Below, piece after piece: positions 1 to 64,000 of a stretch of 64,000 nt of DNA; the first letter of the stretch is position 1, and each line of letters begins with the position of its first letter. The notes under the pieces are model-generated. The model was not told where the DNA came from. It did not search any database and worked only from the letters and a program-made list of their open reading frames with translations. Source of the stretch: Streptomyces graminofaciens. Lineage in GTDB: Bacteria; Actinomycetota; Actinomycetes; Streptomycetales; Streptomycetaceae. Location: NCBI RefSeq assembly GCF_030294945.1, contig NZ_AP018448.1, forward strand, positions 8,838,501-8,902,500. The letters are read 5' to 3'. The position numbers were made by a program, and so were the translations under genes.

Positions 1-734
1 TGCTGCTGCGTTCGGCCAACGACCGGCATCCGCGGGGCCTGGCCAACAGCTCGGACGTGGTGGGCCGGCACTACATGCGGCACAACAACCTGGCCCTGAT
101 GGCCGTGTCCAGGGAACCGAACGACACCAGGTTCCAGAAGACCCTGGCGCTGCACGACTGGTACCTGGGATCCGACGACTGGGATTACCCCCTCGGCGGC
201 ATCCAGATGCTCGGCAAGTCGGACTCCGAGCAGATCCACGGAGAAGCGCCCCGCTGGGCCGGAGCCGTCGCCCCCGACATGCCGTTCGAGGTACTAGCCC
301 ACCACGCGGTCGACTTCTGGCTGTGCGGAGAGGACCTGCCCCTCGCCGACAGCCGCGTCACCCTGGACCGGGAGGGCGGCATCCACCTGGCCCTCGACGA
401 GAAGAACAACATCGCCGGGCTGAAACGACTGCGGCACAAACTGCAGGACATGCTCGGCCACCTGGGCATGCACGAACACCGTCTCCTGCCGCACAGCATC
501 TATCTGCACAAGGGCATGCCCATCGGCGCCACCGCGCATCAGGCGGGCACGGTCCGCTTCGGCCATGACCCCGCGAGCTCCGCCCTCGACGTCAACTGCA
601 AGGCCCACGACCTCGACAACCTCTACGTCGTCGACACGAGCTTCTTCCCGAGCATCGGAGCGGTCAACCCGTCCCTGACCGCCATCGCCAACGCCCTGCG
701 CGTCGGCGACCACCTCACGGAGCGACTGCAATGA
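1..734 (+). CDS. GMC-family oxidoreductase, C-terminal part (5' end outside window)
   Basis: The reading frame is open from the window edge, so the FAD-binding N-terminus is missing. The visible part, about 244 codons, matches the C-terminal substrate domain of glucose-methanol-choline oxidoreductases. A GATAHQAGTVRFG segment carries the usual catalytic-region His. It is followed by the typical ending DTSFFPS.GAVNPSLTAIANALR with the conserved Asn-Pro pair. Members oxidise alcohols or sugars using FAD; the substrate cannot be told from this part. The stop overlaps the next start (ATGA), so it is translationally coupled to the DUF2252 gene. Confidence 0.85.
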   Translation, partial: LLRSANDRHPRGLANSSDVVGRHYMRHNNLALMAVSREPNDTRFQKTLALHDWYLGSDDWDYPLGGIQMLGKSDSEQIHGEAPRWAGAVAPDMPFEVLAHHAVDFWLCGEDLPLADSRVTLDREGGIHLALDEKNNIAGLKRLRHKLQDMLGHLGMHEHRLLPHSIYLHKGMPIGATAHQAGTVRFGHDPASSALDVNCKAHDLDNLYVVDTSFFPSIGAVNPSLTAIANALRVGDHLTERLQ

Positions 735-2149
735 CCTCCAACCACCTGGCCGGCGGCGACACCAGGAACCGCACCCCGCAGGAGCGAGCCGCACTCGGAA
801 AGGCCACCCGGTCCTCCGCGCCCCGCTCCAGCCACGCCGAGTTCGACCCCACGCCGAAGCGACCCGACCCCGTGGACATCATCGAGGGGCAGTCGGCGAA
901 GCGGGTGCCCGAGCTCGTACCGATCCGCTACGGCCGTATGACCGAGTCGCCGTTCCGCTTCTACCGGGGAGCCGCCGCCATCATGGCCGGCGACCTCGCC
1001 GACACCCCCCGGTCCGGGATCAGGGCGCAGTTGTGCGGTGACGCTCACCTGCTGAACTTCCGGCTGCTGGCCTCGCCCGAGCGCCGCATGATGTTCGACA
1101 TCAACGACTTCGACGAGACGCTGCCCGGACCGTTCGAGTGGGACGTCAAGCGGCTGTCCGCCAGTTTCGTCATCGCGGGCCGGGCGAACGGCTTCAGCGC
1201 CAAGCAGCGGGCCCGTATCGTGCGGACGACGGTGCGGTCCTACCGCGAGTGGATGCGGAGTTACGCCGGCATGGGCAATCTGCCCGTGTGGTACGCCCGG
1301 CTCGACGAGGAGTGGGTGCGGGCGCAGTTCGCCCCGGAGCTGAGCGCGAGGACCCGCGACCGCTGGTCGCGGGCGGTGGCGAAGGCACGTACCCGGGACA
1401 GCCTCCAGGCCTTCGGCAAACTCACCCACGTCGTCGACGGGAAGGTCCGCATCGCCGCGGATCCGCCCCTGATCATGCCGCTCCAGGACCTGCTTCCGGA
1501 TGTCGAACGCGGCGCGCTGGAGAAGGAGATCCACCGGCTGGTCGAACGTTACGGTCAGACCCTGCAGTCGGACCGACGCTTCCTGCTGGAGCAGTACCGG
1601 GTGGCCGACGTGGCCCGAAAAGTGGTCGGGGTCGGCAGCGTGGGCACCCGCTGCTGGATCGTGCTCCTGCTCGGCCGGGACGACTCGGATCCACTGTTCC
1701 TGCAGGCCAAGGAGGCCGACGAGTCGGTGCTGGCACCCTTCGCCGGCGCCAGCGGCTACCGGACACAGGGCGAGCGCGTGGTCTCCGGCCAGCGGCTCAT
1801 GCAGGCCACCAGCGACATCTTCCTCGGCTGGGAACGGGTCGACGGCATCGACGGCCGCCGACGGGACTTCTACATACGGCAACTGCGGGACTGGAAGGGC
1901 ATCGCCGAACCCGAGGCGATGACGCCGGCCGGAATGCGGGCCTTCGGTGAACTGTGCGGTGCCACCCTGGCCCGCGCGCACGCGAGGTCGGGTGACCGGA
2001 TCGCCATCGCCGCCTACCTGGGCAAAGGCGACGTGTTCGACCGGGCGCTGGTGACGTTCGCGGAGCTCTACGCCGACCAGAACGAGAAGGACCACCAGGC
2101 ACTCGTCGACGCCGTCCGTACCGGGCGGGTGGCGGCTGCGGCAGCCTGA
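731..2149 (+). CDS. DUF2252 domain protein
   Basis: A 472-aa protein of the DUF2252 family, full length for the family. It shows the family's hallmark segments: YGRM..SPFRFYRGAA near residue 70, the GDAHLLNF motif near 101, and DINDFDET..GPFEWDVKRL near 123, which together resemble a degenerate phosphotransferase-like active site. The biochemical role is not established. It starts inside the stop of the GMC oxidoreductase gene and lies 13 nt before the GH15 gene, so the three look like one operon. Confidence 0.85.
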   Translation: MTSNHLAGGDTRNRTPQERAALGKATRSSAPRSSHAEFDPTPKRPDPVDIIEGQSAKRVPELVPIRYGRMTESPFRFYRGAAAIMAGDLADTPRSGIRAQLCGDAHLLNFRLLASPERRMMFDINDFDETLPGPFEWDVKRLSASFVIAGRANGFSAKQRARIVRTTVRSYREWMRSYAGMGNLPVWYARLDEEWVRAQFAPELSARTRDRWSRAVAKARTRDSLQAFGKLTHVVDGKVRIAADPPLIMPLQDLLPDVERGALEKEIHRLVERYGQTLQSDRRFLLEQYRVADVARKVVGVGSVGTRCWIVLLLGRDDSDPLFLQAKEADESVLAPFAGASGYRTQGERVVSGQRLMQATSDIFLGWERVDGIDGRRRDFYIRQLRDWKGIAEPEAMTPAGMRAFGELCGATLARAHARSGDRIAIAAYLGKGDVFDRALVTFAELYADQNEKDHQALVDAVRTGRVAAAAA

Positions 2150-2162
2150 GAGGGAGACTGGC

Positions 2163-3980
2163 ATGGACCGCTACCCGCCCATCGCCGACCACGGGCTCGT
2201 CGGGGACCTGCAGACAGCAGCTCTTGTGTCGTCCCGGGGCGTGATCGACTGGTTCGCGGCGCCGCGCTTCGACTCACCCAGTGTCTTCGCCGCGCTGCTC
2301 GACCACGACGGCGGCGGCTATTTCCTCCTCGCGCCCGAGCATCCCGAAGGGTCCTGGAAGCAGCTCTACTACCCGGACACGGCCGTCGTGGTGACCCGAT
2401 TCATGTCACCCGACGGAGTCGGCGAGATCGTCGACCACATGCCGGTCCTACCGGGCCCGACGGCGACCGACCGGCACAGCCTGGTGCGTGTCGTACGGGC
2501 CGTGCGCGGCACCGTGCGGTTCAGCCTCGAATGCCGCCCGCGGTTCGACTACGCGCGGACCCCTCACCAACTCGACCTGACGCCCGACACGGCGACGTTC
2601 CGGGCCCCGGGAACGACCGCCTACCTTCAGGGCAGCATCCCGCTCGAACGGGACGGACAGGACGTCCGGGGCGGCATCACCCTCAACGACGGGGAGTCGG
2701 CGGCCATGGTGTTCACGGTGTGCGCGCCGGGCGGGGAGGCGCCACCGCCGCCCACCACCGAGCGGATCACCGAAGAGGTCTGGGCGAACATCGACTTCTG
2801 GCAGAAGTGGGTGCGCACCTCGCGCTACCACGGCCGCTGGACGGAGACGGTGCACCGCTCGGCCATCACCCTCAAACTCCTCACCTATGCCCCGACGGGC
2901 GCGCCGGTCGCCGCCGCCACCATGGGACTGCCCGAGCAGGTCGGCGGTGAGCGCAACTGGGACTACCGCTACACCTGGGTGCGGGACGGCTCCCTGTCGG
3001 TGCGGGCCCTGCTCGACCTCGGCTTCGTGGAGGAGGCGACACGCTTCACCCGCTGGCTCGGCGACCGCCTGGGCGCCCACGAAGGACCGGACGACGAACC
3101 CCTCCAGATCATGTACCGGGTCGACGGCGACCCCCATCTGGCCGAGGAGATCCTTGATCACTTCGAGGGCTACCGCGGTTCCTACCCGGTCCGGGCCGGC
3201 AACGCCGCCTCCGACCAGCTGCAGCTCGACATCTACGGCGAGGCCCTCTACGCCCTGGCCGAGGGCCGTGAGGTCGGCGAGCAGGCGGGCTACCACGGAT
3301 GGAAGGGCCTGGCCGCGACCCTGGACTGGCTCGCCGACTCCTGGGACCGGCCCGACGAGGGCATCTGGGAGACCCGGGGAGGTCGCAAGGACTTCACCTA
3401 CAGCCGGGTGATGTGCTGGGCCGCCTTCGACCGTGGTCTGAAGCTGGCGGCCGAGTTCAGCAGACCGGCCGACACCGTCCGCTGGACCCGGGCCCGGGAC
3501 ACCATCCTCGAACAGGTCATGGAGCGCGGCTGGAACGAGAAGGAGGAGGCCCTGGTCCAGCACTACGGCGGCGACGTCCTGGACGCCTCCCTGCTGCTCG
3601 CCCCCCGGGTCGGGTTCCTGTCACCCCGCAGCCCCGGCTGGCTCAACACCCTCGACGCCATGGAGCGCGTCCTGGTCTCCGACAGCCTCGTCTACCGCTA
3701 CGACCCCGAGGCCTCCCCGGACGGACTGCGCGGCTCCGAAGGGACATTCAGCCTGTGCACGTTCCTGTACGTCGACGCCCTCGCCCGCGCGGGGCGCCTC
3801 CCGCAGGCCCGCTACACCTTCGAGAAGATGCAGACGTACGCCAACCACGTCGGCCTGTTCGCCGAGGAGATCGGCCCCAGCGGCGAGCAGCTGGGCAACT
3901 TCCCCCAGGCCTTCACCCATCTCTCCCTCATCATGGCCGCGACGACGCTGGACGACGCCCTCGACCGACTCGCGGCCTGA
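2163..3980 (+). CDS. Glycoside hydrolase family 15 (glucoamylase/trehalase-like)
   Basis: 605 aa, typical length for bacterial GH15 enzymes that release glucose from alpha-glucans or split trehalose. The N-terminus (IADHGLVGDLQTAALVSSRG.IDW) is the family's signature start and no signal peptide is present, so it is cytoplasmic. The (alpha/alpha)6 core begins around NWDYRYTWVRDGSLSVRALL (near residue 263). Likely catalytic glutamates are in GIWETRGG..FTYS (near 402) and SEGTFSLCTFLYVDAL (near 523). A strong ribosome site (GAGAGGGAGACTGGC) precedes the ATG. Third gene of the plus-strand run; substrate is not resolved. Confidence 0.88.
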   Translation: MDRYPPIADHGLVGDLQTAALVSSRGVIDWFAAPRFDSPSVFAALLDHDGGGYFLLAPEHPEGSWKQLYYPDTAVVVTRFMSPDGVGEIVDHMPVLPGPTATDRHSLVRVVRAVRGTVRFSLECRPRFDYARTPHQLDLTPDTATFRAPGTTAYLQGSIPLERDGQDVRGGITLNDGESAAMVFTVCAPGGEAPPPPTTERITEEVWANIDFWQKWVRTSRYHGRWTETVHRSAITLKLLTYAPTGAPVAAATMGLPEQVGGERNWDYRYTWVRDGSLSVRALLDLGFVEEATRFTRWLGDRLGAHEGPDDEPLQIMYRVDGDPHLAEEILDHFEGYRGSYPVRAGNAASDQLQLDIYGEALYALAEGREVGEQAGYHGWKGLAATLDWLADSWDRPDEGIWETRGGRKDFTYSRVMCWAAFDRGLKLAAEFSRPADTVRWTRARDTILEQVMERGWNEKEEALVQHYGGDVLDASLLLAPRVGFLSPRSPGWLNTLDAMERVLVSDSLVYRYDPEASPDGLRGSEGTFSLCTFLYVDALARAGRLPQARYTFEKMQTYANHVGLFAEEIGPSGEQLGNFPQAFTHLSLIMAATTLDDALDRLAA

Positions 3981-4439
3981 ACGCGGCCCTGTCCGACTCC
4001 ACGCACCGACTCTGAAGAAAATCTGTCACGGCCGCAGTAGACATTGGCTCATCGCAGAGTTACTGTTTCTCTTGTACTCAGGAAATCGATGAGGGCACGG
4101 CAGACACGAACTGCCGTGCATGCAGGTCAAGCAGGACACGGCCCCACGGGCCGTGGGCAGTACCCGCGGTATCCAGCAGTACCCACGAGTAACCGAAGGT
4201 AAAGGAGCAGACGCCATCAGGATCGCCCGGGCGAGTAAGAATCCGCCCGGGTACCGCAGGCCCCGGAATGGAAGGTGGTCCCCGGTCACGCATCCGCGAT
4301 CCCCGCAGCCCCGCCCTCCCAGGCGGACCTGCGGACAAAGAAAGCCGGCGCAGTTCGCCGGTAGATGGTGTTGAAAGCTCGGGGCCCGGGTGCCATATGG
4401 CACCCGGGCCCCCCGACGCGTCCCCGGAAGAAGAGGTCT
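3981..4439. other. 459-bp gene-free, hairpin-rich leader region
   Basis: No convincing gene lies between the GH15 stop and the MerR-type start. The stretch is unusually rich in inverted repeats: a 9-bp stem at 4095-4119 (GCACGGCAG/CTGCCGTGC), an 8-bp stem with a 3-nt loop at 4137-4155 (CACGGCCC/GGGCCGTG), the direct repeat CAGTACCC twice near 4158-4181, the palindrome TCGCCCGGGCGA near 4224, and a 32-bp palindrome at 4381-4412. It probably holds the promoter and a structured 5' leader for the downstream regulator, or a small RNA. Confidence 0.5.
4381..4412. promoter_or_regulatory. 32-bp perfect palindrome in leader of MerR-type gene
   Basis: Both 16-bp halves are exact reverse complements (GGGGCCCGGGTGCCAT and ATGGCACCCGGGCCCC), centred at 4396/4397 with no spacer. 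It ends 27 nt before the ATG at 4440. It could be a dimeric operator for the MerR-type product itself, or an RNA stem that masks the ribosome site. Six to seven C residues rather than T follow it, so it is not a normal terminator. Confidence 0.6.
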
Positions 4440-4784
4440 ATGCCCCCTGCCAGTTCCCGTCCCGTCGACAATTTCGACGATGACGACTACCCCGCCTACA
4501 CCATGGGCCGGGCCGCTGAGATGCTCGGCACCACCCCCGCCTTCCTCCGCGCCCTCGGCGAACACCGCCTGATCACCCCGCTGCGCTCCGAAGGCGGCCA
4601 TCGCCGCTACTCCCGCTATCAGCTGCGCATCGCCGCCCGCACCCGTGAACTCGTCGACCAGGGCACCCCCATCGAGGCCGCCTGCCGCATCATCATCCTC
4701 GAAGACCAACTGGAAGAAGCCCAGCGCATCAACGAGCAACTACGCGCACAAGGCCGCGAGTCCCAGCCGGAGACCACAGCCTGA
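4440..4784 (+). CDS. MerR/HTH-type transcriptional regulator
   Basis: 114 aa. The start at 4440 is chosen because GGAAGAAGAGG lies just upstream and homologues begin near this Met. An in-frame ATG at 4365 would include the palindrome. A winged-helix MerR domain ([26 protein letters not shown]...[11 protein letters not shown]) spans about residues 18-65. A short helix follows ([24 protein letters not shown]), probably for dimerisation. There is no effector-binding domain. An acidic N-terminal run (DNFDDDDY) precedes the HTH. Such stand-alone MerR proteins are common in Streptomyces; its target is unknown, but the upstream palindrome is a candidate for autoregulation. Confidence 0.8.
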
Positions 4785-4925
4785 AACACCGGCCGCCGGG
4801 GGAGAGGCCCCAGGCCCGCGCCGCCCAAGCGAATGCGCCAGGGATCGTCGGGCCCGGGTCGGCTCCCAGCCGAGAGACAGCAGCGCGTCGGCACCAACGG
4901 CCCAGCGCGTACGCGGATTTCTCAT
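4740..4925 (-). CDS. Candidate small ORF, 61 aa, strong ribosome site
   Basis: On the minus strand an ATG at 4925 follows AAGGAGATTTATC, a near-ideal Shine-Dalgarno sequence with 7-nt spacing in an otherwise GC-rich stretch. The ORF encodes a 61-aa Arg-rich product (MRNPRTRWAVGADALLSLGW...) and runs into the 3' end of the MerR-type gene. I recognise no family, and third-position composition does not clearly support coding. It may be a remnant whose start signal survives. Confidence 0.25.
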   Translation of the reverse strand: MRNPRTRWAVGADALLSLGWEPTRARRSLAHSLGRRGPGASPPAAGVSGCGLRLGLAALCA

Positions 4926-5076
4926 GATAAATCTCCTTGTGCAGGGCCGACCTGACGAGCCGGTGGCAGAGGGGACCGCATCCCGTTGGCGCACTGTGGC
5001 TACGAACGGGATCGCGGGTGTTGGTCGAGCAGCCCTAGGGAGCCGCTCAACAGGAGAAAGAGCGTGGCGGAGCGGT

Positions 5077-6102
5077 TCAGCCGCTCGTGCGCACGACGAG
5101 CCGGGGCGGCAGCAGGACCGGTTCGGGCAGGATGGGCGGCGTCTTGGGAGCGGCCAGCAGTTCCTGGAGCATCCGCAGGCAGGCGGCGGCGGCCTCGTCG
5201 TACGGCTGCGCCACGCTGCTCAGTCCGACGACCGCCGCGGTCGGGGAGTCGTCGAAGCCGACCACCGCGACATCGGCCCCGGGGCGCAGTCCACGCGCGG
5301 TGATCTCGGTCCAGGCCCCGAGGGCCAGCGAGTCGCTCGCGCAGACGATCGCGGTCGGCGGGGTGGGCAGGTCGAGCATCGCCGCGGCGGCCTCGCGACC
5401 GGTGTCGAGCCCGTCGGGGACACCCATGTCGTAGCCGACGGGGACGTCGATTCCGGACACGGCGAGGAAGGAGGACCAGCCGCGGCGCCGGTCGTCGCCG
5501 ACCTCTAAACCGTCCGGCCAGCCGAGGAAGGCGATCCTGCGGTGGCCGGCCTCGACGAGGTGCCGGGTCGCGGCAAGGGTCCCTTGCGCGCCGTCGACAT
5601 CGACCCAGCCGTGCGGCTCGGGGGTCTCGGGTTCAGCTCCCCAGGGGCGGCCGAAGGTCACGAACGGCACCCGGCGCTCGGTGAGCCATGCCGTCCGGCG
5701 GTCGCCGGCGTGGGTGGCGTGCAGGACGAAGGCGTCGAGGTCGTGGTCGTCGAGAAGCTGTTCGTACAGGGAGCATTCGTGGTCGTCGTCGGTGGCCGTG
5801 AACACCACGATCCGGTAGCCGGCCTCCTGGGTGCGGGAGGTCAGCGACTGGAGGAAGTGGGCGAGGACGGCGCCGTTGACGCCGTCGCGCGGCGGCTCGA
5901 TACGTGCGCCGATCAGTTGTGAACGCCGGGTCCGCAGCGTCCGGGATGCCTGGTTCGGGCGGTAGTTGAGTTCCTTGATGGCGGCCTGCACGCGGGCCAG
6001 GGTCTCCGGCCGCACCCGATGCGGCGCGTTGATGACGTTGGAGACCGTCTGCATCGACACGGAGGCATGCCGCGCCACGCTTTCGAGTGTTACTCGCGCC
6101 AT
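5077..6102 (-). CDS. LacI-family transcriptional regulator with a TTA codon
   Basis: 341 aa: an N-terminal LacI helix-turn-helix (VTLESVARHASVSMQTVSNVIN, residues 4-25) with hinge helix, then a periplasmic-binding-like sugar sensor (IAFLGWPD, IVCASDSLALGAW, VVGFDDSPTAA). It is divergent from the debranching-like enzyme and is probably its repressor, released by a sugar. A candidate operator lies in the intergenic region at 6188-6207. Codon 199 is TTA (5506-5508), the codon read by the bldA tRNA in Streptomyces, which may tie expression to development. Confidence 0.9.
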   Translation of the reverse strand: MARVTLESVARHASVSMQTVSNVINAPHRVRPETLARVQAAIKELNYRPNQASRTLRTRRSQLIGARIEPPRDGVNGAVLAHFLQSLTSRTQEAGYRIVVFTATDDDHECSLYEQLLDDHDLDAFVLHATHAGDRRTAWLTERRVPFVTFGRPWGAEPETPEPHGWVDVDGAQGTLAATRHLVEAGHRRIAFLGWPDGLEVGDDRRRGWSSFLAVSGIDVPVGYDMGVPDGLDTGREAAAAMLDLPTPPTAIVCASDSLALGAWTEITARGLRPGADVAVVGFDDSPTAAVVGLSSVAQPYDEAAAACLRMLQELLAAPKTPPILPEPVLLPPRLVVRTSG

Positions 6103-6187
6103 CGCGAAGCCACCTCCACAAAGTTCACTGCGCCGCAGCGTATCGCCGTCTGCGGTGCCGCATCGTAACGCCGTCGCGCTTGGATTT

Positions 6188-6207
6188 GAACGTTAAATTT
6201 AGCGTTC
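6188..6207. promoter_or_regulatory. Probable LacI-family operator
   Basis: GAACGTTAAATTTAGCGTTC is a 20-bp inverted repeat with one mismatched pair, in an AT-rich island between the divergent LacI gene (start 6102) and the debranching-like gene (start 6315). AACG/CGTT half-sites are usual for LacI-family operators. Confidence 0.6.
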
Positions 6208-6314
6208 CAATCGGTTACTGTGGCGATCGGCGCCCGGACTGTCAAGAGTCGGCGCAATCACAAACCGCCCTCCCAAACCGCCCACGAGACACGAGGGCAC
6301 CGGACGGAGCTTCC

Positions 6315-8498
6315 ATGACTTCACCCCAGCGGCAGCCGCTCCTGCACGACCTCACGGTCACCCTCGCCGCCCCGACCGTCGTGCTGTCCGAGCCGGACGG
6401 AAACCTGGACGCCGCCGCTCCCGGGGCGGGCGTGCAGGGGCTCTTCCACGCCGATGTGCGCGCGGTGAGTCTGCTGCGCGTGACACTGCGCCCTGTCGGC
6501 GCCCCGTCCGGCGAGCACGCCGGGAAGGCGCCTCCGGCGGTCGGCGGCGAGGGCGAGGGCGGGGGCGGGAGCGACGCCGAGGGCGGCTGGCTGCCTGTCG
6601 TCGCGGTCATGACCGCGACGGACGGACCCGGCCGCAGCCGTTTCGTCGGCCTGGCCCAGGCGCTCGGCGACGCCGTTCCCGACCCGACCGTCCGGGTCGA
6701 CCGGCGGCGCATCCTCAACCCCGGCCTGCTCACCGAACAGCTGACCGTCCGCTCCACCGCGACGACGCCGGTGCGTCTCGCCGTCCGGGTCGAGATCGCC
6801 GGCGACCTCGCGCCGCTGGAGCACGCGAAAGCGGGCCTGGCAGCCCGGCCTCCGCTCAAGCCGACGGGCGAACTGTCGTCCGGCACCGGCCAGTTGAGCT
6901 GGGGCGACGACACGGTCACCGTCGCCGTCAGCGCCCCCGGCGCGACGCCCGACGCGGAGCACTCCACGCTGACCTGGACCCTCACCGTCGAGCCCGGCGA
7001 GCGCGTCGACCTGCACCTGGCCGTCGAGATCACGGAACCCGACGCGGTGGTCACGGCCGCCGACCCCCGGCCCACCTGGCAGCGCCCGGACGTCACCGCC
7101 GACGACCACCGCCTGCCCGCCCTCGTCGCGCAGAGTCTGGACGACCTCCAATCGCTGCGCATGGCCACCGCCGCATCACCGGGTGACACCTTCCTCGCCG
7201 CAGGTGTGCCCTGGTTCTTCACGCTCTTCGGCAGGGACAGCCTGTGGGCCGCGCGGATGCTCCTGCCACTGGGCACCGACCTCGCCCTGGGCACCCTGCG
7301 CACCCTGGCCGCCCAGCAGGGCACCCGCACCGATCCGGCGTCGGAGGAAGAGCCGGGCAAGATCCTCCACGAGGTGCGGCGCGGCGTCTTCGACGACGGC
7401 ATGGGCCTTGTCCTGCCGCCGGTCTACTACGGCACGGTCGACGCGACCCCCCTGTGGATCTGCCTGCTCCACGACGCATGGCGCTGGGGCCTGCCCGCCG
7501 AAGACATCGAGCCGCTGCTGCCCGCGCTCAAGGCCGCGCTCGGCTGGATCGACACCGCCGCCCGGGCCGGAGGCGGGTTCCTCTCCTACATCGACCGCAG
7601 CGGCACCGGCCTGGCGAACCAAGGCTGGAAAGACTCCGCCGACGCCGCCCGGTTCGCCGACGGCCGCCTCGCCGAAGCACCCCTGGCTCTCTCCGAAGTA
7701 CAGGGCTACGCCTACGAGGCTGCCCTCGCAGGAGCGGCACTCCTCGACGCCTTCGGACTGCCGGACGGCGAACGCTGGCGGACCTTCGCGTCCGACCTCG
7801 CCGCCCGCTTCCGCGCCCGGTTCTGGGTCTCCGACCAGCAAGGGCCCTACCCGGCCATGGCTCTTGACGGTTCGGGCCGCCCCGTCGACTCCGTCACGAG
7901 CAACATGGGCCACCTCCTGGCCACCGGCATCCTCAACGCCGACGAGACCGCCGCCGTCGCCGCACGGCTCGCCGCCCCCGACATGTCCGACGCCTACGGG
8001 CTGCGGACGATGTCGTCGAAGTCCGGCGGCTACGGCCCACTGCGCTACCACTGCGGCACCGTCTGGCCGCACGACACCGCCATCGCCGTCACCGGCCTCG
8101 CCCGCAGCGGCCACCCCGACGCCGCCGCCCGTCTCATCGAGGGCATCCTCGCCGCGGCACCGGCCTTCGACTACCGGCTGCCGGAACTCTGGGGCGGCGA
8201 CGCACGCCCGGACACTCCCGCACCGGTCCCCTACCCGGCCGCCTGCCGGCCACAGGCCTGGTCGGCGGCATCAGCCATCGCCCTCATGACCGCGATGACC
8301 GGACTGGAGCCCGACGTACCCGCGGGCCGCCTCCACTTCCGGCCGACAGGTCCGCTCCCCGTCGGCGCACTCGGCATCGCCGGGTTCACCGTCGCGGGAG
8401 AACGGCTCGACATCAGCATCGACTCCGGCGGCCGGGTCGAGTCGGTGACAGCCCCTGCGGGACTGACCGTCGAGGAACACGCGGCGGTGCGGTCCTGA
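6315..8498 (+). CDS. Glycogen-debranching-like amylo-alpha-1,6-glucosidase family enzyme
   Basis: 727 aa. The ATG at 6315 is chosen over upstream in-frame ATGs because it follows GACGGAGCTTCC and because the upstream codons overlap the LacI operator. The N-terminal domain is the glycogen-debranching N-terminal beta-sandwich type (residues about 15-270). The C-terminal (alpha/alpha)6 catalytic domain has GVPWFFTLFGRDSLWAARMLLP (near 295), GLANQGWKDS (near 433) and RYHCGTVWPHDTAIA (near 577). The family hydrolyses oligosaccharide or glucosylglycerate-like substrates; the exact one is unknown. No signal peptide. Probably controlled by the adjacent LacI protein. Confidence 0.85.
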   Translation: MTSPQRQPLLHDLTVTLAAPTVVLSEPDGNLDAAAPGAGVQGLFHADVRAVSLLRVTLRPVGAPSGEHAGKAPPAVGGEGEGGGGSDAEGGWLPVVAVMTATDGPGRSRFVGLAQALGDAVPDPTVRVDRRRILNPGLLTEQLTVRSTATTPVRLAVRVEIAGDLAPLEHAKAGLAARPPLKPTGELSSGTGQLSWGDDTVTVAVSAPGATPDAEHSTLTWTLTVEPGERVDLHLAVEITEPDAVVTAADPRPTWQRPDVTADDHRLPALVAQSLDDLQSLRMATAASPGDTFLAAGVPWFFTLFGRDSLWAARMLLPLGTDLALGTLRTLAAQQGTRTDPASEEEPGKILHEVRRGVFDDGMGLVLPPVYYGTVDATPLWICLLHDAWRWGLPAEDIEPLLPALKAALGWIDTAARAGGGFLSYIDRSGTGLANQGWKDSADAARFADGRLAEAPLALSEVQGYAYEAALAGAALLDAFGLPDGERWRTFASDLAARFRARFWVSDQQGPYPAMALDGSGRPVDSVTSNMGHLLATGILNADETAAVAARLAAPDMSDAYGLRTMSSKSGGYGPLRYHCGTVWPHDTAIAVTGLARSGHPDAAARLIEGILAAAPAFDYRLPELWGGDARPDTPAPVPYPAACRPQAWSAASAIALMTAMTGLEPDVPAGRLHFRPTGPLPVGALGIAGFTVAGERLDISIDSGGRVESVTAPAGLTVEEHAAVRS

Positions 8499-8589
8499 GG
8501 GTGCGGAGGCTGCCGGGGGAACCGCCGCAACCGCGATTCCTTCGCTGGATCGTGTCGGCCTCGACCGGTCCCAGGCCGGTGACCGCCCG

Positions 8590-9567
8590 TCAACCTGCCG
8601 GGTGCGGCGGTGCGGAGGGCAGCGGAGCGCGGGACCAGCGGACGGGGTTGCCGTCGGGGTCGTCGGTGAGCCAGGAGCCGTCGCCCAGGGGCTCCAGTTC
8701 GTACGGGCTGGTCACCTCGACGGCGAACCCGCCGCTGACCGTGCCCGTGCGCACGTCGACCAGGTGGTGGCGGAACCACTCCTCCTCGTCCTCGCTCTCA
8801 CCGCCCAGGGTGACGACGGCCGTGTCCGGGGTCAGGTAGCCGCCGCCCCATTCCATGAAGGATTCCTCCGGGTCGTACCCGAAGGCCTCGACGGGGAGAG
8901 TGAAGAGCACGTCCCCGCTGGGGTGGCGGTGGAAGGAGACGTCCGCCTGCCCGTGGTCGACGGTCATGAACTGCTGCCCGTCCGGCGCCAGGTCGATCAG
9001 ACAGCGGTCCCACCATGGCAACGTCACGAACTCCGGCTCGCCGCCGGGCACGGCCGTACCCCGGAGAATGACGGAGCCGTCCTGGCCCTCACCGATGTCG
9101 AGGTAGACACTGCCGTCGACGGGATGCACGTGGTGGCCGGCGCCGTGCCCGACCGTCTCCAGCTCCCGGCGGGCGAGGACCACCCCGCTGTCGGCGTCGT
9201 ACACGACCCACTGGTCTCCGTTACCGCGTTTCGCCATCGCGTCCGGCCGGTAGACCCACACGGTTCGGCCGTCCAGGGACAGCGCACAGCCAGGCCGGTG
9301 GCCATGGCGCACGTCGGAGTGCGGCTCGAAGGCCGACGCCCACACCGGGTCACCGGCGCGCGTGAGGCAGACGACCCCGTTCAGCGTCGTGTACACGACT
9401 CGCTCCAGATCGGGCCGGACCGCCGACGCCACCACCTCGTCGCCGGCCCGAGGCTGGAACACCGCGGCGGGCTCCAGCGTTCCGAAGGCGCCGGCGTCCA
9501 TCACGTAGGCGTGGATCAACCCGTCGCGGTGGCGCGTGATGACCTTCGTAGGCCGTGCAGGAATCAT
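8590..9567 (-). CDS. Beta-propeller-like hypothetical protein
   Basis: 325 aa, not assigned to a named family. The chain is rich in WD/propeller-like repeats of the form ...GRTVWVYRPD..., DQWVVYDADSGVVLARRELE, GSVYLDIGEGQDG and HHLVDVRTGTVSGGFAVEV, so a cytoplasmic propeller is likely. It has no signal peptide or membrane segment. It converges on the debranching-like gene. Its start borders the breakpoint of a truncated sodF on the other strand. Confidence 0.6.
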   Translation of the reverse strand: MIPARPTKVITRHRDGLIHAYVMDAGAFGTLEPAAVFQPRAGDEVVASAVRPDLERVVYTTLNGVVCLTRAGDPVWASAFEPHSDVRHGHRPGCALSLDGRTVWVYRPDAMAKRGNGDQWVVYDADSGVVLARRELETVGHGAGHHVHPVDGSVYLDIGEGQDGSVILRGTAVPGGEPEFVTLPWWDRCLIDLAPDGQQFMTVDHGQADVSFHRHPSGDVLFTLPVEAFGYDPEESFMEWGGGYLTPDTAVVTLGGESEDEEEWFRHHLVDVRTGTVSGGFAVEVTSPYELEPLGDGSWLTDDPDGNPVRWSRAPLPSAPPHPAG

Positions 9568-9634
9568 CCGCCGAGGTTAGTGCCGAGCGCAGGCCGACCG
9601 ACGGCCGGGGCCCGGACACGCACCATCCGGCGCC

Positions 9635-10069
9635 CTCTCCGGGCACATCCTGCACTCCATCTACTGGCACAACATGACGGGTGACGGCGGTGGCGAGCCG
9701 CTGGACAAGGACGGCGTGGGCGAGCTGGCGGACGCCATCGCCGAGTCGTTCGGCTCCTTCGCGGGCTTCAAGGCGCAGTTGACGAAGGCGTCGGCCACCA
9801 CCCAGGGTTCCGGCTGGGGCGTCCTCGCCTACGAGCCGCTCAGCGGGCGGCCGATCGTCGAGCAGGTCTACGACCACCAGGGCGACGTCGGCCAGGGCTC
9901 GACCCCGATCCTGGTCTTCGACGCCTGGGAGCACGCCTTCTACCTCCAGTACAAGAACCAGAAGGTCGGCTTCATCGACGCCATGTGGGCCGTCGTCAAC
10001 TGGCAGGACGTGGCCCGGCGTTACACCGCGGCCAAGGAGCGCGGCGACAGCCTGCTGCTCGCACCGTGA
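9635..10069 (+). pseudogene. sodF: Truncated sodF (Fe/Zn superoxide dismutase), N-terminus missing
   Basis: The frame from 9635 encodes [20 protein letters not shown]..., followed by a complete SodF C-terminus with [16 protein letters not shown] and VNWQDVA.RY. About 70 N-terminal residues of a normal ~213-aa SodF are absent, including the first metal-ligand His. The other three expected ligands are present: His in ILHS, and Asp and His in DAWEH. The first available ATG (9674) would delete a second ligand. Homology stops abruptly near 9635, 68 nt from the start of the opposite gene, which points to a deletion or rearrangement. Confidence 0.8.
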
Positions 10070-10303
10070 GCGCAGTGACCCCGTGACCCCGTGAACCGGT
10101 GACCCCGTGGCAGCGTCCGCGTGCGGCCACCGACACGTCGCCCATGGATCCGACAGTCCGCTGGACGGCCGACTTCCCGCCGACCCGGTGGTGCCCCTCG
10201 GTGATGTCGCGGAAGTCCGCCCGTTCGTTTGCCCGGTCGCCGGTGCGCGCGACCGTCGCCCCTCCCTGGAGTCGGAACGGCGCCGAATGCGAGGGTGAGG
10301 CGC

Positions 10304-11797
10304 ATGAAGTCTCGTACCGCCTTGCCGGCCTTCGCTGTCTGCGCCGTCTCCGTTGTGCTCGCTTCGCTCGCCGGATGCGGTGGTGGTGGCGGAACGGACC
10401 ATGAAGTCCCGCCGTCCGGCGCGCCCACTGAGAGCGGGACGTCGACCGCCGGGAAGACGTCGAACGCCCCTGTACGGGAGGTTCCCGTCCCGGTGCCCGG
10501 CGCGCCCGCCGGGAGTCGGGCGCCGGCTGCCGGGAAGGGATCGAAGGGCCCTGACGACATCAACGGCGACGGGTATCGCGACTTCATGGTCTCCGTCCCC
10601 GGGGGTGAACACATGGCTGTGCTCTACGGCTCGGCGAAGGGACTCGACCCCTCGACCCGCACCGTGTACAGGCGCCGCGACCTGGGCCTGCCGGATCCGC
10701 CGAAGGGTTCGGACGCGGGCGGGGGTGCCGCGCCGGACACGGTCGCCGATCTGGACGGCGACGGCTTCCCGGACTTCGTCACGACGGCCGGGGACAAGTA
10801 CGTGAAGACCCGGAGCGACGCGGACTATCGCACCGCCCCGTATGTGACCTGGGGAGGACCCGGCGGGCCCACGGCGAAGGGCGGTGCGAGCGCGGTGCGG
10901 CTGCCGGCCGGCGCATCCAGGCTGGGCCTTTCGTACGTGGTGCGCGGCGACTTCGACGGGGACGGGCACCACGACCTCGCGGGGCTCGCGCGGACCGAGT
11001 TGACCCTGGGTGACGAGACGCCCCTGGTGGTGCTGTACGGCCCGTTCACACGCTCCGGAGTGCCCGCGCGCACCGACACCGGCCTGCGGTTGCCGGAGGA
11101 CGGCGAGCTCGTCGTGGACGCCCTCGACCCGTCGGGCAAGCCGCGCGCGACCTCTCTGCTGCTCCACGAATTGAACGACGGCGAGCAGTCAGGCAACATC
11201 CTCTACCCGGCCCGCCCCGGCTCCGGCCTGTCCGCGAACGGCAAGCAGCTGCGCGCCGGCAATTCCCACGCGTTCGGTGACTTCGACGGCGACGGGCTGC
11301 GCGACGTGGCCGTCGGAGACGACGGCGGCCACAACGACGAGCCCGACTCCGACACCACGTCGCCCGAGGTCGTCGGCTCGCTGGATGTGTACCCCGGCAG
11401 TGGCGGCGAGCCGGTCAAGTACCCGCTGCCCGAGGTTCCTGAAGGGGCGGGCACCGACTACGGGCCCGGCGGCTTCGTGGCCGCCGACCCGGACGGCGAC
11501 GGCCGCGACGGCATCCTGGTCGCCACGTACGAGGGTGCCACCCTCATCGACGGCGACAAGCGCACCCCGGTCCAGCGCAACGTGCGGAAGGGGCCCGCGA
11601 AATGGCGGCACACCCGGCCCGCGGGAGCCGCCGACTTCGACGGCGACGGCAAGGACGAGCTGATCCTCAACTGGGCCTACGGCCAGCTGTTCGGCACGTA
11701 CGGCGAGGACCCCACGCACTGGTGGATCACCGACGGCACGACGTCCCGCGACAAGGCCGCCTTCGCCGCGACGGGGCTCGTCCCACACGCCTCCTGA
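10304..11797 (+). CDS. FG-GAP repeat lipoprotein (integrin-alpha-like propeller)
   Basis: 497 aa. The ATG at 10304 follows GAGGGTGAGG and starts a clean lipoprotein signal peptide (MKSRTALPAFAVCAVSVVLA then LAGC), so the mature protein is lipid-anchored outside the membrane. At least six FG-GAP/calcium-loop motifs are visible (DINGDGYRDF, DLDGDGFPDF, DFDGDGHHDL, DFDGDGLRDV, DPDGDGRDGI, DFDGDGKDEL), which form a seven-bladed propeller in this family. A Ser/Thr/Ala/Pro-rich linker follows the lipobox. Function is probably extracellular binding; it has no operon partner. Confidence 0.85.
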   Translation: MKSRTALPAFAVCAVSVVLASLAGCGGGGGTDHEVPPSGAPTESGTSTAGKTSNAPVREVPVPVPGAPAGSRAPAAGKGSKGPDDINGDGYRDFMVSVPGGEHMAVLYGSAKGLDPSTRTVYRRRDLGLPDPPKGSDAGGGAAPDTVADLDGDGFPDFVTTAGDKYVKTRSDADYRTAPYVTWGGPGGPTAKGGASAVRLPAGASRLGLSYVVRGDFDGDGHHDLAGLARTELTLGDETPLVVLYGPFTRSGVPARTDTGLRLPEDGELVVDALDPSGKPRATSLLLHELNDGEQSGNILYPARPGSGLSANGKQLRAGNSHAFGDFDGDGLRDVAVGDDGGHNDEPDSDTTSPEVVGSLDVYPGSGGEPVKYPLPEVPEGAGTDYGPGGFVAADPDGDGRDGILVATYEGATLIDGDKRTPVQRNVRKGPAKWRHTRPAGAADFDGDGKDELILNWAYGQLFGTYGEDPTHWWITDGTTSRDKAAFAATGLVPHAS

Positions 11798-11981
11798 TAC
11801 TCGGTCGCAGTCTGCTGTCACTGCTGGGCGGCCGGGCAAGTCGCGCCGTTGCCACCGGCAGGGCGGTCCCGTGTGAGCCAGGCCACATGCCGGAGGTGCG
11901 TGGCGGGGTGAGGTCCAGTGCCTTTATCGCGCCACACGGGGTGCGGCGGCCGCGGCCACGTCGGTGCTGCTCATCACCTGG

Positions 11982-12097
11982 AACCTCATCCGCCACGGCC
12001 CGGCCGACCCCGGAGTCGGCGCCGGTCACCACCGCCTTGCGGCCCTTCAGCAGGCCGCTGCCCGCCGGGGGTGCTCGCGCGTGGGGCCTTCGGCCAT
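11982..12097 (-). pseudogene. SDR oxidoreductase N-terminal remnant, frameshifted
   Basis: On the minus strand an ATG at 12097 with GAAGGGAAGCGACC upstream starts MAEGPTREHPRR. After a one-base frame change the sequence reads GLLKGRKAVVTGADSGVGRA, the NAD(P)-binding glycine motif of short-chain dehydrogenases, and similarity is lost soon after. The rest of the gene is gone. It lies directly downstream of the iron-redox enzyme gene, so this four-gene operon has lost its last member. Confidence 0.6.
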
Positions 12098-13173
12098 GGT
12101 CGCTTCCCTTCTTCGTCGTCGCTCAGCGGGACACGCAGGGCGCTGCGCCGCTGCCGCCAGGCCTTGAGCAGTCGGGCGCCGAGCCGGTCCTCCAGGAAGC
12201 CGGTGGCGTGGACACCGAAGGCGACATCGGGTTCGAGGTGCGGCTCGCTCTGCAGGAGCCCACCGATCACCTCGCGCCGTACGACCTGCTCGTGCACGGC
12301 GTCCGCCTCCACGTGCTCGTCGTAGAACCGCTGCGCGGCAGCCCCCGCGCCGACCCGGCGCAGGGCCGCGGCCAGTCGGCGTGAGGCGGGGGAGGAGGTC
12401 ACCTCCACGGTCGCGAAGTGCCCGACCAGGGCGCCGCGCAGGGCACGGTGCAGGCCGAACAGGGACATGAGGTTCACGGTGGCCAGCGCCTCGGCGGGGG
12501 CCGCTTCGAGATAGTGGCCGTACGCCGTCTCCAGCCCCAGATCGCGCATCAGGCCGGCGTAGAGGACGGCGTGGATCTCGTCCGCGCGTCCGGCACCGAA
12601 CTCGTCGAACTCGACGGCGACCATGGCGGCCTTGGCCCGTCCGCGCAACCGGGGGATGACCCAGGCGTGCGGGTCCGCCTCCTTGAGGTGGTACAGCGAG
12701 CGCAGGGCCGCGTACTCCCTGAACTGCCAGAGTTCACCGTCGCGCCGCAGATGGTGGCTGACGCTGGTGTCGTCATGGCCGACGGGCTCCACCAGCAGCG
12801 CCGCCAGCGCCCGGCCGGCATCGCCGTGCGGCGGCACATCGCGGCGCAGCGCCCCGAGGAAACGCCGTTCCAGGGCGCGGCGGACGGCCAGCAGACCGGG
12901 GTCCCACTCGCGGTCGTCGGGCACGCCCTCGAAGCCCTGGTAGTGGAGTTCGTAGAGGAGGTACAGGGCGAGCTGAAGGTCGTCGCCGTACGGATCCGTG
13001 GCGTCCGGGAGGCGGGCACGCGGAGGTGCGTGGAGGAGCTGCTCGTCGAGGAACTGCTCGTCGTGGAAGTGTTCCTCGTGGCGTTGTCCGTCGAGGCGCT
13101 GTCCGTCGAGGAGCGCGGCGACGACGTGCGCGGACAACTCGCCGCGGGCGGCGGGCAGTCGCGGGCCGTTCAC
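11986..13173 (-). CDS. Iron-containing redox enzyme family protein (heme-oxygenase-like fold)
   Basis: 395 aa from a GTG at 13173 that overlaps the TGA of the CDGSH gene (GTGA), which decides the start. The helical core has the family segments LYLLYELHYQGFEGV, YAALRSLYHLKEADPHAWVIPRL, FDEFGAGRADEIHAVLYAGLM and FYDEHVEADAVHEQV, with acidic and His ligands for a di-iron centre. The last ~35 residues (after DDEEGKRP) are read-through into the decayed SDR gene and are unlikely to be native. The chain is therefore probably C-terminally extended by an indel. The substrate is unknown. Confidence 0.75.
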   Translation of the reverse strand: MNGPRLPAARGELSAHVVAALLDGQRLDGQRHEEHFHDEQFLDEQLLHAPPRARLPDATDPYGDDLQLALYLLYELHYQGFEGVPDDREWDPGLLAVRRALERRFLGALRRDVPPHGDAGRALAALLVEPVGHDDTSVSHHLRRDGELWQFREYAALRSLYHLKEADPHAWVIPRLRGRAKAAMVAVEFDEFGAGRADEIHAVLYAGLMRDLGLETAYGHYLEAAPAEALATVNLMSLFGLHRALRGALVGHFATVEVTSSPASRRLAAALRRVGAGAAAQRFYDEHVEADAVHEQVVRREVIGGLLQSEPHLEPDVAFGVHATGFLEDRLGARLLKAWRQRRSALRVPLSDDEEGKRPWPKAPRASTPGGQRPAEGPQGGGDRRRLRGRPGRGG

Positions 13174-13385
13174 GACGGGTCCTCGCCGCGCGGGCCCCGG
13201 TCGCGGTGGCTGGTGTCGCACCAGGGGTAGGTACGGCTGCGGCGGCATGTGCAGACGGCGACCACGAAGCGCCGTGAGGTGACCACCGTGCCGTCGTCGC
13301 GGACCACCTCGACGGGGCCCTCGACGAGCAGGGGGCCGCCGGGATCGATCGTGACGCGGCGCGGGCGCTCAGATGCGCTGGGCAC
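13170..13385 (-). CDS. CDGSH iron-sulfur domain protein
   Basis: A 71-aa protein with the diagnostic CDGSH cluster CTCRRSRTYPWCDTSH (three Cys and one His, binding [2Fe-2S]) near residues 45-60. The GTG at 13385 is chosen as start. It overlaps the methyltransferase by 17 nt, and the protein then begins VPSASERPRRVTIDPGGP, as homologues do. The preceding reading frame upstream is only a shadow of the methyltransferase. It lies between the methyltransferase and the iron-redox enzyme in one coupled operon, suggesting an electron-transfer role. Confidence 0.85.
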   Translation of the reverse strand: MPSASERPRRVTIDPGGPLLVEGPVEVVRDDGTVVTSRRFVVAVCTCRRSRTYPWCDTSHRDRGPRGEDPS

Positions 13386-14052
13386 GGATGACCACCAGTT
13401 CCTCTCGGCCTTCGCCGTCGTCCACCAGGCCCTGGCGGACCAGCCACTCGTGCCGGGTGCGCAGCACCGGACCGTAGGGCACCACGGCGCGGTCGGTGAC
13501 CGAGGCGCGCAGCCCGGCACACGCGAGCCGCCACAGCGTGGCCCGGATGCCGCACAGGCCTGAGTGCACGATCAGCAGGACGCCGCGCGGGCGCAGGAAG
13601 GCGGGCGCCGCGTCGCAGATCCGGTCCACAAACACCCGCCCGTCCTCGCCGGCCTCCCACTCCCGGGCCGGGCCGCGACGCGGCAGCCGAGCAGGCGACG
13701 GCACGTAGGGCGGATTGCTGACCACCAGGTCGTACGAGTGGCCCGACACCGCGTCGACGAGATCCCCGTGCCGGACCCGGACCCGCCGGCCGGCCAGCAG
13801 CGCGTTGACCCGTGCGGTCGCCACGGCCCGCCAGGAGATGTCGACGGCCGTCACCCTGGCGCCCAGACGCGCGGCCTGTACGGCGAGCGCGCCGCTGCCG
13901 GTACCGAGGTCCAGTACCTCGGTCGCTGAGCCGATGACCTCCCGGCCCAGGGCACGGATCAGCAGCCCGGTGTCCCACTGCGGTGTGTACACGCCGGGCG
14001 GGGTGAGGAAGAGCGGGGGCAGCGCGGGTGCCACCGTTTCCACCGTCGTCAT
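13369..14052 (-). CDS. HemK2/MTQ2-type methyltransferase
   Basis: 227 aa class I SAM-dependent methyltransferase. The SAM loop is VLDLGTGSGALAVQAARLGA (about residues 44-63), and the N6-adenine/glutamine methyltransferase signature NPPYVPSP lies near 111, typical of release-factor glutamine methyltransferases. The N-terminal GVYTPQWDTGLLIRAL is characteristic of this actinobacterial subgroup. It leads the minus-strand operon with the CDGSH and iron-redox genes; the target molecule is not known and need not be a release factor. Confidence 0.8.
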   Translation of the reverse strand: MTTVETVAPALPPLFLTPPGVYTPQWDTGLLIRALGREVIGSATEVLDLGTGSGALAVQAARLGARVTAVDISWRAVATARVNALLAGRRVRVRHGDLVDAVSGHSYDLVVSNPPYVPSPARLPRRGPAREWEAGEDGRVFVDRICDAAPAFLRPRGVLLIVHSGLCGIRATLWRLACAGLRASVTDRAVVPYGPVLRTRHEWLVRQGLVDDGEGREELVVIRAQRI

Positions 14053-14291
14053 GGGGGATCTCCGCTCGTCGGCTGTTCTGGTGGGAGGGTGGCCCGCGTC
14101 TCCCGGTCACCAGCTGTGGTGCAGCGCGTGTGGCCATTTGTCGCGAATGGTGGGAATTGCTCCCTGTGTCACCCCACTGGGTGCCCAGGAACCCGTGATC
14201 CACACACATCCCGACGGATGGAGACCGCTCCGCCCGGCCCCTCGCCCGTGCACCCGCTGGAAAGCGGGACATCCGACCTGCCGGAAACCGC

Positions 14292-14657
14292 TCAGGGAGC
14301 GCCCTGGCCGCCGCTGCCGAACGATCCGCCGGAGCCCCGCTTCCAGCGCGGCCGGGTCTGGTCCTCGCTGCGCTTGGTGCCGGAGGAGCCGAGGTCATGG
14401 GGGGTGAGGCCGTCGCCGGCGGCGGCGCGGGGCACCTCGTCCGGTTCCCGCATCTCCCGCTCCTCGTGGGCGGAGCCCGACCATGGCCGGGTGGGCTGCT
14501 CGGAGGGCCGGGGAGGCCGTTGTTCGCGCCTTCGTACCTGGGTGCCGAAACGTACGGCCCAGATGAGTACGCCGGTGACGACCAGACCGCCGATGAGGAC
14601 GGCCAGCACACCGAACAGGGAACTCGACGCCGCCGCTTCGTAGGACATTGTTCGCAT
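14292..14657 (-). CDS. DUF6479 family small membrane protein
   Basis: 121 aa. One N-terminal transmembrane segment (SSLFGVLAVLIGGLVVTGVL, about residues 11-30) is followed by a hydrophilic Arg/Pro/Gly-rich cytoplasmic tail, the architecture of the Streptomyces DUF6479 proteins of unknown function. Starts at Met1 or Met4 are both possible; upstream ribosome-site signal is weak. The gene lies downstream of the GH32-type gene on the same strand. Confidence 0.65.
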   Translation of the reverse strand: MRTMSYEAAASSSLFGVLAVLIGGLVVTGVLIWAVRFGTQVRRREQRPPRPSEQPTRPWSGSAHEEREMREPDEVPRAAAGDGLTPHDLGSSGTKRSEDQTRPRWKRGSGGSFGSGGQGAP

Positions 14658-14715
14658 TGCCGCCGGGTGCCCCTGTCAGCCCCGCGCATCCCTCCGCCAC
14701 GTCGCCCGACAGGGC

Positions 14716-16056
14716 TCAGGGGCCGGGCCAGATCGCCGAGGCGTCGTCGCGGTGGGGGTCCGGCAGCCGGATCGGGCGGGCCGGGATCGTACGGCTGTGC
14801 CCTTCGGCGACGGCTGTCCACGGGGCGGGGTGGCCGGTGTAGCTCAGCGTCGTGAGGACGAAGACGTCGTCGGCGTAGACCTCGACGTATTCGCCGATGG
14901 TGAGGATGCGCAGGGTGGCGGCGGGCGCGGCCAGGACGGTCTCGGCGAGCCTGGTGCCGTCGGGGCCGGTGATCCAGAGGTTCTTGCCGTCGCAGCCGAC
15001 GGCGAGGGCGGGGCGGCTGCCGTCCGGGGTGTCGGTGCGCAGGGTGATCTCGACGGGGCCGGTGATGTCGATGTCACCGACCGCGTGCGGGGCGGCGCGG
15101 TCGGTCGCCTCGCCGAGCCAGGGGTCCAGACCGGGCCACCAGGCGAGCCGGGGAGCCGAACCCTCCTCCACGACAAGGGACTTGGGCTGGGCGAGCATGC
15201 CCCGGCAGCGTTCGCCGGTGTCGGTCAGGCCGACCTGACGGGGGGTGGTGTGCAGGACCACCCGGGAGCCGTCGGGCGCGGCGATGACGCGGGGGGCGTA
15301 GGAGCCGGTCGGGCCGAGCGGGCCGCGCCGGGTCCAGGGGCCCCTCAGCGTCGGTGCCGTCCACGACTCGAAGCCCCGGGTGGCGCCGATGGAGCCGAGC
15401 AGCAGCCAGGTGCCGTCGTCGAGGCGTTCCAGGACCGGGCACTCCAGCTCGTCCACGTCGCCGGGTGAGACGAGCGGCGGGTGGACGGTCCAGTGCTCCA
15501 GGTCGGTGGAGGTGGCCCAGGCCACGCAGCCGCCGACCTCGACCGGGAGCGAGGCGTCGCTGGCGCAGATCACCATCACCCAGCCGTCGGACTCGTCGTC
15601 GCGTACGACGAAGGGGTCACGCCAGCCCATCCGCTCGCCGGTGCGGTACCAGCGGGGGGCCGCCTCCACGACGGGTGACGTGCCGTGGCGCCGCCAGCCC
15701 GTGCCGTCCGTGCGGTCGGAGTGCGCGAGGCCGACGGACTGCAGCGGCCAGCCGCCCGGCGTCAGCCCGCTCACCCCGGTGTAGAACATCGCCATCCCGG
15801 CGCCGTGCCGGAACGGGTGCATGGTCCACACCGCCTGCTGGTCGAAGCGGCCGGGCAGGCCGACCCCGAAGGCGGTGCCCTGCGACTGCCAGTCGACGAG
15901 GTCGGTCGAGGTGGCCCGGCCGTAGGAGGTCTCCATCCGCAGGTGGTCGAACTCGGCCGTCCAGGGGCCCTGCAGGTGCAGCACCGCGTATGTGCCGTCC
16001 TCGTCCCGGAGCAGGGCGAAGTCGTTCACGCACAGGCCGGGCGGGGCGTATCGCAT
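14716..16056 (-). CDS. Glycoside hydrolase, GH32-type (fructan/sucrose hydrolase-like)
   Basis: 446 aa. A five-bladed propeller glycosidase with the GH32 landmarks NDFALL (nucleophile region), WRDPFV near residue 145 (stabilising Asp) and LECPVLE near 203 (acid/base Glu of the ECP motif), plus a C-terminal beta-sandwich. There is no signal peptide, so it acts on imported sugar. Divergent from a LacI regulator that precedes a sugar importer, which fits one regulon for uptake and hydrolysis of a fructo-oligosaccharide or related sugar. GH43 is the alternative family. Confidence 0.75.
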   Translation of the reverse strand: MRYAPPGLCVNDFALLRDEDGTYAVLHLQGPWTAEFDHLRMETSYGRATSTDLVDWQSQGTAFGVGLPGRFDQQAVWTMHPFRHGAGMAMFYTGVSGLTPGGWPLQSVGLAHSDRTDGTGWRRHGTSPVVEAAPRWYRTGERMGWRDPFVVRDDESDGWVMVICASDASLPVEVGGCVAWATSTDLEHWTVHPPLVSPGDVDELECPVLERLDDGTWLLLGSIGATRGFESWTAPTLRGPWTRRGPLGPTGSYAPRVIAAPDGSRVVLHTTPRQVGLTDTGERCRGMLAQPKSLVVEEGSAPRLAWWPGLDPWLGEATDRAAPHAVGDIDITGPVEITLRTDTPDGSRPALAVGCDGKNLWITGPDGTRLAETVLAAPAATLRILTIGEYVEVYADDVFVLTTLSYTGHPAPWTAVAEGHSRTIPARPIRLPDPHRDDASAIWPGP

Positions 16057-16085
16057 GCGCAGTTCCTGTCGGCTCCACAGCGCTC

Positions 16086-16162
16086 AAACGCATGCGCTGA
16101 CCATCGATGAAAACGGAATCTCCTGAGAATCGGCCCAAGTAAATATGAACGCAAACGCTTGC
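16086..16162. promoter_or_regulatory. Two candidate LacI operators between GH32-type gene and LacI gene
   Basis: AAACGCATGCGCT at 16086-16098 and GCAAACGCTTGC at 16151-16162 are both imperfect palindromes centred on the central CG or GCATGC step usual for LacI proteins. They flank the divergent promoters and would allow the regulator at 16239 to control both directions. Confidence 0.5.
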
Positions 16163-16238
16163 GCAACAAGGTGGTCGGGTTTACGGTCACGTCACTCACA
16201 GATCACACCGACGTGAAATCAACGGGAGGAACCGACCC

Positions 16239-17258
16239 GTGACGGCCAGCATCAACGACGTCGCCCGCGCCGCCGGCGTCTCCGCGTCCACCGTGTCCCG
16301 CGCCCTGCGCGGCCGACCGGGCGTGTCCGACGGGGTGCGGGACCAGATCAGGGCCGTCGCCGACCGGCTCGGCTACACCGCCTCCCGCTCCGCCTCCAGC
16401 CTGGCCAGCGGCCGTACGCACACCATCGGTGTACTGGTCCCCTATGTGGGCCGCTGGTTCTTCGGCACCGTGCTCGACTCCGCCGAGAAGGTGCTCAGCG
16501 CCGCCGGGTACGACGTGCTGCTGTACAACCTGGGCTCGCCGGAGACACGCAAGCGCTTCTTCGCCAGGCTGCCGGTGCGCAAGCGCGTCGACGCGGTGCT
16601 GTCCCTCCTCATCCCCGACGACGACGAGTCCGCCGCGCTGCGCTCACTGGGGGTGCCGCTGGCCACCACGGTCGGCGGGGCCCGGCCCGGGTTCACCGTC
16701 GTCGGCATCGACGACCGGGCCGGCGCCGAGAGCGCCGTACGGCATCTGGTGAACCTCGGCCACCGCCGCATCGGCATGATCTCGGGGGCCAGCGGACCGC
16801 TGCACTGGACCACCCCCATCGAGCGTCGCAACGCCTACCTGGGCGTTCTGGCCGAGGCCGGGATCGAGCACGACCCGGCGCTGGAGGCGGACGGTGACTA
16901 CACCGTCGAGGGCGGCGAGCGGGCCATGACGCGGTTGCTGGCCGTCTCCCGGCCGCCGACCGCCGTGTTCGCGCAGTCCGACGAGATGGCGATGGGCGCG
17001 CTGCGCGCCCTGCGCCGGCACCGGCTGAAGGTGCCGGACGATGTGTCGGTCGTCGGTTTCGACGACCACGAGCTGGCCGATGTGCTGGGCCTGACCACCG
17101 TCGCCCAGCCGGTCGCCGACCAGGGCGCGGAGGCCGCCCGGCTGCTGCTGAGCCAGTTGGACGAGCCCGGCGCCGAACCCCCGGGGCATGTCCGGATGCC
17201 CATCCGCCTCGTCCTGCGCGAGACCACCGCCCCACCCCGTCCGCGCGGACCGCAGTGA
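16239..17258 (+). CDS. LacI-family regulator of the sugar importer
   Basis: 339 aa from a GTG preceded by ACGGGAGGAACCGACCC. The LacI HTH is at residues 3-25 (ASINDVARAAGVSASTVSRAL), followed by a sugar-sensing core (TIGVLVPYVGRWFFGTVLD, VVGIDDRAGAESAVRHL, VVGFDDHELADVLGLTTVAQP). It lies immediately upstream of the binding-protein gene and divergent from the GH32-type hydrolase, so it is the likely local repressor. Two palindromes in the divergent promoter region are candidate operators. Confidence 0.9.
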   Translation: MTASINDVARAAGVSASTVSRALRGRPGVSDGVRDQIRAVADRLGYTASRSASSLASGRTHTIGVLVPYVGRWFFGTVLDSAEKVLSAAGYDVLLYNLGSPETRKRFFARLPVRKRVDAVLSLLIPDDDESAALRSLGVPLATTVGGARPGFTVVGIDDRAGAESAVRHLVNLGHRRIGMISGASGPLHWTTPIERRNAYLGVLAEAGIEHDPALEADGDYTVEGGERAMTRLLAVSRPPTAVFAQSDEMAMGALRALRRHRLKVPDDVSVVGFDDHELADVLGLTTVAQPVADQGAEAARLLLSQLDEPGAEPPGHVRMPIRLVLRETTAPPRPRGPQ

Positions 17259-17319
17259 CCCCCATCCCCTTGAGCCCCCATCCCCTTGAGCCCCACCCCA
17301 TCCCCTTGAGCCCCACCAC
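17259..17319. repeat. Triple tandem repeat of an 18-20-bp unit
   Basis: The unit CCCATCCCCTTGAGCCCC occurs three times in a row directly after the LacI stop codon and before the binding-protein gene. It is noncoding slippage-type sequence. Confidence 0.8.
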
Positions 17320-17379
17320 CCCCACGCCTCGACAGCACCCCCGCACCCCGAACCCTCGCCACGGCACGGAGGCACAACA

Positions 17380-18723
17380 ATGAGCTCGACCAGCAGAAAG
17401 TACCGCCGCACAGCTTGTACGGGACTGGCTCTCGCCCTGCCCCTGGCTGCGCTGGCCGCCTGTGGCGGGGGCGGCGGCAGCGACGCCTCCGCGGAGGCGG
17501 GCAGCGGCAAGGGCACCATCAGCGTCTGGGCCCACCAGGGCCAGAAGAGCGAGGACGCCGCGCTGCAGGCCGCGGTGAAGTCGTTCAACTCCTCACAGAG
17601 CAAGATCAAGGTCGAGCTGAAGCTGCTGCCCGGCAACGACTACACCAAGACGATCACCGCGACCGACCCCTCCGAGCTGCCGGACGTCATGGAGTTCGAC
17701 GGCCCGACCATGGCGAACTTCGTCTACAACAAGAAGCTCGCCCCGATCGACGACTACGTCTCCGCCAAGACGCTGGACAACGCCACCGACGCGAGCAAGT
17801 CCCAGGGCGAGATAGGCGGCAAGCACTACGGCCTCGGCATGTACGACTCCGGACTCGGCATCTACGGCAGCAAGAAGCTGCTGGACGCGGCCGGGGTGAA
17901 GTACCCGACGAGCGTGGACGACGCCTGGACGGCTGACGAGTTCACGGCCGCGCTCAAGGCGCTCAAGGCCAAGGACTCCGACGGCAAGACCCTCGACGTC
18001 CAGGAGGGCAACGGCTTCGCCACCGAGTGGGGCACCTACGGCTTCGCCCCCATCGTCTGGTCGGCCGGCGGCGCCCTGCTCAAGGACGGCAAGGCCGAGG
18101 GCGCCCTCGACTCGCCGAAGGCCGTGTCGGCCATGAAGACCTTCCAGTCCTGGAAGACGTACGTCGACCCCAACACCGACGGCAACGCCTTCGCCAAGGG
18201 CCGCGTGGCGCTCAGCTGGGTCGGCCACTGGATGTACCCCGCCTACAGCGAGGCCCTCGGCGACGACCTCGTCGTACTGCCACTGCCCGACTTCGGCAAC
18301 GGCCCCAAGACCGGCCAGGGCTCGTGGGCCTGGGGCATCGGCGCCGACACCAAGAACGCCAAGGCCGCCGGCGCCTTCATGGACTACCTGCTGGGCGACA
18401 CCAACGTCGCCGCGATGACGAAGGCCAACGGCGCCCCGCCCGCCACCAGGACGGCACTCGCCGCGAGCGACCTGTACAAGCAGGGCGGCCCGCTCCAGCT
18501 CTTCGCCGACCAGCTCGCGAAGCCCTGTGGCGACAGCGACATCACCTCCTCCTGCGTCGCCGTCACCCGCCCCGTGACCGCCGGATACCCCACCGTCACC
18601 GCGAAGTTCGGTGAGGCCCTCAACTCGATCTACGGCGGCACCGACCCCAAGAGCGCCCTGTCGAAGGCCGCCCGAGCCATCGACCAGGACTTCTCCGACA
18701 ACGCCGGCTACGAGATCCCGTAG
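17380..18723 (+). CDS. ABC sugar importer, solute-binding lipoprotein
   Basis: 447 aa of the family 1 sugar-binding proteins. A lipoprotein signal peptide ends at LAAC (residues about 25-28), then a Gly/Ser linker and the binding fold beginning TISVWAHQGQKSEDAALQAAVKSFN. Its mature form captures an oligosaccharide outside the membrane and hands it to the two permeases that follow. A stem-loop separates it from the permease genes, which usually allows higher expression of the binding protein. The sugar is unknown; the GH32-type neighbour suggests fructosides. Confidence 0.9.
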   Translation: MSSTSRKYRRTACTGLALALPLAALAACGGGGGSDASAEAGSGKGTISVWAHQGQKSEDAALQAAVKSFNSSQSKIKVELKLLPGNDYTKTITATDPSELPDVMEFDGPTMANFVYNKKLAPIDDYVSAKTLDNATDASKSQGEIGGKHYGLGMYDSGLGIYGSKKLLDAAGVKYPTSVDDAWTADEFTAALKALKAKDSDGKTLDVQEGNGFATEWGTYGFAPIVWSAGGALLKDGKAEGALDSPKAVSAMKTFQSWKTYVDPNTDGNAFAKGRVALSWVGHWMYPAYSEALGDDLVVLPLPDFGNGPKTGQGSWAWGIGADTKNAKAAGAFMDYLLGDTNVAAMTKANGAPPATRTALAASDLYKQGGPLQLFADQLAKPCGDSDITSSCVAVTRPVTAGYPTVTAKFGEALNSIYGGTDPKSALSKAARAIDQDFSDNAGYEIP

Positions 18724-18735
18724 GACCCATTCGGC

Positions 18736-18769
18736 CGGGGCGGGCGCGGCGCACGCCACGCCCGCCCCG
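18736..18769 (+). terminator. Intercistronic stem-loop after binding-protein gene
   Basis: A perfect 11-bp stem (CGGGGCGGGCG at 18736-18746 with CGCCCGCCCCG at 18759-18769) and a 12-nt loop, without a T-run. It probably stabilises the upstream mRNA or partly attenuates the permease genes. Confidence 0.6.
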
Positions 18770-18787
18770 CCGGGAACAGGACCCCCC

Positions 18788-19795
18788 GTGACATCCGTGA
18801 AGCCCGCGTCCGCCGCGCCCGAAGCCCGGGAGAAGGCCCCACCCGTGACCTCCGCCAAGCCCGCGCGTCCGGCGCGCCCCGTGCGCCCCGTGCGCAGGAA
18901 CCGCGACTGGCTGCACGGACTGCTCATGTCCACGCCCGCAGTCGCCGGCCTCATCGCCTTCGTCGGCATACCCTTCTGCTACGCCGTCGTCCTCTCCTTC
19001 TACAACGTGCGCCTCGGCTCCCCGCTGGAGCCCACCTTCTTCGGCCTGGAGCAGTACCGGCGGCTGTTCACCGACCCCGACCTGTCCGGCCCGTTCCTCA
19101 GGTCCCTGCTGAACAACCTGACCTTCGCCGTGGTCGTCGTACCCCTCCAGACCGGTCTCGCCCTGGGCCTCGCGATCCTGCTCAACCGCAAGCTCAAGGG
19201 GATCGGCCTGTTCCGCTCCTTCTTCTTCATGCCGGTCGTCTTCCCCATGGCCCTGGTCGCCGTGATCTGGCGCCTCATCCTCGCCCGCAGCGACCAGGGC
19301 ATGCTCAACTCGGCGCTGGACGCGGTGAGTTTCGGCAACTGGGGCGCGTTCGACTGGCTCGGCGACGGGCTCACCGCCATGGCCTCGGTCATCGTGCTGT
19401 CGGTGTGGCAGGGCGTCGGCTTCCAGATGGTCATCCTCCTCGCCGGCCTCCAGCAGATCCCCGGCGAGCTCTACGAAGCCGCCGAACTCGACCGTGCCTC
19501 CCGCTGGCAGCAGTTCCGGCACGTCACCCTGCCCGGCATCCGCGGCACGCTCGTCTTCGTCGCCATGCTCACCTCGGTGCTCTCCTTCCGCGTCTTCGAC
19601 CAGGTCTACGTCCTGATCCGCGGCGGCGGCCTCGACGAGGACGCCACCCGCACCGTGATGTACCAGGCGGTCACCACCGCCTTCGACCAGAACAACATCG
19701 GCCAGGCAGCGGCGATCACCGTCGTCTTCTTCCTGATCGTCGTCGCCCTGACCGTCGTCCAGCGCCGCGTCGTCCGGCCCGACAACGAGGACTGA
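18788..19795 (+). CDS. ABC sugar importer, permease (MalF-type)
   Basis: 335 aa. The GTG at 18788 is chosen because AGGA lies 7-10 nt upstream and the upstream frame overlaps the previous gene. An in-frame GTG at 18845 is the alternative. Six membrane segments follow a basic N-terminus. The cytoplasmic EAA loop reads YEAAELDRASRWQQFRHVTLPGI near residue 228, which contacts the shared ATPase. It forms the transmembrane channel with the next gene. Confidence 0.9.
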   Translation: MTSVKPASAAPEAREKAPPVTSAKPARPARPVRPVRRNRDWLHGLLMSTPAVAGLIAFVGIPFCYAVVLSFYNVRLGSPLEPTFFGLEQYRRLFTDPDLSGPFLRSLLNNLTFAVVVVPLQTGLALGLAILLNRKLKGIGLFRSFFFMPVVFPMALVAVIWRLILARSDQGMLNSALDAVSFGNWGAFDWLGDGLTAMASVIVLSVWQGVGFQMVILLAGLQQIPGELYEAAELDRASRWQQFRHVTLPGIRGTLVFVAMLTSVLSFRVFDQVYVLIRGGGLDEDATRTVMYQAVTTAFDQNNIGQAAAITVVFFLIVVALTVVQRRVVRPDNED

Positions 19796-19797
19796 CC

Positions 19798-20655
19798 ATG
19801 AGCACGAACACGGGCGGCCTGACCCGCACACCCATGCGCCGCTTCCTCGACTACGCCGTCCTGTCCGTCCTGGCCTTCGTCTTCGCGCTGCCCGCCATCT
19901 ATCTGTTCATCGGCAGCCTCAAGCCGTCGGACGAAGTACTGGACGGCCTCTCCGGCTTCCTCCCCACGAACCTGTCCTTCGACAACTACACCGCCGTCCT
20001 CGACAGCCTGAACTCCGACAGCACCGGCTACTTCTGGCGCTTCATGGGCATCTCGCTGCTGCTGGCGTTCGTCGTCGTCACCGGCGGCCTGTTCGTCAAC
20101 TCGATGGCGGCGTACGGGCTGTCACGCCTGAAGTGGCGGGGCCGCAACGCCGTCTTCACCCTCGTCCTGCTGCTGATGCTGATCCCGTTCGAGTCGGTGG
20201 CGGTCCCGCTCTTCTACCTGTTCAACGACCAGCGCAACACCCTGTTCATCCTGGCGCTCCCGTTCATCGCCAACGCCTTCTCGGTCTACCAGTTCCACAC
20301 CTTCTTCCGCTCGATCCCGCCGAGCATCGAGGAAGCCGCCCGGCTGGACGGCGCGGGGCCCTGGCGCACCTTCTTCGCGATCATCGTCCCCATGTCGAAG
20401 CCGGCCTTCGCGTCCGTGGCGATCCTGACCTTCCTCACCCAGTGGGGTTCGTTCCTGTGGCCGGTCCTGATGGTCTCCGACCCGTCGGTCCGCCCGCTCC
20501 CGCTGGAGATGAGCGTCTTCCAGGCCCAACTGCCCCCGGACTACGGCCAGACCCTCGCCTTCGGCGTGCTCCTCGTCCTGCCCGTACTGATCGTCTTCGT
20601 CTTCTTCCAGCGGTGGTTCGTCCAGGGGGTGGCCAGCTCCGCGGTCAAGGGCTGA
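19798..20655 (+). CDS. ABC sugar importer, permease (MalG-type)
   Basis: 285 aa, starting 2 nt after the stop of the MalF-type gene. Six membrane segments; EAA loop EEAARLDGAGPWRTFFAIIVPM near residue 180; C-terminus ...FVQGVASSAVKG typical of this subfamily. There is no ATP-binding gene in the operon, so the importer probably relies on a shared ATPase such as MsiK, as is known for Streptomyces sugar importers. Confidence 0.9.
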   Translation: MSTNTGGLTRTPMRRFLDYAVLSVLAFVFALPAIYLFIGSLKPSDEVLDGLSGFLPTNLSFDNYTAVLDSLNSDSTGYFWRFMGISLLLAFVVVTGGLFVNSMAAYGLSRLKWRGRNAVFTLVLLLMLIPFESVAVPLFYLFNDQRNTLFILALPFIANAFSVYQFHTFFRSIPPSIEEAARLDGAGPWRTFFAIIVPMSKPAFASVAILTFLTQWGSFLWPVLMVSDPSVRPLPLEMSVFQAQLPPDYGQTLAFGVLLVLPVLIVFVFFQRWFVQGVASSAVKG

Positions 20656-20664
20656 GGGTCACCG

Positions 20665-20696
20665 CGGCGGTTCCGGGGACCAGACAGGGACCGCCG
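20665..20696 (+). terminator. Probable terminator stem-loop of the importer operon
   Basis: CGGCGGTTCC (20665-20674) pairs with GGGACCGCCG (20687-20696) across a 12-nt loop, a 10-bp stem with one G-U pair. It lies 10 nt after the last permease stop and before the convergent TPR gene. Confidence 0.55.
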
Positions 20697-20782
20697 ATCC
20701 ATGGATCAAACCTCCTCTCCCACCCCACTCAGCCGTCCGCCGCCCGGCCCGCGCGCCCCTGAACAGGCGCTGTCGGCCCCGG

Positions 20783-22240
20783 TCACGAGCGGCCCGTGAG
20801 GTAGGGGGTGTGTGTCTGCCGGTTCAGTCTGGCCGCCGCCGGGGCCGACAGTTCGGCGGCCGTGGCGCGGGACGCGGCCGCGCGGCCCGCCTGGCCCAGG
20901 GTGTCGGCCAGGCGGGAGTGGGCCAGCCAGTTGTAGGGGCTGTGCGGGCTCAGGCCGGTGCGTTCGCCGAGGAGGAGGCGGGTCAGGTCGGGGCGGGGCG
21001 CGCGCAGAGTCGACTCCAGCAGGGTGCGCTGGACGGCGTCCCGCTGGGCGTGGCTGCCGCCGAAGGTGTGGACCTCGCGGCGGATCGGCCAGAGGAGGTC
21101 CACCACGGTCGTGTGGTCGCCCTGGGCGTAGGCCAGGAGCGCCTCGCAGACGGGCAGGCCGACCTTGGCCGTCATGGTGTGGTTGGTGGTCCAGGGCCCG
21201 GTGGCCTCCGTCAGCCAGCGGCGGCGGTCGGCGATGAGCGCCTCCGCCTCCCGGAAGCGGCCCGCGCCCGCGTACGCCATCACCGCGTGGACGTCGTTGA
21301 AGGCGTAGAACGGCGGGTCCTGGCGGGCGGCCCACGCGTCGGCCAGCGGCTGCCAGCGGGCGTCCTGGTCCCGGTCGGCGAGGAGGAAACGCCACAACAG
21401 GGAGGCGGCGTCCAGCAGTTCCATGACGAAGCCGGTCGAGTCCTTGTGGTGGAGCACGGCGTCGTAGATCCGGGTGGCCGTGTCGGGGACGTCCGCCTCC
21501 AGGGCGTACAGGGCGTAGTGCCACCAGTTGTGCACGGTCAGCAGATTGCCGCTGGACCAGTCGTCGAGGCGGGCGTCGAGGAAGTCGACACCCTCGGCGA
21601 AGCGGCCCCGCATCTCGTGGACGTGCACCACCGCGTGGATCGACCACACGTCGTGGGGGTTCTGTTCGACGGCGGACAGCGCCATCTCCTGGGCGCGGTC
21701 GTAGTGCCCCGACTCCTCCAGGCCGAACGCGTACATGCCCATCAGCGGGCCGCGATGGGGCTCGTCGTCCGGCCAGGCGGGCAGGGCCCCGCCGATCCTG
21801 TCCCGCAGCAGCGTCGCGTCACCGGTGAAGAAGTCGAGCTGGTGGCCCACCGCCAGCGCCAGCGGGTCGCGGGGGCACTCCACGAGGAGTTCCGCCAGAC
21901 GGCGGGAGGCGCCGCGCAGGTCCCCGTCGAGCCAGGCGCCCGCCGCCGCCATGTGCAGGCGTTCGCGGCGGGGGAGCGCGGTGTGGTCCAGGCCCGCGGC
22001 GAAGTCGGCGAAGGCGCGGCGTGCCTCGGCGGCGTCGCGTGCCTCGGTGCCGAGGACGCCCAGGTATGCCGCGAACGCCTGGGCCAGCGGTGAGGCCGGG
22101 GCGGCCGTGACGGCGTCCGTGACCGCGTCGGGCAGTTCGGGGCGGAAGAAGAGGAGGGCCTCCACGGCCCGGTCCAACCGCTCCGCCCCCTCGGCGGTGC
22201 ACTCGTACAGGCGGTTGCCGTACCGGTCGGTCGTCACCAT
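20783..22240 (-). CDS. TTC38-like tetratricopeptide repeat protein
   Basis: 485 aa. The ATG at 22240 (MVTTDRYGNRLYECTAEGAERLDRAVE) follows GGAGACGAGCTGCC and matches the family start. The upstream codons are an antisense shadow. Helical TPR repeats cover the whole chain, with the characteristic HAVVHVHEMRGRFAEG and HNWWHYALYALE segments of the TTC38 family found in bacteria and animals. It is predicted to be a cytoplasmic solenoid; no enzyme activity is known for the family. Confidence 0.8.
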   Translation of the reverse strand: MVTTDRYGNRLYECTAEGAERLDRAVEALLFFRPELPDAVTDAVTAAPASPLAQAFAAYLGVLGTEARDAAEARRAFADFAAGLDHTALPRRERLHMAAAGAWLDGDLRGASRRLAELLVECPRDPLALAVGHQLDFFTGDATLLRDRIGGALPAWPDDEPHRGPLMGMYAFGLEESGHYDRAQEMALSAVEQNPHDVWSIHAVVHVHEMRGRFAEGVDFLDARLDDWSSGNLLTVHNWWHYALYALEADVPDTATRIYDAVLHHKDSTGFVMELLDAASLLWRFLLADRDQDARWQPLADAWAARQDPPFYAFNDVHAVMAYAGAGRFREAEALIADRRRWLTEATGPWTTNHTMTAKVGLPVCEALLAYAQGDHTTVVDLLWPIRREVHTFGGSHAQRDAVQRTLLESTLRAPRPDLTRLLLGERTGLSPHSPYNWLAHSRLADTLGQAGRAAASRATAAELSAPAAARLNRQTHTPYLTGRS

Positions 22241-22390
22241 GGCAGCTCGTCTCCGGGGCGGGGTCGGGTCGTCCCCCTCATCCAAGCCACCGGCGCGCCG
22301 CGCGGTCCACCATGAACACGCGATGCTTCTCGGCACGCCCCCGTGCGCCCTGGCGGGCGCCCCGGGGGGCGAGTCGCGGGGGCGGCCGAC

Positions 22391-22448
22391 TTTTCTCGCC
22401 CCCGCCGCCCTACCCGTCCCGCCCCACAGGGGCTCCGGCCCTGGGGCG
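22391..22448. repeat. Streptomyces intergenic repeat, copy 1
   Basis: TTTCTCGCCCCCGCCGCCC followed by TACCCGTCCC and a GGGGCTCC palindromic part. The same word order recurs at 42973-43050 and 49369-49415. It lies at the 3' end of the cyclase-family gene. Confidence 0.6.
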
Positions 22449-23210
22449 GGTGGGTTCGTGCACGGCGAACACCCGGGCCGGGAAGCCCGAACCACCCTGC
22501 GGCTTCGGCCAGGTGGCGACGATCAGGGCGCCTGCCTCGGGGACCCGGTCGAGGTTCGTCAGGAGTTCCAGCTGCCAGCGGTCGCGGCGCAGGACGTACG
22601 CCTCCAGGCTGTGGTCGCCGGCGGAGACGGCGAGCCCCGGGTCGGTGTCGGACTGCTCGTGGCCGACGGCGGTGACACCCGCCTCCTCGAACAGATACCG
22701 CAGGACCTCGGCAGACCAGCCCGGTGTGTGGCCGACACCCGCCTCGTCGCGGTTGGCCATCGCCACCGGGTCGGGCCAGCGGCGGCTCCAGCCGGTGCGC
22801 AGGGCCACGAACGAACCGGACGGGACAGGGCCGTTGCGCCGCTCCCAGCTCGCCACGTCGTCCAGGGTGGGGGTGGCGTCGGGGTCCGTCCCGACCCGGG
22901 CGGCGATGTCGAGCACCACCAGCGGCAGGACCATCTCCTCGACCGGGATCCGGTCCAGAGTGCGGGCCCCGGCGACGAAGTGCGCGGGCGGGTCGACATG
23001 GGTGCCCCACTGGCCGACCAGGGTGTAGCGGTGCACCGTGAAACCGTCGCCCCGGTCGAGGTCGAAGGGCGTCTCGCGCCGCTCGTCGCCGAAGCCGGGG
23101 AAGTGCGGCTGCCCCGGCCGGAAGGCATGGGTGAGGTCCGTGAAGACCGCCTTCCCGGTCAGCGCGCGGTACGCCGACCACAGCCGGGGCTCGGGCACGA
23201 TCGAGGTCAC
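22410..23210 (-). CDS. Cyclase family protein (kynurenine-formamidase-like hydrolase)
   Basis: 266 aa. The GTG at 23210 overlaps the stop of the EamA gene (GTGA), which decides the start. The cyclase-family metal site is HVDPPAHF near residue 75, preceded by FTDLTHAFRPGQPHFPGF. SAGDHSLEAYVLRRDRWQLELLTNLDRVP with GHEQSDTDPG forms the rest of the active site. Such metal-dependent hydrolases open cyclic or amide substrates, for example N-formylkynurenine. Its operon partner is the upstream transporter. Confidence 0.85.
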   Translation of the reverse strand: MTSIVPEPRLWSAYRALTGKAVFTDLTHAFRPGQPHFPGFGDERRETPFDLDRGDGFTVHRYTLVGQWGTHVDPPAHFVAGARTLDRIPVEEMVLPLVVLDIAARVGTDPDATPTLDDVASWERRNGPVPSGSFVALRTGWSRRWPDPVAMANRDEAGVGHTPGWSAEVLRYLFEEAGVTAVGHEQSDTDPGLAVSAGDHSLEAYVLRRDRWQLELLTNLDRVPEAGALIVATWPKPQGGSGFPARVFAVHEPTRPRAGAPVGRDG

Positions 23211-24172
23211 CGGGTGTTCTCCAGGAGGGGGCGCGGGGAGTCCTCCCGTACGGGCTCGGGGGTGGTCGCCTCCTTGGCGGTCACCGCCCCCTGCCTCCGG
23301 GTCAACCCCACACCCACCAGCACGACGGCCATCCCCAGCACCACCCGCATACTCAGGTCCTCGCCCAGCACGACCGCCCCCAGCAGCACGGACACCACCG
23401 GCAGCAGATAACCGACGACGGCGGCGTTGGTCGCGCCCTCGTCGTTGATGATCCGGTACGTGAGATGGAAGGTGATCGCCGTGCAGAAGACGCTGAGGAC
23501 GACGGCCGCGACCACGACCGTGGGCCCGGGGTCGATCGACTCCAGGCCGCCGATCGGCATCGCGAGGGCGGTCAGTCCGCCGGCGGCGACGAGTTGGGCG
23601 GCGGAGAGCGAGATCGTGGGAGTGCCCCTGCGGACCAGGGTGCGGCCCATGTACGTGAACGCGACGGCGTAACTGGCGGCCGCGCCCAGGATCGCGAGGG
23701 CGCCCCAGCCGGTGGCCCCGGTCGTCTGCCAGGGCGCGAAGATGACGATCGTGCCGGTGAAGCCGAGCAGGAGACCCGCCAGCCGTACGGGCCGCAGCCC
23801 GCGCTCCGAGCCGAGGGCGAGACCGAGGGCGATCGACCAGAGCGGGGTGGTGGCGTTCAGGACGCCCGCGAGCCCGGAGTCGACGGTCTGCTGGCCCACG
23901 CTGAACAGGGCGAACGGCAGGGCGTTGCAGAAGAAGGCCGCGACGACGATGTGCCGCCAGACGGCGACGCCCCTCGGCATCCGGTGCCCCGTCGCGTAGC
24001 AGGCGACGACGAGGACGAGCGCGCCGAGGACACAGCGCGCGAACGTGACCTGGAGCGGGGAGAGCCCGCGCAGCGCCAGCTCGATCCAGAGGAAGGTCGA
24101 GCCCCACAGCAGGGCGAGCACGGCCACCCGTAATCCGCCCCACAGACTCCGCGTACCGCCGCTGTCGCTCAT
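23207..24172 (-). CDS. EamA/DMT-superfamily transporter with a TTA codon
   Basis: 321 aa with ten predicted membrane helices in two EamA repeats (first repeat LWIELALRGLSPLQVTFARC.., second repeat from LGAAASYAVAFTYMGRTL). The ATG at 24172 is chosen because GGGAGGCACC lies just upstream. It probably exports a small metabolite. Codon 14 is TTA (24131-24133), a bldA-type codon at the start of the gene. It is divergent from a LysR regulator and coupled to the cyclase-family hydrolase. Confidence 0.85.
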   Translation of the reverse strand: MSDSGGTRSLWGGLRVAVLALLWGSTFLWIELALRGLSPLQVTFARCVLGALVLVVACYATGHRMPRGVAVWRHIVVAAFFCNALPFALFSVGQQTVDSGLAGVLNATTPLWSIALGLALGSERGLRPVRLAGLLLGFTGTIVIFAPWQTTGATGWGALAILGAAASYAVAFTYMGRTLVRRGTPTISLSAAQLVAAGGLTALAMPIGGLESIDPGPTVVVAAVVLSVFCTAITFHLTYRIINDEGATNAAVVGYLLPVVSVLLGAVVLGEDLSMRVVLGMAVVLVGVGLTRRQGAVTAKEATTPEPVREDSPRPLLENTR

Positions 24173-24247
24173 GGTGCCTCCCTCATTCATTCGTCCGGTG
24201 GTTCGGTGGTTGTTCTCGTCCCTGTCCTACGAAGGTGCCTCAGTCGA

Positions 24248-24262
24248 GCTTTGAGGACAAGC
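24248..24262. promoter_or_regulatory. Candidate LysR-type box
   Basis: GCTTTGAGGACAAGC has GCTT and AAGC half-sites separated by 7 nt, giving the T-N11-A form of LysR binding sites. It lies midway between the divergent EamA transporter and LysR starts. Confidence 0.4.
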
Positions 24263-24296
24263 AAATGGTTCTACTCATACTGTTAAGCTCAGCTAC

Positions 24297-25217
24297 ATGC
24301 TTGATGTGAGGCGACTGCAGGTCCTGCGCGCGGTGGTCACCAGCGGCACGGTCACCGCCGCCGCGGCGCACCTGGGCTACACCCCGTCCGCCGTCAGCCA
24401 GCAGGTGGCGGCGCTGGAGAAACAGGCCGGTACGGCGCTGCTCGAACGGGTCGGCCGCGGGGTGCGCCCCACGGCGGCGGGGCTGCTGCTCACCGAGCAC
24501 GCGGCGCTGATCAGCTCGGCGGTGGCCCAGGCGGAGACCGCGCTCGCCGACCTCCGCGCCGGACGCACCGGCCGGCTGTCGGTCCGCTACTTCGCCACGG
24601 CCGGCTCCACGCTGGTGGCGCCCGCCCTGGCCAGACTCCGCGCCGAGCATCCCGGCGTCCGCGTCGACCTCGAACTCACCGACCCGGAGGACCCGTTCCA
24701 GGAGGTGGCCAGGGGCCGGGCCGACCTCGCCGTGGTGGTCCAGGCACGGGACGGCGTCGGCGACGGCTTCCGGCTCGTCCACCTCCTCGACGACCCGTAC
24801 GCGGCCGTACTGCCCCTCGGTCATCCGCTCGCCGCCAAGGCCGTGATCGACCTGCACGAGCTGTCCGGCGAGCAGTGGGTCGGCAGCGAGCCCCCCGGCC
24901 CCTGCCTCGAACCCGTCATCGACTCCTGCGCGGCGGCCGGCTTCAGCCCCGACTTCGTCATCCAGAGCGAGGACTACGCCACCGCCCAGGGCTTCGTCGC
25001 GGCCGGTCTCGGGGTCGGTCTGATGCCGCGGCTCGGGCTGCGGGGCCGGCACCCCGGCGTCGTCGTACGTCCGGTCCGCAACCCCGAGCCGGTCCGGGTG
25101 ATCTCGGCCGCCGCACGGGTGACCGCCCTCGAACAACCCGCTCTGCGCGGCCTGTTGGACGCGCTGCGGGACGCGGCCGCCACGGCCGACCCGCCCGATG
25201 AGCCCCGGGCGGACTGA
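24297..25217 (+). CDS. LysR-family transcriptional regulator
   Basis: 306 aa. The winged HTH is at residues 1-60 (MLDVRRLQVLRAVVTSGTVTAAAAHLGYTPSAVSQQVAALE). The effector domain contains LSVRYFATAGSTLVAPALARLR and GFVAAGLGVGLMPRLGL. It is divergent from the EamA transporter and cyclase-family hydrolase, so it likely controls them in response to their substrate. No clear ribosome site precedes the ATG, so the transcript may be leaderless. Confidence 0.9.
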   Translation: MLDVRRLQVLRAVVTSGTVTAAAAHLGYTPSAVSQQVAALEKQAGTALLERVGRGVRPTAAGLLLTEHAALISSAVAQAETALADLRAGRTGRLSVRYFATAGSTLVAPALARLRAEHPGVRVDLELTDPEDPFQEVARGRADLAVVVQARDGVGDGFRLVHLLDDPYAAVLPLGHPLAAKAVIDLHELSGEQWVGSEPPGPCLEPVIDSCAAAGFSPDFVIQSEDYATAQGFVAAGLGVGLMPRLGLRGRHPGVVVRPVRNPEPVRVISAAARVTALEQPALRGLLDALRDAAATADPPDEPRAD

Positions 25218-25244
25218 CCCCGGCCCGCGGGGGCACTGACCTGC

Positions 25245-25328
25245 GGGGCACTGACCTGCGAGGCGCGGGCCTGCGGTGCGCGGGTCTGCCGTGCGCGGGT
25301 CTCCGGTGCGCGGGTCTGCGGTGCGGGC
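25245..25328. repeat. Short tandem repeats between LysR and AfsA-like genes
   Basis: A ~15-bp unit of the type GTGCGCGGGTCTGCG is repeated about four times, preceded by a repeated GCACTGACCTGCG. It lies between the convergent LysR and AfsA-like stops, at the left edge of the GBL-controlled cluster. Confidence 0.65.
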
Positions 25329-25342
25329 GTAAGGGACGCATG

Positions 25343-26275
25343 TCAGGCGCCCCGGGGGGCCGCTACGGCGGTCAGGGTCACCACGCTGGCGAAGATCTCC
25401 TTGCCGTTCTGCCGGGCGCTGATCCGCACCTGGCCGGGGTCCGCCAGCTGCTCGGCCTCCACCCAGCAGGGGACGTCCATCTCGGCGTAGCGGACGAAGT
25501 CGGAGTCCATGCCGGTGACCGTCACCGTGTCGGGGTGTGCCGTGGCCAGGGCCGCCTGGCGGGCGGCCTCAAGAAGCAGCATGCCCGGGGCGTGGTCCAC
25601 GAGGTGGTCGAAGAGGATGGGGTGCGTGGTGTCGACCCGCAGTTGCCAGCGGTCGGGGCGGTCGGTGGCGGCGAGCACCACGTCCTCGAAGCGGTCACGG
25701 CCGAACGGCGTGAGACCGGCCGGCGGCGGCAGCGGCACGGCGCGCGCGGTGGCCGCGGTCGCGTCGGCGTACGGGCCGCGGAGCCGGTTGTAGACCGTGC
25801 GGTCCTGGATGGTGAAGCGGGAGTGTGCCGAGGCCAGGTGCCGGCCGGCGCGCTCGACGTCTACTCTCAGGGATATCGCGGCGGCGCGCTCGCGACGGTA
25901 CGTCACCTCGGGGCAGGTGATGTGCAGTTCCAGCTCGGCCGGGTCGCCGTCGGCGTACGCGGCCGCCGGGTCGAGGCTCCAGCCGAAGTCCTTCCACAGC
26001 AGCTGATGGCCGAACGGCACCTGGTAGGCGCCGTGGGACAGCAGCGGCAGCGTCTGGCGTACCGTCTCGCTGAGCAGAAGCGGGTCGTGCAGACCCAGGA
26101 GGTTGACGTAGAACGGGTGCGTGGCGGGCCAGGCGGCGGTGACGGTGAAGGCGTCGGGCGCGGTCTGCCGCCAGTCACGCAGCAGTACTTCGTCCTGGTT
26201 CGACTTGTGGGTGAAAGCGGTCGAAACCGTCTCAAAACGGTTTTCAAGCGTGGGCTGGGCAAGGCTGATGGACAT
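25343..26275 (-). CDS. AfsA/ScbA-family GBL biosynthesis protein 1
   Basis: 310 aa. The ATG at 26275 follows a GGGGGGAAC ribosome site; the upstream in-frame Met at 26314 lacks one. It has two A-factor hotdog repeats: the first with DAFTVTAAWPATHPFYVNLLGLHDPLLLSETVRQTLP, the second with THPILFDHLVDHAPGMLLLEAARQAALA. Family members condense dihydroxyacetone phosphate with a beta-ketoacyl-ACP, the first step towards gamma-butyrolactone hormones. It is divergent from an ScbR-type receptor gene and its promoter is overlapped by the receptor operator candidate at 26366-26389. Confidence 0.92.
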   Translation of the reverse strand: MSISLAQPTLENRFETVSTAFTHKSNQDEVLLRDWRQTAPDAFTVTAAWPATHPFYVNLLGLHDPLLLSETVRQTLPLLSHGAYQVPFGHQLLWKDFGWSLDPAAAYADGDPAELELHITCPEVTYRRERAAAISLRVDVERAGRHLASAHSRFTIQDRTVYNRLRGPYADATAATARAVPLPPPAGLTPFGRDRFEDVVLAATDRPDRWQLRVDTTHPILFDHLVDHAPGMLLLEAARQAALATAHPDTVTVTGMDSDFVRYAEMDVPCWVEAEQLADPGQVRISARQNGKEIFASVVTLTAVAAPRGA

Positions 26276-26340
26276 GGTTGTTCCCCCCTGATGCGGTGAC
26301 TCTCCGATGGGCACGCGCAGGTGAAGCGAAGGCGCTCGCA

Positions 26341-26395
26341 GTGACAGGGCGGCGCCGACGTGAATAAAATAGAGGTCGTTCTTTTTGTTTGTCTA
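26341..26395. promoter_or_regulatory. Face-to-face promoters and GBL-receptor operator (ARE-like)
   Basis: On plus, GTGACA (26341-26346), 18 nt, then TAAAAT (26365-26370) suits the receptor gene. On minus, TAGACA (26395-26390), 18 nt, then TATTTT (26371-26366) suits the AfsA gene. The AT-rich imperfect palindrome at 26366-26389 (AAAATAGAGGT-CG-TTCTTTTTGTT) covers both -10 boxes. Its reverse complement matches the site at 38647-38670 at 19 of 24 positions. The layout resembles the known scbA-scbR overlap of S. coelicolor. Confidence 0.7.
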
Positions 26396-26416
26396 CGGGT
26401 ATGAGGGAGTCCGCTG

Positions 26417-27043
26417 ATGGCGCGACAACGGCAGGAACGTGCGGAGCGGACGCGGGCCGCGCTCATCCACGCGGCTGCGGAGGTGTTCGACCAGGCCGGA
26501 TACCACGGCGCGGGTCTGAACGCGATCCTGCAGCGGGCGGGCATCACGACCGGAGCCATGTACTTCCACTTCAAGTCGAAGGAGGAGCTGGCCCGCGCGG
26601 TCATCGTCGACCAGGCCGCCGAGTTGCAGTGGCCCCGCGACAAGAAGGGTCTGCAACAGCTGATCGACGTGTGCCAGTACCTGGCCGTGGAGATGCGCTC
26701 GAACGTGCTGTTCCGGGCGGGCGTACGGCTGGCCGTCGAGCAGAGCGAGGTGAACCTCCTCGACTACTCGATCTACGACTGGTGGGCCGAGCAGTTCGGT
26801 GCGCATCTGGCGGAGGCGCGTGAGCTCGGGCAGCTGCATCCCGATGTCGACGAGGGTGCGTTCCCGCAGGTGCTCGTCGCCGCGTACACCGGGACGCAGA
26901 TCATGTCGCGGCTCGCCACCAACCGGGCCGACCTGCCCGAACGCATAGAGAACATGCTGCGATGTCTGCTGCCGGCCGTCGCGCCGGCGGAGGTCGTCGC
27001 CACGCTGGAGTTCCCCGGGAACGGCGGGGAAACGACTCCATGA
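26417..27043 (+). CDS. Gamma-butyrolactone receptor, ScbR/ArpA type (TetR family)
   Basis: 208 aa, typical receptor length. The TetR HTH region is RTRAALIHAAAEVFDQAGYHGAGLNAILQRAGITTGAMYFHFKSKEELA (residues 11-60), with the GxMYFHFxSKEELA ending of the GBL receptor subfamily. The ligand domain carries the conserved Trp in YDWWAEQF. It should repress its own gene and the divergent AfsA gene until a butyrolactone-type signal binds. It overlaps the following epimerase gene by 4 nt. Confidence 0.92.
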   Translation: MARQRQERAERTRAALIHAAAEVFDQAGYHGAGLNAILQRAGITTGAMYFHFKSKEELARAVIVDQAAELQWPRDKKGLQQLIDVCQYLAVEMRSNVLFRAGVRLAVEQSEVNLLDYSIYDWWAEQFGAHLAEARELGQLHPDVDEGAFPQVLVAAYTGTQIMSRLATNRADLPERIENMLRCLLPAVAPAEVVATLEFPGNGGETTP

Positions 27044-28017
27044 GCTCTGTCCGGGTGGTGCTGACGGGCTCGACCGGGTTCGTGGGGCGGGCGGTGCTCG
27101 GCGCTCTGCTGCGCGAAGGGGGCGCGGGCGGACGGGACGTCGAGGGCGGGCGGGACGTCGAGGTGCGTGCCGTGGTCCGTACGGTCCCCGCCGACGCCGG
27201 GGTGTCGGCGGGCGTGGAGTGGGTGCGGGCGGATCTGTCGGACCCGGCGTCGCTCGACGGTGTGGCGAGCGGCGCGGATGTCCTCGTGCATCTCGCCTGC
27301 CGGGTCGACGGCGACGCCGAGGAGTGCGAGCGGACGAACGTCGGCGGCACCCGGGCGATCGTCGCCGAGGCGCGGCGGGCCGGGGTGGGGCGCGTCGTCC
27401 AGCTGTCCACGGCGGCGGTGTACGGGCCCGGGCCGCACCGGGGCATACCCGTCGACGGGGTCACGCCGGCGCCGGTGTCCGCGGCCAGCCGTACCCGGTT
27501 GGCGGCGGAGCGGCTCGCGCTCGACGCGGGCGGGGTGGTGCTACGGCCCGGTCTCGTGCTCGGGGCCGGGGACCGTTGGGTCGTGCCCGCGCTCGGTGAA
27601 CTGCTGCGGCGGGTGCCGACGGCCTGGGACGGCGGGCGGGGGCAGGTGTCCGCGGTGGACGTCGGGGACCTGGCCCGGCTGGTCAGCGCCCTTGTGTCGA
27701 TGCCGGACGACGTGCCCTCCGGGGTGTATCACGCCAGCCATCCGGTGCCGGTACGCAACCGCGACCTGATGGCCCGGCTCGCGGAGCTGGACGTACTGCC
27801 GTCGGCGACCGGTGACCTGCCGTGGGACCAGTGCCTGGCGCGCCTGCGGGAGACCCCGGGCCGCATCAGTGAACGACAGTTCGAGCTGCTGGCCCGCGAT
27901 CACTGGTACGAGAGCGAGGAGATCTGGCGGCTGACGGGCTGCACACCCGGGCCGGGGCCGCTGGAGCGGTTGGGTGGGGCGGCGGGGTGGTATCGGGGGT
28001 GGCTCGGGGGCGGATGA
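27040..28017 (+). CDS. NAD-dependent epimerase/dehydratase (ScbC-like position)
   Basis: 325 aa extended SDR. The ATG at 27040 overlaps the receptor stop (ATGA). The nucleotide-binding motif is VRVVLTGSTGFVGRAVL (residues 4-20). QLSTAAVYGPG supplies Ser/Thr and Tyr near the active site, but the usual YxxxK is degenerate (SRTRLAAERL), as in many bacterial members. Epimerase genes next to afsA/scbR pairs are known (scbC of S. coelicolor) and presumably modify the signal molecule. Confidence 0.8.
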   Translation: MSSVRVVLTGSTGFVGRAVLGALLREGGAGGRDVEGGRDVEVRAVVRTVPADAGVSAGVEWVRADLSDPASLDGVASGADVLVHLACRVDGDAEECERTNVGGTRAIVAEARRAGVGRVVQLSTAAVYGPGPHRGIPVDGVTPAPVSAASRTRLAAERLALDAGGVVLRPGLVLGAGDRWVVPALGELLRRVPTAWDGGRGQVSAVDVGDLARLVSALVSMPDDVPSGVYHASHPVPVRNRDLMARLAELDVLPSATGDLPWDQCLARLRETPGRISERQFELLARDHWYESEEIWRLTGCTPGPGPLERLGGAAGWYRGWLGGG

Positions 28018-28024
28018 GGATGCG

Positions 28025-28118
28025 GGTTGCCGGGTTGCCGGGTTGCCGGGTTGCCGGGCTGTGGGGCTGCCGGGCTGTGGGTCGGTGCCGGGGCTTCCCG
28101 GCGGGGGCGCGCCCCCGC
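28025..28118. repeat. GGTTGCCG tandem repeats and GC palindrome
   Basis: An 8-bp unit GGTTGCCG is repeated at least four times from 28025, then degenerate copies. An 18-bp perfect palindrome GCGGGGGCGCGCCCCCGC at 28101-28118 follows and may act as a terminator for the receptor-epimerase transcript. Confidence 0.7.
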
Positions 28119-28269
28119 GGCTGCCGCCCGGTTGCGGCTGAGGCTCGGTTGTGCGGCACCCGGCGGCTTCGGCTGGGCGGGGGTGGGTCGCGCGGCCCGG
28201 CGCTCACGGGGTGCCGCTGCGCCCACCCGTGCCGCCCCTGGCGGCACGATTGCCCGCAGTTGGGGTGGG

Positions 28270-28395
28270 GGTGGGGGAAGTGCCGGTACACGGTCATGGG
28301 CGACACACCCGCGGCCTTGGGCGACGTCGGTCACGGTCGCCGCGGCCTTGGGCGACGTCGGTCACGGTCGTCGCGTCGTAACCGCGCTCGCTGAA
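28270..28395 (-). pseudogene. TetR regulator remnant with 31-bp internal duplication
   Basis: The minus strand reads ERGYDATTVTDVA, then after a frame change KAAGVSPMTVYRHFP, which is a TetR helix-turn-helix. A 31-bp unit containing TTGGGCGACGTCGGTCACGG is duplicated in tandem (28310-28340 and 28341-28371), which breaks the frame. The rest of the gene is absent. It abuts an SDR remnant on the opposite strand, suggesting that a former divergent TetR/SDR pair collapsed by deletion. Confidence 0.6.
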
Positions 28396-28397
28396 CG

Positions 28398-28667
28398 ATG
28401 AGCATGACCCTGGCCAACCAGCTCGGGGCCCGGGGAATCACAGTGAACGCGGTTGCCCAGGGAGCCACCCGGACGGTGACCAACGGGGCAGCCTTCGAGG
28501 CGCCGGGACTCGCCGAACTCATCGCCGGCACGACGGCGCTCGCTCGGCCGGGCGGGCCCGACGACGTCGCGGACGTGGTCGCGTTCCTCGCCTCCGACAC
28601 GGCGCGCTGGACCACCGGGCAGGTCATCGACGCGAGCGGCGGCCTGTTCCTCGGCACGCGAGTCTGA
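28398..28667 (+). pseudogene. SDR oxidoreductase C-terminal remnant
   Basis: 89 codons that read MSMTLANQLGARGITVNAVAQG and later VVAFLASDTARWTTGQVIDASGGL, the last third of a classical short-chain dehydrogenase. The Rossmann glycine motif and the YxxxK catalytic pair are missing. The truncation point lies next to the TetR remnant. The ATG is an internal Met of the ancestral protein; no ribosome site precedes it. Confidence 0.75.
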
Positions 28668-28922
28668 GCGGAGGAGGGGCGGCGCTGTCACCCCGACACG
28701 CCCAACTTGGCCAAGTGGTTGCCGAGTTGGGCATGCGGGGTGTCCGTGCGGGCAAGCGGCGGTACGTTCGCAGGACTGGGGGCCGGGCCCTCTCGTCCCG
28801 TGAACGAAAGAACGGCGGGCGGGAGCGCGACGACGGGTCCCCACCCCCGGTGCCCGGAGCACGCATCGCCGTCCGGTGTCCCGTGGGAGCCAGTTCCCGT
28901 GACGGATACCGAGGTCAAGCCC

Positions 28923-29627
28923 ATGGTGAAGCAGGTGAGAGCGGAACGCACCCGGCAGGCGCTGATCGCGGCGGCGGCCATCGAGTTCGACCGGCAGGGG
29001 TACGCCGGTACGTCGCTGTCCGCCGTGCATCGGGCCTGCGGGGTGACGATGGGAGCGCTCACCTTCCACTTCCCCGCCAAGGCGGACCTGGCCACCGCCG
29101 TCTGCCACGAGGCCGAGGACGTCACCCGTCGGGCGCTCGCACGACTCGCCCCGGCGAGTGCCCTCCCCCCGGTCGCCGAGGTCACCTTCGCCGTGGCCCG
29201 GCTGCTGGACGAGGAGGTCACCGTCCGCGCCGCGGCCCGGCTCACCCAGGAGCAGGCCGTCCCCTCCCGCTGGCGCACGGTCTGGCGCGCCGCGTTACGG
29301 GAGTCCGTGGCCCCGGCCCGCGAACGGCCCCGCCCCGGACCCGAGCCCGAAGAACTGGAACTGCTCGCGGTCTACCTCACCGCGGGCGCCGAAGCGGCCC
29401 TGCGCGCGGGCCGCACCGGCAAGGAGGTCCGGACCGACCTGGAGTGCCTGTGGGCGCTGGTGCTCGATCCCGGGCCGTCGATCACCGCCGAGGCGTGTCC
29501 ACCGGGTGCGGGCGAGTGTCCGACGGGCGCCGACAACCCGTGTCCGGTCGGCGCCCCTCCCTCACCCACGCCCACGCCCGCACCCTTCTCCTCTTCCTCG
29601 ATCGCTTCGAAAAGGCTCACTCCATGA
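28923..29627 (+). CDS. TetR regulator, GBL pseudo-receptor type, with TTA codon
   Basis: 234 aa. The ATG at 28923 (MVKQVRAERTRQALIAAAAIEFDRQGYAGTSLSAVHRACGVTMGALTFHFPAKADLATAV) aligns with ScbR/CprB-type starts and follows ACCGAGGTCAAGCCC; a GTG at 28899 is the alternative. The HTH resembles GBL receptors, but the ligand domain is divergent and ends in a Pro/Ser-rich tail. Codon 125 is TTA (29295-29297), so translation may need the bldA tRNA. This is the only TTA codon I found in the GBL-controlled cluster. Its stop overlaps the SDR start. Confidence 0.82.
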   Translation: MVKQVRAERTRQALIAAAAIEFDRQGYAGTSLSAVHRACGVTMGALTFHFPAKADLATAVCHEAEDVTRRALARLAPASALPPVAEVTFAVARLLDEEVTVRAAARLTQEQAVPSRWRTVWRAALRESVAPARERPRPGPEPEELELLAVYLTAGAEAALRAGRTGKEVRTDLECLWALVLDPGPSITAEACPPGAGECPTGADNPCPVGAPPSPTPTPAPFSSSSIASKRLTP

Positions 29628-30385
29628 CTCGACGCTGCGCGCTCGTCACCGGCGGTTCCCGGGGCATCGGTGCCGCCATCGCGACCGAACTCGCCGCCAC
29701 CGGGCACCGCGTGGCCGTGCACTGCCGTGCCGACTCCGCCGCCGCGAAGGCCGTGCTGGACACCCTGCCCGGCACCGGCCACGCCTTCGTCACCGGTGAT
29801 GTCGGCGCACCCGGCGCGGCCCGGGAGATCATCGACTCCGCGGTCGAACAGCTGGGCACGGTCGACGTCCTCGTCAACAACGCCGGCGTCCACACCGAAC
29901 AGCCCGTCGCCACCACCTCGTACGAGGACTGGCGGGCCGACTGGCGGCGCCTGGTCGACGTCAACCTCCTCGGCCCCGCCGATCTCATCTGGCACCACGT
30001 CGACCACCTCCGCCACCGACTTCAGGGCCCCCAGGGCGCGCGCATCGTCAACGTCGGCTCACGCGGCGCCTACCGCGGCGAACCCGACGCCCCGGCCTAC
30101 GGCGCGACCAAGGCCGCCCTGCACGCGCTGACCCAGTCGCTCGCCCAGTCGCTGGGCCCGCTCGGCATCGCGGTGACCGCCGTCGCCCCGGGATTCGTCC
30201 GCACCGACCTCACGGAACCCATGCTCGTCGGGCCCGCCGAGGAGGACGTACGCCGGCAGAGCCCGCTCGGCAGGATCGCCGTGCCCTCGGACGTCGCGGC
30301 CGCCGTGGCCTGGCTGAGCAGCGTCGGGGCCGAGTGGTGCAGCGGCACCGTGATCGACGTCAACGGCGCCTCCCACCTGCGCTGA
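29624..30385 (+). CDS. SDR-family oxidoreductase
   Basis: 253 aa classical short-chain dehydrogenase. The cofactor loop is VTGGSRGIGAAIA (residues 8-20) and LVNNAGV is near 85. The catalytic Ser is in NVGSRGAY and the Tyr/Lys in YGATKAAL near 160. The C-terminal GTVIDVNGASHLR is typical. Coupled (ATGA) to the pseudo-receptor gene. In GBL loci a reductase often reduces the 6-keto group of the precursor, so it may serve the hormone or the cluster product. Confidence 0.85.
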   Translation: MTRRCALVTGGSRGIGAAIATELAATGHRVAVHCRADSAAAKAVLDTLPGTGHAFVTGDVGAPGAAREIIDSAVEQLGTVDVLVNNAGVHTEQPVATTSYEDWRADWRRLVDVNLLGPADLIWHHVDHLRHRLQGPQGARIVNVGSRGAYRGEPDAPAYGATKAALHALTQSLAQSLGPLGIAVTAVAPGFVRTDLTEPMLVGPAEEDVRRQSPLGRIAVPSDVAAAVAWLSSVGAEWCSGTVIDVNGASHLR

Positions 30386-30420
30386 CCCTCACCTCCCGAC
30401 CACCTATGAACGGAGACACC

Positions 30421-31275
30421 GTGCGCGCCGCGCTTCTGCAGATCGCCGTACGACCGGACGAACCCGTCGCCGAGCGACGCACCCGCGTGGCCGGCCTCGT
30501 CCGCGCGCAGCACACCGCCGACCTCGTGCTGTTGCCGGAACTCTGGACGGTCGGCGCGTTCGCCTTCGACACGTTCCGCGAGCAGGCCGAGCCTCTCGAC
30601 GGGCCCACGGCACGGGCCATGGGCGAGGCCGCGGCCGCCGCGCGGGTCTGGCTGCACGCGGGCTCGATCATCGAGCGCGGCCCGGGCGACACCCTGTACA
30701 ACACCTCCCTGGTGTTCGCCCCCGACGGCACCCCGCACCGGACGTACCGGAAGATCCACCGCTTCGGCTTCGACCGCGGCGAGGCGACCCTGCTGGCCAG
30801 GGGGGACGAGACGGTCACCGCCGTGCTCGACGTCCCCGGGACGGCCGGACCCACCGCCGGACCCACCGCCGGACCCACCGCCGGACCCACCGCCGGACTC
30901 ACCGCCGGGCTCGCCACCTGCTACGACCTGCGCTTCCCCGAGCAGTTCCGGCTGCTGGTGGACGCCGGTGCCGAACTGTTCCTCGTCCCGGCAGGCTGGC
31001 CCGCCGCCCGCCGCGCCCACTGGTCACTGCTGGCCCGCGCCCGAGCCGTCGAGTCCCAGGCGTACGTCCTCGCCTGCGGTACGGCCGGCACACACGCCGG
31101 GGTCGAACAGGCCGGGCACAGCGTCGTCGTCGACCCGTGGGGTGAAGTCCTCGCCGAGGCCGGCCCGGGGGAGGAGACCCTCGTCGTCGACCTCGATCCG
31201 ACCCTCGTCGCGAAGACCCGCGCCGAGTTCCCCGCCCTTCGCGATCGAGTGCTCGGTGTGCCCGCGCCCCGGTGA
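30421..31275 (+). CDS. Carbon-nitrogen hydrolase (nitrilase superfamily)
   Basis: 284 aa. The GTG at 30421 is chosen because GGAG lies 5 nt upstream; the ATG at 30406 has no ribosome site. The Glu-Lys-Cys triad is visible: LLPELW near residue 44, YRKIHRFGFDRGE near 118, and ATCYDLRFPE near 168. It resembles omega-amidase-type members. A run of 12-bp tandem repeats inserts TAGPTAGPTAGPTAG just before the catalytic Cys strand. It may hydrolyse or form an amide in the cluster pathway. Confidence 0.85.
   Translation: MRAALLQIAVRPDEPVAERRTRVAGLVRAQHTADLVLLPELWTVGAFAFDTFREQAEPLDGPTARAMGEAAAAARVWLHAGSIIERGPGDTLYNTSLVFAPDGTPHRTYRKIHRFGFDRGEATLLARGDETVTAVLDVPGTAGPTAGPTAGPTAGPTAGLTAGLATCYDLRFPEQFRLLVDAGAELFLVPAGWPAARRAHWSLLARARAVESQAYVLACGTAGTHAGVEQAGHSVVVDPWGEVLAEAGPGEETLVVDLDPTLVAKTRAEFPALRDRVLGVPAPR
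30841..30912 (+). repeat. In-frame 12-bp tandem repeats in nitrilase-family gene
   Basis: The unit ACCGCCGGACCC is repeated about six times with minor changes and adds TAGP units to the protein between the DVPG and LATC strands. Confidence 0.85.
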
Positions 31276-31289
31276 CCGAGCCCCGGCGA

Positions 31290-31332
31290 CAGGTGCCGCC
31301 CGCCCCGCGAGTACCGGGGCGGGCGGCACCTG
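31290..31332 (+). terminator. Strong 18-bp stem-loop terminator
   Basis: CAGGTGCCGCCCGCCCCG (31290-31307) pairs perfectly with CGGGGCGGGCGGCACCTG (31315-31332) across a 7-nt loop, 15 nt after the nitrilase-family stop. There is no T-run, which is usual for Streptomyces terminators. It probably separates this operon from the next. Confidence 0.8.
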
Positions 31333-31531
31333 TCGTCTGTCCCCGACGAGGGCCACTGACGCCTCCAACTACCGCTCTCCACAAGGTGGTTGGGTAATTT
31401 CCCCCGCCCCCTTGCGGCCCACGCGGCAGACGTGTAACACTCTTTCGCGAGGCAGTCTGCCCACTTCCAGGAACCCTTCGAAGAGCTCCAAGAGCTCCAG
31501 GTTTTCCCTCAAGGGCCCTCGCACTGCCGTC

Positions 31532-31558
31532 GCGTCGCCATCGAGCGGCGCTTTTTTT
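31532..31558 (+). terminator. Rho-independent terminator-like attenuator in a 5' leader
   Basis: GCGTCGC (31532-31538) pairs with GCGGCGC (31545-31551) across a 6-nt loop and is followed at once by seven T residues. It lies only 24 nt before the ATG at 31583, leaving no room for a promoter after it. Transcripts for the downstream gene must therefore pass it. The leader from 31333 also has repeated GAGCTCCA units. Confidence 0.6.
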
Positions 31559-31582
31559 GTTTCCCACGAAGGTGAGGCGACC

Positions 31583-32275
31583 ATGGCCGACCCGACCCCC
31601 TCACAGTCCCGCCCGGAACGGTGCGCGTCCCACCGCTGTCGCCGGGCGGCCCGTTCCGAGGCGCTGCGGCGCAGGCCCGCCGCGCCCGGCTCCCGGCTCT
31701 GCGGATCGTGCGGGCGCGCCCTCGCGGCCGACCTGGCGGCGCTGCCCGCACTCCACCACGAGAGCGAGCAGCAACTCGTACTCCCCGCACGCCAGGCGGG
31801 CCTCGCCCGGGTCACGGGCCACCGCCCGGACGCGCCGCCCGTGAGCGACGCGGCGCTGGAGGCCCGCCACGACGCCGTCGTACGCCTGGCCTCCTGGGCC
31901 CGGCTCGTGCTGGACGAGAGCGCGGACGCGGCCACCGGGGCACCGCCCGGCCGTACGGTCCCCGAACTGGCCGCCTTCCTCCACCGGCACGTCGGCTTCC
32001 TGGCCGCCCACCCCGCCGCGGGCCCGGCGGCCGACGAGATCGCCCAGGTGGCCACCGCCCTGCGGCTCGTCGTGTCGCCGCCCAAGCCCGAACTGGTACC
32101 GCTCGGCCGGTGCGTGGAGCCCGGCTGCGACGCCGAGGTGTCGCTGCCCGGGCGCGGCGGCGACGACCTGGTGCTGCGCGGACCGATGTGCGGCGCGGGA
32201 CACGTACTCACGCCACGCCAGTGGCTTCTTCTGAACCAGCGTCAATCAGCAGCGACAATCCAGGAGTCGGCATGA
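31583..32275 (+). CDS. Hypothetical protein with Cys/His clusters
   Basis: 230 aa, unassigned. The ATG at 31583 follows GAAGGTGAGGCGACC. Two terminal Cys/His groups suggest zinc sites: RCASHRCRR..LCGSCGRALA at the N-terminus, and GRCVEPGCDAEV..PMCGAGHVLTPRQWL at the C-terminus. The latter resembles a zinc ribbon joined to a helix-turn-helix-like end. The middle is helical and Ala-rich. Its stop overlaps the small HTH gene (ATGA). This pair sits behind an attenuator-like terminator and may be a local regulatory unit of the cluster. Confidence 0.7.
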   Translation: MADPTPSQSRPERCASHRCRRAARSEALRRRPAAPGSRLCGSCGRALAADLAALPALHHESEQQLVLPARQAGLARVTGHRPDAPPVSDAALEARHDAVVRLASWARLVLDESADAATGAPPGRTVPELAAFLHRHVGFLAAHPAAGPAADEIAQVATALRLVVSPPKPELVPLGRCVEPGCDAEVSLPGRGGDDLVLRGPMCGAGHVLTPRQWLLLNQRQSAATIQESA

Positions 32276-32466
32276 ACAACGACGTGCACACCCCGCGCGG
32301 CAAGCGCGTCCCCACCTCGCTCGCCGCCCTCGCCCTCGGCGTCCGCGAGGGCACGATCCGCCAGTGGGCCCGCCGAGGCAAGATCACCCGGTACGGCACC
32401 AAGCGCCAGGCCCTGTACGACCTGAACGAGCTGACCGCGCTCGCGGCCGGCGAGAGCGCCACGTAA
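32272..32466 (+). CDS. Small helix-turn-helix protein
   Basis: 64 aa, almost entirely a MerR/excisionase-like winged HTH (VPTSLAALALGVREGTIRQWARRGKITRYGTKRQALYDLNELTALA, about residues 12-57). CAGGAGTCGGC before the ATG is both the end of the previous gene and the ribosome site. Similar tiny HTH proteins partner Cys-rich proteins in Streptomyces, and the two may act together on DNA. No mobile-element genes are nearby, so an excisionase role is unlikely. Confidence 0.75.
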   Translation: MNNDVHTPRGKRVPTSLAALALGVREGTIRQWARRGKITRYGTKRQALYDLNELTALAAGESAT

Positions 32467-32591
32467 CAGCGTCCGGCACGACGTAACAGCACCCGGCATC
32501 CCGTAACACCCCACACCCACAGCACCGTTCGGCCCCGCCGCGCGGTGCTTTCGCATGCCCGAACACGGGCGGCACCTGAGGAGAGACCACA

Positions 32592-34307
32592 GTGGAGACA
32601 CCCCAGACACCCCAGACACCCCGCGCGACCGCCCAGGACGCACCCGAGGCAGCCCAGTGGCAGCAGCACTGGCAGGCCCGCCGCGACCCCTTCGTCGAGG
32701 AGTGCTTCCGGGCCCGCGAGAGCCTGCTCGCCGATCTGAAGGACCCGGCCGCCGCACAGGCCCGCGTCCTGGACGACCTCATCGACATCGGCGCCAGCTC
32801 GCTGCACTGGAAGGAGGAGGGGTACGACGTCATCGCCGCCGACCCGGGCACCTTCCGTTCCGTGCTGCCGATCATGCGCTACAACGACTTCGTCGAGCAG
32901 ATCGACCGGGAGACCCGCACCAAGGGCGGCATCCTCTCGTGCAGCCCCGTACTGCGCTGGCTCAAGACCAGCGGGACGACGGGCACCCCCAAGCGCGTCC
33001 CGTACACGCTGCACTGGCTGCTGAAGTACCGGATCCCGGCGATGAAGGCCATGTGGGGCACCTACCTGGAGCACCACCCGGAGATCCTCGCCCACCCCTG
33101 GGCCACGCTCGACACCCAGACCGTCCGCGAGGACGTGTACGACTTCGTGCACGGTGTCGAGCACCAGGCGATCAGCAACCGGCATCCGCAGATCAACAGC
33201 CGGGACTGGAACCCGCCGTGGTACGAGTCCCCGTGGTTCGGCCCCGACACGCCCACCAGCCACGCCGGGCGGATGTACCACCGCGTACGGCACCTCGTCG
33301 GCAAGGACCTGCACTACATCTCGGCGATCAACCCCAGCACCCTCGTCTCACTGCGCGACCTGATCGCCGAGCACGGTGCCGAGCTGGTGCGCGACCTGCG
33401 CGAGGGCACCCTCCGAGGCAGGCCATGGACCGAGCCCGACGAGAAGGCCGCGCTGCACCTCGAACATGCCCTGGCCAAGGGCGAGTTCAGCCTCGTCGAC
33501 GTCTGGCCGTCACTCACCCTCTACAGCTGCTGGCTGTCCGCCTCCGCCGAGCTGTACCGGCCGCGCCTGGACGCCGTACTGCCCGGTGTCGCCAAGCTGC
33601 CGTTCATGAGCTGCGGCACCGAGGGCGTCACCACCATCCCCGTGGACGACACCCTGGAGAGCCAGCCGCTCGCCATCAGCCAGGCGTACTTCGAGTTCGT
33701 CCCCGCCGACGTACCGCTCGGCCGGCTCCTCGACGCCGGCGAGACGGTCGAGACCCTGCTGTACGACGAGGTCGAGGCGGGCCGCGACTACCACCTGATC
33801 ATGTCCCAGGGGAACGGCCTGTACCGACTGTGGACCGGCGACATCTACCGCGTCGACCGGATCGTCGACGGCACGCCCTGGGTCCACTTCACCCATCGCG
33901 ACGGCGTCTACCACTCCTTCACCGGCGAGAAGATCACCGAGGGCCAGGTCACCCAGGCCATCCGGCAGGGCCTCGAAGGCAGCGGCCTCGACACCGGCCT
34001 CTACATGTGCGGGCCGCGCTGGGACGAGCCGCCGTCCTACACCGTCGTCGTCGAAGTCCCGGCCCCCGGCGCCGAGTTGGACCGGGAACTGTCCGCCGCC
34101 ATCGACCGCGAGCTGTCCGTCATCAACATCGAGTACGCCTCGAAGCGGGACAGCGGCCGGCTCGCCGGCCTCCGGGTGCGGACCGTGGCGCAGGGCGCGA
34201 TCGCCGCGTACGTCGAGTCGCGGCGGCAGCAGGGCAACGCCACTCAGTACAAGTACAAGCCGTTCCAGAAGGACATCGACTTCGTCGACGCCGTCGTCCC
34301 CCACTGA
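32592..34307 (+). CDS. GH3-family acyl-adenylating ligase
   Basis: 571 aa from a GTG after GAGGAGAGACCACA. It matches the GH3 auxin-responsive family of ANL-fold enzymes. The ATP/phosphate loop is LKTSGTTGTPKRVPYT near residue 125, RLWTGDIYRVDRIV is near 415, and SFTGEKITEGQV is near 441. Plant GH3 enzymes adenylate a carboxylic acid and join it to an amino acid. This bacterial member most likely activates an acid intermediate for amide or thioester formation. It begins the core biosynthetic operon; the N-terminus is Pro/Gln/Thr-rich. Confidence 0.8.
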   Translation: METPQTPQTPRATAQDAPEAAQWQQHWQARRDPFVEECFRARESLLADLKDPAAAQARVLDDLIDIGASSLHWKEEGYDVIAADPGTFRSVLPIMRYNDFVEQIDRETRTKGGILSCSPVLRWLKTSGTTGTPKRVPYTLHWLLKYRIPAMKAMWGTYLEHHPEILAHPWATLDTQTVREDVYDFVHGVEHQAISNRHPQINSRDWNPPWYESPWFGPDTPTSHAGRMYHRVRHLVGKDLHYISAINPSTLVSLRDLIAEHGAELVRDLREGTLRGRPWTEPDEKAALHLEHALAKGEFSLVDVWPSLTLYSCWLSASAELYRPRLDAVLPGVAKLPFMSCGTEGVTTIPVDDTLESQPLAISQAYFEFVPADVPLGRLLDAGETVETLLYDEVEAGRDYHLIMSQGNGLYRLWTGDIYRVDRIVDGTPWVHFTHRDGVYHSFTGEKITEGQVTQAIRQGLEGSGLDTGLYMCGPRWDEPPSYTVVVEVPAPGAELDRELSAAIDRELSVINIEYASKRDSGRLAGLRVRTVAQGAIAAYVESRRQQGNATQYKYKPFQKDIDFVDAVVPH

Positions 34308-34348
34308 CCTAACCGCTTTAACCGGTTACCGAACAAGGAGAGCTGACC

Positions 34349-35233
34349 ATGCTGGAAACCCTCAGGCCCCCGCAGAACACCCGCCGAGAGATCGTCGACG
34401 TCCGGTGCGACGACGGCACCCGGCTCGCCCTGCACGTATGGCGGCCGGAGCAGATCAAGGGAGCCGTCTTCTACTTCCACGGACTGCAGAGCCACGCCGG
34501 GTGGCTGTGGGAAGTGGGCCCGCAGTTCGCCGACAACGACATCGCGTTCTTCGTCCTGGACCGGCGCGGCAGCGGTATCAGCCCGGGGGAGCGGAGCGAG
34601 ATACCGGACGTCGACACCGTCCTCGGCGACTACGCGAAGGCCGTCGCGTTCGTCCGGGGGATGATCGGCGACACCGTACCCCTGTCCCTGTTCGGGCACT
34701 GCCTCGGCGGCTCCTTCATGGCGGCCCTGATGAGCTACGAGGGGTTCACCACCTCGTACGACGCGGCCGTGTTCTGCTCGTCCTGGCTCGGCCGGATGCA
34801 CGCCACGCTCGACGCGGACACGCGCGAGGCCATCGCGGCGGACACGAGCGAGGAGCCGTGGGACGCGGGGCTGCGGGCCGCCGACTTCACCGACGAGATC
34901 AAGTACCAGCACTTCATCGACCACGACGACCTGGCCGTACGGCAGTTGACACGGCGGTCGCGGGCCGTGCTGCTGGAGCTGGAGCGGCTGTATCTGACGC
35001 GCGGGCGTACGACGGCCCGGGTGCCCGCCGCCACCTTCGTCTCCGGGATGACCGACCCGATCGTCGACCTCGACGCGGCTCACTCCGTCTTCCAGGACCT
35101 GGTCTCCGGGCGCGGCTCGATCATGAAGTTCCCCACGGACAAGCACTATCTCTTCTACACCGACGTCAGCGGCGACCTGGTCGACTGGACGTCGACGTAC
35201 ACCCTGCTCCAAGGGGTGAACCGTGGCGCCTGA
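34349..35233 (+). CDS. Alpha/beta hydrolase with Cys nucleophile
   Basis: 294 aa, monoglyceride-lipase/lysophospholipase-like fold. The oxyanion region is VFYFHGLQSHAGW (near residue 40). The nucleophile elbow reads LFGHCLGGSFMAAL (near 112), so Cys replaces the usual Ser of GxSxG. GMTDPIVD and TDKHYLFYTD supply Asp and His. Cys nucleophiles are known in dienelactone hydrolases and some cluster thioesterases or acyltransferases, so it may release or transfer an acyl group. ACAAGGAGAGCTGACC precedes the ATG; it overlaps the next gene by 11 nt. Confidence 0.82.
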   Translation: MLETLRPPQNTRREIVDVRCDDGTRLALHVWRPEQIKGAVFYFHGLQSHAGWLWEVGPQFADNDIAFFVLDRRGSGISPGERSEIPDVDTVLGDYAKAVAFVRGMIGDTVPLSLFGHCLGGSFMAALMSYEGFTTSYDAAVFCSSWLGRMHATLDADTREAIAADTSEEPWDAGLRAADFTDEIKYQHFIDHDDLAVRQLTRRSRAVLLELERLYLTRGRTTARVPAATFVSGMTDPIVDLDAAHSVFQDLVSGRGSIMKFPTDKHYLFYTDVSGDLVDWTSTYTLLQGVNRGA

Positions 35234-36398
35234 GCCCGGGAGATCCGGAGGACGGGCCCGGCTGTACCACGTAGAGCTGCCCATGCGGACGCCGTTCGAC
35301 CATCCCGCCGCCCGGCGCCGTACGTCCGACAGCCTGGTCCTGAAGCTCTCGGCCGACGGCGTGGACGGCATCGGGGAGTGCGCGCCCCGCTCGTACGTCA
35401 CCGGCGAGACCACCGCGAGTGTGCGCACCGCGCTCGAACAGGTCGACTTCGCCGCGCTGTTCGCGCTGCTGACCGGCCGCGATCCGGAGGAACTGCTCGG
35501 CCTGCTGCACCGGGACGGCTTCGCGCGGACCTTCGGGATCGACGGCGGCAACAATCTGCTCTGCCTACTGGAGACGGCCGTGCTCGACTGGCTGGGGCGG
35601 CGGCTGGGGCGGGGCGCGCGCGAGCTGCTGCCAGGGGGAGAAGGCGGAACGTCACCGTCCTTGCCCGTCTCCCGGACGCCCGACTCCTTGCCCGTCTCCC
35701 AGGTGCTCGATCTCAGCCTGGACGCCGAGGAGTTCCTCGCCACCCGGGGGCCCTTCCACTTCGTCAAGATCAAGGCGTCGGACGACATCGAGCACGACGC
35801 CCGTACCGTCCGCACGATCCGCGACAAGCTCGGCGACGACGTACCGGTCATGGTCGACGCCAATATGTGCTGGACACCCGCGAACGCGGTCGACCACGCG
35901 CGTCGGCTGCGCGAGGCCGGCGTCGACTACGTGGAGGAACCGCTGCCCAAGGGCTCCTGGGAAGCCCTGCGCGTGTTGCGGCGCGACGGCGGGGTGCGGA
36001 TCATGCTGGACGAGTCGGTGTGCACGGCCCGGGACGCCCGCACGGCGGTGGAGTCCGAGGCCTGCGACGCGTTCAACATCCGGGTGTCGAAGAACGGAGG
36101 GCCGCTGCCGGCCGCCGGGCTCGTCGAATACGCCCGGGAGAACGGGGTCCGCTTCCAGTTCGGGGTCCAGGTCGCCGAGGTCGGCCCGCTCATCAACTCG
36201 GGCCGGGCGCTGGCCTTCGGCCACCCCGACGCGCTCACCGTCGAGGCCGGACAGTCCGACCGTTTCTTCCCGGAGATGATCGTCGCCCCGCCCCCGGCCG
36301 TCGACCGCGACACCAACACCCTGTCACCGGCCGGCGGCACCGGCTGGGGCATGGACCTCGCCGCGAGCGCGGAGCGCTGGGCGGTACGGGATCTCTGA
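35223..36398 (+). CDS. Enolase-superfamily enzyme (muconate cycloisomerase/dipeptide epimerase-like)
   Basis: 391 aa from a GTG inside the end of the hydrolase gene. The C-terminal TIM barrel has the MLE-subgroup residues: KIK in FHFVKIKAS (near 182), Asp in MVDANMCW (near 212), Glu in YVEEPLPKG (near 238), Asp in IMLDESV (near 264) and Lys in IRVSKNGGP (near 289). It abstracts an alpha proton next to a carboxylate with Mg2+, giving epimerisation, dehydration or cycloisomerisation. A low-complexity insert lies before the barrel. The substrate is unknown but likely an acid made in this cluster. Confidence 0.85.
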   Translation: MAPEPGRSGGRARLYHVELPMRTPFDHPAARRRTSDSLVLKLSADGVDGIGECAPRSYVTGETTASVRTALEQVDFAALFALLTGRDPEELLGLLHRDGFARTFGIDGGNNLLCLLETAVLDWLGRRLGRGARELLPGGEGGTSPSLPVSRTPDSLPVSQVLDLSLDAEEFLATRGPFHFVKIKASDDIEHDARTVRTIRDKLGDDVPVMVDANMCWTPANAVDHARRLREAGVDYVEEPLPKGSWEALRVLRRDGGVRIMLDESVCTARDARTAVESEACDAFNIRVSKNGGPLPAAGLVEYARENGVRFQFGVQVAEVGPLINSGRALAFGHPDALTVEAGQSDRFFPEMIVAPPPAVDRDTNTLSPAGGTGWGMDLAASAERWAVRDL

Positions 36399-36484
36399 GC
36401 ACGCCCCTCGCTCCTGGGCCTGCCATCTCTTCCCACTCGCACATCACACACACCGCACACCCATGCCCGAAAGGCGGAGCCATC

Positions 36485-37372
36485 ATGACCGTACTGTTCG
36501 AATGCACCTACCGGGGCGACCGCTACTTCGGCCTCGGACTGCCCGAGGACGGGGAGCCGTTGCGTCTCACCCCGCTCGGGAACCTGGACCTGGGCAAGCT
36601 CCTCGTCGAGGGCGGTGACGTCGCCGTGCTGCTCGCCGCCGCCGAGACGGTGACCGTTCCCGCGAGCGAACACGACGCCGTGTCCTTCCGGCCGCCCCTG
36701 CTGCCCGACCACCCCGGTGACGCCATGGTCGGCGGCTTCATGCAGACCCACAACGTCAAGGTGGACGCGGACACCCCGAGCCAGCCGAACTGGTTCCTCA
36801 AGGGGCTCGGCGAGGTACTGAAGACCTCCGGGGAGGACCTGCGCGCACCCGTCGGGTCGGTCGCCCTCACCGAGGAGGCGGAGATCGTCCTCGTCTACGT
36901 CACCGACGACGACCACCGGCCCCGCTACGTCGGCCACACCTTCGGCAACGACCTCACCGACATCGGCCGCTTCCGCCGCCACCGCGGCCACCTCTCCTAC
37001 GCGAAGCTGTGCGACGCGGCCGTGGCACCCTGGCTGTTCCTCGACGAGCCGCCGCGCCACGTCACCGGGCACGTCACGATCGAACGGGACGGCGAGCCGT
37101 GCTGGCGGGGCGAGTTCACCACCGGCACCAAGGCCCTGCACTACGGGCTCGACGACATCATGTCCGAACTGTTCTCCTACGACGCCCTGCTCACCCCCGG
37201 CCGCGTCCACTACGTCTACATCGGCGCCGACCGCAGCAGCTTCCACGACGGCCACCGCATGGCCGACGGCGACCGCGTCACGCTGGACTTCACGAGCCAC
37301 GGCGTCACCCTCTCCAACACCGTGCGGTGTGCGTCGCCGGCGCTCGTGGCCGCCGCGCACGAGGTCTCGTGA
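36485..37372 (+). CDS. Fumarylacetoacetate hydrolase (FAH) family enzyme
   Basis: 295 aa. GGCGGAGCC precedes the ATG. The C-terminal FAH beta-fold carries metal-binding acids in ALTEEAEIVLVYV (near residue 130) and HTFGNDLTDIG (near 155), followed by AKLCDAAVAPWLFL, TIERDGEPCWRGEF and GRVHYVYIGADRS. Family members cleave C-C bonds, hydrate or decarboxylate beta-keto or enol acids with a divalent metal. With the enolase-superfamily gene upstream it suggests processing of an unsaturated dicarboxylic or keto acid. GTGA overlap with the next gene. Confidence 0.8.
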   Translation: MTVLFECTYRGDRYFGLGLPEDGEPLRLTPLGNLDLGKLLVEGGDVAVLLAAAETVTVPASEHDAVSFRPPLLPDHPGDAMVGGFMQTHNVKVDADTPSQPNWFLKGLGEVLKTSGEDLRAPVGSVALTEEAEIVLVYVTDDDHRPRYVGHTFGNDLTDIGRFRRHRGHLSYAKLCDAAVAPWLFLDEPPRHVTGHVTIERDGEPCWRGEFTTGTKALHYGLDDIMSELFSYDALLTPGRVHYVYIGADRSSFHDGHRMADGDRVTLDFTSHGVTLSNTVRCASPALVAAAHEVS

Positions 37373-38574
37373 GCCGGGGCGAGAGGGTGCGCAGGCTCAG
37401 CGACACGGAGGCCGCGTTCGCCTACGCCCACGCGCTCCCGCACGGCAGCGGCCGGCTCACCACCACCTTCACGGTCAACGGCGTCCTCGCCCCGGAGCGG
37501 GTGGAGCAGGCCGTGGAGCAGTGGGTACGAGGGCTGCCCCTGCTGTCGCTGCGGATCGAGGACACCGGGGGCGACGGGCTGTGGTTCCGGAAGGGGACGC
37601 GGGGCGCCTGGAGGGAGGCGGACGGGGAGCGGCTGTGGGAGCTGAGCGTCGGGCGGACCCCGGCGGGTGCGACCCGTTTCTCCCTCACCCTCCACCCCGC
37701 GATCTGTGACGGTTTCTCCGTCGGCCGCCTCGTACGGCCGTTGCTGGACGCCCTGTTCGCCGCGCCGGGTGCCCGTTCCGGGGAGCAGGAGCTGCCTCCC
37801 GACATCGACGGGCTCACCTATGAGGGCGGGGGCGCGTGCGTGTGCGGGGTGTGCATGCCTTCCGGGTCGCCGCGGCGGGTCAGGCGGGCCGTGACGTCGT
37901 ACGGGGGAGGCCCTGACGGGGAGGTCGAGGAGCGGGGCCGTACGGGCGATGCCGTGACCCTCGCCCTGAGCCCGTACGCGAGCAGGCGGCTGCGCGACTG
38001 GTGCGGGGCGCGGCAGTTGACGGTGCGCGGGCTCCTGGCGACCGTGCTGGCCGACGCGCTCGCCCGGGAGAGCGGACGCACCGAGGTCACGGTCGCCACG
38101 GCGGTGTCCCTGCGGCGGAGCTACGCCGAGCGGGCGTTGATCACCGAACCGGGCTGTGTGCTGGGCGTGGTGCGGGCGGCGTTGCGGGCGGGCCCGGCCG
38201 GCGATCCGGTGGGCGGGGCCCGGGCGAACGCGGCGGCGCTGTGCGCGGCGGGGCGTGCGTGGCGTCCGGAGCGGCGGGCGCACGCCGCTGTCCGCCGGGC
38301 CGTGGAGCGGGCGGCGGCGGAGGAGGGCGCGGCGGAGCTGCGGGTCGTCGACGCCGGTTCGGTGGACACCGCGCTCGGCCCGCATGCCGGAAGGGTCACG
38401 GGGTTCCGGACCGTCGCGGCACACGGGGGGACGCGGCTCGGCGGCACCCTGCATCTGTCGTCGTTCAAGGGGGCGTTGACGGTGGCTCTCGCCGTTGCCG
38501 GGCCCTGGGCGGCGGTCGCCGAGCGGGAGCTGACCGAGGCGGCGCTGCTGCGTTCCGCTCTGCTGCCTGTGTAA
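37369..38574 (+). CDS. Condensation/PapA-like acyltransferase-fold protein, catalytic His replaced
   Basis: 401 aa from the GTG that overlaps the FAH stop. The fold resembles NRPS condensation and PapA-type acyltransferases: an N-terminal AFAYAHALPHGSGRLTTTFTV..L..ERVEQAVEQWV half, and the signature region TLHPAICDGFSVGRL near residue 108. The canonical signature is HHxxxDG; here it is HPAICDG, so the second, catalytic His is Pro. A CxxC-containing loop (CVCGVCMP) lies near 160. It may be an inactive scaffold or use another mechanism. It follows the ligase and FAH genes in the same run. Confidence 0.65.
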   Translation: MSRGERVRRLSDTEAAFAYAHALPHGSGRLTTTFTVNGVLAPERVEQAVEQWVRGLPLLSLRIEDTGGDGLWFRKGTRGAWREADGERLWELSVGRTPAGATRFSLTLHPAICDGFSVGRLVRPLLDALFAAPGARSGEQELPPDIDGLTYEGGGACVCGVCMPSGSPRRVRRAVTSYGGGPDGEVEERGRTGDAVTLALSPYASRRLRDWCGARQLTVRGLLATVLADALARESGRTEVTVATAVSLRRSYAERALITEPGCVLGVVRAALRAGPAGDPVGGARANAAALCAAGRAWRPERRAHAAVRRAVERAAAEEGAAELRVVDAGSVDTALGPHAGRVTGFRTVAAHGGTRLGGTLHLSSFKGALTVALAVAGPWAAVAERELTEAALLRSALLPV

Positions 38575-38641
38575 AAGCGCAGGTAGGAGCCTTGTGGAGG
38601 TGCGGACTCCTCAAAGTCGTAGCCGGGGGTGGTCCTCTCGA

Positions 38642-38670
38642 TTGAAAACAAAGAGTTCGTTCTCTATTTT
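38642..38670 (+). promoter_or_regulatory. Promoter with GBL-receptor operator before transposase-like gene
   Basis: TTGAAA (38642-38647), a 17-nt spacer and TATTTT (38665-38670) form a good promoter. The spacer and -10 box lie in the imperfect palindrome AACAAAGAGTT-CG-TTCTCTATTTT (38647-38670), which matches the reverse complement of the site at 26366-26389 at 19 of 24 positions. This AT-rich island stands out in a GC-rich stretch. Confidence 0.7.
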
Positions 38671-38676
38671 TTTAGT

Positions 38677-38702
38677 GCGGGCCTCGAACCGGCGAGGCCC
38701 GC
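38677..38702 (+). promoter_or_regulatory. Leader hairpin of transposase-like gene
   Basis: GCGGGCCTCG pairs perfectly with CGAGGCCCGC across a 6-nt loop. It begins 6 nt after the -10 box, so it would form the very 5' end of the transcript, either stabilising it or affecting translation. Confidence 0.55.
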
Positions 38703-38752
38703 CCAGTGCGAACAGCCGAGCGATCGAGCAGTCGAGAGGAAGGGGACGCGTG

Positions 38753-40483
38753 ATGGGGACGACGTTGGCGAACCGCCCCGCCCTCGACGCATTCGTCGCG
38801 GAGATCTTCGAACGGTTGCCCCGCGCCGACCAGCGCAGATGGGCCCATGTCTACACACGTGGCCTGCTGGTGACGCCGGGTCGCAAGACGGTTCGGCGGC
38901 TCGCGGCCTCCGTGTCCGACTCGACCACGGCCGCCCAGGCCCTGCACCAGTTCGTCAACGCCAGCCCCTGGGACTGGTCGCCGGTCCGCGCCCGCCTGGC
39001 CGACTGGGTCGTACGGCGGTCCCGGCCCCGCGCCCTGCTCCTCGGCTCGGCGGTGCTGCCCAAGCGCGGCGACCGCTCCTGCGGAGTGCACCGCCGCTTC
39101 GTCCCGCAGGACGGACGTACCGTCAACTGCCAGGTCGGCCTGGGCGCCTTCCTTGCCACGGACGACGCGACGGTCCCCGTCGACTGGCGTCTGCTGCTGC
39201 CCGGCGCCTGGTCCGAGGACCCGGAGATACGCGGCCGGGCCCGCGTCCCCGAGACCGTCTCCGGCGACCGGGGCTCGGCCGAGGCGCAGGCGTTGGACCT
39301 GGTCGACGCGGTCGGCCGGGGCCTGCCGGACCCGGACCCGCACGGCGTTCCGGTCGTGGCCGACCTGGTCGGCTTCGCGGACGCCGGTGCGCTGGTGGGC
39401 GGGCTGATCGCCCGGCGACGGCGGTTCGTGGTGGCGGTGCCCGGGGATCTCGTCGTGCTTCCGGACCGGGCGGCGGGTGGTGTGGCCGGGCGCGTCGTGC
39501 TCGGTGCGTACGGCCGTGCCGGGGCCGGTACGGCCGTGGCGCGGGCCGGCGCCGGTGCCGGTGCCGTGACCGCCGGGAACCTTCTCGCAGCCCAGCACGC
39601 CCGGCCGCCACTCCACCCCCCGGCGGCGGCCGAGCCGGACCCGGCACTCCCGCCGGGACCGGTGGCCGTGGCGACGGGGGTGGTCCGCCTCCCCGGCAAC
39701 CCCGTCGCCCTCCGGCTGGTCTGCGAACGGTGGGGGGAGGGGGGCGCCGGTGCCGGTGGCTCCGGCGGCGTGCGGGTGTGGCTCACCGATCTGGTGGACC
39801 GGCCGGCGCGTGAGGTCCTGGCGCTGGCCCGGCTGTACACGGGGGCCGCCGACACGGTGGAGCGGCTGGCCGAGGACTTCGGGCTGCGTGCCTTCGAGGG
39901 GCGTTCGTACCCCGGCTGGCACCACCACATGACACTGGTCTCCGCCGCCTTCGCCTACGGCACCCTCGGCTCCGCCACCGGGCCGGGCAACCCGGCCCGG
40001 GCCTCACGGGGACCGAGGGCGGGCCGACCCCCGCGCGGGGCGCGAGGCGTCGCGGCACCGACGCGGAGTGCCGGAGCTCCGGGGCGGGGCTCGACGACTC
40101 CTGCGCGGGCGTCCACGTCCCCGACACGGCCTCCCGTGGTCTCGACGCGGCCTCCGCAGTCCTCGACGCGGCCTCCCGCAGCCTCGGCGCGCTTCCCGGC
40201 GGCTTCGACGCGGCCTCCGCAGTCCTCGACGCGGCCTCCCGCAGCCTCGGCGCGCATCCCGGCGGCTTCGACGCGGCCTCCGCAGCCCTCGACGCCATCC
40301 CCGCAGCCTTCGGTTTCCCCGGCCGGGCACCAGGCACCCCCGGCCACCCACCCGGCACCCCCGGCCCGGTACTCCACACCCAAATCCTGGCTGTCCTCCC
40401 CCTCCTCCCCACCCTCCTCACCAACCCCCGCGACCCCACCCTCGCGACCCCTCACCTCTCCGACACGAACGGGATGTTCCTGA
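38753..40483 (+). CDS. IS701-like transposase homologue, probably domesticated and catalytically dead
   Basis: 576 aa; GTG at 38750 or ATG at 38753 after GAGAGGAAGGGGACGC. The N-terminal ~390 residues follow IS701-family transposases (FERLPRADQRRWAHVYTRGLLVTPGRKTVRRLA, ASPWDWSPVRARLADWV, SCGVHRRF..GRTVNCQVG, FEGRSYPGWHHHMTLV). However, the segment that should hold the first catalytic Asp (usually DDTGFPK) reads LGSAVLPK. A ~190-residue Pro/Ser/Thr/Arg tail of tandem repeats follows. No inverted repeats flank it. Such homologues recur in Streptomyces clusters with unknown function. A GBL-receptor-type operator covers its promoter. Its stop overlaps the exporter start. Confidence 0.75.
   Translation: MGTTLANRPALDAFVAEIFERLPRADQRRWAHVYTRGLLVTPGRKTVRRLAASVSDSTTAAQALHQFVNASPWDWSPVRARLADWVVRRSRPRALLLGSAVLPKRGDRSCGVHRRFVPQDGRTVNCQVGLGAFLATDDATVPVDWRLLLPGAWSEDPEIRGRARVPETVSGDRGSAEAQALDLVDAVGRGLPDPDPHGVPVVADLVGFADAGALVGGLIARRRRFVVAVPGDLVVLPDRAAGGVAGRVVLGAYGRAGAGTAVARAGAGAGAVTAGNLLAAQHARPPLHPPAAAEPDPALPPGPVAVATGVVRLPGNPVALRLVCERWGEGGAGAGGSGGVRVWLTDLVDRPAREVLALARLYTGAADTVERLAEDFGLRAFEGRSYPGWHHHMTLVSAAFAYGTLGSATGPGNPARASRGPRAGRPPRGARGVAAPTRSAGAPGRGSTTPARASTSPTRPPVVSTRPPQSSTRPPAASARFPAASTRPPQSSTRPPAASARIPAASTRPPQPSTPSPQPSVSPAGHQAPPATHPAPPARYSTPKSWLSSPSSPPSSPTPATPPSRPLTSPTRTGCS
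40136..40310 (+). repeat. 63-bp tandem repeats encoding STRPP tail
   Basis: A 63-bp unit made of three related 21-bp parts (each starting TCGACGCGGCCTCC or TCGGCGCGC) is repeated more than twice in the 3' part of the transposase-like gene, giving STRPPQS/STRPPAA/SARFPAA blocks. The frame stays open. Confidence 0.85.
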
Positions 40484-41853
40484 TGGCCCTTCCCAAAGCG
40501 TTCTGGCTGCTGTGGTTCGGGCAGACCGTCAGCCGGCTCGGGACGCTCGCCCCCGCCTTCCTCGTCCTCTACCTGGAGCAGGACGGCCTCGTCGCCCCCG
40601 GCACCACCCCGCTCGTCGTCGGACTCTTCGGCGCCGGTGTCGTGTTGTCCGGGCTGGTGGGAGGGGCGGTCGCCGATCTGATCGGGCCGCGCCGGACCAT
40701 CGTCGCCGCCCAGCCGGTGACCGCCGCGATGGCCCTGCTGTTCGCCGTCGCCGACCATGTCGTCGCCCTCTGCGCGCTGGCACTGATCACCGGGTTCCTG
40801 TCGGCCGTGGACCGGCCGGCCGGGGCCGGGCTGATCTCCGCGATCGTTCCGCAGGAGCAGTTCTCGAAGGCGTACAGCCTCTTCCTCGTCGGCTTCAACA
40901 TCGGCATGTCGCTGAGCCCGGTCCTCTCCGGGTTCCTGCTCGAAGTCAGCCCCGGCGCCCTGTTCGTGGTCTGGGCGGTCTCCAGCCTCCTCTACGCGGC
41001 CCTGGTGTTCGCGGTGCCCGCCGATCCGCCGCCCGTGCGGGACGCCGACCGGCCCGCCGGGGCCTCGGCCGCACTCAAGTCGGCCGCGCGCGGTATCGCC
41101 GAACCCTTCCGCACCCCCGTCCTGGTCGCCTTCCTCCTGCTGACCTTCCTGTTGGCCTGCATCTACCTCCAGGTCAACTCCGCGCTGCCGCTGGACATGC
41201 GGGGCAGCGGGCTGTCCGCCGGGGACATCGGGTTCGTGCTCGCCGTCAACGCCGTACTGTCCGTGCTGCTGCTGCCGCTCGTGCCCCGCCTCGTCGGGGG
41301 GATGCGTGCCCACGTCCCGCTGATCCTGGCCGCCGGGTTCATGGCCCTCGGCTTCGGCGGCAACGCCCTCGCCGACGACATGGTCACCTTCACGCTCGCC
41401 ACCGTCGTCTGGACGCTCGGCGAGGTGCTGTGGGCCCCGATGTCCGCGACGTTCATCGCCGACCGCGCCCCCGCCGGACGCAGCAGTACCTACCAGGGCT
41501 CGTACTTCTTCGCCTGGAACGCCGCGTTCGTCGTCGGCAGCCCCGCCGGCCTCGCCCTCGCCCACGCCCACGGCTACGGATCGCTGTGGCTGTCGGTCCT
41601 GGGCCTCGGCCTGGTCGTGACGCTCGGCTTCGCCCTGCTGCCGAGGCTGACCGGGTTCGCGACGAAGCCCGGCTCCGAGCCCGGCTCCGAGCCCGGCTCC
41701 GAGCCCGGCTCCGAGCCCGGCTCCGAGCCCGGCTCCGAGCCCGGCTCAGAGCCCGGCTCAGAGCCCGGCCTCGGGCCCGACGCGGTCCCCGAGCCCCAAG
41801 CCGTCCCCCGGGCGACCACCCCCGAAGAAACCCTGACCACAGAGACAAGGTGA
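40483..41853 (+). CDS. MFS exporter
   Basis: 456 aa with about 12 membrane helices (LWFGQTVSRLG, GLVGGAVADLIGPRRTIVAAQPV as the MFS loop 2-3 motif, and FLSAVDRPAGAGLISAIVPQEQFSKA). Start at 40483 overlaps the previous stop; an ATG at 40474 is equally possible. The C-terminus is a cytoplasmic tail of about eight GSEP repeats from 12-bp tandem DNA repeats. The likely role is export of, and self-protection against, the cluster product. Confidence 0.85.
   Translation: MALPKAFWLLWFGQTVSRLGTLAPAFLVLYLEQDGLVAPGTTPLVVGLFGAGVVLSGLVGGAVADLIGPRRTIVAAQPVTAAMALLFAVADHVVALCALALITGFLSAVDRPAGAGLISAIVPQEQFSKAYSLFLVGFNIGMSLSPVLSGFLLEVSPGALFVVWAVSSLLYAALVFAVPADPPPVRDADRPAGASAALKSAARGIAEPFRTPVLVAFLLLTFLLACIYLQVNSALPLDMRGSGLSAGDIGFVLAVNAVLSVLLLPLVPRLVGGMRAHVPLILAAGFMALGFGGNALADDMVTFTLATVVWTLGEVLWAPMSATFIADRAPAGRSSTYQGSYFFAWNAAFVVGSPAGLALAHAHGYGSLWLSVLGLGLVVTLGFALLPRLTGFATKPGSEPGSEPGSEPGSEPGSEPGSEPGSEPGSEPGLGPDAVPEPQAVPRATTPEETLTTETR
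41667..41770 (+). repeat. 12-bp tandem repeats (GSEP codons) at 3' end of exporter gene
   Basis: The unit CCCGGCTCCGAG is repeated about eight times, with two copies changed to TCA. It encodes PGSE units after the last membrane helix. Confidence 0.9.
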
Positions 41854-41859
41854 TCCCAC

Positions 41860-42615
41860 ATGTCCGCACCCACCCCCCGCACCGCACTCCTCGTCGGAGC
41901 CGCCGGCGGCATTCTCAAGGAGGTCTCGCGCAAGCTCGCCGAGGAGGGCCACACGCTCGTCCTGTTCGACCGGGACGCGGAGGCCGTGGGCCGGCTCGCC
42001 GAGGAGCTGGGGCAGCTCACGAAGGTCGAGGCCGTCGTCGGTGACATCACCGACATCCCGGCGGCGGAACGCCAACTCGCCGACATCGTCGACCGGTTCG
42101 CCCCGTCGATCCTCGTCAACGGTGTCGGCGGCGACACCCGGGTCATCGGCTACGCCGACCTCACCACCGACCACTTCGACCAGTCGTTCCTGGAGAACGT
42201 GGTCAGCAGCTGGATCGCGATCAAGGTGTGCGCCCCGCGCATGGCCGCCGACGGCTACGGCCGCATCGTCAACTTCGCCTCGGCGGGCGGCCGTACGTAC
42301 AGCCACTTCAACAACGCCGCCTACGTCGGGGCCAAGGCCGCCGTCATCGGTATGACCAAGCAGATGGCCTACGAGCTCGCCCCGACCGGGGTCGTCGTCA
42401 ACGTCGTCGCCCACGGGCCCATCGCCACCGAGCGGGTCGCCGGCGCGTTCGAGCGGCGTGATCCGGCACAGCGGGCGGCCGTCCTGGCCAAGCTGCCGAC
42501 GGGCCGCTACGGCACCGTCGCCGAGGCGGTCGGCAGCGTGCTCCACCTCTGCTCCGAGAGCGCCGGCTACTCGACCGGGTCCGTCATCGACATCAACGGC
42601 GGCCTCTACATGTGA
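41860..42615 (+). CDS. SDR-family oxidoreductase
   Basis: 251 aa. The cofactor loop is altered (LLVGAAGGILKEVSRKLAEEG in place of the TGxxxGxG loop). The catalytic set is normal: Ser in NFASAGGR (near residue 143) and YVGAKAAVIGM near 159. The end GSVIDINGGLYM is typical. It lies 6 nt after the exporter and 44 nt before the YciI-type gene. It probably oxidises a hydroxyl or reduces a keto group of the pathway intermediate. Confidence 0.85.
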   Translation: MSAPTPRTALLVGAAGGILKEVSRKLAEEGHTLVLFDRDAEAVGRLAEELGQLTKVEAVVGDITDIPAAERQLADIVDRFAPSILVNGVGGDTRVIGYADLTTDHFDQSFLENVVSSWIAIKVCAPRMAADGYGRIVNFASAGGRTYSHFNNAAYVGAKAAVIGMTKQMAYELAPTGVVVNVVAHGPIATERVAGAFERRDPAQRAAVLAKLPTGRYGTVAEAVGSVLHLCSESAGYSTGSVIDINGGLYM

Positions 42616-42659
42616 GTCCCGCCCCCGCCCGCCCCCACATCGTGACACCGGAGATTTCC

Positions 42660-42962
42660 ATGGCGAAGTTCGTCGTCGAGTTCGAGTACAACGTCGACCG
42701 TGCGGGCCGGGAGCATCTGCACCCCGCCCACACCGACTATCTGCGGGCCCTCACCGAGAGCGGTGTACTGCTGCTCGCCGGGCCGCTGGTGGACACCAAC
42801 GGGGGTCTGCTGGTCTACGAGGCCGAGGACGGCGACGCGTTGCAGCGGATCCTGGACGCCGAGCCCTACGTCACGGGCGGCATCGTCTGCCACATCCGTA
42901 TCCGGCAGTGGGCGCCCGGCAAGGGGACGTGGGTTGCGGCGCGACGTCAGGCAGTGGCCTGA
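42660..42962 (+). CDS. YciI-family protein
   Basis: 100 aa from an ATG after CCGGAGATTTCC. A dimeric alpha-beta barrel of the YciI type, with the conserved His-Asp in HPAHTDYLRALTESGVLLLAGP (about residues 21-42) and a C-terminal strand VTGGIVCHIRIRQW. Some YciI relatives act as small dehydrochlorinases, lyases or decarboxylases. In a biosynthetic run it may catalyse a proton shift or elimination. Confidence 0.8.
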   Translation: MAKFVVEFEYNVDRAGREHLHPAHTDYLRALTESGVLLLAGPLVDTNGGLLVYEAEDGDALQRILDAEPYVTGGIVCHIRIRQWAPGKGTWVAARRQAVA

Positions 42963-42972
42963 GCCCGACGGG

Positions 42973-43050
42973 TTTCTCGCCCCCGCCGCCCCCTCCGCCG
43001 CCCTCTCCGCCGCCCCCCAACCCGTCCCATCCCTGGGGGCTGCGCTCCCA
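42973..43050. repeat. Streptomyces intergenic repeat, copy 2
   Basis: TTTCTCGCCCCCGCCGCCCC, a CCGCCGCC-expanded middle, then CCCGTCCCATCCCTGGGGGC, as in copies at 22391 and 49369. It fills much of the 251-bp gap between the YciI-type and aminotransferase genes. Confidence 0.6.
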
Positions 43051-43213
43051 GCCCTCGCTCTCAGCCCCCCGGCCCTCAGCCCCCGCCCTCAGCCCTCCCG
43101 CCCCAGCCCCCTCGCCCCAGCCCCCTGCTCTCGGCCCGAACGGCCTCGTACTCAAGCGCCGGACGGGCTGACCAAGCAAGCCTCGAGCAAGCCTCCCGAA
43201 AGGACCGACTGAC

Positions 43214-44560
43214 GTGCTCCTGACGCCAGTTCAGCAGACCACCGCCAACCCCCTGCGCCGCGAAGCGCTGCACGCCGGCATCGTCGATCCGGGTATGGAC
43301 TCGATGCGCCTGCTCAGCGAGACCGCGATGAGGTTTCCCGAAGCGTTGTCGTTCTCGTCGGGGGCGCCCCACGACGGCACCCACGACCTCGCGAAGCTCT
43401 CGTACCACGTCGACCGGTACATCGCGCATCTGCGGGAGAAGGGGGTGCCCGAACAGCGCATCACCCGGCTGCACTTCCAGTACGGACCCGTCAACGGGTT
43501 CATCCAGGAGGAAGTGGCGCGGATGCTCGCCAAGGACGAGGACATCGATGTCGCGCCCGAGGCGATCATGATCACGCACGGCTTCCAGGAGGCTGCGCTC
43601 GTCGCCCTGCGAGGGCTGTTCCGCTCGCCCGACGACGTGTTGCTGTCCGTGTCCCCGGCGTATGTCGGTATCCGTGGGGCCGCGCGCATGCTGGACATCC
43701 CCGTCAAGGGCATCACCGAGGGGCCGGCCGGGCTCGAACCGGAGGCCGTGGCCGCCGCCGTGCGTGCCGTACGTGCCGAGGGCAAGCGGCCCGCCGCGCT
43801 CTACCTGGTCCCCGACTTCTCCAACCCGTCCGGCACGGTCGTACCGCTCGAGGCCCGGCGCCGGCTGCTCGCGCTGGCCGCCGAGGAGGGGTTCACCATC
43901 CTGGAGGACAACCCGTACGGGCTGTTCGCGAGCGACGAGGAGCGGCTGCCGACGCTGAAGTCGCTGGACACGCGGGGTGACGTCGTCTACCTCGGTTCCT
44001 TCGCCAAGTCCGCGTTCCCCGGTGCCCGGCTCGGCTATCTGGTCGGTGACCGTGAGGTGGTCGGCGAGGACGGGGCGCGGCGCACCCTCGCGCAGGAGCT
44101 CTCCAAGGCCAAGGCGATGTTCACGGTCGGCTCGTCCTCGCTCTCCCAGGCGGCGATCGGCGGCATCCTCGTCGACGCCGGCCACGACCTGCGCTCCGCC
44201 ACCCGCGATCTGGCCGCCGTCTACCAGGAACGGCTCGCCGCCACCCTCGACGCCCTCGCCGAGCACTTCCCGCCCGAGCGGTACGCCGAGCACGGCGTGC
44301 GCTGGAACCGGCCGCGCGGCGGCTTCTTCCTGGTCGTCGAGGTGCCCTTCGAGGCCGACCTCGTCGCCATGGAACGCTCCGCCCGCGACTACGCCGTCAG
44401 CTGGGCGCCGATGAGCATGTTCCACCTCGAAGGCGGCGGCGAACGCGCCCTGCGCCTCGGCTTCAGCAACCTCACCCCCGCCGCGATCCGCGAGGGCATC
44501 GCCCGCCTGGCCCGCTTCATCGAGGACGAGTCCACGTCCACCCCGGAGGCCACATCATGA
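43214..44560 (+). CDS. PLP-dependent aminotransferase, class I/II
   Basis: 448 aa from a GTG. Fold-type I enzyme: cofactor-ring segment HGFQEAALVALRGL near residue 116, VPDFSNPSGTVV near 203 (Asn-Pro), DNPYGLF near 235, the PLP-binding Lys in LGSFAKSAFPGARLGY near 263, and the carboxylate-binding Arg in ALRLGFSN near 418. It resembles the catalytic domain of MocR-type or 2-aminoadipate aminotransferases but lacks a DNA-binding domain. It would supply an amino group or amino acid to the ligases. It overlaps the ATP-grasp gene by 4 nt. Confidence 0.9.
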   Translation: MLLTPVQQTTANPLRREALHAGIVDPGMDSMRLLSETAMRFPEALSFSSGAPHDGTHDLAKLSYHVDRYIAHLREKGVPEQRITRLHFQYGPVNGFIQEEVARMLAKDEDIDVAPEAIMITHGFQEAALVALRGLFRSPDDVLLSVSPAYVGIRGAARMLDIPVKGITEGPAGLEPEAVAAAVRAVRAEGKRPAALYLVPDFSNPSGTVVPLEARRRLLALAAEEGFTILEDNPYGLFASDEERLPTLKSLDTRGDVVYLGSFAKSAFPGARLGYLVGDREVVGEDGARRTLAQELSKAKAMFTVGSSSLSQAAIGGILVDAGHDLRSATRDLAAVYQERLAATLDALAEHFPPERYAEHGVRWNRPRGGFFLVVEVPFEADLVAMERSARDYAVSWAPMSMFHLEGGGERALRLGFSNLTPAAIREGIARLARFIEDESTSTPEATS

Positions 44561-45822
44561 GCAACAACCCCACCCGCCCCGTCGCCGTCGTCGTCGACGG
44601 CTACTCCGCCGGCAACTTCTACCCCGCCGCCTTCGCCGCCTACGGCACGGACGTCGTCCACGTCCAGTCCACCCCGGAGCTGATCCCGGCGATGGCGCCG
44701 CCGGACCTCACCGCATACCGGGAGAACATCGTCGGCCACGGCGACGAGGCCGCCCTGGTCGAGCGGTTGCGCGCCCTCGGGCCCGTGTGCGTGATCGCCG
44801 GGCAGGAGTCGTCCGTGCCGCTCGCCGACCGGCTGAGCGAGGCGGTCGGCGTCCCCTCGAACGGTTCCGCGCTGTCGTCGGCCCGCCGCGACAAGTACGA
44901 GATGATCGAGACGCTGCGCCGGGCCGGGGTGCGCTGCGCACGGCAGTTCAAGACCGACGACCCGGACGCGGCGGTCGACTGGGCCGACGACCACGGCAGT
45001 TACCCGGTCGTCGTCAAGCCGCTCAGCTCGGCGGCCTCCGACGGCGTCTTCGTCTGCGACGGCCCCGACGCGGTGCGCGCCGCCGCCCGGACCGTCCTCG
45101 ACGCCCCGAACATGTTCGGCCTCGCCAACACCGAGATCCTCGTGCAGTCCTACCTCAAGGGCACCGAGTACATCGTCGACACCGTCAGCTGCGGCGGCGA
45201 GCGGTACGTCTGCGGGGTCTGGGAGTACGAGAAGACGCTGCTGCCGTCCGGCAAGAACATCTACAACCGCGACCTCCTCGCCGACCCGGACGACAACCCC
45301 GTGGTCGCCGCGCTCACCTCGTACGTCGACGAGGTCCTCGCCGCGCTCGGCGTCGCCTGGGGACCGGCCCACGCCGAGGTCATCGTCACCGACGAGGGCC
45401 CCGTCCTGGTCGAGATCGGCACCCGCCTCAACGGCAACATCAACGCGCCCTTCCACGACGTGTGCCTCGGCCACAACCAGGCGGCGCTCACCGCGCGGGC
45501 GTACACCCGGCCCGAGGAGTTCCGCGCCGAGTACGCCGGCCGGACGTACGCCCGGCTGCAACCGGCCGTCGTCTACAACACCCCGACCGAGCTGGACGGC
45601 GTGGTGGAGTCCGTCGACGAGACGGCCGTCGCGGAGATCCGCGGTCTGGAGAGCGTGTTCTTCGCGGCGGTCAAGTTCGGCCCCGGCGCCCGCATCAAGC
45701 CCACGGTCGACCTGCTGACCAGCTCCCTGCGCGTGTTCCTCACCGCACCGGACGACACGACCCTGACGGCCGACTACGAGAAGGTCCGCTCCCTGAAGGA
45801 CGCGGTGTACCGCGTCGCCTGA
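44557..45822 (+). CDS. ATP-grasp carboxylate-amine ligase
   Basis: 421 aa, coupled to the aminotransferase gene (ATGA). The ATP-grasp core shows YPVVVKPLSSAASDGVFVC (about residues 149-167), ILVQSYLKGTEYIVDTV near 197, and the metal-binding VLVEIGTRLNGN near 285. Members (e.g. BacD-like ligases) form an acyl phosphate and join it to an amine, often making dipeptides. With the GH3-type ligase it gives the cluster two independent acyl-activating enzymes and no NRPS. Confidence 0.88.
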   Translation: MSNNPTRPVAVVVDGYSAGNFYPAAFAAYGTDVVHVQSTPELIPAMAPPDLTAYRENIVGHGDEAALVERLRALGPVCVIAGQESSVPLADRLSEAVGVPSNGSALSSARRDKYEMIETLRRAGVRCARQFKTDDPDAAVDWADDHGSYPVVVKPLSSAASDGVFVCDGPDAVRAAARTVLDAPNMFGLANTEILVQSYLKGTEYIVDTVSCGGERYVCGVWEYEKTLLPSGKNIYNRDLLADPDDNPVVAALTSYVDEVLAALGVAWGPAHAEVIVTDEGPVLVEIGTRLNGNINAPFHDVCLGHNQAALTARAYTRPEEFRAEYAGRTYARLQPAVVYNTPTELDGVVESVDETAVAEIRGLESVFFAAVKFGPGARIKPTVDLLTSSLRVFLTAPDDTTLTADYEKVRSLKDAVYRVA

Positions 45823-45877
45823 CCCTCCATCAACTTCCCTTCTTCTTTCGGTACTTACATCCTCGGAGGCATCTGTC

Positions 45878-46987
45878 ATGCACAGCCGTATCGGTCTCTT
45901 CCTGTCCCCCGTCCACGAGACCGGCCAGGACCCGCACCTGGCGATCCGCCGGAACCTGGACCTCGTCGAGTACGTCGACGACCTCAACTTCGACGAGGCG
46001 TGGTTCGGTGAGCACCACACGCTGGGCTGGGGTCTGGTCGGGGCGCCCGAGACGCTGATAGCCGCCGCTTCGCAGCGCACGACCCAGATCAAGCTGGCCC
46101 ACGGTGTCGTACCGCTCTCCGGCCACCACCCCTTCCACGTGGCGAGCCGGGCCGTCCACCTCGACCACCTCACGCGCGGCCGTTACATCCTGGGCGTCGG
46201 CCCGGGCGTGCCCTTCGACGCGAAGATGTTCGGCCTGGAGCAGCCGGTGCAGCGCCGCCGCCTGGAGGAGGCCCTGCCGACGGTCCTCGAACTCGTCAAC
46301 GGCGACGAGCGGATCACCCAGCAGACGGACTGGTTCGACCTGCGCGACGCCAAGCTCCAGCTGCCCCGCTTCAGCCCGCAGGGCATCGAGGTCGCCGTCG
46401 CCACGTCCGGAACCTCGCAGTCCAGCCCGCGCCTGATCGGCCAGTACGGCCTGAGCATGACGTCGTTCGCGCTCCCCTTCGCCCTCCTCACACCGGGCGC
46501 GCCCGCGCACATCAACCTCGCCCACCAGTGGAAGTACGCGGAGGAGTCCGCCGCCGAGCACGGCCAGACCCTGGACCGCGACAAGTGGCGGATCGCGCTG
46601 CCGGTGCATGTGGCGGAGACCCGCGAGGAGGCGTACGCGGACGTCCGCGAGGGCTACGACCGCTGGCTGTTCGAGTACTTCGGCAAGGCGGCCGGGCGTG
46701 ACGTCCTCAGCCCCGACGTGCCGCGCGAGAAGGCGCTGGAGGCCCGGGTCGAGGCGGGCGGCGCGCTCGTCGGCTCGGTGGACGACGTGGTCGCCGGCAT
46801 CGAACGGCTCCACGAGATCACCGGCGGCTTCGGCACGCTCCTCGTCTACGTCGCCGACTGGACGTCCTGGGAGAAGACCAACCGCAGCATGGAACTGCTG
46901 GCTCGCTACGTCGCGCCGCGCATCACCGGCTCGGCGGCGCGCCCGCAGGAGGCGGTGGACTTCGCGATCGCGAGCCGCAAGAAGTAG
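45878..46987 (+). CDS. Luciferase-like flavin-dependent monooxygenase
   Basis: 369 aa LLM-family TIM-barrel protein (RIGLFLSPVHETGQDPHLAIRRNLDLVEYVDDLNFDEAWFGEHHTLGW, GVVPLSGHHPFHVASRAVHLDHLTRGRYILGVGPG, TSGTSQSSPRLIGQYGLSMTS). TCGGAGGCATCTGTC precedes the ATG. It uses reduced FMN and O2, which the flavin reductase 90 nt downstream can supply, so the two form a two-component monooxygenase. Possible reactions are N- or C-hydroxylation or Baeyer-Villiger-type oxidation. Confidence 0.9.
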   Translation: MHSRIGLFLSPVHETGQDPHLAIRRNLDLVEYVDDLNFDEAWFGEHHTLGWGLVGAPETLIAAASQRTTQIKLAHGVVPLSGHHPFHVASRAVHLDHLTRGRYILGVGPGVPFDAKMFGLEQPVQRRRLEEALPTVLELVNGDERITQQTDWFDLRDAKLQLPRFSPQGIEVAVATSGTSQSSPRLIGQYGLSMTSFALPFALLTPGAPAHINLAHQWKYAEESAAEHGQTLDRDKWRIALPVHVAETREEAYADVREGYDRWLFEYFGKAAGRDVLSPDVPREKALEARVEAGGALVGSVDDVVAGIERLHEITGGFGTLLVYVADWTSWEKTNRSMELLARYVAPRITGSAARPQEAVDFAIASRKK

Positions 46988-47077
46988 GCGGAGCCCCGAA
47001 GAGGCCTTCTCGCCACGCCGGGCCGTTCGTCGGCCCGGCAGGGCGTCCCACCCGACCCACGCGATCGGAAAGAACTC

Positions 47078-47554
47078 ATGCTGGAGCAACGCTCGTTCCG
47101 CGACATACTCGGCCGGTTCACCACGGGAGTGGTACTGGTCACCGCAGACACGGCCGAGGGCCCCAAGGGCATGGCGGTCAACTCCTTCACCTCCGTCTCG
47201 CTGACCCCGCCGCTGGTCGCCCTGTGCGCCGCGGACACCTCCTCGACCTGGCCGGCCATCCGCGCCGCCGGCTCCTTCGCGGTCACGATCCTCGGCGACC
47301 GGCACGCGGAACTCTGCCGCCTGTTCAGCACGAAGGGCGCCGACCGCTTCGCCGCCGGTGACTGGTCGACCACCCGCGCCGGCCACCCCATCCCCGCCGA
47401 CGGCCTCGGCTGGCTGGACTGCCGCATCACCACGGTCCATCCGGCGGGCGACCACGAGTTGGTCATCGCCGAAGCCCTGGGGGGTGCCCTGACCGAACAG
47501 GCGGACCCCCTGGTGTTCCACGCCGGCCGCTTCACGGCGCTGGCGGCGGCCTGA
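47078..47554 (+). CDS. Flavin reductase domain protein (monooxygenase partner)
   Basis: 158 aa, full length for the flavin reductase-like FMN-binding split-barrel family (FRDILGRFTTGVVLVTADTAEGPKGMAVNSFTSVSLTPPLVALCAADTSSTW, residues 6-60; DRFAAGDWS near 88). It reduces free FMN or FAD with NAD(P)H for the adjacent luciferase-like monooxygenase. GGAAAGAACTC precedes the ATG. It is the last catalytic gene before the repeat-rich gap. Confidence 0.92.
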   Translation: MLEQRSFRDILGRFTTGVVLVTADTAEGPKGMAVNSFTSVSLTPPLVALCAADTSSTWPAIRAAGSFAVTILGDRHAELCRLFSTKGADRFAAGDWSTTRAGHPIPADGLGWLDCRITTVHPAGDHELVIAEALGGALTEQADPLVFHAGRFTALAAA

Positions 47555-48394
47555 GCCGGACCCCGACGTGGCCCGGCCGGGCCCAGGGCCTCGGCTCGGC
47601 ACCCTGGTCCGGCTCCAGTTCCGGCTCCAGTTCCAGTTCCAGTTCCGGCTCTGGTTCCGATTCCGGCTCCAGTTCCGGTTTCCGGCTCCGGGCTTGGCGC
47701 CCCGGTCGGTTCCGGCTCCCGACTCCTGGCTTCCGGTTCGGCGGCCTGGTTCCGTCCGGCTCCCGGTTCGGTGGCCTGGCGGTCGGCCCTGGACGTGGCT
47801 CAGGTCCTGGTCCAGCTCGGACTCCGGACTCCGGACTCCGGACTCCGGGTTCCGGTTCGGTGGCTCGATCGGTCCGGCTCCCTACCTGGGTTGGTCGGCT
47901 CCCGGCCCGGCCCGGGTCGGTTCGGCTCCCGGTCCGGTGGGGCGGCGGCTCCGGCCTCGGTCTGCCTCGGCCCCTGTCCTGGTGTCGGCCCCCGACCGAG
48001 GCCCGGCTCTCCCGGCTCAGGCCCGGGGCCCAGCTCGGGCATCGGCTCCCCGGCCCCCCCCGGCCCGACGGTCCGGTGCGGCCCGACGGTCCCGTGCGGC
48101 CCCGGTCTCGGGCCGACGGTCCAGCAGTCCAGCGGTGTCCGGCGATCGGGTTCGGTGCCGGCCCAGCCGGTGGCCGCCCGGCATCGCCCGACTCCTCCCG
48201 TCCGCCGGGCCGAGGCCACCGGCGTCCTCGGCCCGCACCGGACCGGACCGGACCAGCCCGGACCGCACCGGACCGGCCCGCACCGGACTGGACCGGCCCG
48301 CACCGGACTGGACCGGCCCGCCCGGCAGGGCACCGGCACCCGCACCGGATCCGGTTCGTGCCCCGCGTCGACGCCCACGAGAAAGGCAACCTGC
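47555..48394. repeat. 840-bp minisatellite-rich noncoding region
   Basis: No gene is supported here. It contains 6-bp CCAGTT/CCGGCT arrays (47605-47700), repeated GGACTCC units near 47817-47850, and CGGACCGGACC-type arrays around 48235-48320. These give long open frames on both strands with low-complexity products (GSGS, EPEP, RTGP), which is why they look coding. The promoter of the second AfsA-like gene must lie here but no -35/-10 is evident. Confidence 0.75.
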
Positions 48395-49351
48395 GTGTCC
48401 CTCACCGATCCCACACTCACCATGCCCCTGCCGCCGGATGCCAGGGACGAGGCCGACCTCCACTTCGTGCGGACCGCCCCACGCCATCTCGTCGACCGCA
48501 GCGCGGTGGCCGAGGTACTGATCACGGACTGGCGGCGGCTGGGCCCCGACACGTTCCGGCTGGGCGCGCAGTGGCCGCGGGGGCACCACTTCTACGCGCC
48601 CATCGCCGGCGCCTGGTACGACCCCCTGCTCGCCGCGGAGTCACTGCGGCAGGCGTCCGTCCTGGTCGGGCAGACGTACTACGGGGTCCCGGCGGAACAT
48701 CACTTCACCATAGCCGAACTGGAGTTCGAGGTCGTGCCGGGTGCCATCCTGCTCGGCACCCGCCCCGCCGAGGTGCGCCTCGAGGTCGCCGCCACGGACG
48801 TACGGCGTCGGCACGGCACCCCGACCGCGCTCACTCTGGAGGCCGACCTCCTGCGCGGCGGCGACTTCGCCGGTGCCGGACGGCTGACCCTGCACGCGAC
48901 GCCTCCCCGCGACCCCGCCGCAGGGGAGGGCGGCGGGTACCCGCCCCTGCCCGACCCTGTCCCGCCGGCGATCGTGGGCCGTCTCGACGAACGCGATGTC
49001 GTCCTCGGTGTCCCCGCCTCCGCCGGTGCCCGCCGGGGGCTGGTCTGGGACCTGCGGATCGACCCCGGTCACCCGGTGCTCTTCGACCACCCCACCGACG
49101 AGATCCCCGGCATGGTCCTGGTGGAGGCCGCCCGCCAGGCCGTCCAGGCGGCCTGCGCCCCGTACCGCGTACTCCCCGTGGAACTGCGCAGCGCCTTCCA
49201 CTTCCCCCTCACCCTGTCCGCCCCCTGCCACATCTCCGCCACGCGGCTCCCCGCGCAGGACGCGAGCGAGGACGCCGCCGTCCGGGTCACCGCCTGGCAG
49301 TCCGGGCGCCTGGCGTTCGACAGCCTGGTGGTGGCGAGCCTGTGCGACTGA
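48395..49351 (+). CDS. AfsA/ScbA-family protein 2
   Basis: 318 aa from a GTG with AAAGG upstream; an ATG at 48420 is the alternative. Two A-factor hotdog repeats are seen: DTFRLGAQWPRGHHFYAPIAGAWYDPLLAAESLRQASVL (near residue 48) and GHPVLFDHPTDEIPGMVLVEAARQAVQAA (near 225). It differs considerably from the AfsA homologue at 25343, so it is not a recent duplicate. It could make a second butyrolactone-type signal or take part in making the cluster product. No receptor gene is adjacent. Confidence 0.88.
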   Translation: MSLTDPTLTMPLPPDARDEADLHFVRTAPRHLVDRSAVAEVLITDWRRLGPDTFRLGAQWPRGHHFYAPIAGAWYDPLLAAESLRQASVLVGQTYYGVPAEHHFTIAELEFEVVPGAILLGTRPAEVRLEVAATDVRRRHGTPTALTLEADLLRGGDFAGAGRLTLHATPPRDPAAGEGGGYPPLPDPVPPAIVGRLDERDVVLGVPASAGARRGLVWDLRIDPGHPVLFDHPTDEIPGMVLVEAARQAVQAACAPYRVLPVELRSAFHFPLTLSAPCHISATRLPAQDASEDAAVRVTAWQSGRLAFDSLVVASLCD

Positions 49352-49656
49352 GCGCGGGCCCGCGCTCTCCGCCCCCGCCGCCCCTACCCGTCCCATCCCC
49401 AGGGGCTCCGCCCCTGTGGCCCCGACAAGTTCCCGGGGCGGGTGGGGATGGCCACGAGCCCGGGTGGCTGGGCCGTTTGTCGGCTGCGGGCGGGTGGGGG
49501 GTTGCTCGCGCAGTTCCCCGCGCCCCCAAAAGCAACGGCCCGAGCAACCACGACGCTCCCGCACCCCCCACACAACCCCACCCCCCCACGCAACCCCACC
49601 CGCCACACAACCCCACCCGCCACACAACCCCACCCACCGAGCTCCAAGGTGGACGG
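49352..49656. repeat. 305-bp gap with Streptomyces intergenic repeats
   Basis: No gene. It contains intergenic repeat copy 3 (49369-49415: CCCCGCCGCCCCTACCCG, then a GGGGCTCC/GGAGCCCC-type palindrome). A half palindromic element GTTGCTCGCGCAGTTCCCCG lies at 49501-49538, related to the full element at 61645-61750. A CCACACAACCCCACC array runs at 49566-49640. It separates convergent genes. Confidence 0.7.
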
Positions 49657-51453
49657 TCAAAGGCGCCCCGCCACATGCATCGCCGCCACATACCCGAACG
49701 TCATCGCAGGCCCGATCGTCGACCCGGCGCCCGCGTAACTCCGCCCCATCACCGCCGCACTCGCGTTCCCCGCCGCGTACAACCCCCGGATCACCGAGCC
49801 GTCCCCCCGCAACACCCTCCCCTTCGCATCGGTGACCAGCCCGCCCTTCGTACCGAGATCCCCCGGCACGATCCGGAACGCGTAGTACGGAGGCAGCCAC
49901 AACGGAGCCAGACAGGAGTTCGGCTGGATCGACGGATCCGTGTAGTAGTGGTCGTACGCACTGTCCCCACGCCCGAAATCGACGTCGTCCCCCTGCCGCG
50001 CAAGGGAGTTGAAACGATCGACGGTCGTGCGCAGCGCCCCCGCCGGCACACCGATCGACCCGGCGAGGGCATCCAGCGTCCACGCCTTGTGAACGGCCCC
50101 GGAGTCGTACCACGCCTGCGGGAAGGGCAACGTCGGCGCGACATCCTTGAAGAGATACCGGTTGCGATAGTTCTGGTCGACGATCAGCCAGGCCGGGATG
50201 TGCGAGGCACCCGGGGTGTCCCGCTCGTACATCGTGTGGACGACATCGCTGTAGGGCGCCGCCTCGTTCACGAACCGCGCCCCCGCCGCGTTGACGAACA
50301 GGCCGCCGGGCAGGGTGCGTTCGGCGAGACAGAACCACGGCTGGTCGGGCAGCGGAATCGCGGGCCCCCACCAGGCGTCGTCCATCAGCCCCAGCGCACC
50401 GCCGACGACTTGACCGGCCCGTATCCCGTCCCCCGTGTTCTCCTTCGCTCCCACGGTCCACGCGGTCCCGATCGGCGCCTCCTGGTACTGCCCCCGCATC
50501 GCCGCGTTGTGCTCGAAGCCGCCGGAGCCGACGATCACACCGCGCCGGGCGCGGACGAGACCGGGAGAGCCGTTCTTCGTGACCACCGCCCCGGTGACGG
50601 CCCCGCCCTCCACGTACAGCTCGGTCAAGGGGGTGCCGAGCCACACGGGCACGTCCGCGGCGAGGAGCCCGGCGCGCAGCCCGGCCGCCAGCGACTGCCC
50701 CATGGTGAGCGGCTTCTGCCCGAGCAGCGCGGCCTTCGTGCCCCGCGCGAGACATTCGGTGGCCACGGCGAGCCCCTTCGCGCTCACGGCCGTCAGCGCG
50801 AGCCACTTGTAGTCGGCGCTGAAGACGACCATCCCGGCGGGGGTCGACAGATACGCGGGGTTGAGCCGGGCCAGTTCCGCGCCCAGGATGTTCCCGTCGA
50901 GCTGGTCGGGCTCGATGGACCGGCCGCCCGGCAGACCGCCGGGCAGGTCGGGGTAGTAGTCGCTGTACCCCTCCATCCACCGGAACCGCAGCGGACTGTT
51001 GGCCATGACGAACGACAGCATGGCGGGCCCGTGGTCCAGGAACGCCTTCTGCCGGTCGGCGGGCACGTCGTTCCCCACCACCGCCGCGAGATAGGCGGCC
51101 GCCTTGGCCGGGGTGTCGGGCACGCCCGCCGCGAGGATCACGGAGTTGTTGGGTATCCAGATCCCCGCCCCCGACCGCGCCGCCGACCCCCCGAAGGTCC
51201 CCGCCTTCTCCACGACGACACAGCTCAGCCCCTGCTTGGCGGCGGTCAGCGCGGCGGTCATACCGGCGGCCCCGGACCCGATGACGACGATGTCGTACGT
51301 GCCGAGGAGGGGCGGAGCGGCGGCATGGGCGACCTGGGGCAACGCGCCGGCGGCGAGGCCGAGACCGGCTCCGGCCGTGCTGCCGATGACCCGACGGCGA
51401 GAAGGGCCCGCCACCCAGGACGTACGTCTGACAGGTTCCGCGCTCTCGGGCAT
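49657..51453 (-). CDS. Tat-exported FAD-dependent dehydrogenase (3-ketosteroid Delta1-dehydrogenase-like)
   Basis: 598 aa. A twin-arginine signal (SRRRVIGSTAGAGLGLAAGA, residues 18-37) is unusual, as most KstD homologues are cytoplasmic. The FAD motif YDIVVIGSGAAGMTAALTAAKQG follows at about 53-75, then FGGSAARSGAGIWIPNN (near 87), a fumarate-reductase/KstD-type cap domain, and GLYAAGNASAAVMGRSYAGAGSTIGPAMTFGYVAA at the C-terminus. The enzyme would dehydrogenate a steroid or similar ring outside the membrane. No steroid genes are nearby. Confidence 0.82.
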   Translation of the reverse strand: MPESAEPVRRTSWVAGPSRRRVIGSTAGAGLGLAAGALPQVAHAAAPPLLGTYDIVVIGSGAAGMTAALTAAKQGLSCVVVEKAGTFGGSAARSGAGIWIPNNSVILAAGVPDTPAKAAAYLAAVVGNDVPADRQKAFLDHGPAMLSFVMANSPLRFRWMEGYSDYYPDLPGGLPGGRSIEPDQLDGNILGAELARLNPAYLSTPAGMVVFSADYKWLALTAVSAKGLAVATECLARGTKAALLGQKPLTMGQSLAAGLRAGLLAADVPVWLGTPLTELYVEGGAVTGAVVTKNGSPGLVRARRGVIVGSGGFEHNAAMRGQYQEAPIGTAWTVGAKENTGDGIRAGQVVGGALGLMDDAWWGPAIPLPDQPWFCLAERTLPGGLFVNAAGARFVNEAAPYSDVVHTMYERDTPGASHIPAWLIVDQNYRNRYLFKDVAPTLPFPQAWYDSGAVHKAWTLDALAGSIGVPAGALRTTVDRFNSLARQGDDVDFGRGDSAYDHYYTDPSIQPNSCLAPLWLPPYYAFRIVPGDLGTKGGLVTDAKGRVLRGDGSVIRGLYAAGNASAAVMGRSYAGAGSTIGPAMTFGYVAAMHVAGRL

Positions 51454-52002
51454 CGCAGGTCGCTCCAGCCTGGTGAAGGAGTGGAAGGCGTGCTGTTCCC
51501 CGGGAGGCGGGGGCTCGCGTCCCGGGTTGTGGTGCGATGTGGTGCGATGTGCGGTGCGGAGTCTCGAATGTGGCGTGAAGAAAAGGTGAAGTCAAGACGT
51601 GTGGGCGGTCCGGACCAAGACGCTCGCCTCTCCCGCCACTCCCATGGCGTGCCCCGTATGCGCCGTGCTGGTCGTCGATACAGCTGCTCGTCGATACAGC
51701 TGGGCATCGACACGCGCGGCCGTACGGCTCCCGGCGCGGCTCGTTGGGCATGTGGCGGCGCTCGGGGTATGACATCACCGTCGTCGCGTTTCGTTGGGCG
51801 TTCTGGGTCCCCCGCCCCCTGTCGCCCCATCCAACGCCTTCGTCGCGCAGGGCCTCGCGTCAGCGGGGCCTCGATGTCCGATGAACGCCCAACTCACTTG
51901 ATCTTGAGCTAGGTTGGCAGGGAAAGGTGGCGTTGTCCGGCCGCAGGGGACGTGTTCCGGCAGCGAGGGTCCCGGTCCGCGGGCCAGGAGAGGGGAAGCG
52001 CT
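51454..52002. other. 549-bp gap without a recognised gene
   Basis: Only short low-quality ORFs lie here. Visible features are a tandem TGGTGCGATG repeat (51530-51550), a direct repeat CGTCGATACAGCTG (near 51673 and 51689), and inverted copies of TTGGGCGTTC near 51794 with GAACGCCCAA near 51884. It must contain the divergent promoters of the flavoprotein and the alpha/beta hydrolase. Confidence 0.5.
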
Positions 52003-52914
52003 GTGCAGGACCTGGTGCCGACGCGGGACCGCGTCCGGGCGGCGGACGGGCGGCAACTGCGCGTCGAGTGCTCGGGAGACCCCCACGGGCGCCCCGTCTT
52101 CCTGCTGCACGGCATGCCCGGCAGCCGGGTGGGCCCCAGACCCCGCCCCATGGTCCTGTACCACAGAGGCGTGCGCCTGATCAGCTTCGACCGCCCCGGG
52201 TACGGCGGCTCCGACCGCAACCCCGGCCGCCGCGTCGTGGACGGCGTGGAGGACGTGACCGCGGTCGCCGACGCCCTGGGGGTGGGCCGGTTCGCCGTCG
52301 TCGGCCGCTCCGGCGGCGCCCCGCACGCCCTGGCCTGCGCGGCTCTGCTGCCCGGCCGGGTCACCCGCGCGGCCGCCCTCGTCACCCTCGCGCCCCGCGA
52401 CGCGCAGGGCCTCGACTGGTTCAAGGGGATGGCGCCCTCCAACGTAGAGGAGTTCGAGACGGCGCTCCACAACCCCCAGCTCTTCGCCTCCCGGCTGATC
52501 CCGCGCTCCGCCGCGATCCGCTCCGCCCCGGCCCAGCTGCTGGAGGAACTGCGGCGGGACCTGACCCCCGACGACCGCCGGATCGTCTCCGACGACGGCA
52601 TCCGCTCCATGCTGATGCGCAACTACTACGAGGCGCTGCGCACCTCACCGTACGGCTGGATCGACGACGCGATCGCGCTGACCGGCCCCTGGGGGTTCGA
52701 CCCGGCCGGGATCAAGGTGCCGGTGATGCTGTGGCACGGCAAGGAGGACGTCTTCTCCCCGGTCTCCCACTCGAACTGGCTCGCCGATCGCATTCCTCAA
52801 GCCATTTCTGTGGTGGAACCGGGCGCGGCCCACTTCGCCGCGTTGCGCGCGCTGCCGGGGGTGCTGGACTGGCTGCTGGCCGACAGGCGGACGCCGGACA
52901 CGCCGTTCGCCTGA
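52003..52914 (+). CDS. Alpha/beta hydrolase
   Basis: 303 aa from a GTG after AGGAGAGGGGAAGCGCT. The fold is clear: VFLLHGMPGSRVGP (oxyanion, near residue 33), ISFDRPGYGGSDRN, nucleophile elbow VVGRSGGAPHALA with a normal Ser (near 98), Asp in HGKEDVFSP and His in GAAHFAAL. It is cytoplasmic; the substrate is unknown. The end of the gene (26 bp) is duplicated just after its stop. Confidence 0.85.
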   Translation: MQDLVPTRDRVRAADGRQLRVECSGDPHGRPVFLLHGMPGSRVGPRPRPMVLYHRGVRLISFDRPGYGGSDRNPGRRVVDGVEDVTAVADALGVGRFAVVGRSGGAPHALACAALLPGRVTRAAALVTLAPRDAQGLDWFKGMAPSNVEEFETALHNPQLFASRLIPRSAAIRSAPAQLLEELRRDLTPDDRRIVSDDGIRSMLMRNYYEALRTSPYGWIDDAIALTGPWGFDPAGIKVPVMLWHGKEDVFSPVSHSNWLADRIPQAISVVEPGAAHFAALRALPGVLDWLLADRRTPDTPFA

Positions 52915-52954
52915 CCCGCACCACCCCCGGCGGACGCCGGACACGCCGTTCGCC
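52886..52954. repeat. 26-bp direct duplication at gene end
   Basis: The 26 bp at 52886-52911, beginning GGCGGACGCCGGACACGCCG, recur exactly at 52929-52954, each followed shortly by CGCACCACCCCCG. This is a ~43-bp tandem duplication covering the hydrolase stop codon region. Confidence 0.85.
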
Positions 52955-52981
52955 GGTGCTCGCACCACCCCCGTCTCCCTC

Positions 52982-55900
52982 TCAGATGGCCAGCGGCTCC
53001 AGATCCCGGTACACCCGGCGTTCCTGGCCCACCAGATTCGAGATGCCGTTCGCCTCGCCCAACTGCCTCGCCTGTCGGGAGAGTTCGCCGACGACCTTCG
53101 CGCGCAGCCGGTCCGCCTCCTCGGCCTGTCCGAGCGCGCGCAGCGTCAGAGTGGAGTTGGCGGCCACAGCCAGGTACTCGGGATGCGTCGAGCCGAGCAC
53201 CTCCTCAAGGGTGTCCCGGGCGAGCTTCTCCAGGGCCCAGGCCTCCTCCAGCCGGCCCTGTTCGGCCAGGACGTTCGCGTAGTTGGCACGGCAGAAGAGC
53301 GCCTGGGGATGCTTGTCGCTCAGCTGTTGCGCCATACGGGTCATCACCTGCCGGAACGCCGCCTCCGCCTTGTCGACGTCCTCGCAGGCCCAGTGGTAGA
53401 TGCCCAGGTTGTTGAGCGCGGCCTGGGTGTACGGGTGGTCCTGTCCCGGCACCCTCATGTACTCGGCCAGCACCTCCTGAGCCAGCTGCCGGGCCTCCTC
53501 CCGCTGGTCGGCGGCGTACAGGTCGGCCGCCAGGTTCAGGTTGCAGGCGAGCAGATCGGGGTTGTTCGCGTCGTACTGGGCGCGGTACTGCTCACGGGTC
53601 GCCGCCGTCAGGCGGTGCGCGTCCTCGAACCTGCCCGCCCGGCGCAGCGACACGGCCAGCGACTTCGCGCAGCTGAGTGTGCCGGGGAAGTCCTTGCCGA
53701 GCACCCGCTTGTGGGTCTCGTACGCATCCGACAGCAGCGCCACCGACTCGGTGTACCGGCCCACCTCGCGCAGGTCGCGGCCGAGGCTCGTGATCGAGGA
53801 CAGGGTGTAGGGGTGGTCGGGGCCGAGCACTTCCACGCGGCGGTTGTAGGTTTCCTGGTCGACGTCCACGGCGTCGCCGTAGCGGCCGAGCATGCGCAGG
53901 GCCAACGCCAGGTTGTTCGCCGCGTTGAGCGTCCGCGGGTGCGACTCGTGGAAGGTCCGGCTGAGCCCCTGATACGCCTCCTGGGCCAGCTCGACCGCGC
54001 TGTTGTAATCGCCGAGGGCCGCGCAGTCGGCGGCGAGGGAGGACGTGGTGATCAAGGTGTGGGCGTCGTAGAGGCCGAAGACCCGCCGCTGACGGTCCAA
54101 CAGCTCCTGGTCGACCGCCCTGGCCTCCACATAACGTCCTTGGGAGCGCAGCACGTTGGCGAGCTGGCAGCGCAGATACAGGTACTGCCGGTCGTCCTCG
54201 CCGAGCACGGGCTTCCAGTGCTCCAGCAGGCTCTCGGCCAGACGCTGTGCGTCCGGGAAGGCTCCCCGCTTCCACAGGTAGCGGACCCGGTCGATGAGCA
54301 GGCGGCGGGGTTCGCTCTCCGCGCAGTCGCGGATGAGCGAGGCTCCCAGGTGAGGCCAGATGGCCGCGAAAATCGGCCAGGTGTAGGGGTCGTCGGTGGG
54401 TTCGTCGTCGTCGGGCCGGGCGGCCGCGAGGACGGAGTGGACGACGTGCCGGGCGTGCTCCTGCTCCTCCTCGCTGAGCTGGGAGCGGATCACGGCCTGG
54501 ACCAGCCGGTGGATCTGCATGCTCTTGCCGACCTGGTCGACATTGGCCAGCGCGAAGTTGGCGATCTCACGGATGACCCGGCCCAGCATCAGGCTGTCCT
54601 GAAGCTTCGGGTCCACCTTCCGCAGCTCGTCGCGCATCTCCTTGCTGTAGAGCAGACGCGAGGAGATCGGCTCGGCCGCCATGAACGCGCACAGTTGGAG
54701 CAGCCGTACCGAAGCCGGAGACCGCTCTTTCAGCTGGGCGATGGAGATGTTCCAGGTCGCGGCCACCGTCTCCGGATATCCGGGGGGTGTGTTGAGGGCC
54801 AGTACCTGGGTGGTCTGCTCGGCGAGCAGATCCAGGTACTCCTCGACCGGGGTGGCGGTCTCCGCGAGCCAGGCCGCCGCCTGCTCCACGGCCAGCGGCA
54901 GATCGCCCACGGCCTCCGCGACCTTGTCGGCCTCCTCCGGGGTCAGGCCGGGCGCCCGCAGCGAGAGGTGTTCGACGCTCTCCTGGCGCAGGAACACGTC
55001 GACGGGCAGTGAGGCACCGTGCTGCGTCCAGGTCTGGTTGCGAGAGGTGACCAGGATGTGCCCGCCGCCGCTCTGCGGGAAGAAACGGGTCAACCTCTTG
55101 GGGTCGTCGGCGTTGTCGAAGATCAGGAGCCATCGGGTGGTCGGCGTTCCCCGGGCGAGCATCCGCACGGTCTCGTCGCTGGCCAGAGCCATGTCGTCGC
55201 CGCCGGGCACACCGATCCTGGAGCCGAGCTCGGCGAGCGTGGCCATGACGTTCTCGATGCGCTCGGCGTCGATCCACCACACCAGGTCGTAGTCGGCGAC
55301 GAACCGGTGCACGTACTCCAGGGCCACCTGCGTCTTGCCGACGCCACCGAGCCCGAACAGGGCCTGCGGACGCGGCAGCACGACGGACACACCGCTGCGG
55401 AGCTGCTCGCGCAGCTGGTCGAGGATCACGCCCCGGCCGGTGAAGGTCATGTTGCGCTGGGGCGCGTTCCAGATGTCCGGTGTCCGGCCCGGGAAGCGGA
55501 GGGCCGACGTGCTGGGGGCCACGGTCTGGGCCGGCAGCCGCAGGGCGTCGAGGAGACCGCTGATACCCCCCGCCTCGTCCAGCCGGTGCAGGTCCAGCAG
55601 ATCGGTGGCGCGGCCGGTCGGCCGGACCTCCTCGACCCGTGCCTGGGCCCACACGGCGGTCGGCGCGTTCTTGACGGCCTCGGCGAGGACCTGGCGGACC
55701 GCCTCCGCGTTGCGTGACTTCAGGAAGGCCTGCGACACCAGGGAGAGGACGCGGGTCTCCGGGGCGGGCCGCTCCGGCGGCCCGGCGGCCACGTCGTGCA
55801 GGGTGACCCGGCCGCCGGAGCGCTTCAGCACGTCCTCGGCCCACTCCGCCCACATGCGGTTCTCCGCCGCGTACAACACCAGGACGTCCACCACGGTCTT

Positions 55901-56920
55901 CGCCGGAGGCTGCCGGGTGAACGCCTCCAGACAGCGCAGCCGCACCGGCTCGGGCACCGGCGGCAGCTGGGTGACCTCGCCGTCGGAGAGTCTCGCCGTG
56001 AGCCGTTCGAAGGCGGACAGCAGGGTGTTCGCGTTGCCGCTCTGGTCGCCGACGGTCGCGAGGGTCTCCTCGTACGCGTAGTACGGCTTGTACGGGATCT
56101 CGACCGCGCCCCAGTACCTGGCCAGCTCCTCGGGGCTCAGCTCCTCCCCGCCGGGCCCCTTGGGCAGTCCGTCGAACTTCAGCCGGGCCAGCGCCCGCCC
56201 CGCGTCGGCCTTCTCCTTCTCGCCCTCGTCGATGCGCATCGGCACCGGCAGCACCCTGATCTGCCGTCTGCGGTACCCGTCGCCCACCTGGTGCGCCACG
56301 GCGGCGGCGCCGTCCAGTGCCTGGCCGCTGAGGGTGAAGCAGGCGACGAGGAGGTCGGGCAGGTGGAGCGTGCAGATGTCCGCGTTGTCGGACAGGCCTG
56401 TCCGGCTGTCGATGAGGACGTAGTCGTACGACGCCTTCATGTCGTCGCGCAGCGCGTCCAGGAACAGGCCGCCGCCCAGCCGCTCGTAGAAGTTGTCCCA
56501 CTCGAAGGTCGACACCGTCGCCGAGTACTCGCGGTTCTGCCTTCCCGCGGACAGGAAGTCGAGTGAGCCGCCCTCCGGGAAGGACAGGCCGAACGGTTCG
56601 GGGTCGAGCGAGATGGCGTGCGCCTCGACGTGGGCGTAGTCCCGGTGCCACGGACCGGAGCGGGGGCGGTCCGAGGTCGCTGCCCAGCAGTATTCGGTGA
56701 TCACGTCGATCACGCCCGAGGTGGCGGCGAGCGCGCCGAGGTCGAGGAACGGCTCGAAGAAGCGGTGCAGACCCGGCGCCTCCAGGTCCCAGTCGACGGC
56801 CAGCACCCGTTTGCCGTTGGCGGCGAGGATCCAGGCCGTGTTGGCCAGGGCCATCGTGCGACCCGTACCGCCCTTGTACGAGTAGAAGGTGATGATCCGT
56901 CCGTCGCGCCCGGTCGTCAT
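52982..56920 (-). CDS. fxsT: FxsT: FxSxx-COOH system P-loop/NB-ARC/TPR protein
   Basis: 1312 aa. The ATG at 56920 overlaps the fxsC stop and follows GAGGAGAAGC. Domains: a MinD/ParA-like ATPase with deviant Walker A YKGGTGRT (residues 15-22) and DWDLEAPGLHRF; a TIR/SEFIR-like middle (TVVDVLVLYAAENRMWAEWAEDVL); an NB-ARC ATPase with LFGLGGVGKTQVALEY near 523 and LLIFDNADD; and about ten TPR repeats from ~890 to the end (YVEARAVDQELLDRQRRVFG...HPRTLNAANNLALALRMLGRYGDA). This matches the tetratricopeptide protein of FxSxx-COOH RiPP loci. The role is thought to be regulatory or in sensing. Confidence 0.88.
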   Translation of the reverse strand: MTTGRDGRIITFYSYKGGTGRTMALANTAWILAANGKRVLAVDWDLEAPGLHRFFEPFLDLGALAATSGVIDVITEYCWAATSDRPRSGPWHRDYAHVEAHAISLDPEPFGLSFPEGGSLDFLSAGRQNREYSATVSTFEWDNFYERLGGGLFLDALRDDMKASYDYVLIDSRTGLSDNADICTLHLPDLLVACFTLSGQALDGAAAVAHQVGDGYRRRQIRVLPVPMRIDEGEKEKADAGRALARLKFDGLPKGPGGEELSPEELARYWGAVEIPYKPYYAYEETLATVGDQSGNANTLLSAFERLTARLSDGEVTQLPPVPEPVRLRCLEAFTRQPPAKTVVDVLVLYAAENRMWAEWAEDVLKRSGGRVTLHDVAAGPPERPAPETRVLSLVSQAFLKSRNAEAVRQVLAEAVKNAPTAVWAQARVEEVRPTGRATDLLDLHRLDEAGGISGLLDALRLPAQTVAPSTSALRFPGRTPDIWNAPQRNMTFTGRGVILDQLREQLRSGVSVVLPRPQALFGLGGVGKTQVALEYVHRFVADYDLVWWIDAERIENVMATLAELGSRIGVPGGDDMALASDETVRMLARGTPTTRWLLIFDNADDPKRLTRFFPQSGGGHILVTSRNQTWTQHGASLPVDVFLRQESVEHLSLRAPGLTPEEADKVAEAVGDLPLAVEQAAAWLAETATPVEEYLDLLAEQTTQVLALNTPPGYPETVAATWNISIAQLKERSPASVRLLQLCAFMAAEPISSRLLYSKEMRDELRKVDPKLQDSLMLGRVIREIANFALANVDQVGKSMQIHRLVQAVIRSQLSEEEQEHARHVVHSVLAAARPDDDEPTDDPYTWPIFAAIWPHLGASLIRDCAESEPRRLLIDRVRYLWKRGAFPDAQRLAESLLEHWKPVLGEDDRQYLYLRCQLANVLRSQGRYVEARAVDQELLDRQRRVFGLYDAHTLITTSSLAADCAALGDYNSAVELAQEAYQGLSRTFHESHPRTLNAANNLALALRMLGRYGDAVDVDQETYNRRVEVLGPDHPYTLSSITSLGRDLREVGRYTESVALLSDAYETHKRVLGKDFPGTLSCAKSLAVSLRRAGRFEDAHRLTAATREQYRAQYDANNPDLLACNLNLAADLYAADQREEARQLAQEVLAEYMRVPGQDHPYTQAALNNLGIYHWACEDVDKAEAAFRQVMTRMAQQLSDKHPQALFCRANYANVLAEQGRLEEAWALEKLARDTLEEVLGSTHPEYLAVAANSTLTLRALGQAEEADRLRAKVVGELSRQARQLGEANGISNLVGQERRVYRDLEPLAI

Positions 56921-58212
56921 GCTTCTCCTCGGTGGTCGGGATGGTGCGGGTGGATGGGGCCCCTGAGACGGGGCCTCTCGTGCCGCAGGCCTTCGGGTGG
57001 ATGTGCGTCGGCGTGCTTGAGGTACTGCTGGGTCAGGTGCGCCATGACCGCCGGCAGCACATCGGTGAACGCCTTCAGCGTGGGTACGCCGTTGACCGCG
57101 ATCCGGGAGTCGGTGCGGCGGCCGCGCTCCAGGATCAGGGGGAGGGTGCGCTCCAATTCTGCCTTGATCCGGCGTCCCTCCTCGCCTTCGCAGAGCACGT
57201 CCGCGCGGTTCCAGGGGATCACGGCGGCGACCCAGGGCCGGGAGTTCGCGTCGAACGCCTTGAGCCTGCGCCGACGTTCCTCGTCGAGGACCGCCCAGCA
57301 GTCGACGAGCAGGAGAGCCGGGTGGCCGGACGAGGGCTTGTCCGTACGGGTGTCGGCCTCGCCCATGGCGAGGTCGTCGTCGAAGTCCGACACCGTGATC
57401 CGGTAGTCCAACGACCGGATCAACTCCTCGGCCAGCTCGGGCAGCGGGCGCGTCGTCTCGTTGTGGTACGGGTTCCACGTGAGGGCGCTCTCGCCGTACG
57501 GCTGGGTGCCGCGATGTCCGTCGACGGTGCGGCGGGTGGGCGCGGCCACGCTGAGGTGGACGCGGCGCGGTCCGTCGCCCGGTGTCCGGAAGGCGCTCGG
57601 GGTGGCGGCGAGGGGCCGGGGTTCGCCGGGCGGCAGCGGCGTCTCCCGGGCGGTCCGCACGATCCGCTGGGCCAGCGCGAACACGGTCTCCTCGTACTCG
57701 TCCCGTAATCGCCTGAGCTTGATCAACCCGTAGATGCCCTGGGTCCGATAGCGCTCCCCGGTCGTCGGCTCGACCGGGACGTGCCGTAAGGGGTCGGGCA
57801 GCCGGTCGAGGTCGACCCGGCTCCACAGCACGGGGACGACGGGCCGTATGTGCCCGGCGCCGGCGGCACTGGCCCGGAGTACGCGCGCGTTGAAGGCGAA
57901 CCACTCGCGGCCGCAGGTCTCGCTGGCGAAGTAGCGCGGGGAGTACAGCGGCACGAACACCCGGCAGTGCGCCAGGTTGGTGGCGATCCGCTGCTTTTGG
58001 CCCTCGCCGGTGGGTGACGCGCGGTCCATGAAGCCGGCGGTGGCGCCGTCGCAGTCCGTCAGCGCCTGGACATGCTCGCAGAGGTCCTTGAAGAGGGTGT
58101 GCACCCAGTGGTCCGGGTCGCCGGCGCCCGGCTCCGAGGCAGGCGAGCGGGCGTAACTCAGATAGAAATAGGGCCGCTGGTCGGCCGCGGCCCATCCCCG
58201 CTCAGGAGTCAC
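56917..58212 (-). CDS. fxsC: FxsC: TIR-like protein of the FxSxx-COOH system, two TTA codons
   Basis: 431 aa. The N-terminal TIR-like domain (RPYFYLSYARSP, FVPLYSPRYFASETCGREWFAF, residues 13-110) matches FxsC. A second flavodoxin-like half follows (HPALLLVDCWAVLDEERRRRLKAFD). Codons 142 (57787-57789) and 169 (57706-57708) are TTA, so translation should depend on the bldA tRNA. Since fxsT is coupled downstream, the whole distal part of the operon may depend on it too. Confidence 0.88.
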   Translation of the reverse strand: MTPERGWAAADQRPYFYLSYARSPASEPGAGDPDHWVHTLFKDLCEHVQALTDCDGATAGFMDRASPTGEGQKQRIATNLAHCRVFVPLYSPRYFASETCGREWFAFNARVLRASAAGAGHIRPVVPVLWSRVDLDRLPDPLRHVPVEPTTGERYRTQGIYGLIKLRRLRDEYEETVFALAQRIVRTARETPLPPGEPRPLAATPSAFRTPGDGPRRVHLSVAAPTRRTVDGHRGTQPYGESALTWNPYHNETTRPLPELAEELIRSLDYRITVSDFDDDLAMGEADTRTDKPSSGHPALLLVDCWAVLDEERRRRLKAFDANSRPWVAAVIPWNRADVLCEGEEGRRIKAELERTLPLILERGRRTDSRIAVNGVPTLKAFTDVLPAVMAHLTQQYLKHADAHPPEGLRHERPRLRGPIHPHHPDHRGEA

Positions 58213-58239
58213 CCGTTGTCCCCCTGTCCGCTGACGTCC

Positions 58240-59010
58240 TCAACTCCGGCGATTCCTGGACATCTCGACTTGGATGATGTCCACAGTCTCTCGCATCGCG
58301 CAGAGAATCAACGGCCTTCCCGCGAATTCTCCGGTCGACACGTGAGAGTCGGGCAGCCGCGCCCCGAGCGCGGCGAAGTCGCTGTCGTCCAGCACGGCGT
58401 CCTCGTACGAGATCCAGTTGCCCTTCGTGCCCACCACACAGCGGTACGTCCGCAGCGCCGGTGGCGGTGTCGTCCGGTACTCGGCGAGGTGGAACGCGGT
58501 GCACACGTCGAAGCCCACGCGGAGGAGGAGGATCTGGGCGTCCGCCGCGTACAGCCGGGCCAGGGGGGAGCGTTCGCCGAGGTGGCAGTGCGGGTCGTGG
58601 TCGGCGAGCAGTTCGGCGGCCCGGGGCCCGAGCGCGGCGAACGAGGTCTGCGGGTGGAGGCTGCGGACCGCGCCGGGGGTCGTGCGTACGTGTTCGGCGA
58701 GCGCGCCCACGGTCGGGCTGCAGGGCGTGGCGTCCGGCTCGAACGGCGGCATGGAAGCGCGGAACACCGCCTTCTCCGCCTCGGTCATGCCGGCGGTGTG
58801 GTCGCGGTAGGCGCGGGAGGAGTCGGAGTTCTCCGGGGTGAAGGCGGGCACGACGAGGGTGCCGTCGGGGCCGAGGACGTCCAGCAGGGTGTCGCACACG
58901 GCGGCGGGGGCGAGGCCGCTGCCGCTGAGTGAGGCGTGCACCATGAGGACGCCGCCGCGTCTGACGCCCAGTCGTTCCAGACCGGGGCGGAGCAGGGTGG
59001 GTTCAGACAT
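58240..59010 (-). CDS. AAC(3)-family acetyltransferase within the fxs operon
   Basis: 256 aa aminoglycoside N(3)-acetyltransferase-like protein with the family segments GGVLMVHASLSGSG (near residue 19), LGPDGTLVVPAFT (near 46), HPQTSFAALGPRA and LLLRVGFDVCTAFHLAEYR. It overlaps fxsB by 8 nt. AAC(3)-like genes are known companions of FxSxx loci and may acetylate the mature peptide or another amine rather than an antibiotic, though that is inference. Confidence 0.85.
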   Translation of the reverse strand: MSEPTLLRPGLERLGVRRGGVLMVHASLSGSGLAPAAVCDTLLDVLGPDGTLVVPAFTPENSDSSRAYRDHTAGMTEAEKAVFRASMPPFEPDATPCSPTVGALAEHVRTTPGAVRSLHPQTSFAALGPRAAELLADHDPHCHLGERSPLARLYAADAQILLLRVGFDVCTAFHLAEYRTTPPPALRTYRCVVGTKGNWISYEDAVLDDSDFAALGARLPDSHVSTGEFAGRPLILCAMRETVDIIQVEMSRNRRS

Positions 59011-61144
59011 GGAGAGCCGACCACTCCATCCGTAGTTCGTTGGCCAAGTGGGCGCCGCTCTCGGTGAGTTCGGACTCCGGGCGGGCGGCCAGTTCGGCCA
59101 GTGCGAGACCTGCGCGGGCCCGGGCCTCGGGGGCCCGGGACGACGACGCTACCGCTCTGCCGATGTGTTCACTGGCGATCTCCAGGAGTTGACCGGCCCG
59201 GGTGCCCGGCACGTTCAGATCGGCGACCTGGCGCAGCGCGGTCAGCCGCGCCCGGCGGGCCAGCGGCGGCAGCCGGCGGGCGAACGCCTCCGGTGTGAAG
59301 TCGACGGCCACGCCGAGCGCGCCGAGGCCACCGGCCCCCAGCCGCAGCCCGGAACCGGCCGCGAGCGGGGTGATCGTGGTGGTGGCGGGCGCGTTGACGC
59401 CCTGCCACCAGGCGGGGTCGCGCGAGTCCAGGAGCGCGTACGCCGTCCTCAGTCGCTCCCGGAAGGCGCCGAGGGCGAAGGCGCCCAGGGGCTCGGCGGC
59501 GGGCTCCGGGTAGCAGTCGCGGTACGGGTCGGCGTCGTCGAGCAGGACGACCGGACCGTGCGGGAGGTCCAGGTGCGTGAGCGGCCGCCACCGCGTCTCG
59601 TCCCGCAGGGGATCGGTGCCGTTCACCCGGAAGCCGTCGCCGTCCACCGTGATCTCGACGCGGCCGGGCCGTGACAGTCGTACGGTCCCCAGCGTCGGCA
59701 GATATATGTCCGGAACCGGCTGTTCCCAGGCGAGGGTCGCCGTCACCCGGGCGCATACCGCGGCGGCCGTCGCGATCGCCATGAAGCGGGGGAGGTCCAA
59801 GCGGTCCTCACGGGAGCGGAGCAGGGCCGGCCGGAGATACGGATGGGCGAGGACCGCGTCGAGGTGCGGGCCGGTCGTGTCGTCGGAGTCCAGGCGGACC
59901 AGCAGTCGCCAGACCGCGTCCCAGTCGGGGGACCCGGCGTGGCGGTCGTTCAGCTCGGCCAGCAGGTCGCGGTCCAACTCCCGCTGGGCGAGCCACAGTT
60001 CGTCGGCGCCGGTGACCGCCGGAGCCAGCGGGCGCTCGGTGATCCGCTCGGCGACCCCCTCGACGAACGCCCGCAGGTCCACGCAGTAGACGGACGGGTT
60101 GTCGAAGCCGTTGCGGGAGCTGTACCGGTGGGCGTACAGCCCTCCGCCGCAGGACTCGACGACGGGACAGCGTCGGCAGGTCTCGCTGACGCCGCCGATG
60201 CCCGACCGGCGGGCCCGGACCCCGGGATGCGCGGCGAACTCCTCGAAGCCGTGCCGGAAGACGTCGTAGCCGGTGGCCGGGGCGCCCTCGTACGCCGTCT
60301 TCAGCGAGTCGGCCTGTTCGAACATGCCGTCGGTCTCCACGACCGCGAGGTCCGCCGGGGCGAGCCCCATCGCCTCGGTCAGGGAGGGGCCGCCGCGCAG
60401 GGTGCTGAGCACCGAGGCGAAGACCCGCACCGGCATGGGGCGGCCCTGTCGCTCCCAGCGGTCGAAGACGGCGAGCAGCCAGTCCGCGTACGGGGTGCCC
60501 GGGTTCGAGCGGCCCGGCGGCGGGGTCTCCCAGGTGGCGTGCGGCAGGAGGTAGTCGATGCGGGGCGGGTCGAGGGCGCTCAGCGCGTCGTGCACCGCCA
60601 CCGGGTCGTTGGCCACGTCGACGGTGCACAGCAGCCCCTGGTAGAGGTGCCGGTACTCCGGGAGGCGCAGGAGTTCCAGCCCGCGCAGGACCCGGTCGTG
60701 GCTGCTGCGGCCGCGGTGGTCGCGCCGATGGCGGTCGTTGGCGACGCGGTCGCCGTCGAGGGAGACGCCGACCTTGACGTCGAACTCCTTGAAGACCTCC
60801 AGATGCGCTCGGGTCAGGCGCACGCCGTTGGTGTGGATGTGGAGGTCGAGGGTGGTGGACGGGGGCATGGCCCGGGTCAGTTCCGCACAGATACGGCGCA
60901 GCCGGGCCGGGCCGGCGAGGAGGGGTTCACCGCCGTGCAGGACGACGGCGACCGAGTCGAGCCGCTGCGCTCGGGCGTACTGGGCGAGCCGGCGGGCCAC
61001 CTGACGGAGCGTCTCCTCGGAGATGAGGACGGGCCGGTTCCGCCAGCTCTGGTCCGCGTGTTCGTACACGTAACAGTGGTCGCAGGCGAGGTCGCATCTG
61101 CTGTGCACCTTGAGGACCAGTTGCTGGATCGGCATGTGCGTCAC
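59003..61144 (-). CDS. fxsB: FxsB: cyclophane-forming radical SAM/SPASM peptide maturase
   Basis: 713 aa. The GTG at 61144 is chosen because AAGGAG lies 5 nt upstream; an ATG at 61135 is 9 nt further in. The [4Fe-4S]-SAM site is CDLACDHCYVY (Cys 17, 21, 24). A SPASM-like auxiliary-cluster region follows (SETCRRCPVVESCGGGLYAHRYSS near 310). The ~300-residue C-terminal extension (LPRFMAIATAAAVC..., DFTPEAFARRLPPLARR) is typical of FxsB. It should cross-link the C-terminal Phe-x-Ser region of the precursor encoded just upstream. Confidence 0.92.
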   Translation of the reverse strand: MTHMPIQQLVLKVHSRCDLACDHCYVYEHADQSWRNRPVLISEETLRQVARRLAQYARAQRLDSVAVVLHGGEPLLAGPARLRRICAELTRAMPPSTTLDLHIHTNGVRLTRAHLEVFKEFDVKVGVSLDGDRVANDRHRRDHRGRSSHDRVLRGLELLRLPEYRHLYQGLLCTVDVANDPVAVHDALSALDPPRIDYLLPHATWETPPPGRSNPGTPYADWLLAVFDRWERQGRPMPVRVFASVLSTLRGGPSLTEAMGLAPADLAVVETDGMFEQADSLKTAYEGAPATGYDVFRHGFEEFAAHPGVRARRSGIGGVSETCRRCPVVESCGGGLYAHRYSSRNGFDNPSVYCVDLRAFVEGVAERITERPLAPAVTGADELWLAQRELDRDLLAELNDRHAGSPDWDAVWRLLVRLDSDDTTGPHLDAVLAHPYLRPALLRSREDRLDLPRFMAIATAAAVCARVTATLAWEQPVPDIYLPTLGTVRLSRPGRVEITVDGDGFRVNGTDPLRDETRWRPLTHLDLPHGPVVLLDDADPYRDCYPEPAAEPLGAFALGAFRERLRTAYALLDSRDPAWWQGVNAPATTTITPLAAGSGLRLGAGGLGALGVAVDFTPEAFARRLPPLARRARLTALRQVADLNVPGTRAGQLLEIASEHIGRAVASSSRAPEARARAGLALAELAARPESELTESGAHLANELRMEWSALHV

Positions 61145-61249
61145 CCCCACTCCTTGCGGCTCGCGCCTCCCGGCTGCGGCGGGTCCCCTGTCGAGGGCCA
61201 CCGAACCTCCGGATGGCGCACAAGAGTTGGAGTGCTCGCGCACCTGGGG

Positions 61250-61414
61250 TCAGAGGGACGAGTTGAAGGAGACCGGCAGCGTGCGCCGTCCGCGGACGGC
61301 GGTGACGCGATCGGTGGACCGGGCGCTTCCGGTGCCGCGCGCGCCGATCGCCGTGGGGCGTCCCGGGCGGGTGGTGACCGGGTGGCTGGTGTTTTTCTTG
61401 CTCGGCGAGTCCAT
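61250..61414 (-). CDS. fxsA: FxsA: FxSxx-COOH RiPP precursor peptide
   Basis: 54 aa, from ATG at 61414 (MDSPSKKNTSHPVTTRPGRP...) to the C-terminal SFNSSL. The last five residues, FNSSL, satisfy the FxSxx-COOH pattern exactly, and the gene lies 105 nt upstream of fxsB on the same strand, as expected. AAGGTG lies 12 nt before the ATG, a weak ribosome site. The leader is Ser/Thr/Arg-rich. Only the Phe-Asn-Ser part is expected to be modified (a Phe cyclophane). Confidence 0.75.
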   Translation of the reverse strand: MDSPSKKNTSHPVTTRPGRPTAIGARGTGSARSTDRVTAVRGRRTLPVSFNSSL

Positions 61415-61882
61415 GTTTGTTTGCTTCACCTTGGATTCGGGGGCCGGGCCTCGACCGCGGGGCGGCGAAAACTCCGGCACTGGAGTCAGGGGTGGCGCAG
61501 GACGAAGTGCGACAAGAGCAAGGCCGCACGCTCATTTTCGCAGGCCCCCGCCGGGGTGGGCAATGCGTACCAGGGCTGAGCGCGGGTCGACTTCGAGCCA
61601 TGCGGTGCCGCCGGCCGTGGGCGGGTCGGGTACGGGTCGTCGTGGTTGCTCGCGTGGTTCCCCGCGCCCCTTGAAGGCACAGGCCCTGCGGACCTGAAAG
61701 ATCAGGGGCGCAGCCCCGGCTTCTCAAGGGCGCGGGGAACCGCGTGACCACCCCCCACCCACCCGCACCCGACAACGCACCCCCATCCGCTCCCCCGCGG
61801 AGGCGGGGTGGCACTTTTCCATGATTGACGAGAGCATGACCGTCCTGTTCCCCTCGGCTTCCAGTGCCCGTGCGAGGTCTCC
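61415..61882. other. 468-bp gap upstream of fxs operon
   Basis: No gene was recognised. The first ~200 bp should carry the fxs promoter on the minus strand, but no convincing -35/-10 pair is visible. The right half is filled by a palindromic Streptomyces repeat. The T-rich words near 61391 and 61417 lie at the start of fxsA. Confidence 0.5.
61645..61750. repeat. Palindromic intergenic repeat element (REP-like)
   Basis: GGTTCCCCGCGCCCCTTGA (61656-61674) is the inverted copy of TCAAGGGCGCGGGGAACC (61724-61741), one base longer. They flank a ~50-bp centre that itself contains GATCAGGGGCGCAGCCCC. A half copy occurs at 49501-49538. This word family is common between Streptomyces genes. Confidence 0.75.
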
Positions 61883-62794
61883 ATGGCTGCGACGCCCGGC
61901 CCGAGCACCACGGTGAGTGACCGTGACCTGCCTCCGCTGTTCCGCCTCTGCGACGAGCAGGCGCTGGCCCATCAGGGCGAGTCCTTCCGGGTCGTCCGCA
62001 CCCAACTGGTCGTCCTGCTGCTCGCCACCGGCACCGCCTCCCTGGCCGAGCGCGTCGACAGCCACATCCCCTCGACGGTCGCCGCCGTCCTCTACGCCCT
62101 GACCATCGGGATCGGCGTCCGCGTCTCCCGCCGCCGCGCCCGCGTCCACTGGCAGGCCCACCGCGCCGCCGCCGAGGTCGTCAAGTCCCTGGCCTGGCAG
62201 TACATGGCCCACGGCGGCCCCTTCCACTCCCGGCTCGCCCACCCCGACGCCCTGTTCGCCCAACGCCTGGAGGAACGCCTCAGCGAACTGCGCAAGGTCG
62301 GCTGGGAGGACGTGCGCGAGGACCCCGCCGACATGGGCGTCGCCCAGATCACCCCCGCCATGCGGGCCGTACGAGCCAAGCCGTTCGCGGCCCGCCGGGA
62401 GATCTACCTCCGCGACCGCGTGCTGGAACAGCTCATCTGGTACGGCAACAGTGCCGGGCAGGCCCACGAGGCCTCCGCCCGCTGGTCCGGCCTGACGGCC
62501 GCGCTGACCTCGCTGGCCCTGCTCGCCGCCGTACTGCGCGCCTTCGGCGTCATCGACGGCTGGGACCCGACCGGCCTCCTCAGTGCCGCCGCCGCGGCCG
62601 GTGTGGCCTGGCAGGAGGTCCGCCGCCACCGCCCGCTCACCTACGCCCACAAACTCGTCGAACAGGACCTCGACACCCTGCGCATCGCCATGAGCACCAC
62701 CGTCACCGAGGAGGCCTGGCCGGACACGGTCGCGGAGGCGGAGCGGCTGGTCTCACCGCAGCACACGGACTGGCTCGTACGGTTCGGATCCTGA
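61883..62794 (+). CDS. DUF4231 membrane protein (SLATT-like)
   Basis: 303 aa. Two pairs of membrane helices are separated by a long helical stretch: VVLLLATGTASLAE and STVAAVLYALTIGIGV (about residues 43-80), then LTAALTSLALLAAVLRAFG and LLSAAAAAGVAWQEV (about 203-245). The pattern matches DUF4231, which belongs to the SLATT class of small membrane effectors proposed to act with nucleotide-sensing partners. It converges on a SLOG-like gene 25 bp away. Function is unproven. Confidence 0.75.
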   Translation: MAATPGPSTTVSDRDLPPLFRLCDEQALAHQGESFRVVRTQLVVLLLATGTASLAERVDSHIPSTVAAVLYALTIGIGVRVSRRRARVHWQAHRAAAEVVKSLAWQYMAHGGPFHSRLAHPDALFAQRLEERLSELRKVGWEDVREDPADMGVAQITPAMRAVRAKPFAARREIYLRDRVLEQLIWYGNSAGQAHEASARWSGLTAALTSLALLAAVLRAFGVIDGWDPTGLLSAAAAAGVAWQEVRRHRPLTYAHKLVEQDLDTLRIAMSTTVTEEAWPDTVAEAERLVSPQHTDWLVRFGS

Positions 62795-62819
62795 CGACGC
62801 GCGAAGTGTGAGGGGAGCC

Positions 62820-63308
62820 TCAGGGGCGCCGTACGCCCGGGTTCCACAGGACCGTCACCGGCACCCCCGCGCGGCGCGCGTACGCCACGATGTCGGCCGT
62901 GCCGCCGAGGCCCCGGGACGGGGCGCCGTCCCACACGGCGATCATGCGGTCGGCCCGGTCGACGATGTACCGGCCGGCCGCGTCGTACGCCTCCTCGTGC
63001 GTGCGCTCGTACGGCAGTTCCACCCGCTCGGCGCAGCACTTGAGGATGCGGCGGTACGACGTCCGTACGTCGTCGTCGCCGAGATGGGTCTCGTAGTCCA
63101 TGCCGGGGATCACGGCGGTCAGCGGAGCGCCGCACTCCAGGGCGATCTCCGCGAACACCTGATCGGCGCCGGCGGCGAGACTGCTCAGCGCCCACGGCGA
63201 CACGGCGGCCAGCAGCTCCGCGCGGATGCCCGAGCGGACCACGGACAGGGCGGCATCGGGAATCTGTCGGTGTCCGGTGATACCGATCCGGGTCACGGGC
63301 CCTGGCAT
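62820..63308 (-). CDS. SLOG/DprA-LOG-like nucleotide-binding protein
   Basis: 162 aa. Rossmann-like start TRIGITGHRQIPDAA, then WALSSLAAGADQVFAEIALECGAPLTAVIPG and YIVDRADRMIAVWDGAPSRGLGGTADIVAYARRAGVPVTVLW. This is the order found in SLOG/DprA-LOG proteins that bind nucleotides or nucleotide-derived ligands. ATG at 63308 (GGAGG 11 nt upstream) is preferred; a GTG at 63320 is possible. It converges on the DUF4231 gene. Confidence 0.7.
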   Translation of the reverse strand: MPGPVTRIGITGHRQIPDAALSVVRSGIRAELLAAVSPWALSSLAAGADQVFAEIALECGAPLTAVIPGMDYETHLGDDDVRTSYRRILKCCAERVELPYERTHEEAYDAAGRYIVDRADRMIAVWDGAPSRGLGGTADIVAYARRAGVPVTVLWNPGVRRP

Positions 63309-63516
63309 CCGTGCGCTCACCTCCGTGGCCGCGGTCGTCTAACTCACCCTATCGCCGGGGGACTTGCACGGAAATGACGCGTGGGCGTTCGGGCCGATCG
63401 GGCCGTTCCGAGGGCCGGTACGGTGGCGTTTTCGGCCCGATGGCAGGGCGGTACGGCTCAGTGCTGGTTCAGCCGCTCACCGGCTCAGTCGCCCCCCGGG
63501 CCAGTCGCCCACCGGC

Positions 63517-64000
63517 TCAGTCGCCCACCGGGTCGAGGGCGAGCGGCTCGATGCGGCCCTCCAGCATGGCGCCCACGCCGAGGGCCGCGCAGACATCGGG
63601 CCGTTCGGCGATGTGGACGGGCATGCCGGTCGCGTGGCGGAGCATCTGGTCGAAGCCGGGCAGCAGGGCGCTGCCGCCGACCATCATGATCCCCCGGTCG
63701 GCGAGGTCGGCCACGAGGTCCGGCGGGCAGTCGCGCAGCACGTTGCCGATGCCGTCGACGACCGCGGTGAGCGGGGTCTGGATGGCGTCGCGCACGGCGG
63801 CCGTGTCCACCTGCACGGAACGGGCGAGCCCCGTCGCCACGTCCAGACCGTGGATCTCGGTGGAGGCCGGGCCGTGCGGGGTGAGGCCGTTGCCGGACAG
63901 GGCGAGCTGGAGCGGCCGTACGGACTGGCTGGGCAGGGTCAGCTCGTGCCGCAGCCGCAGATGCTGCACGATCGCGTGGTCGATGGCCTCGCCGCCGACG
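63517..64000 (-). CDS. Rod shape-determining MreB/Mbl-family protein, C-terminal part
   Basis: The frame runs off the right edge. The visible 160 codons end an actin-like ATPase: VGGEAIDHAIVQHLRLRHELTL, the ADRGIMMVGGSALLPGFDQML phosphate-2/adenosine region, and PDVCAALGVGAMLEGR. The divergence from canonical MreB (no KxxKExL-type segment at IDH..QHLRLRHEL) fits the Mbl-like paralogues of Streptomyces, which act in spore wall formation. Confidence 0.85.
   Translation of the reverse strand, partial: VGGEAIDHAIVQHLRLRHELTLPSQSVRPLQLALSGNGLTPHGPASTEIHGLDVATGLARSVQVDTAAVRDAIQTPLTAVVDGIGNVLRDCPPDLVADLADRGIMMVGGSALLPGFDQMLRHATGMPVHIAERPDVCAALGVGAMLEGRIEPLALDPVGD

Follow-up and report, generated by a model that had tools for sequence, protein, structure and literature searches.

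A stretch of Streptomyces graminofaciens DNA (the window; 64,000 nucleotides) contains, at positions 25343–49351, a set of 22 genes plus one remnant of a short-chain dehydrogenase (SDR) gene; the set includes the two ScbA/AfsA genes that bracket it (genes lie on the plus strand unless marked otherwise). The original prediction of about 20 genes did not list an IS701-type gene and two small genes (31583–32275 and 32272–32466). The families it had named between two AfsA homologues are indeed present: Pfam matches above cutoff comprise AfsA (twice), TetR (twice), epimerase, SDRs, CN_hydrolase, GH3, alpha/beta hydrolase, MR_MLE, MFS, YciI, class I aminotransferase, ATP-grasp, Bac_luciferase and flavin reductase, while an FAH protein was recognized via a sub-cutoff match and its model fold, and a condensation-like protein via a sub-cutoff match. 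As predicted, Pfam models detected no PKS or NRPS domains in any called gene enclosed by the AfsA pair; an Rfam search gave no match at gathering scores.

The left boundary of the conserved unit is formed by AfsA1 (25343–26275, minus strand; PF03756, 142 bits), a ScbA/BarX-type GBL synthase whose position is kept in relatives, the right boundary by AfsA2 (48395–49351), a second ScbA/BarX-type protein; with 327 and 264 bits, respectively, both exceed the curated ScbA/BarX cutoff of 200 (NF041195). Divergent from AfsA1 is the gene for TetR1 (26417–27043), an ScbR-type autoregulator receptor (NF041196, 201.7 bits, cutoff 150), followed by a NAD-dependent epimerase/reductase (27040–28017; PF01370, 79.6 bits) that perhaps acts in GBL synthesis, the 87 aa SDR remnant (28404–28667), which covers only the last 80 positions of PF13561 and is not called here in relatives, and TetR2 (28899–29627), an ScbR-like pseudo-receptor scoring 123.8 bits, below the ScbR cutoff. 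Because ScbA, ScbR and a pseudo-receptor are present, as in ScbA/ScbR regulation, the predicted GBL control of the cluster is likely; here, however, the biosynthetic genes lie between two ScbA genes, and the IS701-type protein heads the second operon.

A palindromic operator-like element is common to two promoters and conserved in part of the relatives. Element 1 (AGAGGTCGTTCTTT; 26371–26384) lies in the divergent AfsA1/TetR1 promoter; the 23-mer around it, with up to four mismatches, was found in the window and nine distinct relatives; L042 and L057/G145 gave no match. Element 2 (AGAGTTCGTTCTCT; 38652–38665), 5′ of the second operon, scores 27.3 bits with the element 1 matrix, the next non-overlapping site reaching 8.2; with up to two mismatches, it was found in seven relatives and not in L063, L042 or L057/G145. 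The short pattern was written from both sites, so its exact match to both is by construction, and the shuffle control for it is weak (5 of 100 shuffles had at least two matches at up to two mismatches). We suggest that an ScbR-type receptor, putatively TetR1, would repress the AfsA1/TetR1 promoter and the promoter of the second operon (DDE-MFS-...-FlRed) until GBL accumulates.

Downstream of TetR2 lie SDR1 (29624–30385; PF13561; start 29624), a short-chain dehydrogenase, and a nitrilase-superfamily (CN_hydrolase) amidase (30406–31275; PF00795, 158.9 bits; start 30406), followed by a conserved 230 aa protein without Pfam match (31583–32275), perhaps regulatory, and, paired with it, a small HTH protein (32272–32466; PF12728, 23.8 bits, below the cutoff of 27) that shows 68–94% identity in relatives. 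The next gene encodes a GH3-type acyl-acid amido synthetase (32592–34307), in which N-terminal, middle and C-terminal GH3 domains all score above Pfam cutoff (PF03321, PF23571, PF23572). Its PDB matches are plant GH3 enzymes (best E 5.5e-17), and it stays far below the cutoff of the OlsH lyso-ornithine lipid synthetase model NF052613 (47.5 bits, cutoff 620). For the alpha/beta hydrolase (34349–35233), Pfam, a motif alignment, the predicted structure and a PDB fold search point to a monoglyceride-lipase fold with a Cys nucleophile, and the nucleophile elbow reads GHCLGG in 40 of 42 rows, bearing out the label "Cys-hydrolase" of the original prediction. The enolase-superfamily enzyme (35223–36398; PF13378, 127 bits, and PDB matches) belongs to the MLE/racemase subgroup, and its KxK, D, E, D and K residues are near-invariant. 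The AraD1/GguC-like FAH-fold enzyme (36485–37372) gave neither a Pfam nor a PDB sequence match at E 0.001 and matched NF040903 below cutoff (134.5 bits, cutoff 340), while its AlphaFold model (pLDDT 93) shows the FAH fold; structure prediction with PDB fold searches confirmed the folds of the FAH protein and the hydrolase, not their substrates. The last gene before element 2 encodes the PapA/condensation-like protein (37369–38574; PapA_C, PF16911, 19.7 bits, below the cutoff of 30).

The second operon begins with the IS701-type DDE protein (38753–40483; 576 codons), which scores 273 bits against its family model (NF033540, cutoff 150) and has lost catalytic acidic residues. Catalytic columns were taken to be those in which five annotated IS701 transposases share an invariant acidic residue; in these, the first Asp of the DD pair is kept in 7 of 25 rows, the second in 0 and the WRIE Glu in 1. 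The middle Asp may be retained, displaced by one residue. According to gene calls, the gene occupies the same place in seven relatives (G189, G052, G230, G091, G324, L044 and L054); it lies elsewhere within the unit in L057/G145 and was not found in L042. We reject a recent transposon insertion because of this conserved place, the conserved promoter element, the lost catalytic residues and the overlap with the start of the following MFS gene. The protein is probably a domesticated regulator; a literature search found no regulator of the dead-IS701 type beside GBL receptor genes, so that, if regulatory, it would be a type without match in that search.

The remainder of this operon encodes the MFS transporter (40474–41853; PF07690, 131 bits), probably an exporter, SDR2 (41860–42615; PF13561, 134.9 bits), a YciI-like protein (42660–42962; PF03795, 54.8 bits), a fold-type I aminotransferase resembling aminoadipate/kynurenine aminotransferases (43214–44560; PF00155; PDB 1x0m, 3aov, 2egy), an ATP-grasp ligase of the L-amino-acid-ligase group (44557–45822), a luciferase-like monooxygenase (45878–46987; PF00296, 118 bits) with 3,6-diketocamphane monooxygenase as closest PDB entry, and its flavin reductase partner (47078–47554; PF01613, 142 bits). 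The ATP-grasp protein matches NF005543, a model named "hypothetical protein" (362 bits, cutoff 302), and PDB 30vh (188 bits, E 3.3e-54), from which we infer an amino-acid ligase activity; together with GH3, it would supply the free-standing ligases of the original prediction.

The conservation as a unit on which that prediction had staked itself is seen as AfsA-to-AfsA synteny in five other Streptomyces genomes (G189, G052, G230, G091 and G324). Moreover, among 392 genomes of the genus, the luciferase-like oxygenase occurs at 83% identity or more in nine (S. graminofaciens included; next best 61%) and GH3 at 71% or more in 11, which include all nine oxygenase-positive genomes; the other two carry type I loci (see below). 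Because of this synteny and the co-occurrence of oxygenase and GH3, the interval is a real unit whose grouping is not due to chance. Across 23 genes tested, dN/dS ranges from 0.06 to 0.54, and these genes are therefore under purifying selection. To the left, genes for an EamA transporter (23207–24127, minus strand) and a LysR regulator (24297–25217) occur in 8 of the 11 distinct relatives for which the left side is covered, and are absent from G324, L057/G145 and L042; this flank is often inherited along with the unit, its membership in the cluster being unsure.

The pair of GH3 and Cys-nucleophile hydrolase occurs in 37 distinct genomes, 33 of which also carry the MLE-type enolase and FAH genes. 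The pair extends to Pseudomonas and Burkholderia and is found in three gene contexts, with the order GH3-ABH-MLE-(ThDP)-FAH kept across phyla. None of the 16 loci with a ThDP enzyme has a homologue of the aminotransferase, and none of the ten loci with the aminotransferase has a ThDP enzyme; both are missing from one type I locus, L053. ThDP enzymes and aminotransferases both commonly use 2-oxo acids, and their mutual exclusion thus points to a 2-oxo acid as the product of the core, a reading that rests on the comparison of the two types. Type I also carries a CHMI-like tautomerase. The 230 aa gene is conserved 5′ of GH3 in type IIA loci, the window's type, and in the type I locus G241. Type IIB joins the two gene blocks of the window in opposite order (SDR2-...-FlRed-GH3-ABH-MLE-FAH). 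Aconitase-type genes were seen in one locus only, L053.

On the condensation-like gene, the original prediction is not supported in its stated form. The motif of PapA/condensation enzymes is HHxxxDG; the protein in the window has the degenerate HPAICDG, and among 12 distinct type IIA sequences one retains the second His, versus 14 of 14 distinct sequences of type I. In addition, three comparisons were made of dN/dS across the 23 genes; the gene ranks highest in two of them and second, by 0.002, in the other. It was not found in the six type IIB loci. Given the loss of the second His in 11 of the 12 sequences and the high dN/dS, the protein probably does not act as a catalyst here.

The cluster probably builds and exports a small peptide-like molecule, and we favor, with somewhat better than even confidence, a GBL-switched, PKS/NRPS-free cluster for a small dipeptide-like metabolite. 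Each enzyme family covers many reactions; in this reading, GH3 would activate a small acid as acyl-AMP and convert it to an amide, and the Cys hydrolase, enolase-superfamily and FAH enzymes would reshape the chain to a 2-oxo acid, which in the window's type the aminotransferase would convert to an amino acid. The luciferase-like oxygenase and flavin reductase could then hydroxylate this amino acid, perhaps on nitrogen, the ATP-grasp ligase could couple a second amino acid to it, and the product could leave the cell through the MFS protein; we thus infer, as the original prediction did, an amide-linked, oxidized compound. A wider proposal, which we put forward tentatively and consider rather doubtful, is a new PKS/NRPS-free pathway class common to Actinomycetota and Pseudomonadota, whose core would lead to a reactive 2-oxo acid hub feeding a ThDP enzyme in type I and transamination, N-oxygenation and a dipeptide cap in type II (an alahopcin-like cyclic hydroxamate being one possible end product), with GBL control in the window's type acting via a catalytically dead, domesticated IS701 transposase.

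AfsA2 could instead be a pathway enzyme for a butenolide or furan part, or the product of the whole unit could be a signal and not an antibiotic. AfsA2 lies downstream of the flavin reductase gene on the same strand, closes the conserved stretch in all five whole syntenic relatives and passes the ScbA cutoff. However, one ScbA gene is already present in the unit, adjoining the ScbR gene, and four of the six type IIB loci (L055, L056, L060 and L069) retain all ten shared enzymes, while none of the six has an AfsA gene within the approximately 20 kb examined for each; we regard this alternative as unlikely. Still less probable is that the genes form an island for the breakdown of some unusual acid or amide. 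Such a role would suit the FAH, MLE, AKR, SDR and nitrilase families, which often take part in ring cleavage and in sugar-acid pathways, the closest structures to the FAH model, mostly catabolic dehydratases and isomerases in the PDB fold search, and the tautomerase of type I, but not the GBL genes, the ATP-grasp amino-acid ligase, the drug-efflux-like MFS proteins or the patchy distribution (11 of 392 genomes), nor were a ring-cleaving dioxygenase or a thiolase among the window's called genes. That GH3-...-Cond and DDE-MFS-...-FlRed are unrelated, merely adjacent operons is very improbable: the second starts with its own promoter element, but type IIB joins the same two blocks in opposite order, and none of the nine oxygenase-positive genomes lacks GH3.

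Returning to a cluster for a small dipeptide-like metabolite, a literature search found none with the same gene set. A close analogy is the dapdiamide pathway, which uses the ATP-grasp ligase DdaF and amide-forming acyl-AMP enzymes; both systems would combine an amide-forming acyl-AMP ligase with an ATP-grasp amino-acid ligase toward a small peptide-like antibiotic. The acyl-AMP enzyme here is, however, GH3-type, the ATP-grasp protein reaches 210.9 bits against the DdaF equivalog model (cutoff 840), and we know of no counterpart of the MLE/FAH/Cys-hydrolase core or the luciferase-like oxygenase in dapdiamide synthesis. Plant GH3 acyl-acid amido synthetases conjugate IAA, benzoate and jasmonate, and the solved relatives of the window's GH3, which shares their three Pfam domains, include GH3.8, GH3.6 and GH3.12; in contrast, it is bacterial, lies in a biosynthetic cluster and is too distant in sequence for substrate transfer. 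Furanomycin is made by both Pseudomonas and Streptomyces; we dropped it as a type I product because type I loci have no aminotransferase homologue, and a literature search led to papers about other compounds. Alahopcin is produced by S. albulus and S. noursei, neither of which is named among the 31 loci listed, and a literature search found no alahopcin gene cluster. One report (PMC9712658) describes alahopcin (nourseimycin) as a dipeptide antibiotic of the cyclic hydroxamic acid type; such an N-hydroxy amide dipeptide would need an amide ligase, a flavin N-oxygenase, an aminotransferase and an amino-acid ligase, as here, although no sequence link connects it to the window's cluster. That a Streptomyces biosynthetic cluster can include a GH3-annotated gene has a precedent in RubP3 of the rubiginone cluster (PMC8487521); that cluster makes an aromatic polyketide, and the likeness drawn here is one of annotation.

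GH3 beside the GHCLGG hydrolase and the MLE-type enolase provides a tight handle for genome mining, and a cluster family sharing this core may be overlooked by PKS/NRPS-based rules. Since the same core supplies two different enzyme sets downstream of it, in phyla far apart, a comparison between the products of a type I strain (e.g. Pseudomonas simiae) and a type II strain would reveal the common building block.

Glutamate mutase belongs to the type IIB flank, with hydroxylase/desaturase and MutS genes in five of six loci and MutE seen in four, and was discarded for the window's pathway, MutE having no match in the window's genome; G241 has the same cassette on another contig. Among 23 listed FAH relatives at 45–52% identity, four at 48–50% lie in another conserved locus, whose families were assigned by eye from the initial residues and do not fix a substrate. 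Six relatives of the luciferase-like monooxygenase at 50–61% sit in other settings, and a plasmid ATP-grasp gene, found as a DNA match, has NRPS and KS genes in its surroundings.

The interval between two AfsA homologues, AfsA1 (25343-26275, minus strand) at its left end and AfsA2 (48395-49351, plus strand) at its right end, belongs to a single-contig genome of 11.6 Mb (window 8838501-8902500) and holds 22 genes and one SDR remnant. Genes were called by codon-position GC, and for SDR1, the nitrilase and the IS701-type gene the start codon was then fixed separately. Pfam/NCBIfam scans of the called genes found the families originally listed between AfsA1 and AfsA2, and no PKS or NRPS domain in this interval. 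Conservation as a unit, as the original prediction had it, was borne out: the gene order from AfsA1 to AfsA2 is the same in five congeneric genomes (G189, G052, G230, G091 and G324), with the epimerase missing from G091 and SDR1 from G324 by gene calls. To the right of AfsA2, no window gene recurs in the syntenic relatives compared; on the left side, 8 of 11 distinct relatives retain EamA-LysR. One more genome (L057/G145) has most of the gene set; AfsA2, TetR1 and the epimerase form its right end, and its IS701-type gene stands on the left side. The unit is thus a real, conserved cluster linked to gamma-butyrolactones (GBLs). It is apparently undescribed, as no matching cluster was found by gene set or candidate compounds in open-licence PMC papers. 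New beyond the earlier claims are a four-gene core with three types of locus and an IS701-type protein with lost catalytic residues.

Both AfsA homologues score above the ScbA/BarX cutoff; TetR1 scores above the ScbR cutoff and TetR2 below it. Footprinting of intergenic DNA revealed a nearly identical block among relatives in the AfsA1/TetR1 promoter, containing the operator-like element 1, which is present in the window and nine distinct relatives and was not found in L042 or L057/G145 among the relatives searched. When the window was scanned with a matrix built from the element 1 block, a single additional good site came up, at 27.3 bits against 8.2 for the next one not overlapping it. This site, element 2, AGAGTTCGTTCTCT, ends 88 bases upstream of the IS701-type gene start, in front of the second operon. 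With at most two mismatches, it recurs in seven relatives (G189, G052, G230, G091, G324, L044 and L054) and was not found in L063, L042 or L057/G145; G052 has an extra two-mismatch match within a gene that is not part of the unit. A combined pattern of the two elements had no third window match at up to two mismatches, and in shuffled controls it gave a mean of 0.35 matches, with at least two matches in 5 of 100 shuffles. From these sequences, both elements are putative operators that TetR1 may bind.

Among 392 genomes, the luciferase-like monooxygenase (LLM) occurs at ≥83% identity in nine (the window's own counted; next best 61%), GH3 at ≥71% in 11 (other GH3 relatives 28-46%) and the AraD1/GguC-like FAH-fold enzyme (FAH) at ≥58% in ten (next 52%); at thresholds of E 1e-60 for LLM and E 1e-20 for GH3, 32 and 35 of the 392, respectively, have a match. 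All nine LLM-positive genomes are among the 11 with GH3, the other two (G078 and G241) having type I clusters (see below). The eleventh GH3 genome, missing from the FAH count, is G373, whose contig stops after the enolase-superfamily gene (MLE).

A GH3 scan of a genome-contig collection, keeping only matches with shared short exact peptides, yielded 31 loci; adding the window's genome and the five syntenic ones brings the number of distinct genomes to 37 (L039/G373, L040/G201, L041/G078, L049/G241 and L057/G145, being the same contigs by their equal lengths, were counted once each). A gene for an alpha/beta hydrolase with a Cys nucleophile (ABH) directly follows GH3 in 31 of 31 loci. The complete core, GH3-ABH-MLE-FAH, was called in 26 of these, and in 27 with L062, added because its MLE, missed by the gene caller, was found by tblastn. 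In L039 and L052 the locus DNA ends early and the full core is not seen, L058 has an FAA_hydrolase gene of a different kind, and L051 lacks MLE and FAH. Altogether, 33 of the 37 genomes have all four core genes.

These loci fall into three types, with L058 outside all of them. Type IIA, the window's own, comprises 13 genomes. Type IIB comprises six loci (L051, L055, L056, L059, L060 and L069) from Streptomyces, Kitasatospora, Nocardiopsis and Streptacidiphilus, with the order SDR2-YciI-AT-ATPgrasp-LLM-FlRed-GH3-ABH-MLE-FAH (AT, aminotransferase; FlRed, flavin reductase); all ten genes are present in L055, L056, L060 and L069, and several are broken in L059. L051 looks decayed, because SDR2 and YciI are missing along with MLE and FAH and Gly replaces the hydrolase Cys. 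AfsA, the PapA/condensation-like protein (Cond) and the IS701-type gene of the window's kind were not found in the stretches examined of the six type IIB loci, and their MFS differs from the window's. The left side of type IIB carries a desaturase/hydroxylase-like gene (five of six loci; GntB model 52 bits, cutoff 380), a MutS-like gene (five of six; 92 bits, below the cutoff of 110) and MutE (seen in four of six; Pfam 384 bits in L051). This hydroxylase-MutS-MutE cassette also occurs apart from any GH3 gene in L094/L095 and on contig 21 of G241, adjoining a homologue of an ArsR-like regulator known from some type I clusters.

Type I (17 loci) has the typical order AKR-GH3-ABH-MLE-ThDP-FAH-Cond-EmrB-CHMI-SDR and occurs in Streptomyces, Streptacidiphilus, Streptosporangium and Pseudomonas, and with fewer genes in Burkholderia. 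Eight type I loci have a divergent PKS gene, which in L043, the only one scanned, encodes the PKS domains KS-AT-DH-ACP; L053 has the PKS gene and lacks the ThDP enzyme. In L061 (Burkholderia cenocepacia), a haem-oxygenase-like iron enzyme follows the type I core where others have the Cond-like gene. On a GH3 tree of 38 rows labelled by type, the labels need three changes in total, the minimum possible; type IIB (five rows) is a single clade (support 100/99), the joint type II clade is less well supported (94/85), and type I is not a single clade.

GH3 retains all three GH3 domains (Pfam), and the matches found for it among solved structures are plant acyl-acid amido synthetases. ABH has a monoglyceride-lipase fold (model pLDDT 86.5; TM 0.84 to 6eic), with the nucleophile elbow Cys in 40 of 42 alignment rows (five genomes entered twice), the exceptions being L051 and the L059 fragment. 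In MLE, the catalytic positions typical of the MLE/racemase subgroup are nearly invariant. The FAH model (pLDDT 93) is nearest to 5-carboxymethyl-2-hydroxymuconate isomerase and 2-keto-3-deoxy-D-arabinonate dehydratase (query TM 0.62-0.69), and the protein scores below the cutoff of the GguC/AraD1 model. Another conserved Streptomyces locus (L104, L105, L106 and L113) encodes an FAH protein 48-50% identical to the window's, beside look-alikes, judged by eye, of an aminotransferase, AMP-ligase, glutamine amidotransferase and amino-acid kinase/reductase.

The aminotransferase is aminoadipate/kynurenine AT-like, and the type I ThDP enzyme is BFD-like; aminotransferases and BFD-like ThDP enzymes commonly take 2-oxo acids. 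Since, in addition, the 16 ThDP-enzyme loci and 10 aminotransferase loci show zero overlap, the core product common to both types is most likely a 2-oxo acid. We infer an order of steps in which GH3 would activate a starting acid and the core would turn it into the 2-oxo acid, which in type II would be converted to an amino acid, oxygenated by the flavin pair (LLM/FlRed) and, after coupling by the ATP-grasp ligase, exported. The ATP-grasp protein groups by sequence with L-amino-acid ligases; an ATP-grasp gene with DNA 75.7% identical to part of the window's lies on a plasmid (L070, NZ_CP108701.1), where NRPS and KS genes and several ATP-grasp genes occur in the same region. As the nearest solved relative of LLM is 3,6-diketocamphane monooxygenase, a Baeyer-Villiger enzyme, C- rather than N-oxygenation is equally possible.

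The condensation-like protein, originally listed among the genes for acid and amide chemistry, is not included as a working step of the window's pathway, because the catalytic His of its HHxxxDG motif (the second His), present in all 14 distinct type I sequences, is lost in 11 of 12 distinct type IIA sequences, and because the dN/dS of the gene is high. With the gene boundaries of the initial calling, which deviate by a few codons from the final coordinates, Cond dN/dS is the highest of 23 genes against G189 (0.54) and G052 (0.46); against G091, Cond has 0.463 and TetR2 0.465.

The IS701-type gene (38753-40483) scores 273 bits with its family model (cutoff 150). Taking as catalytic columns the acidic positions invariant in five annotated IS701 transposases, we compared 25 sequences: the window, nine cluster rows (one genome twice) and 15 plasmid homologues (L114-L128; 13 hand-picked among 40 listed of 436 matching records, plus two matches of a separate search, also hand-picked, with the remaining 27 listed matches, some near-duplicates, outside the comparison). 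Of the DD pair, 7 of 25 sequences have the first Asp and none has the second; the WRIE Glu is present in one, and another Glu (EGR) in all 25. Judging from the alignment, the middle Asp may be retained one position away. Within 2.5 kb per side, or 1.5 kb in L114 and L115, a ScbR-annotated gene lies near 7 of 15 plasmid homologues and a ScbR or TetR gene near 11, with neither in L120, L121, L123 and L127; near the five annotated transposases there was none (0/5) within 1.2 kb per side. A putative related element, AAAGAG..CG.TCTCT (up to four mismatches), lies 60-75 bases upstream of the start codon in 9 of 15 plasmid homologues, is doubtful in L117, L120 and L123 and is absent in L121, L126 and L127. 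The protein thus appears to be domesticated and to belong to GBL islands; we found no account of this sort of protein in the open-licence PMC literature.

To the right of the unit lies a 3-oxosteroid 1-dehydrogenase gene (49657-51453, minus strand; 916 bits, cutoff 788), not kept with the unit in the five syntenic genomes. Just beyond the unit, an FxSxx-COOH peptide-modification locus (52982-61144, minus strand) encodes an FxSxx TPR protein, FxsC, an AAC(3)-like acetyltransferase (112.9 bits, below the cutoff of 270) and the FxsB radical SAM maturase.
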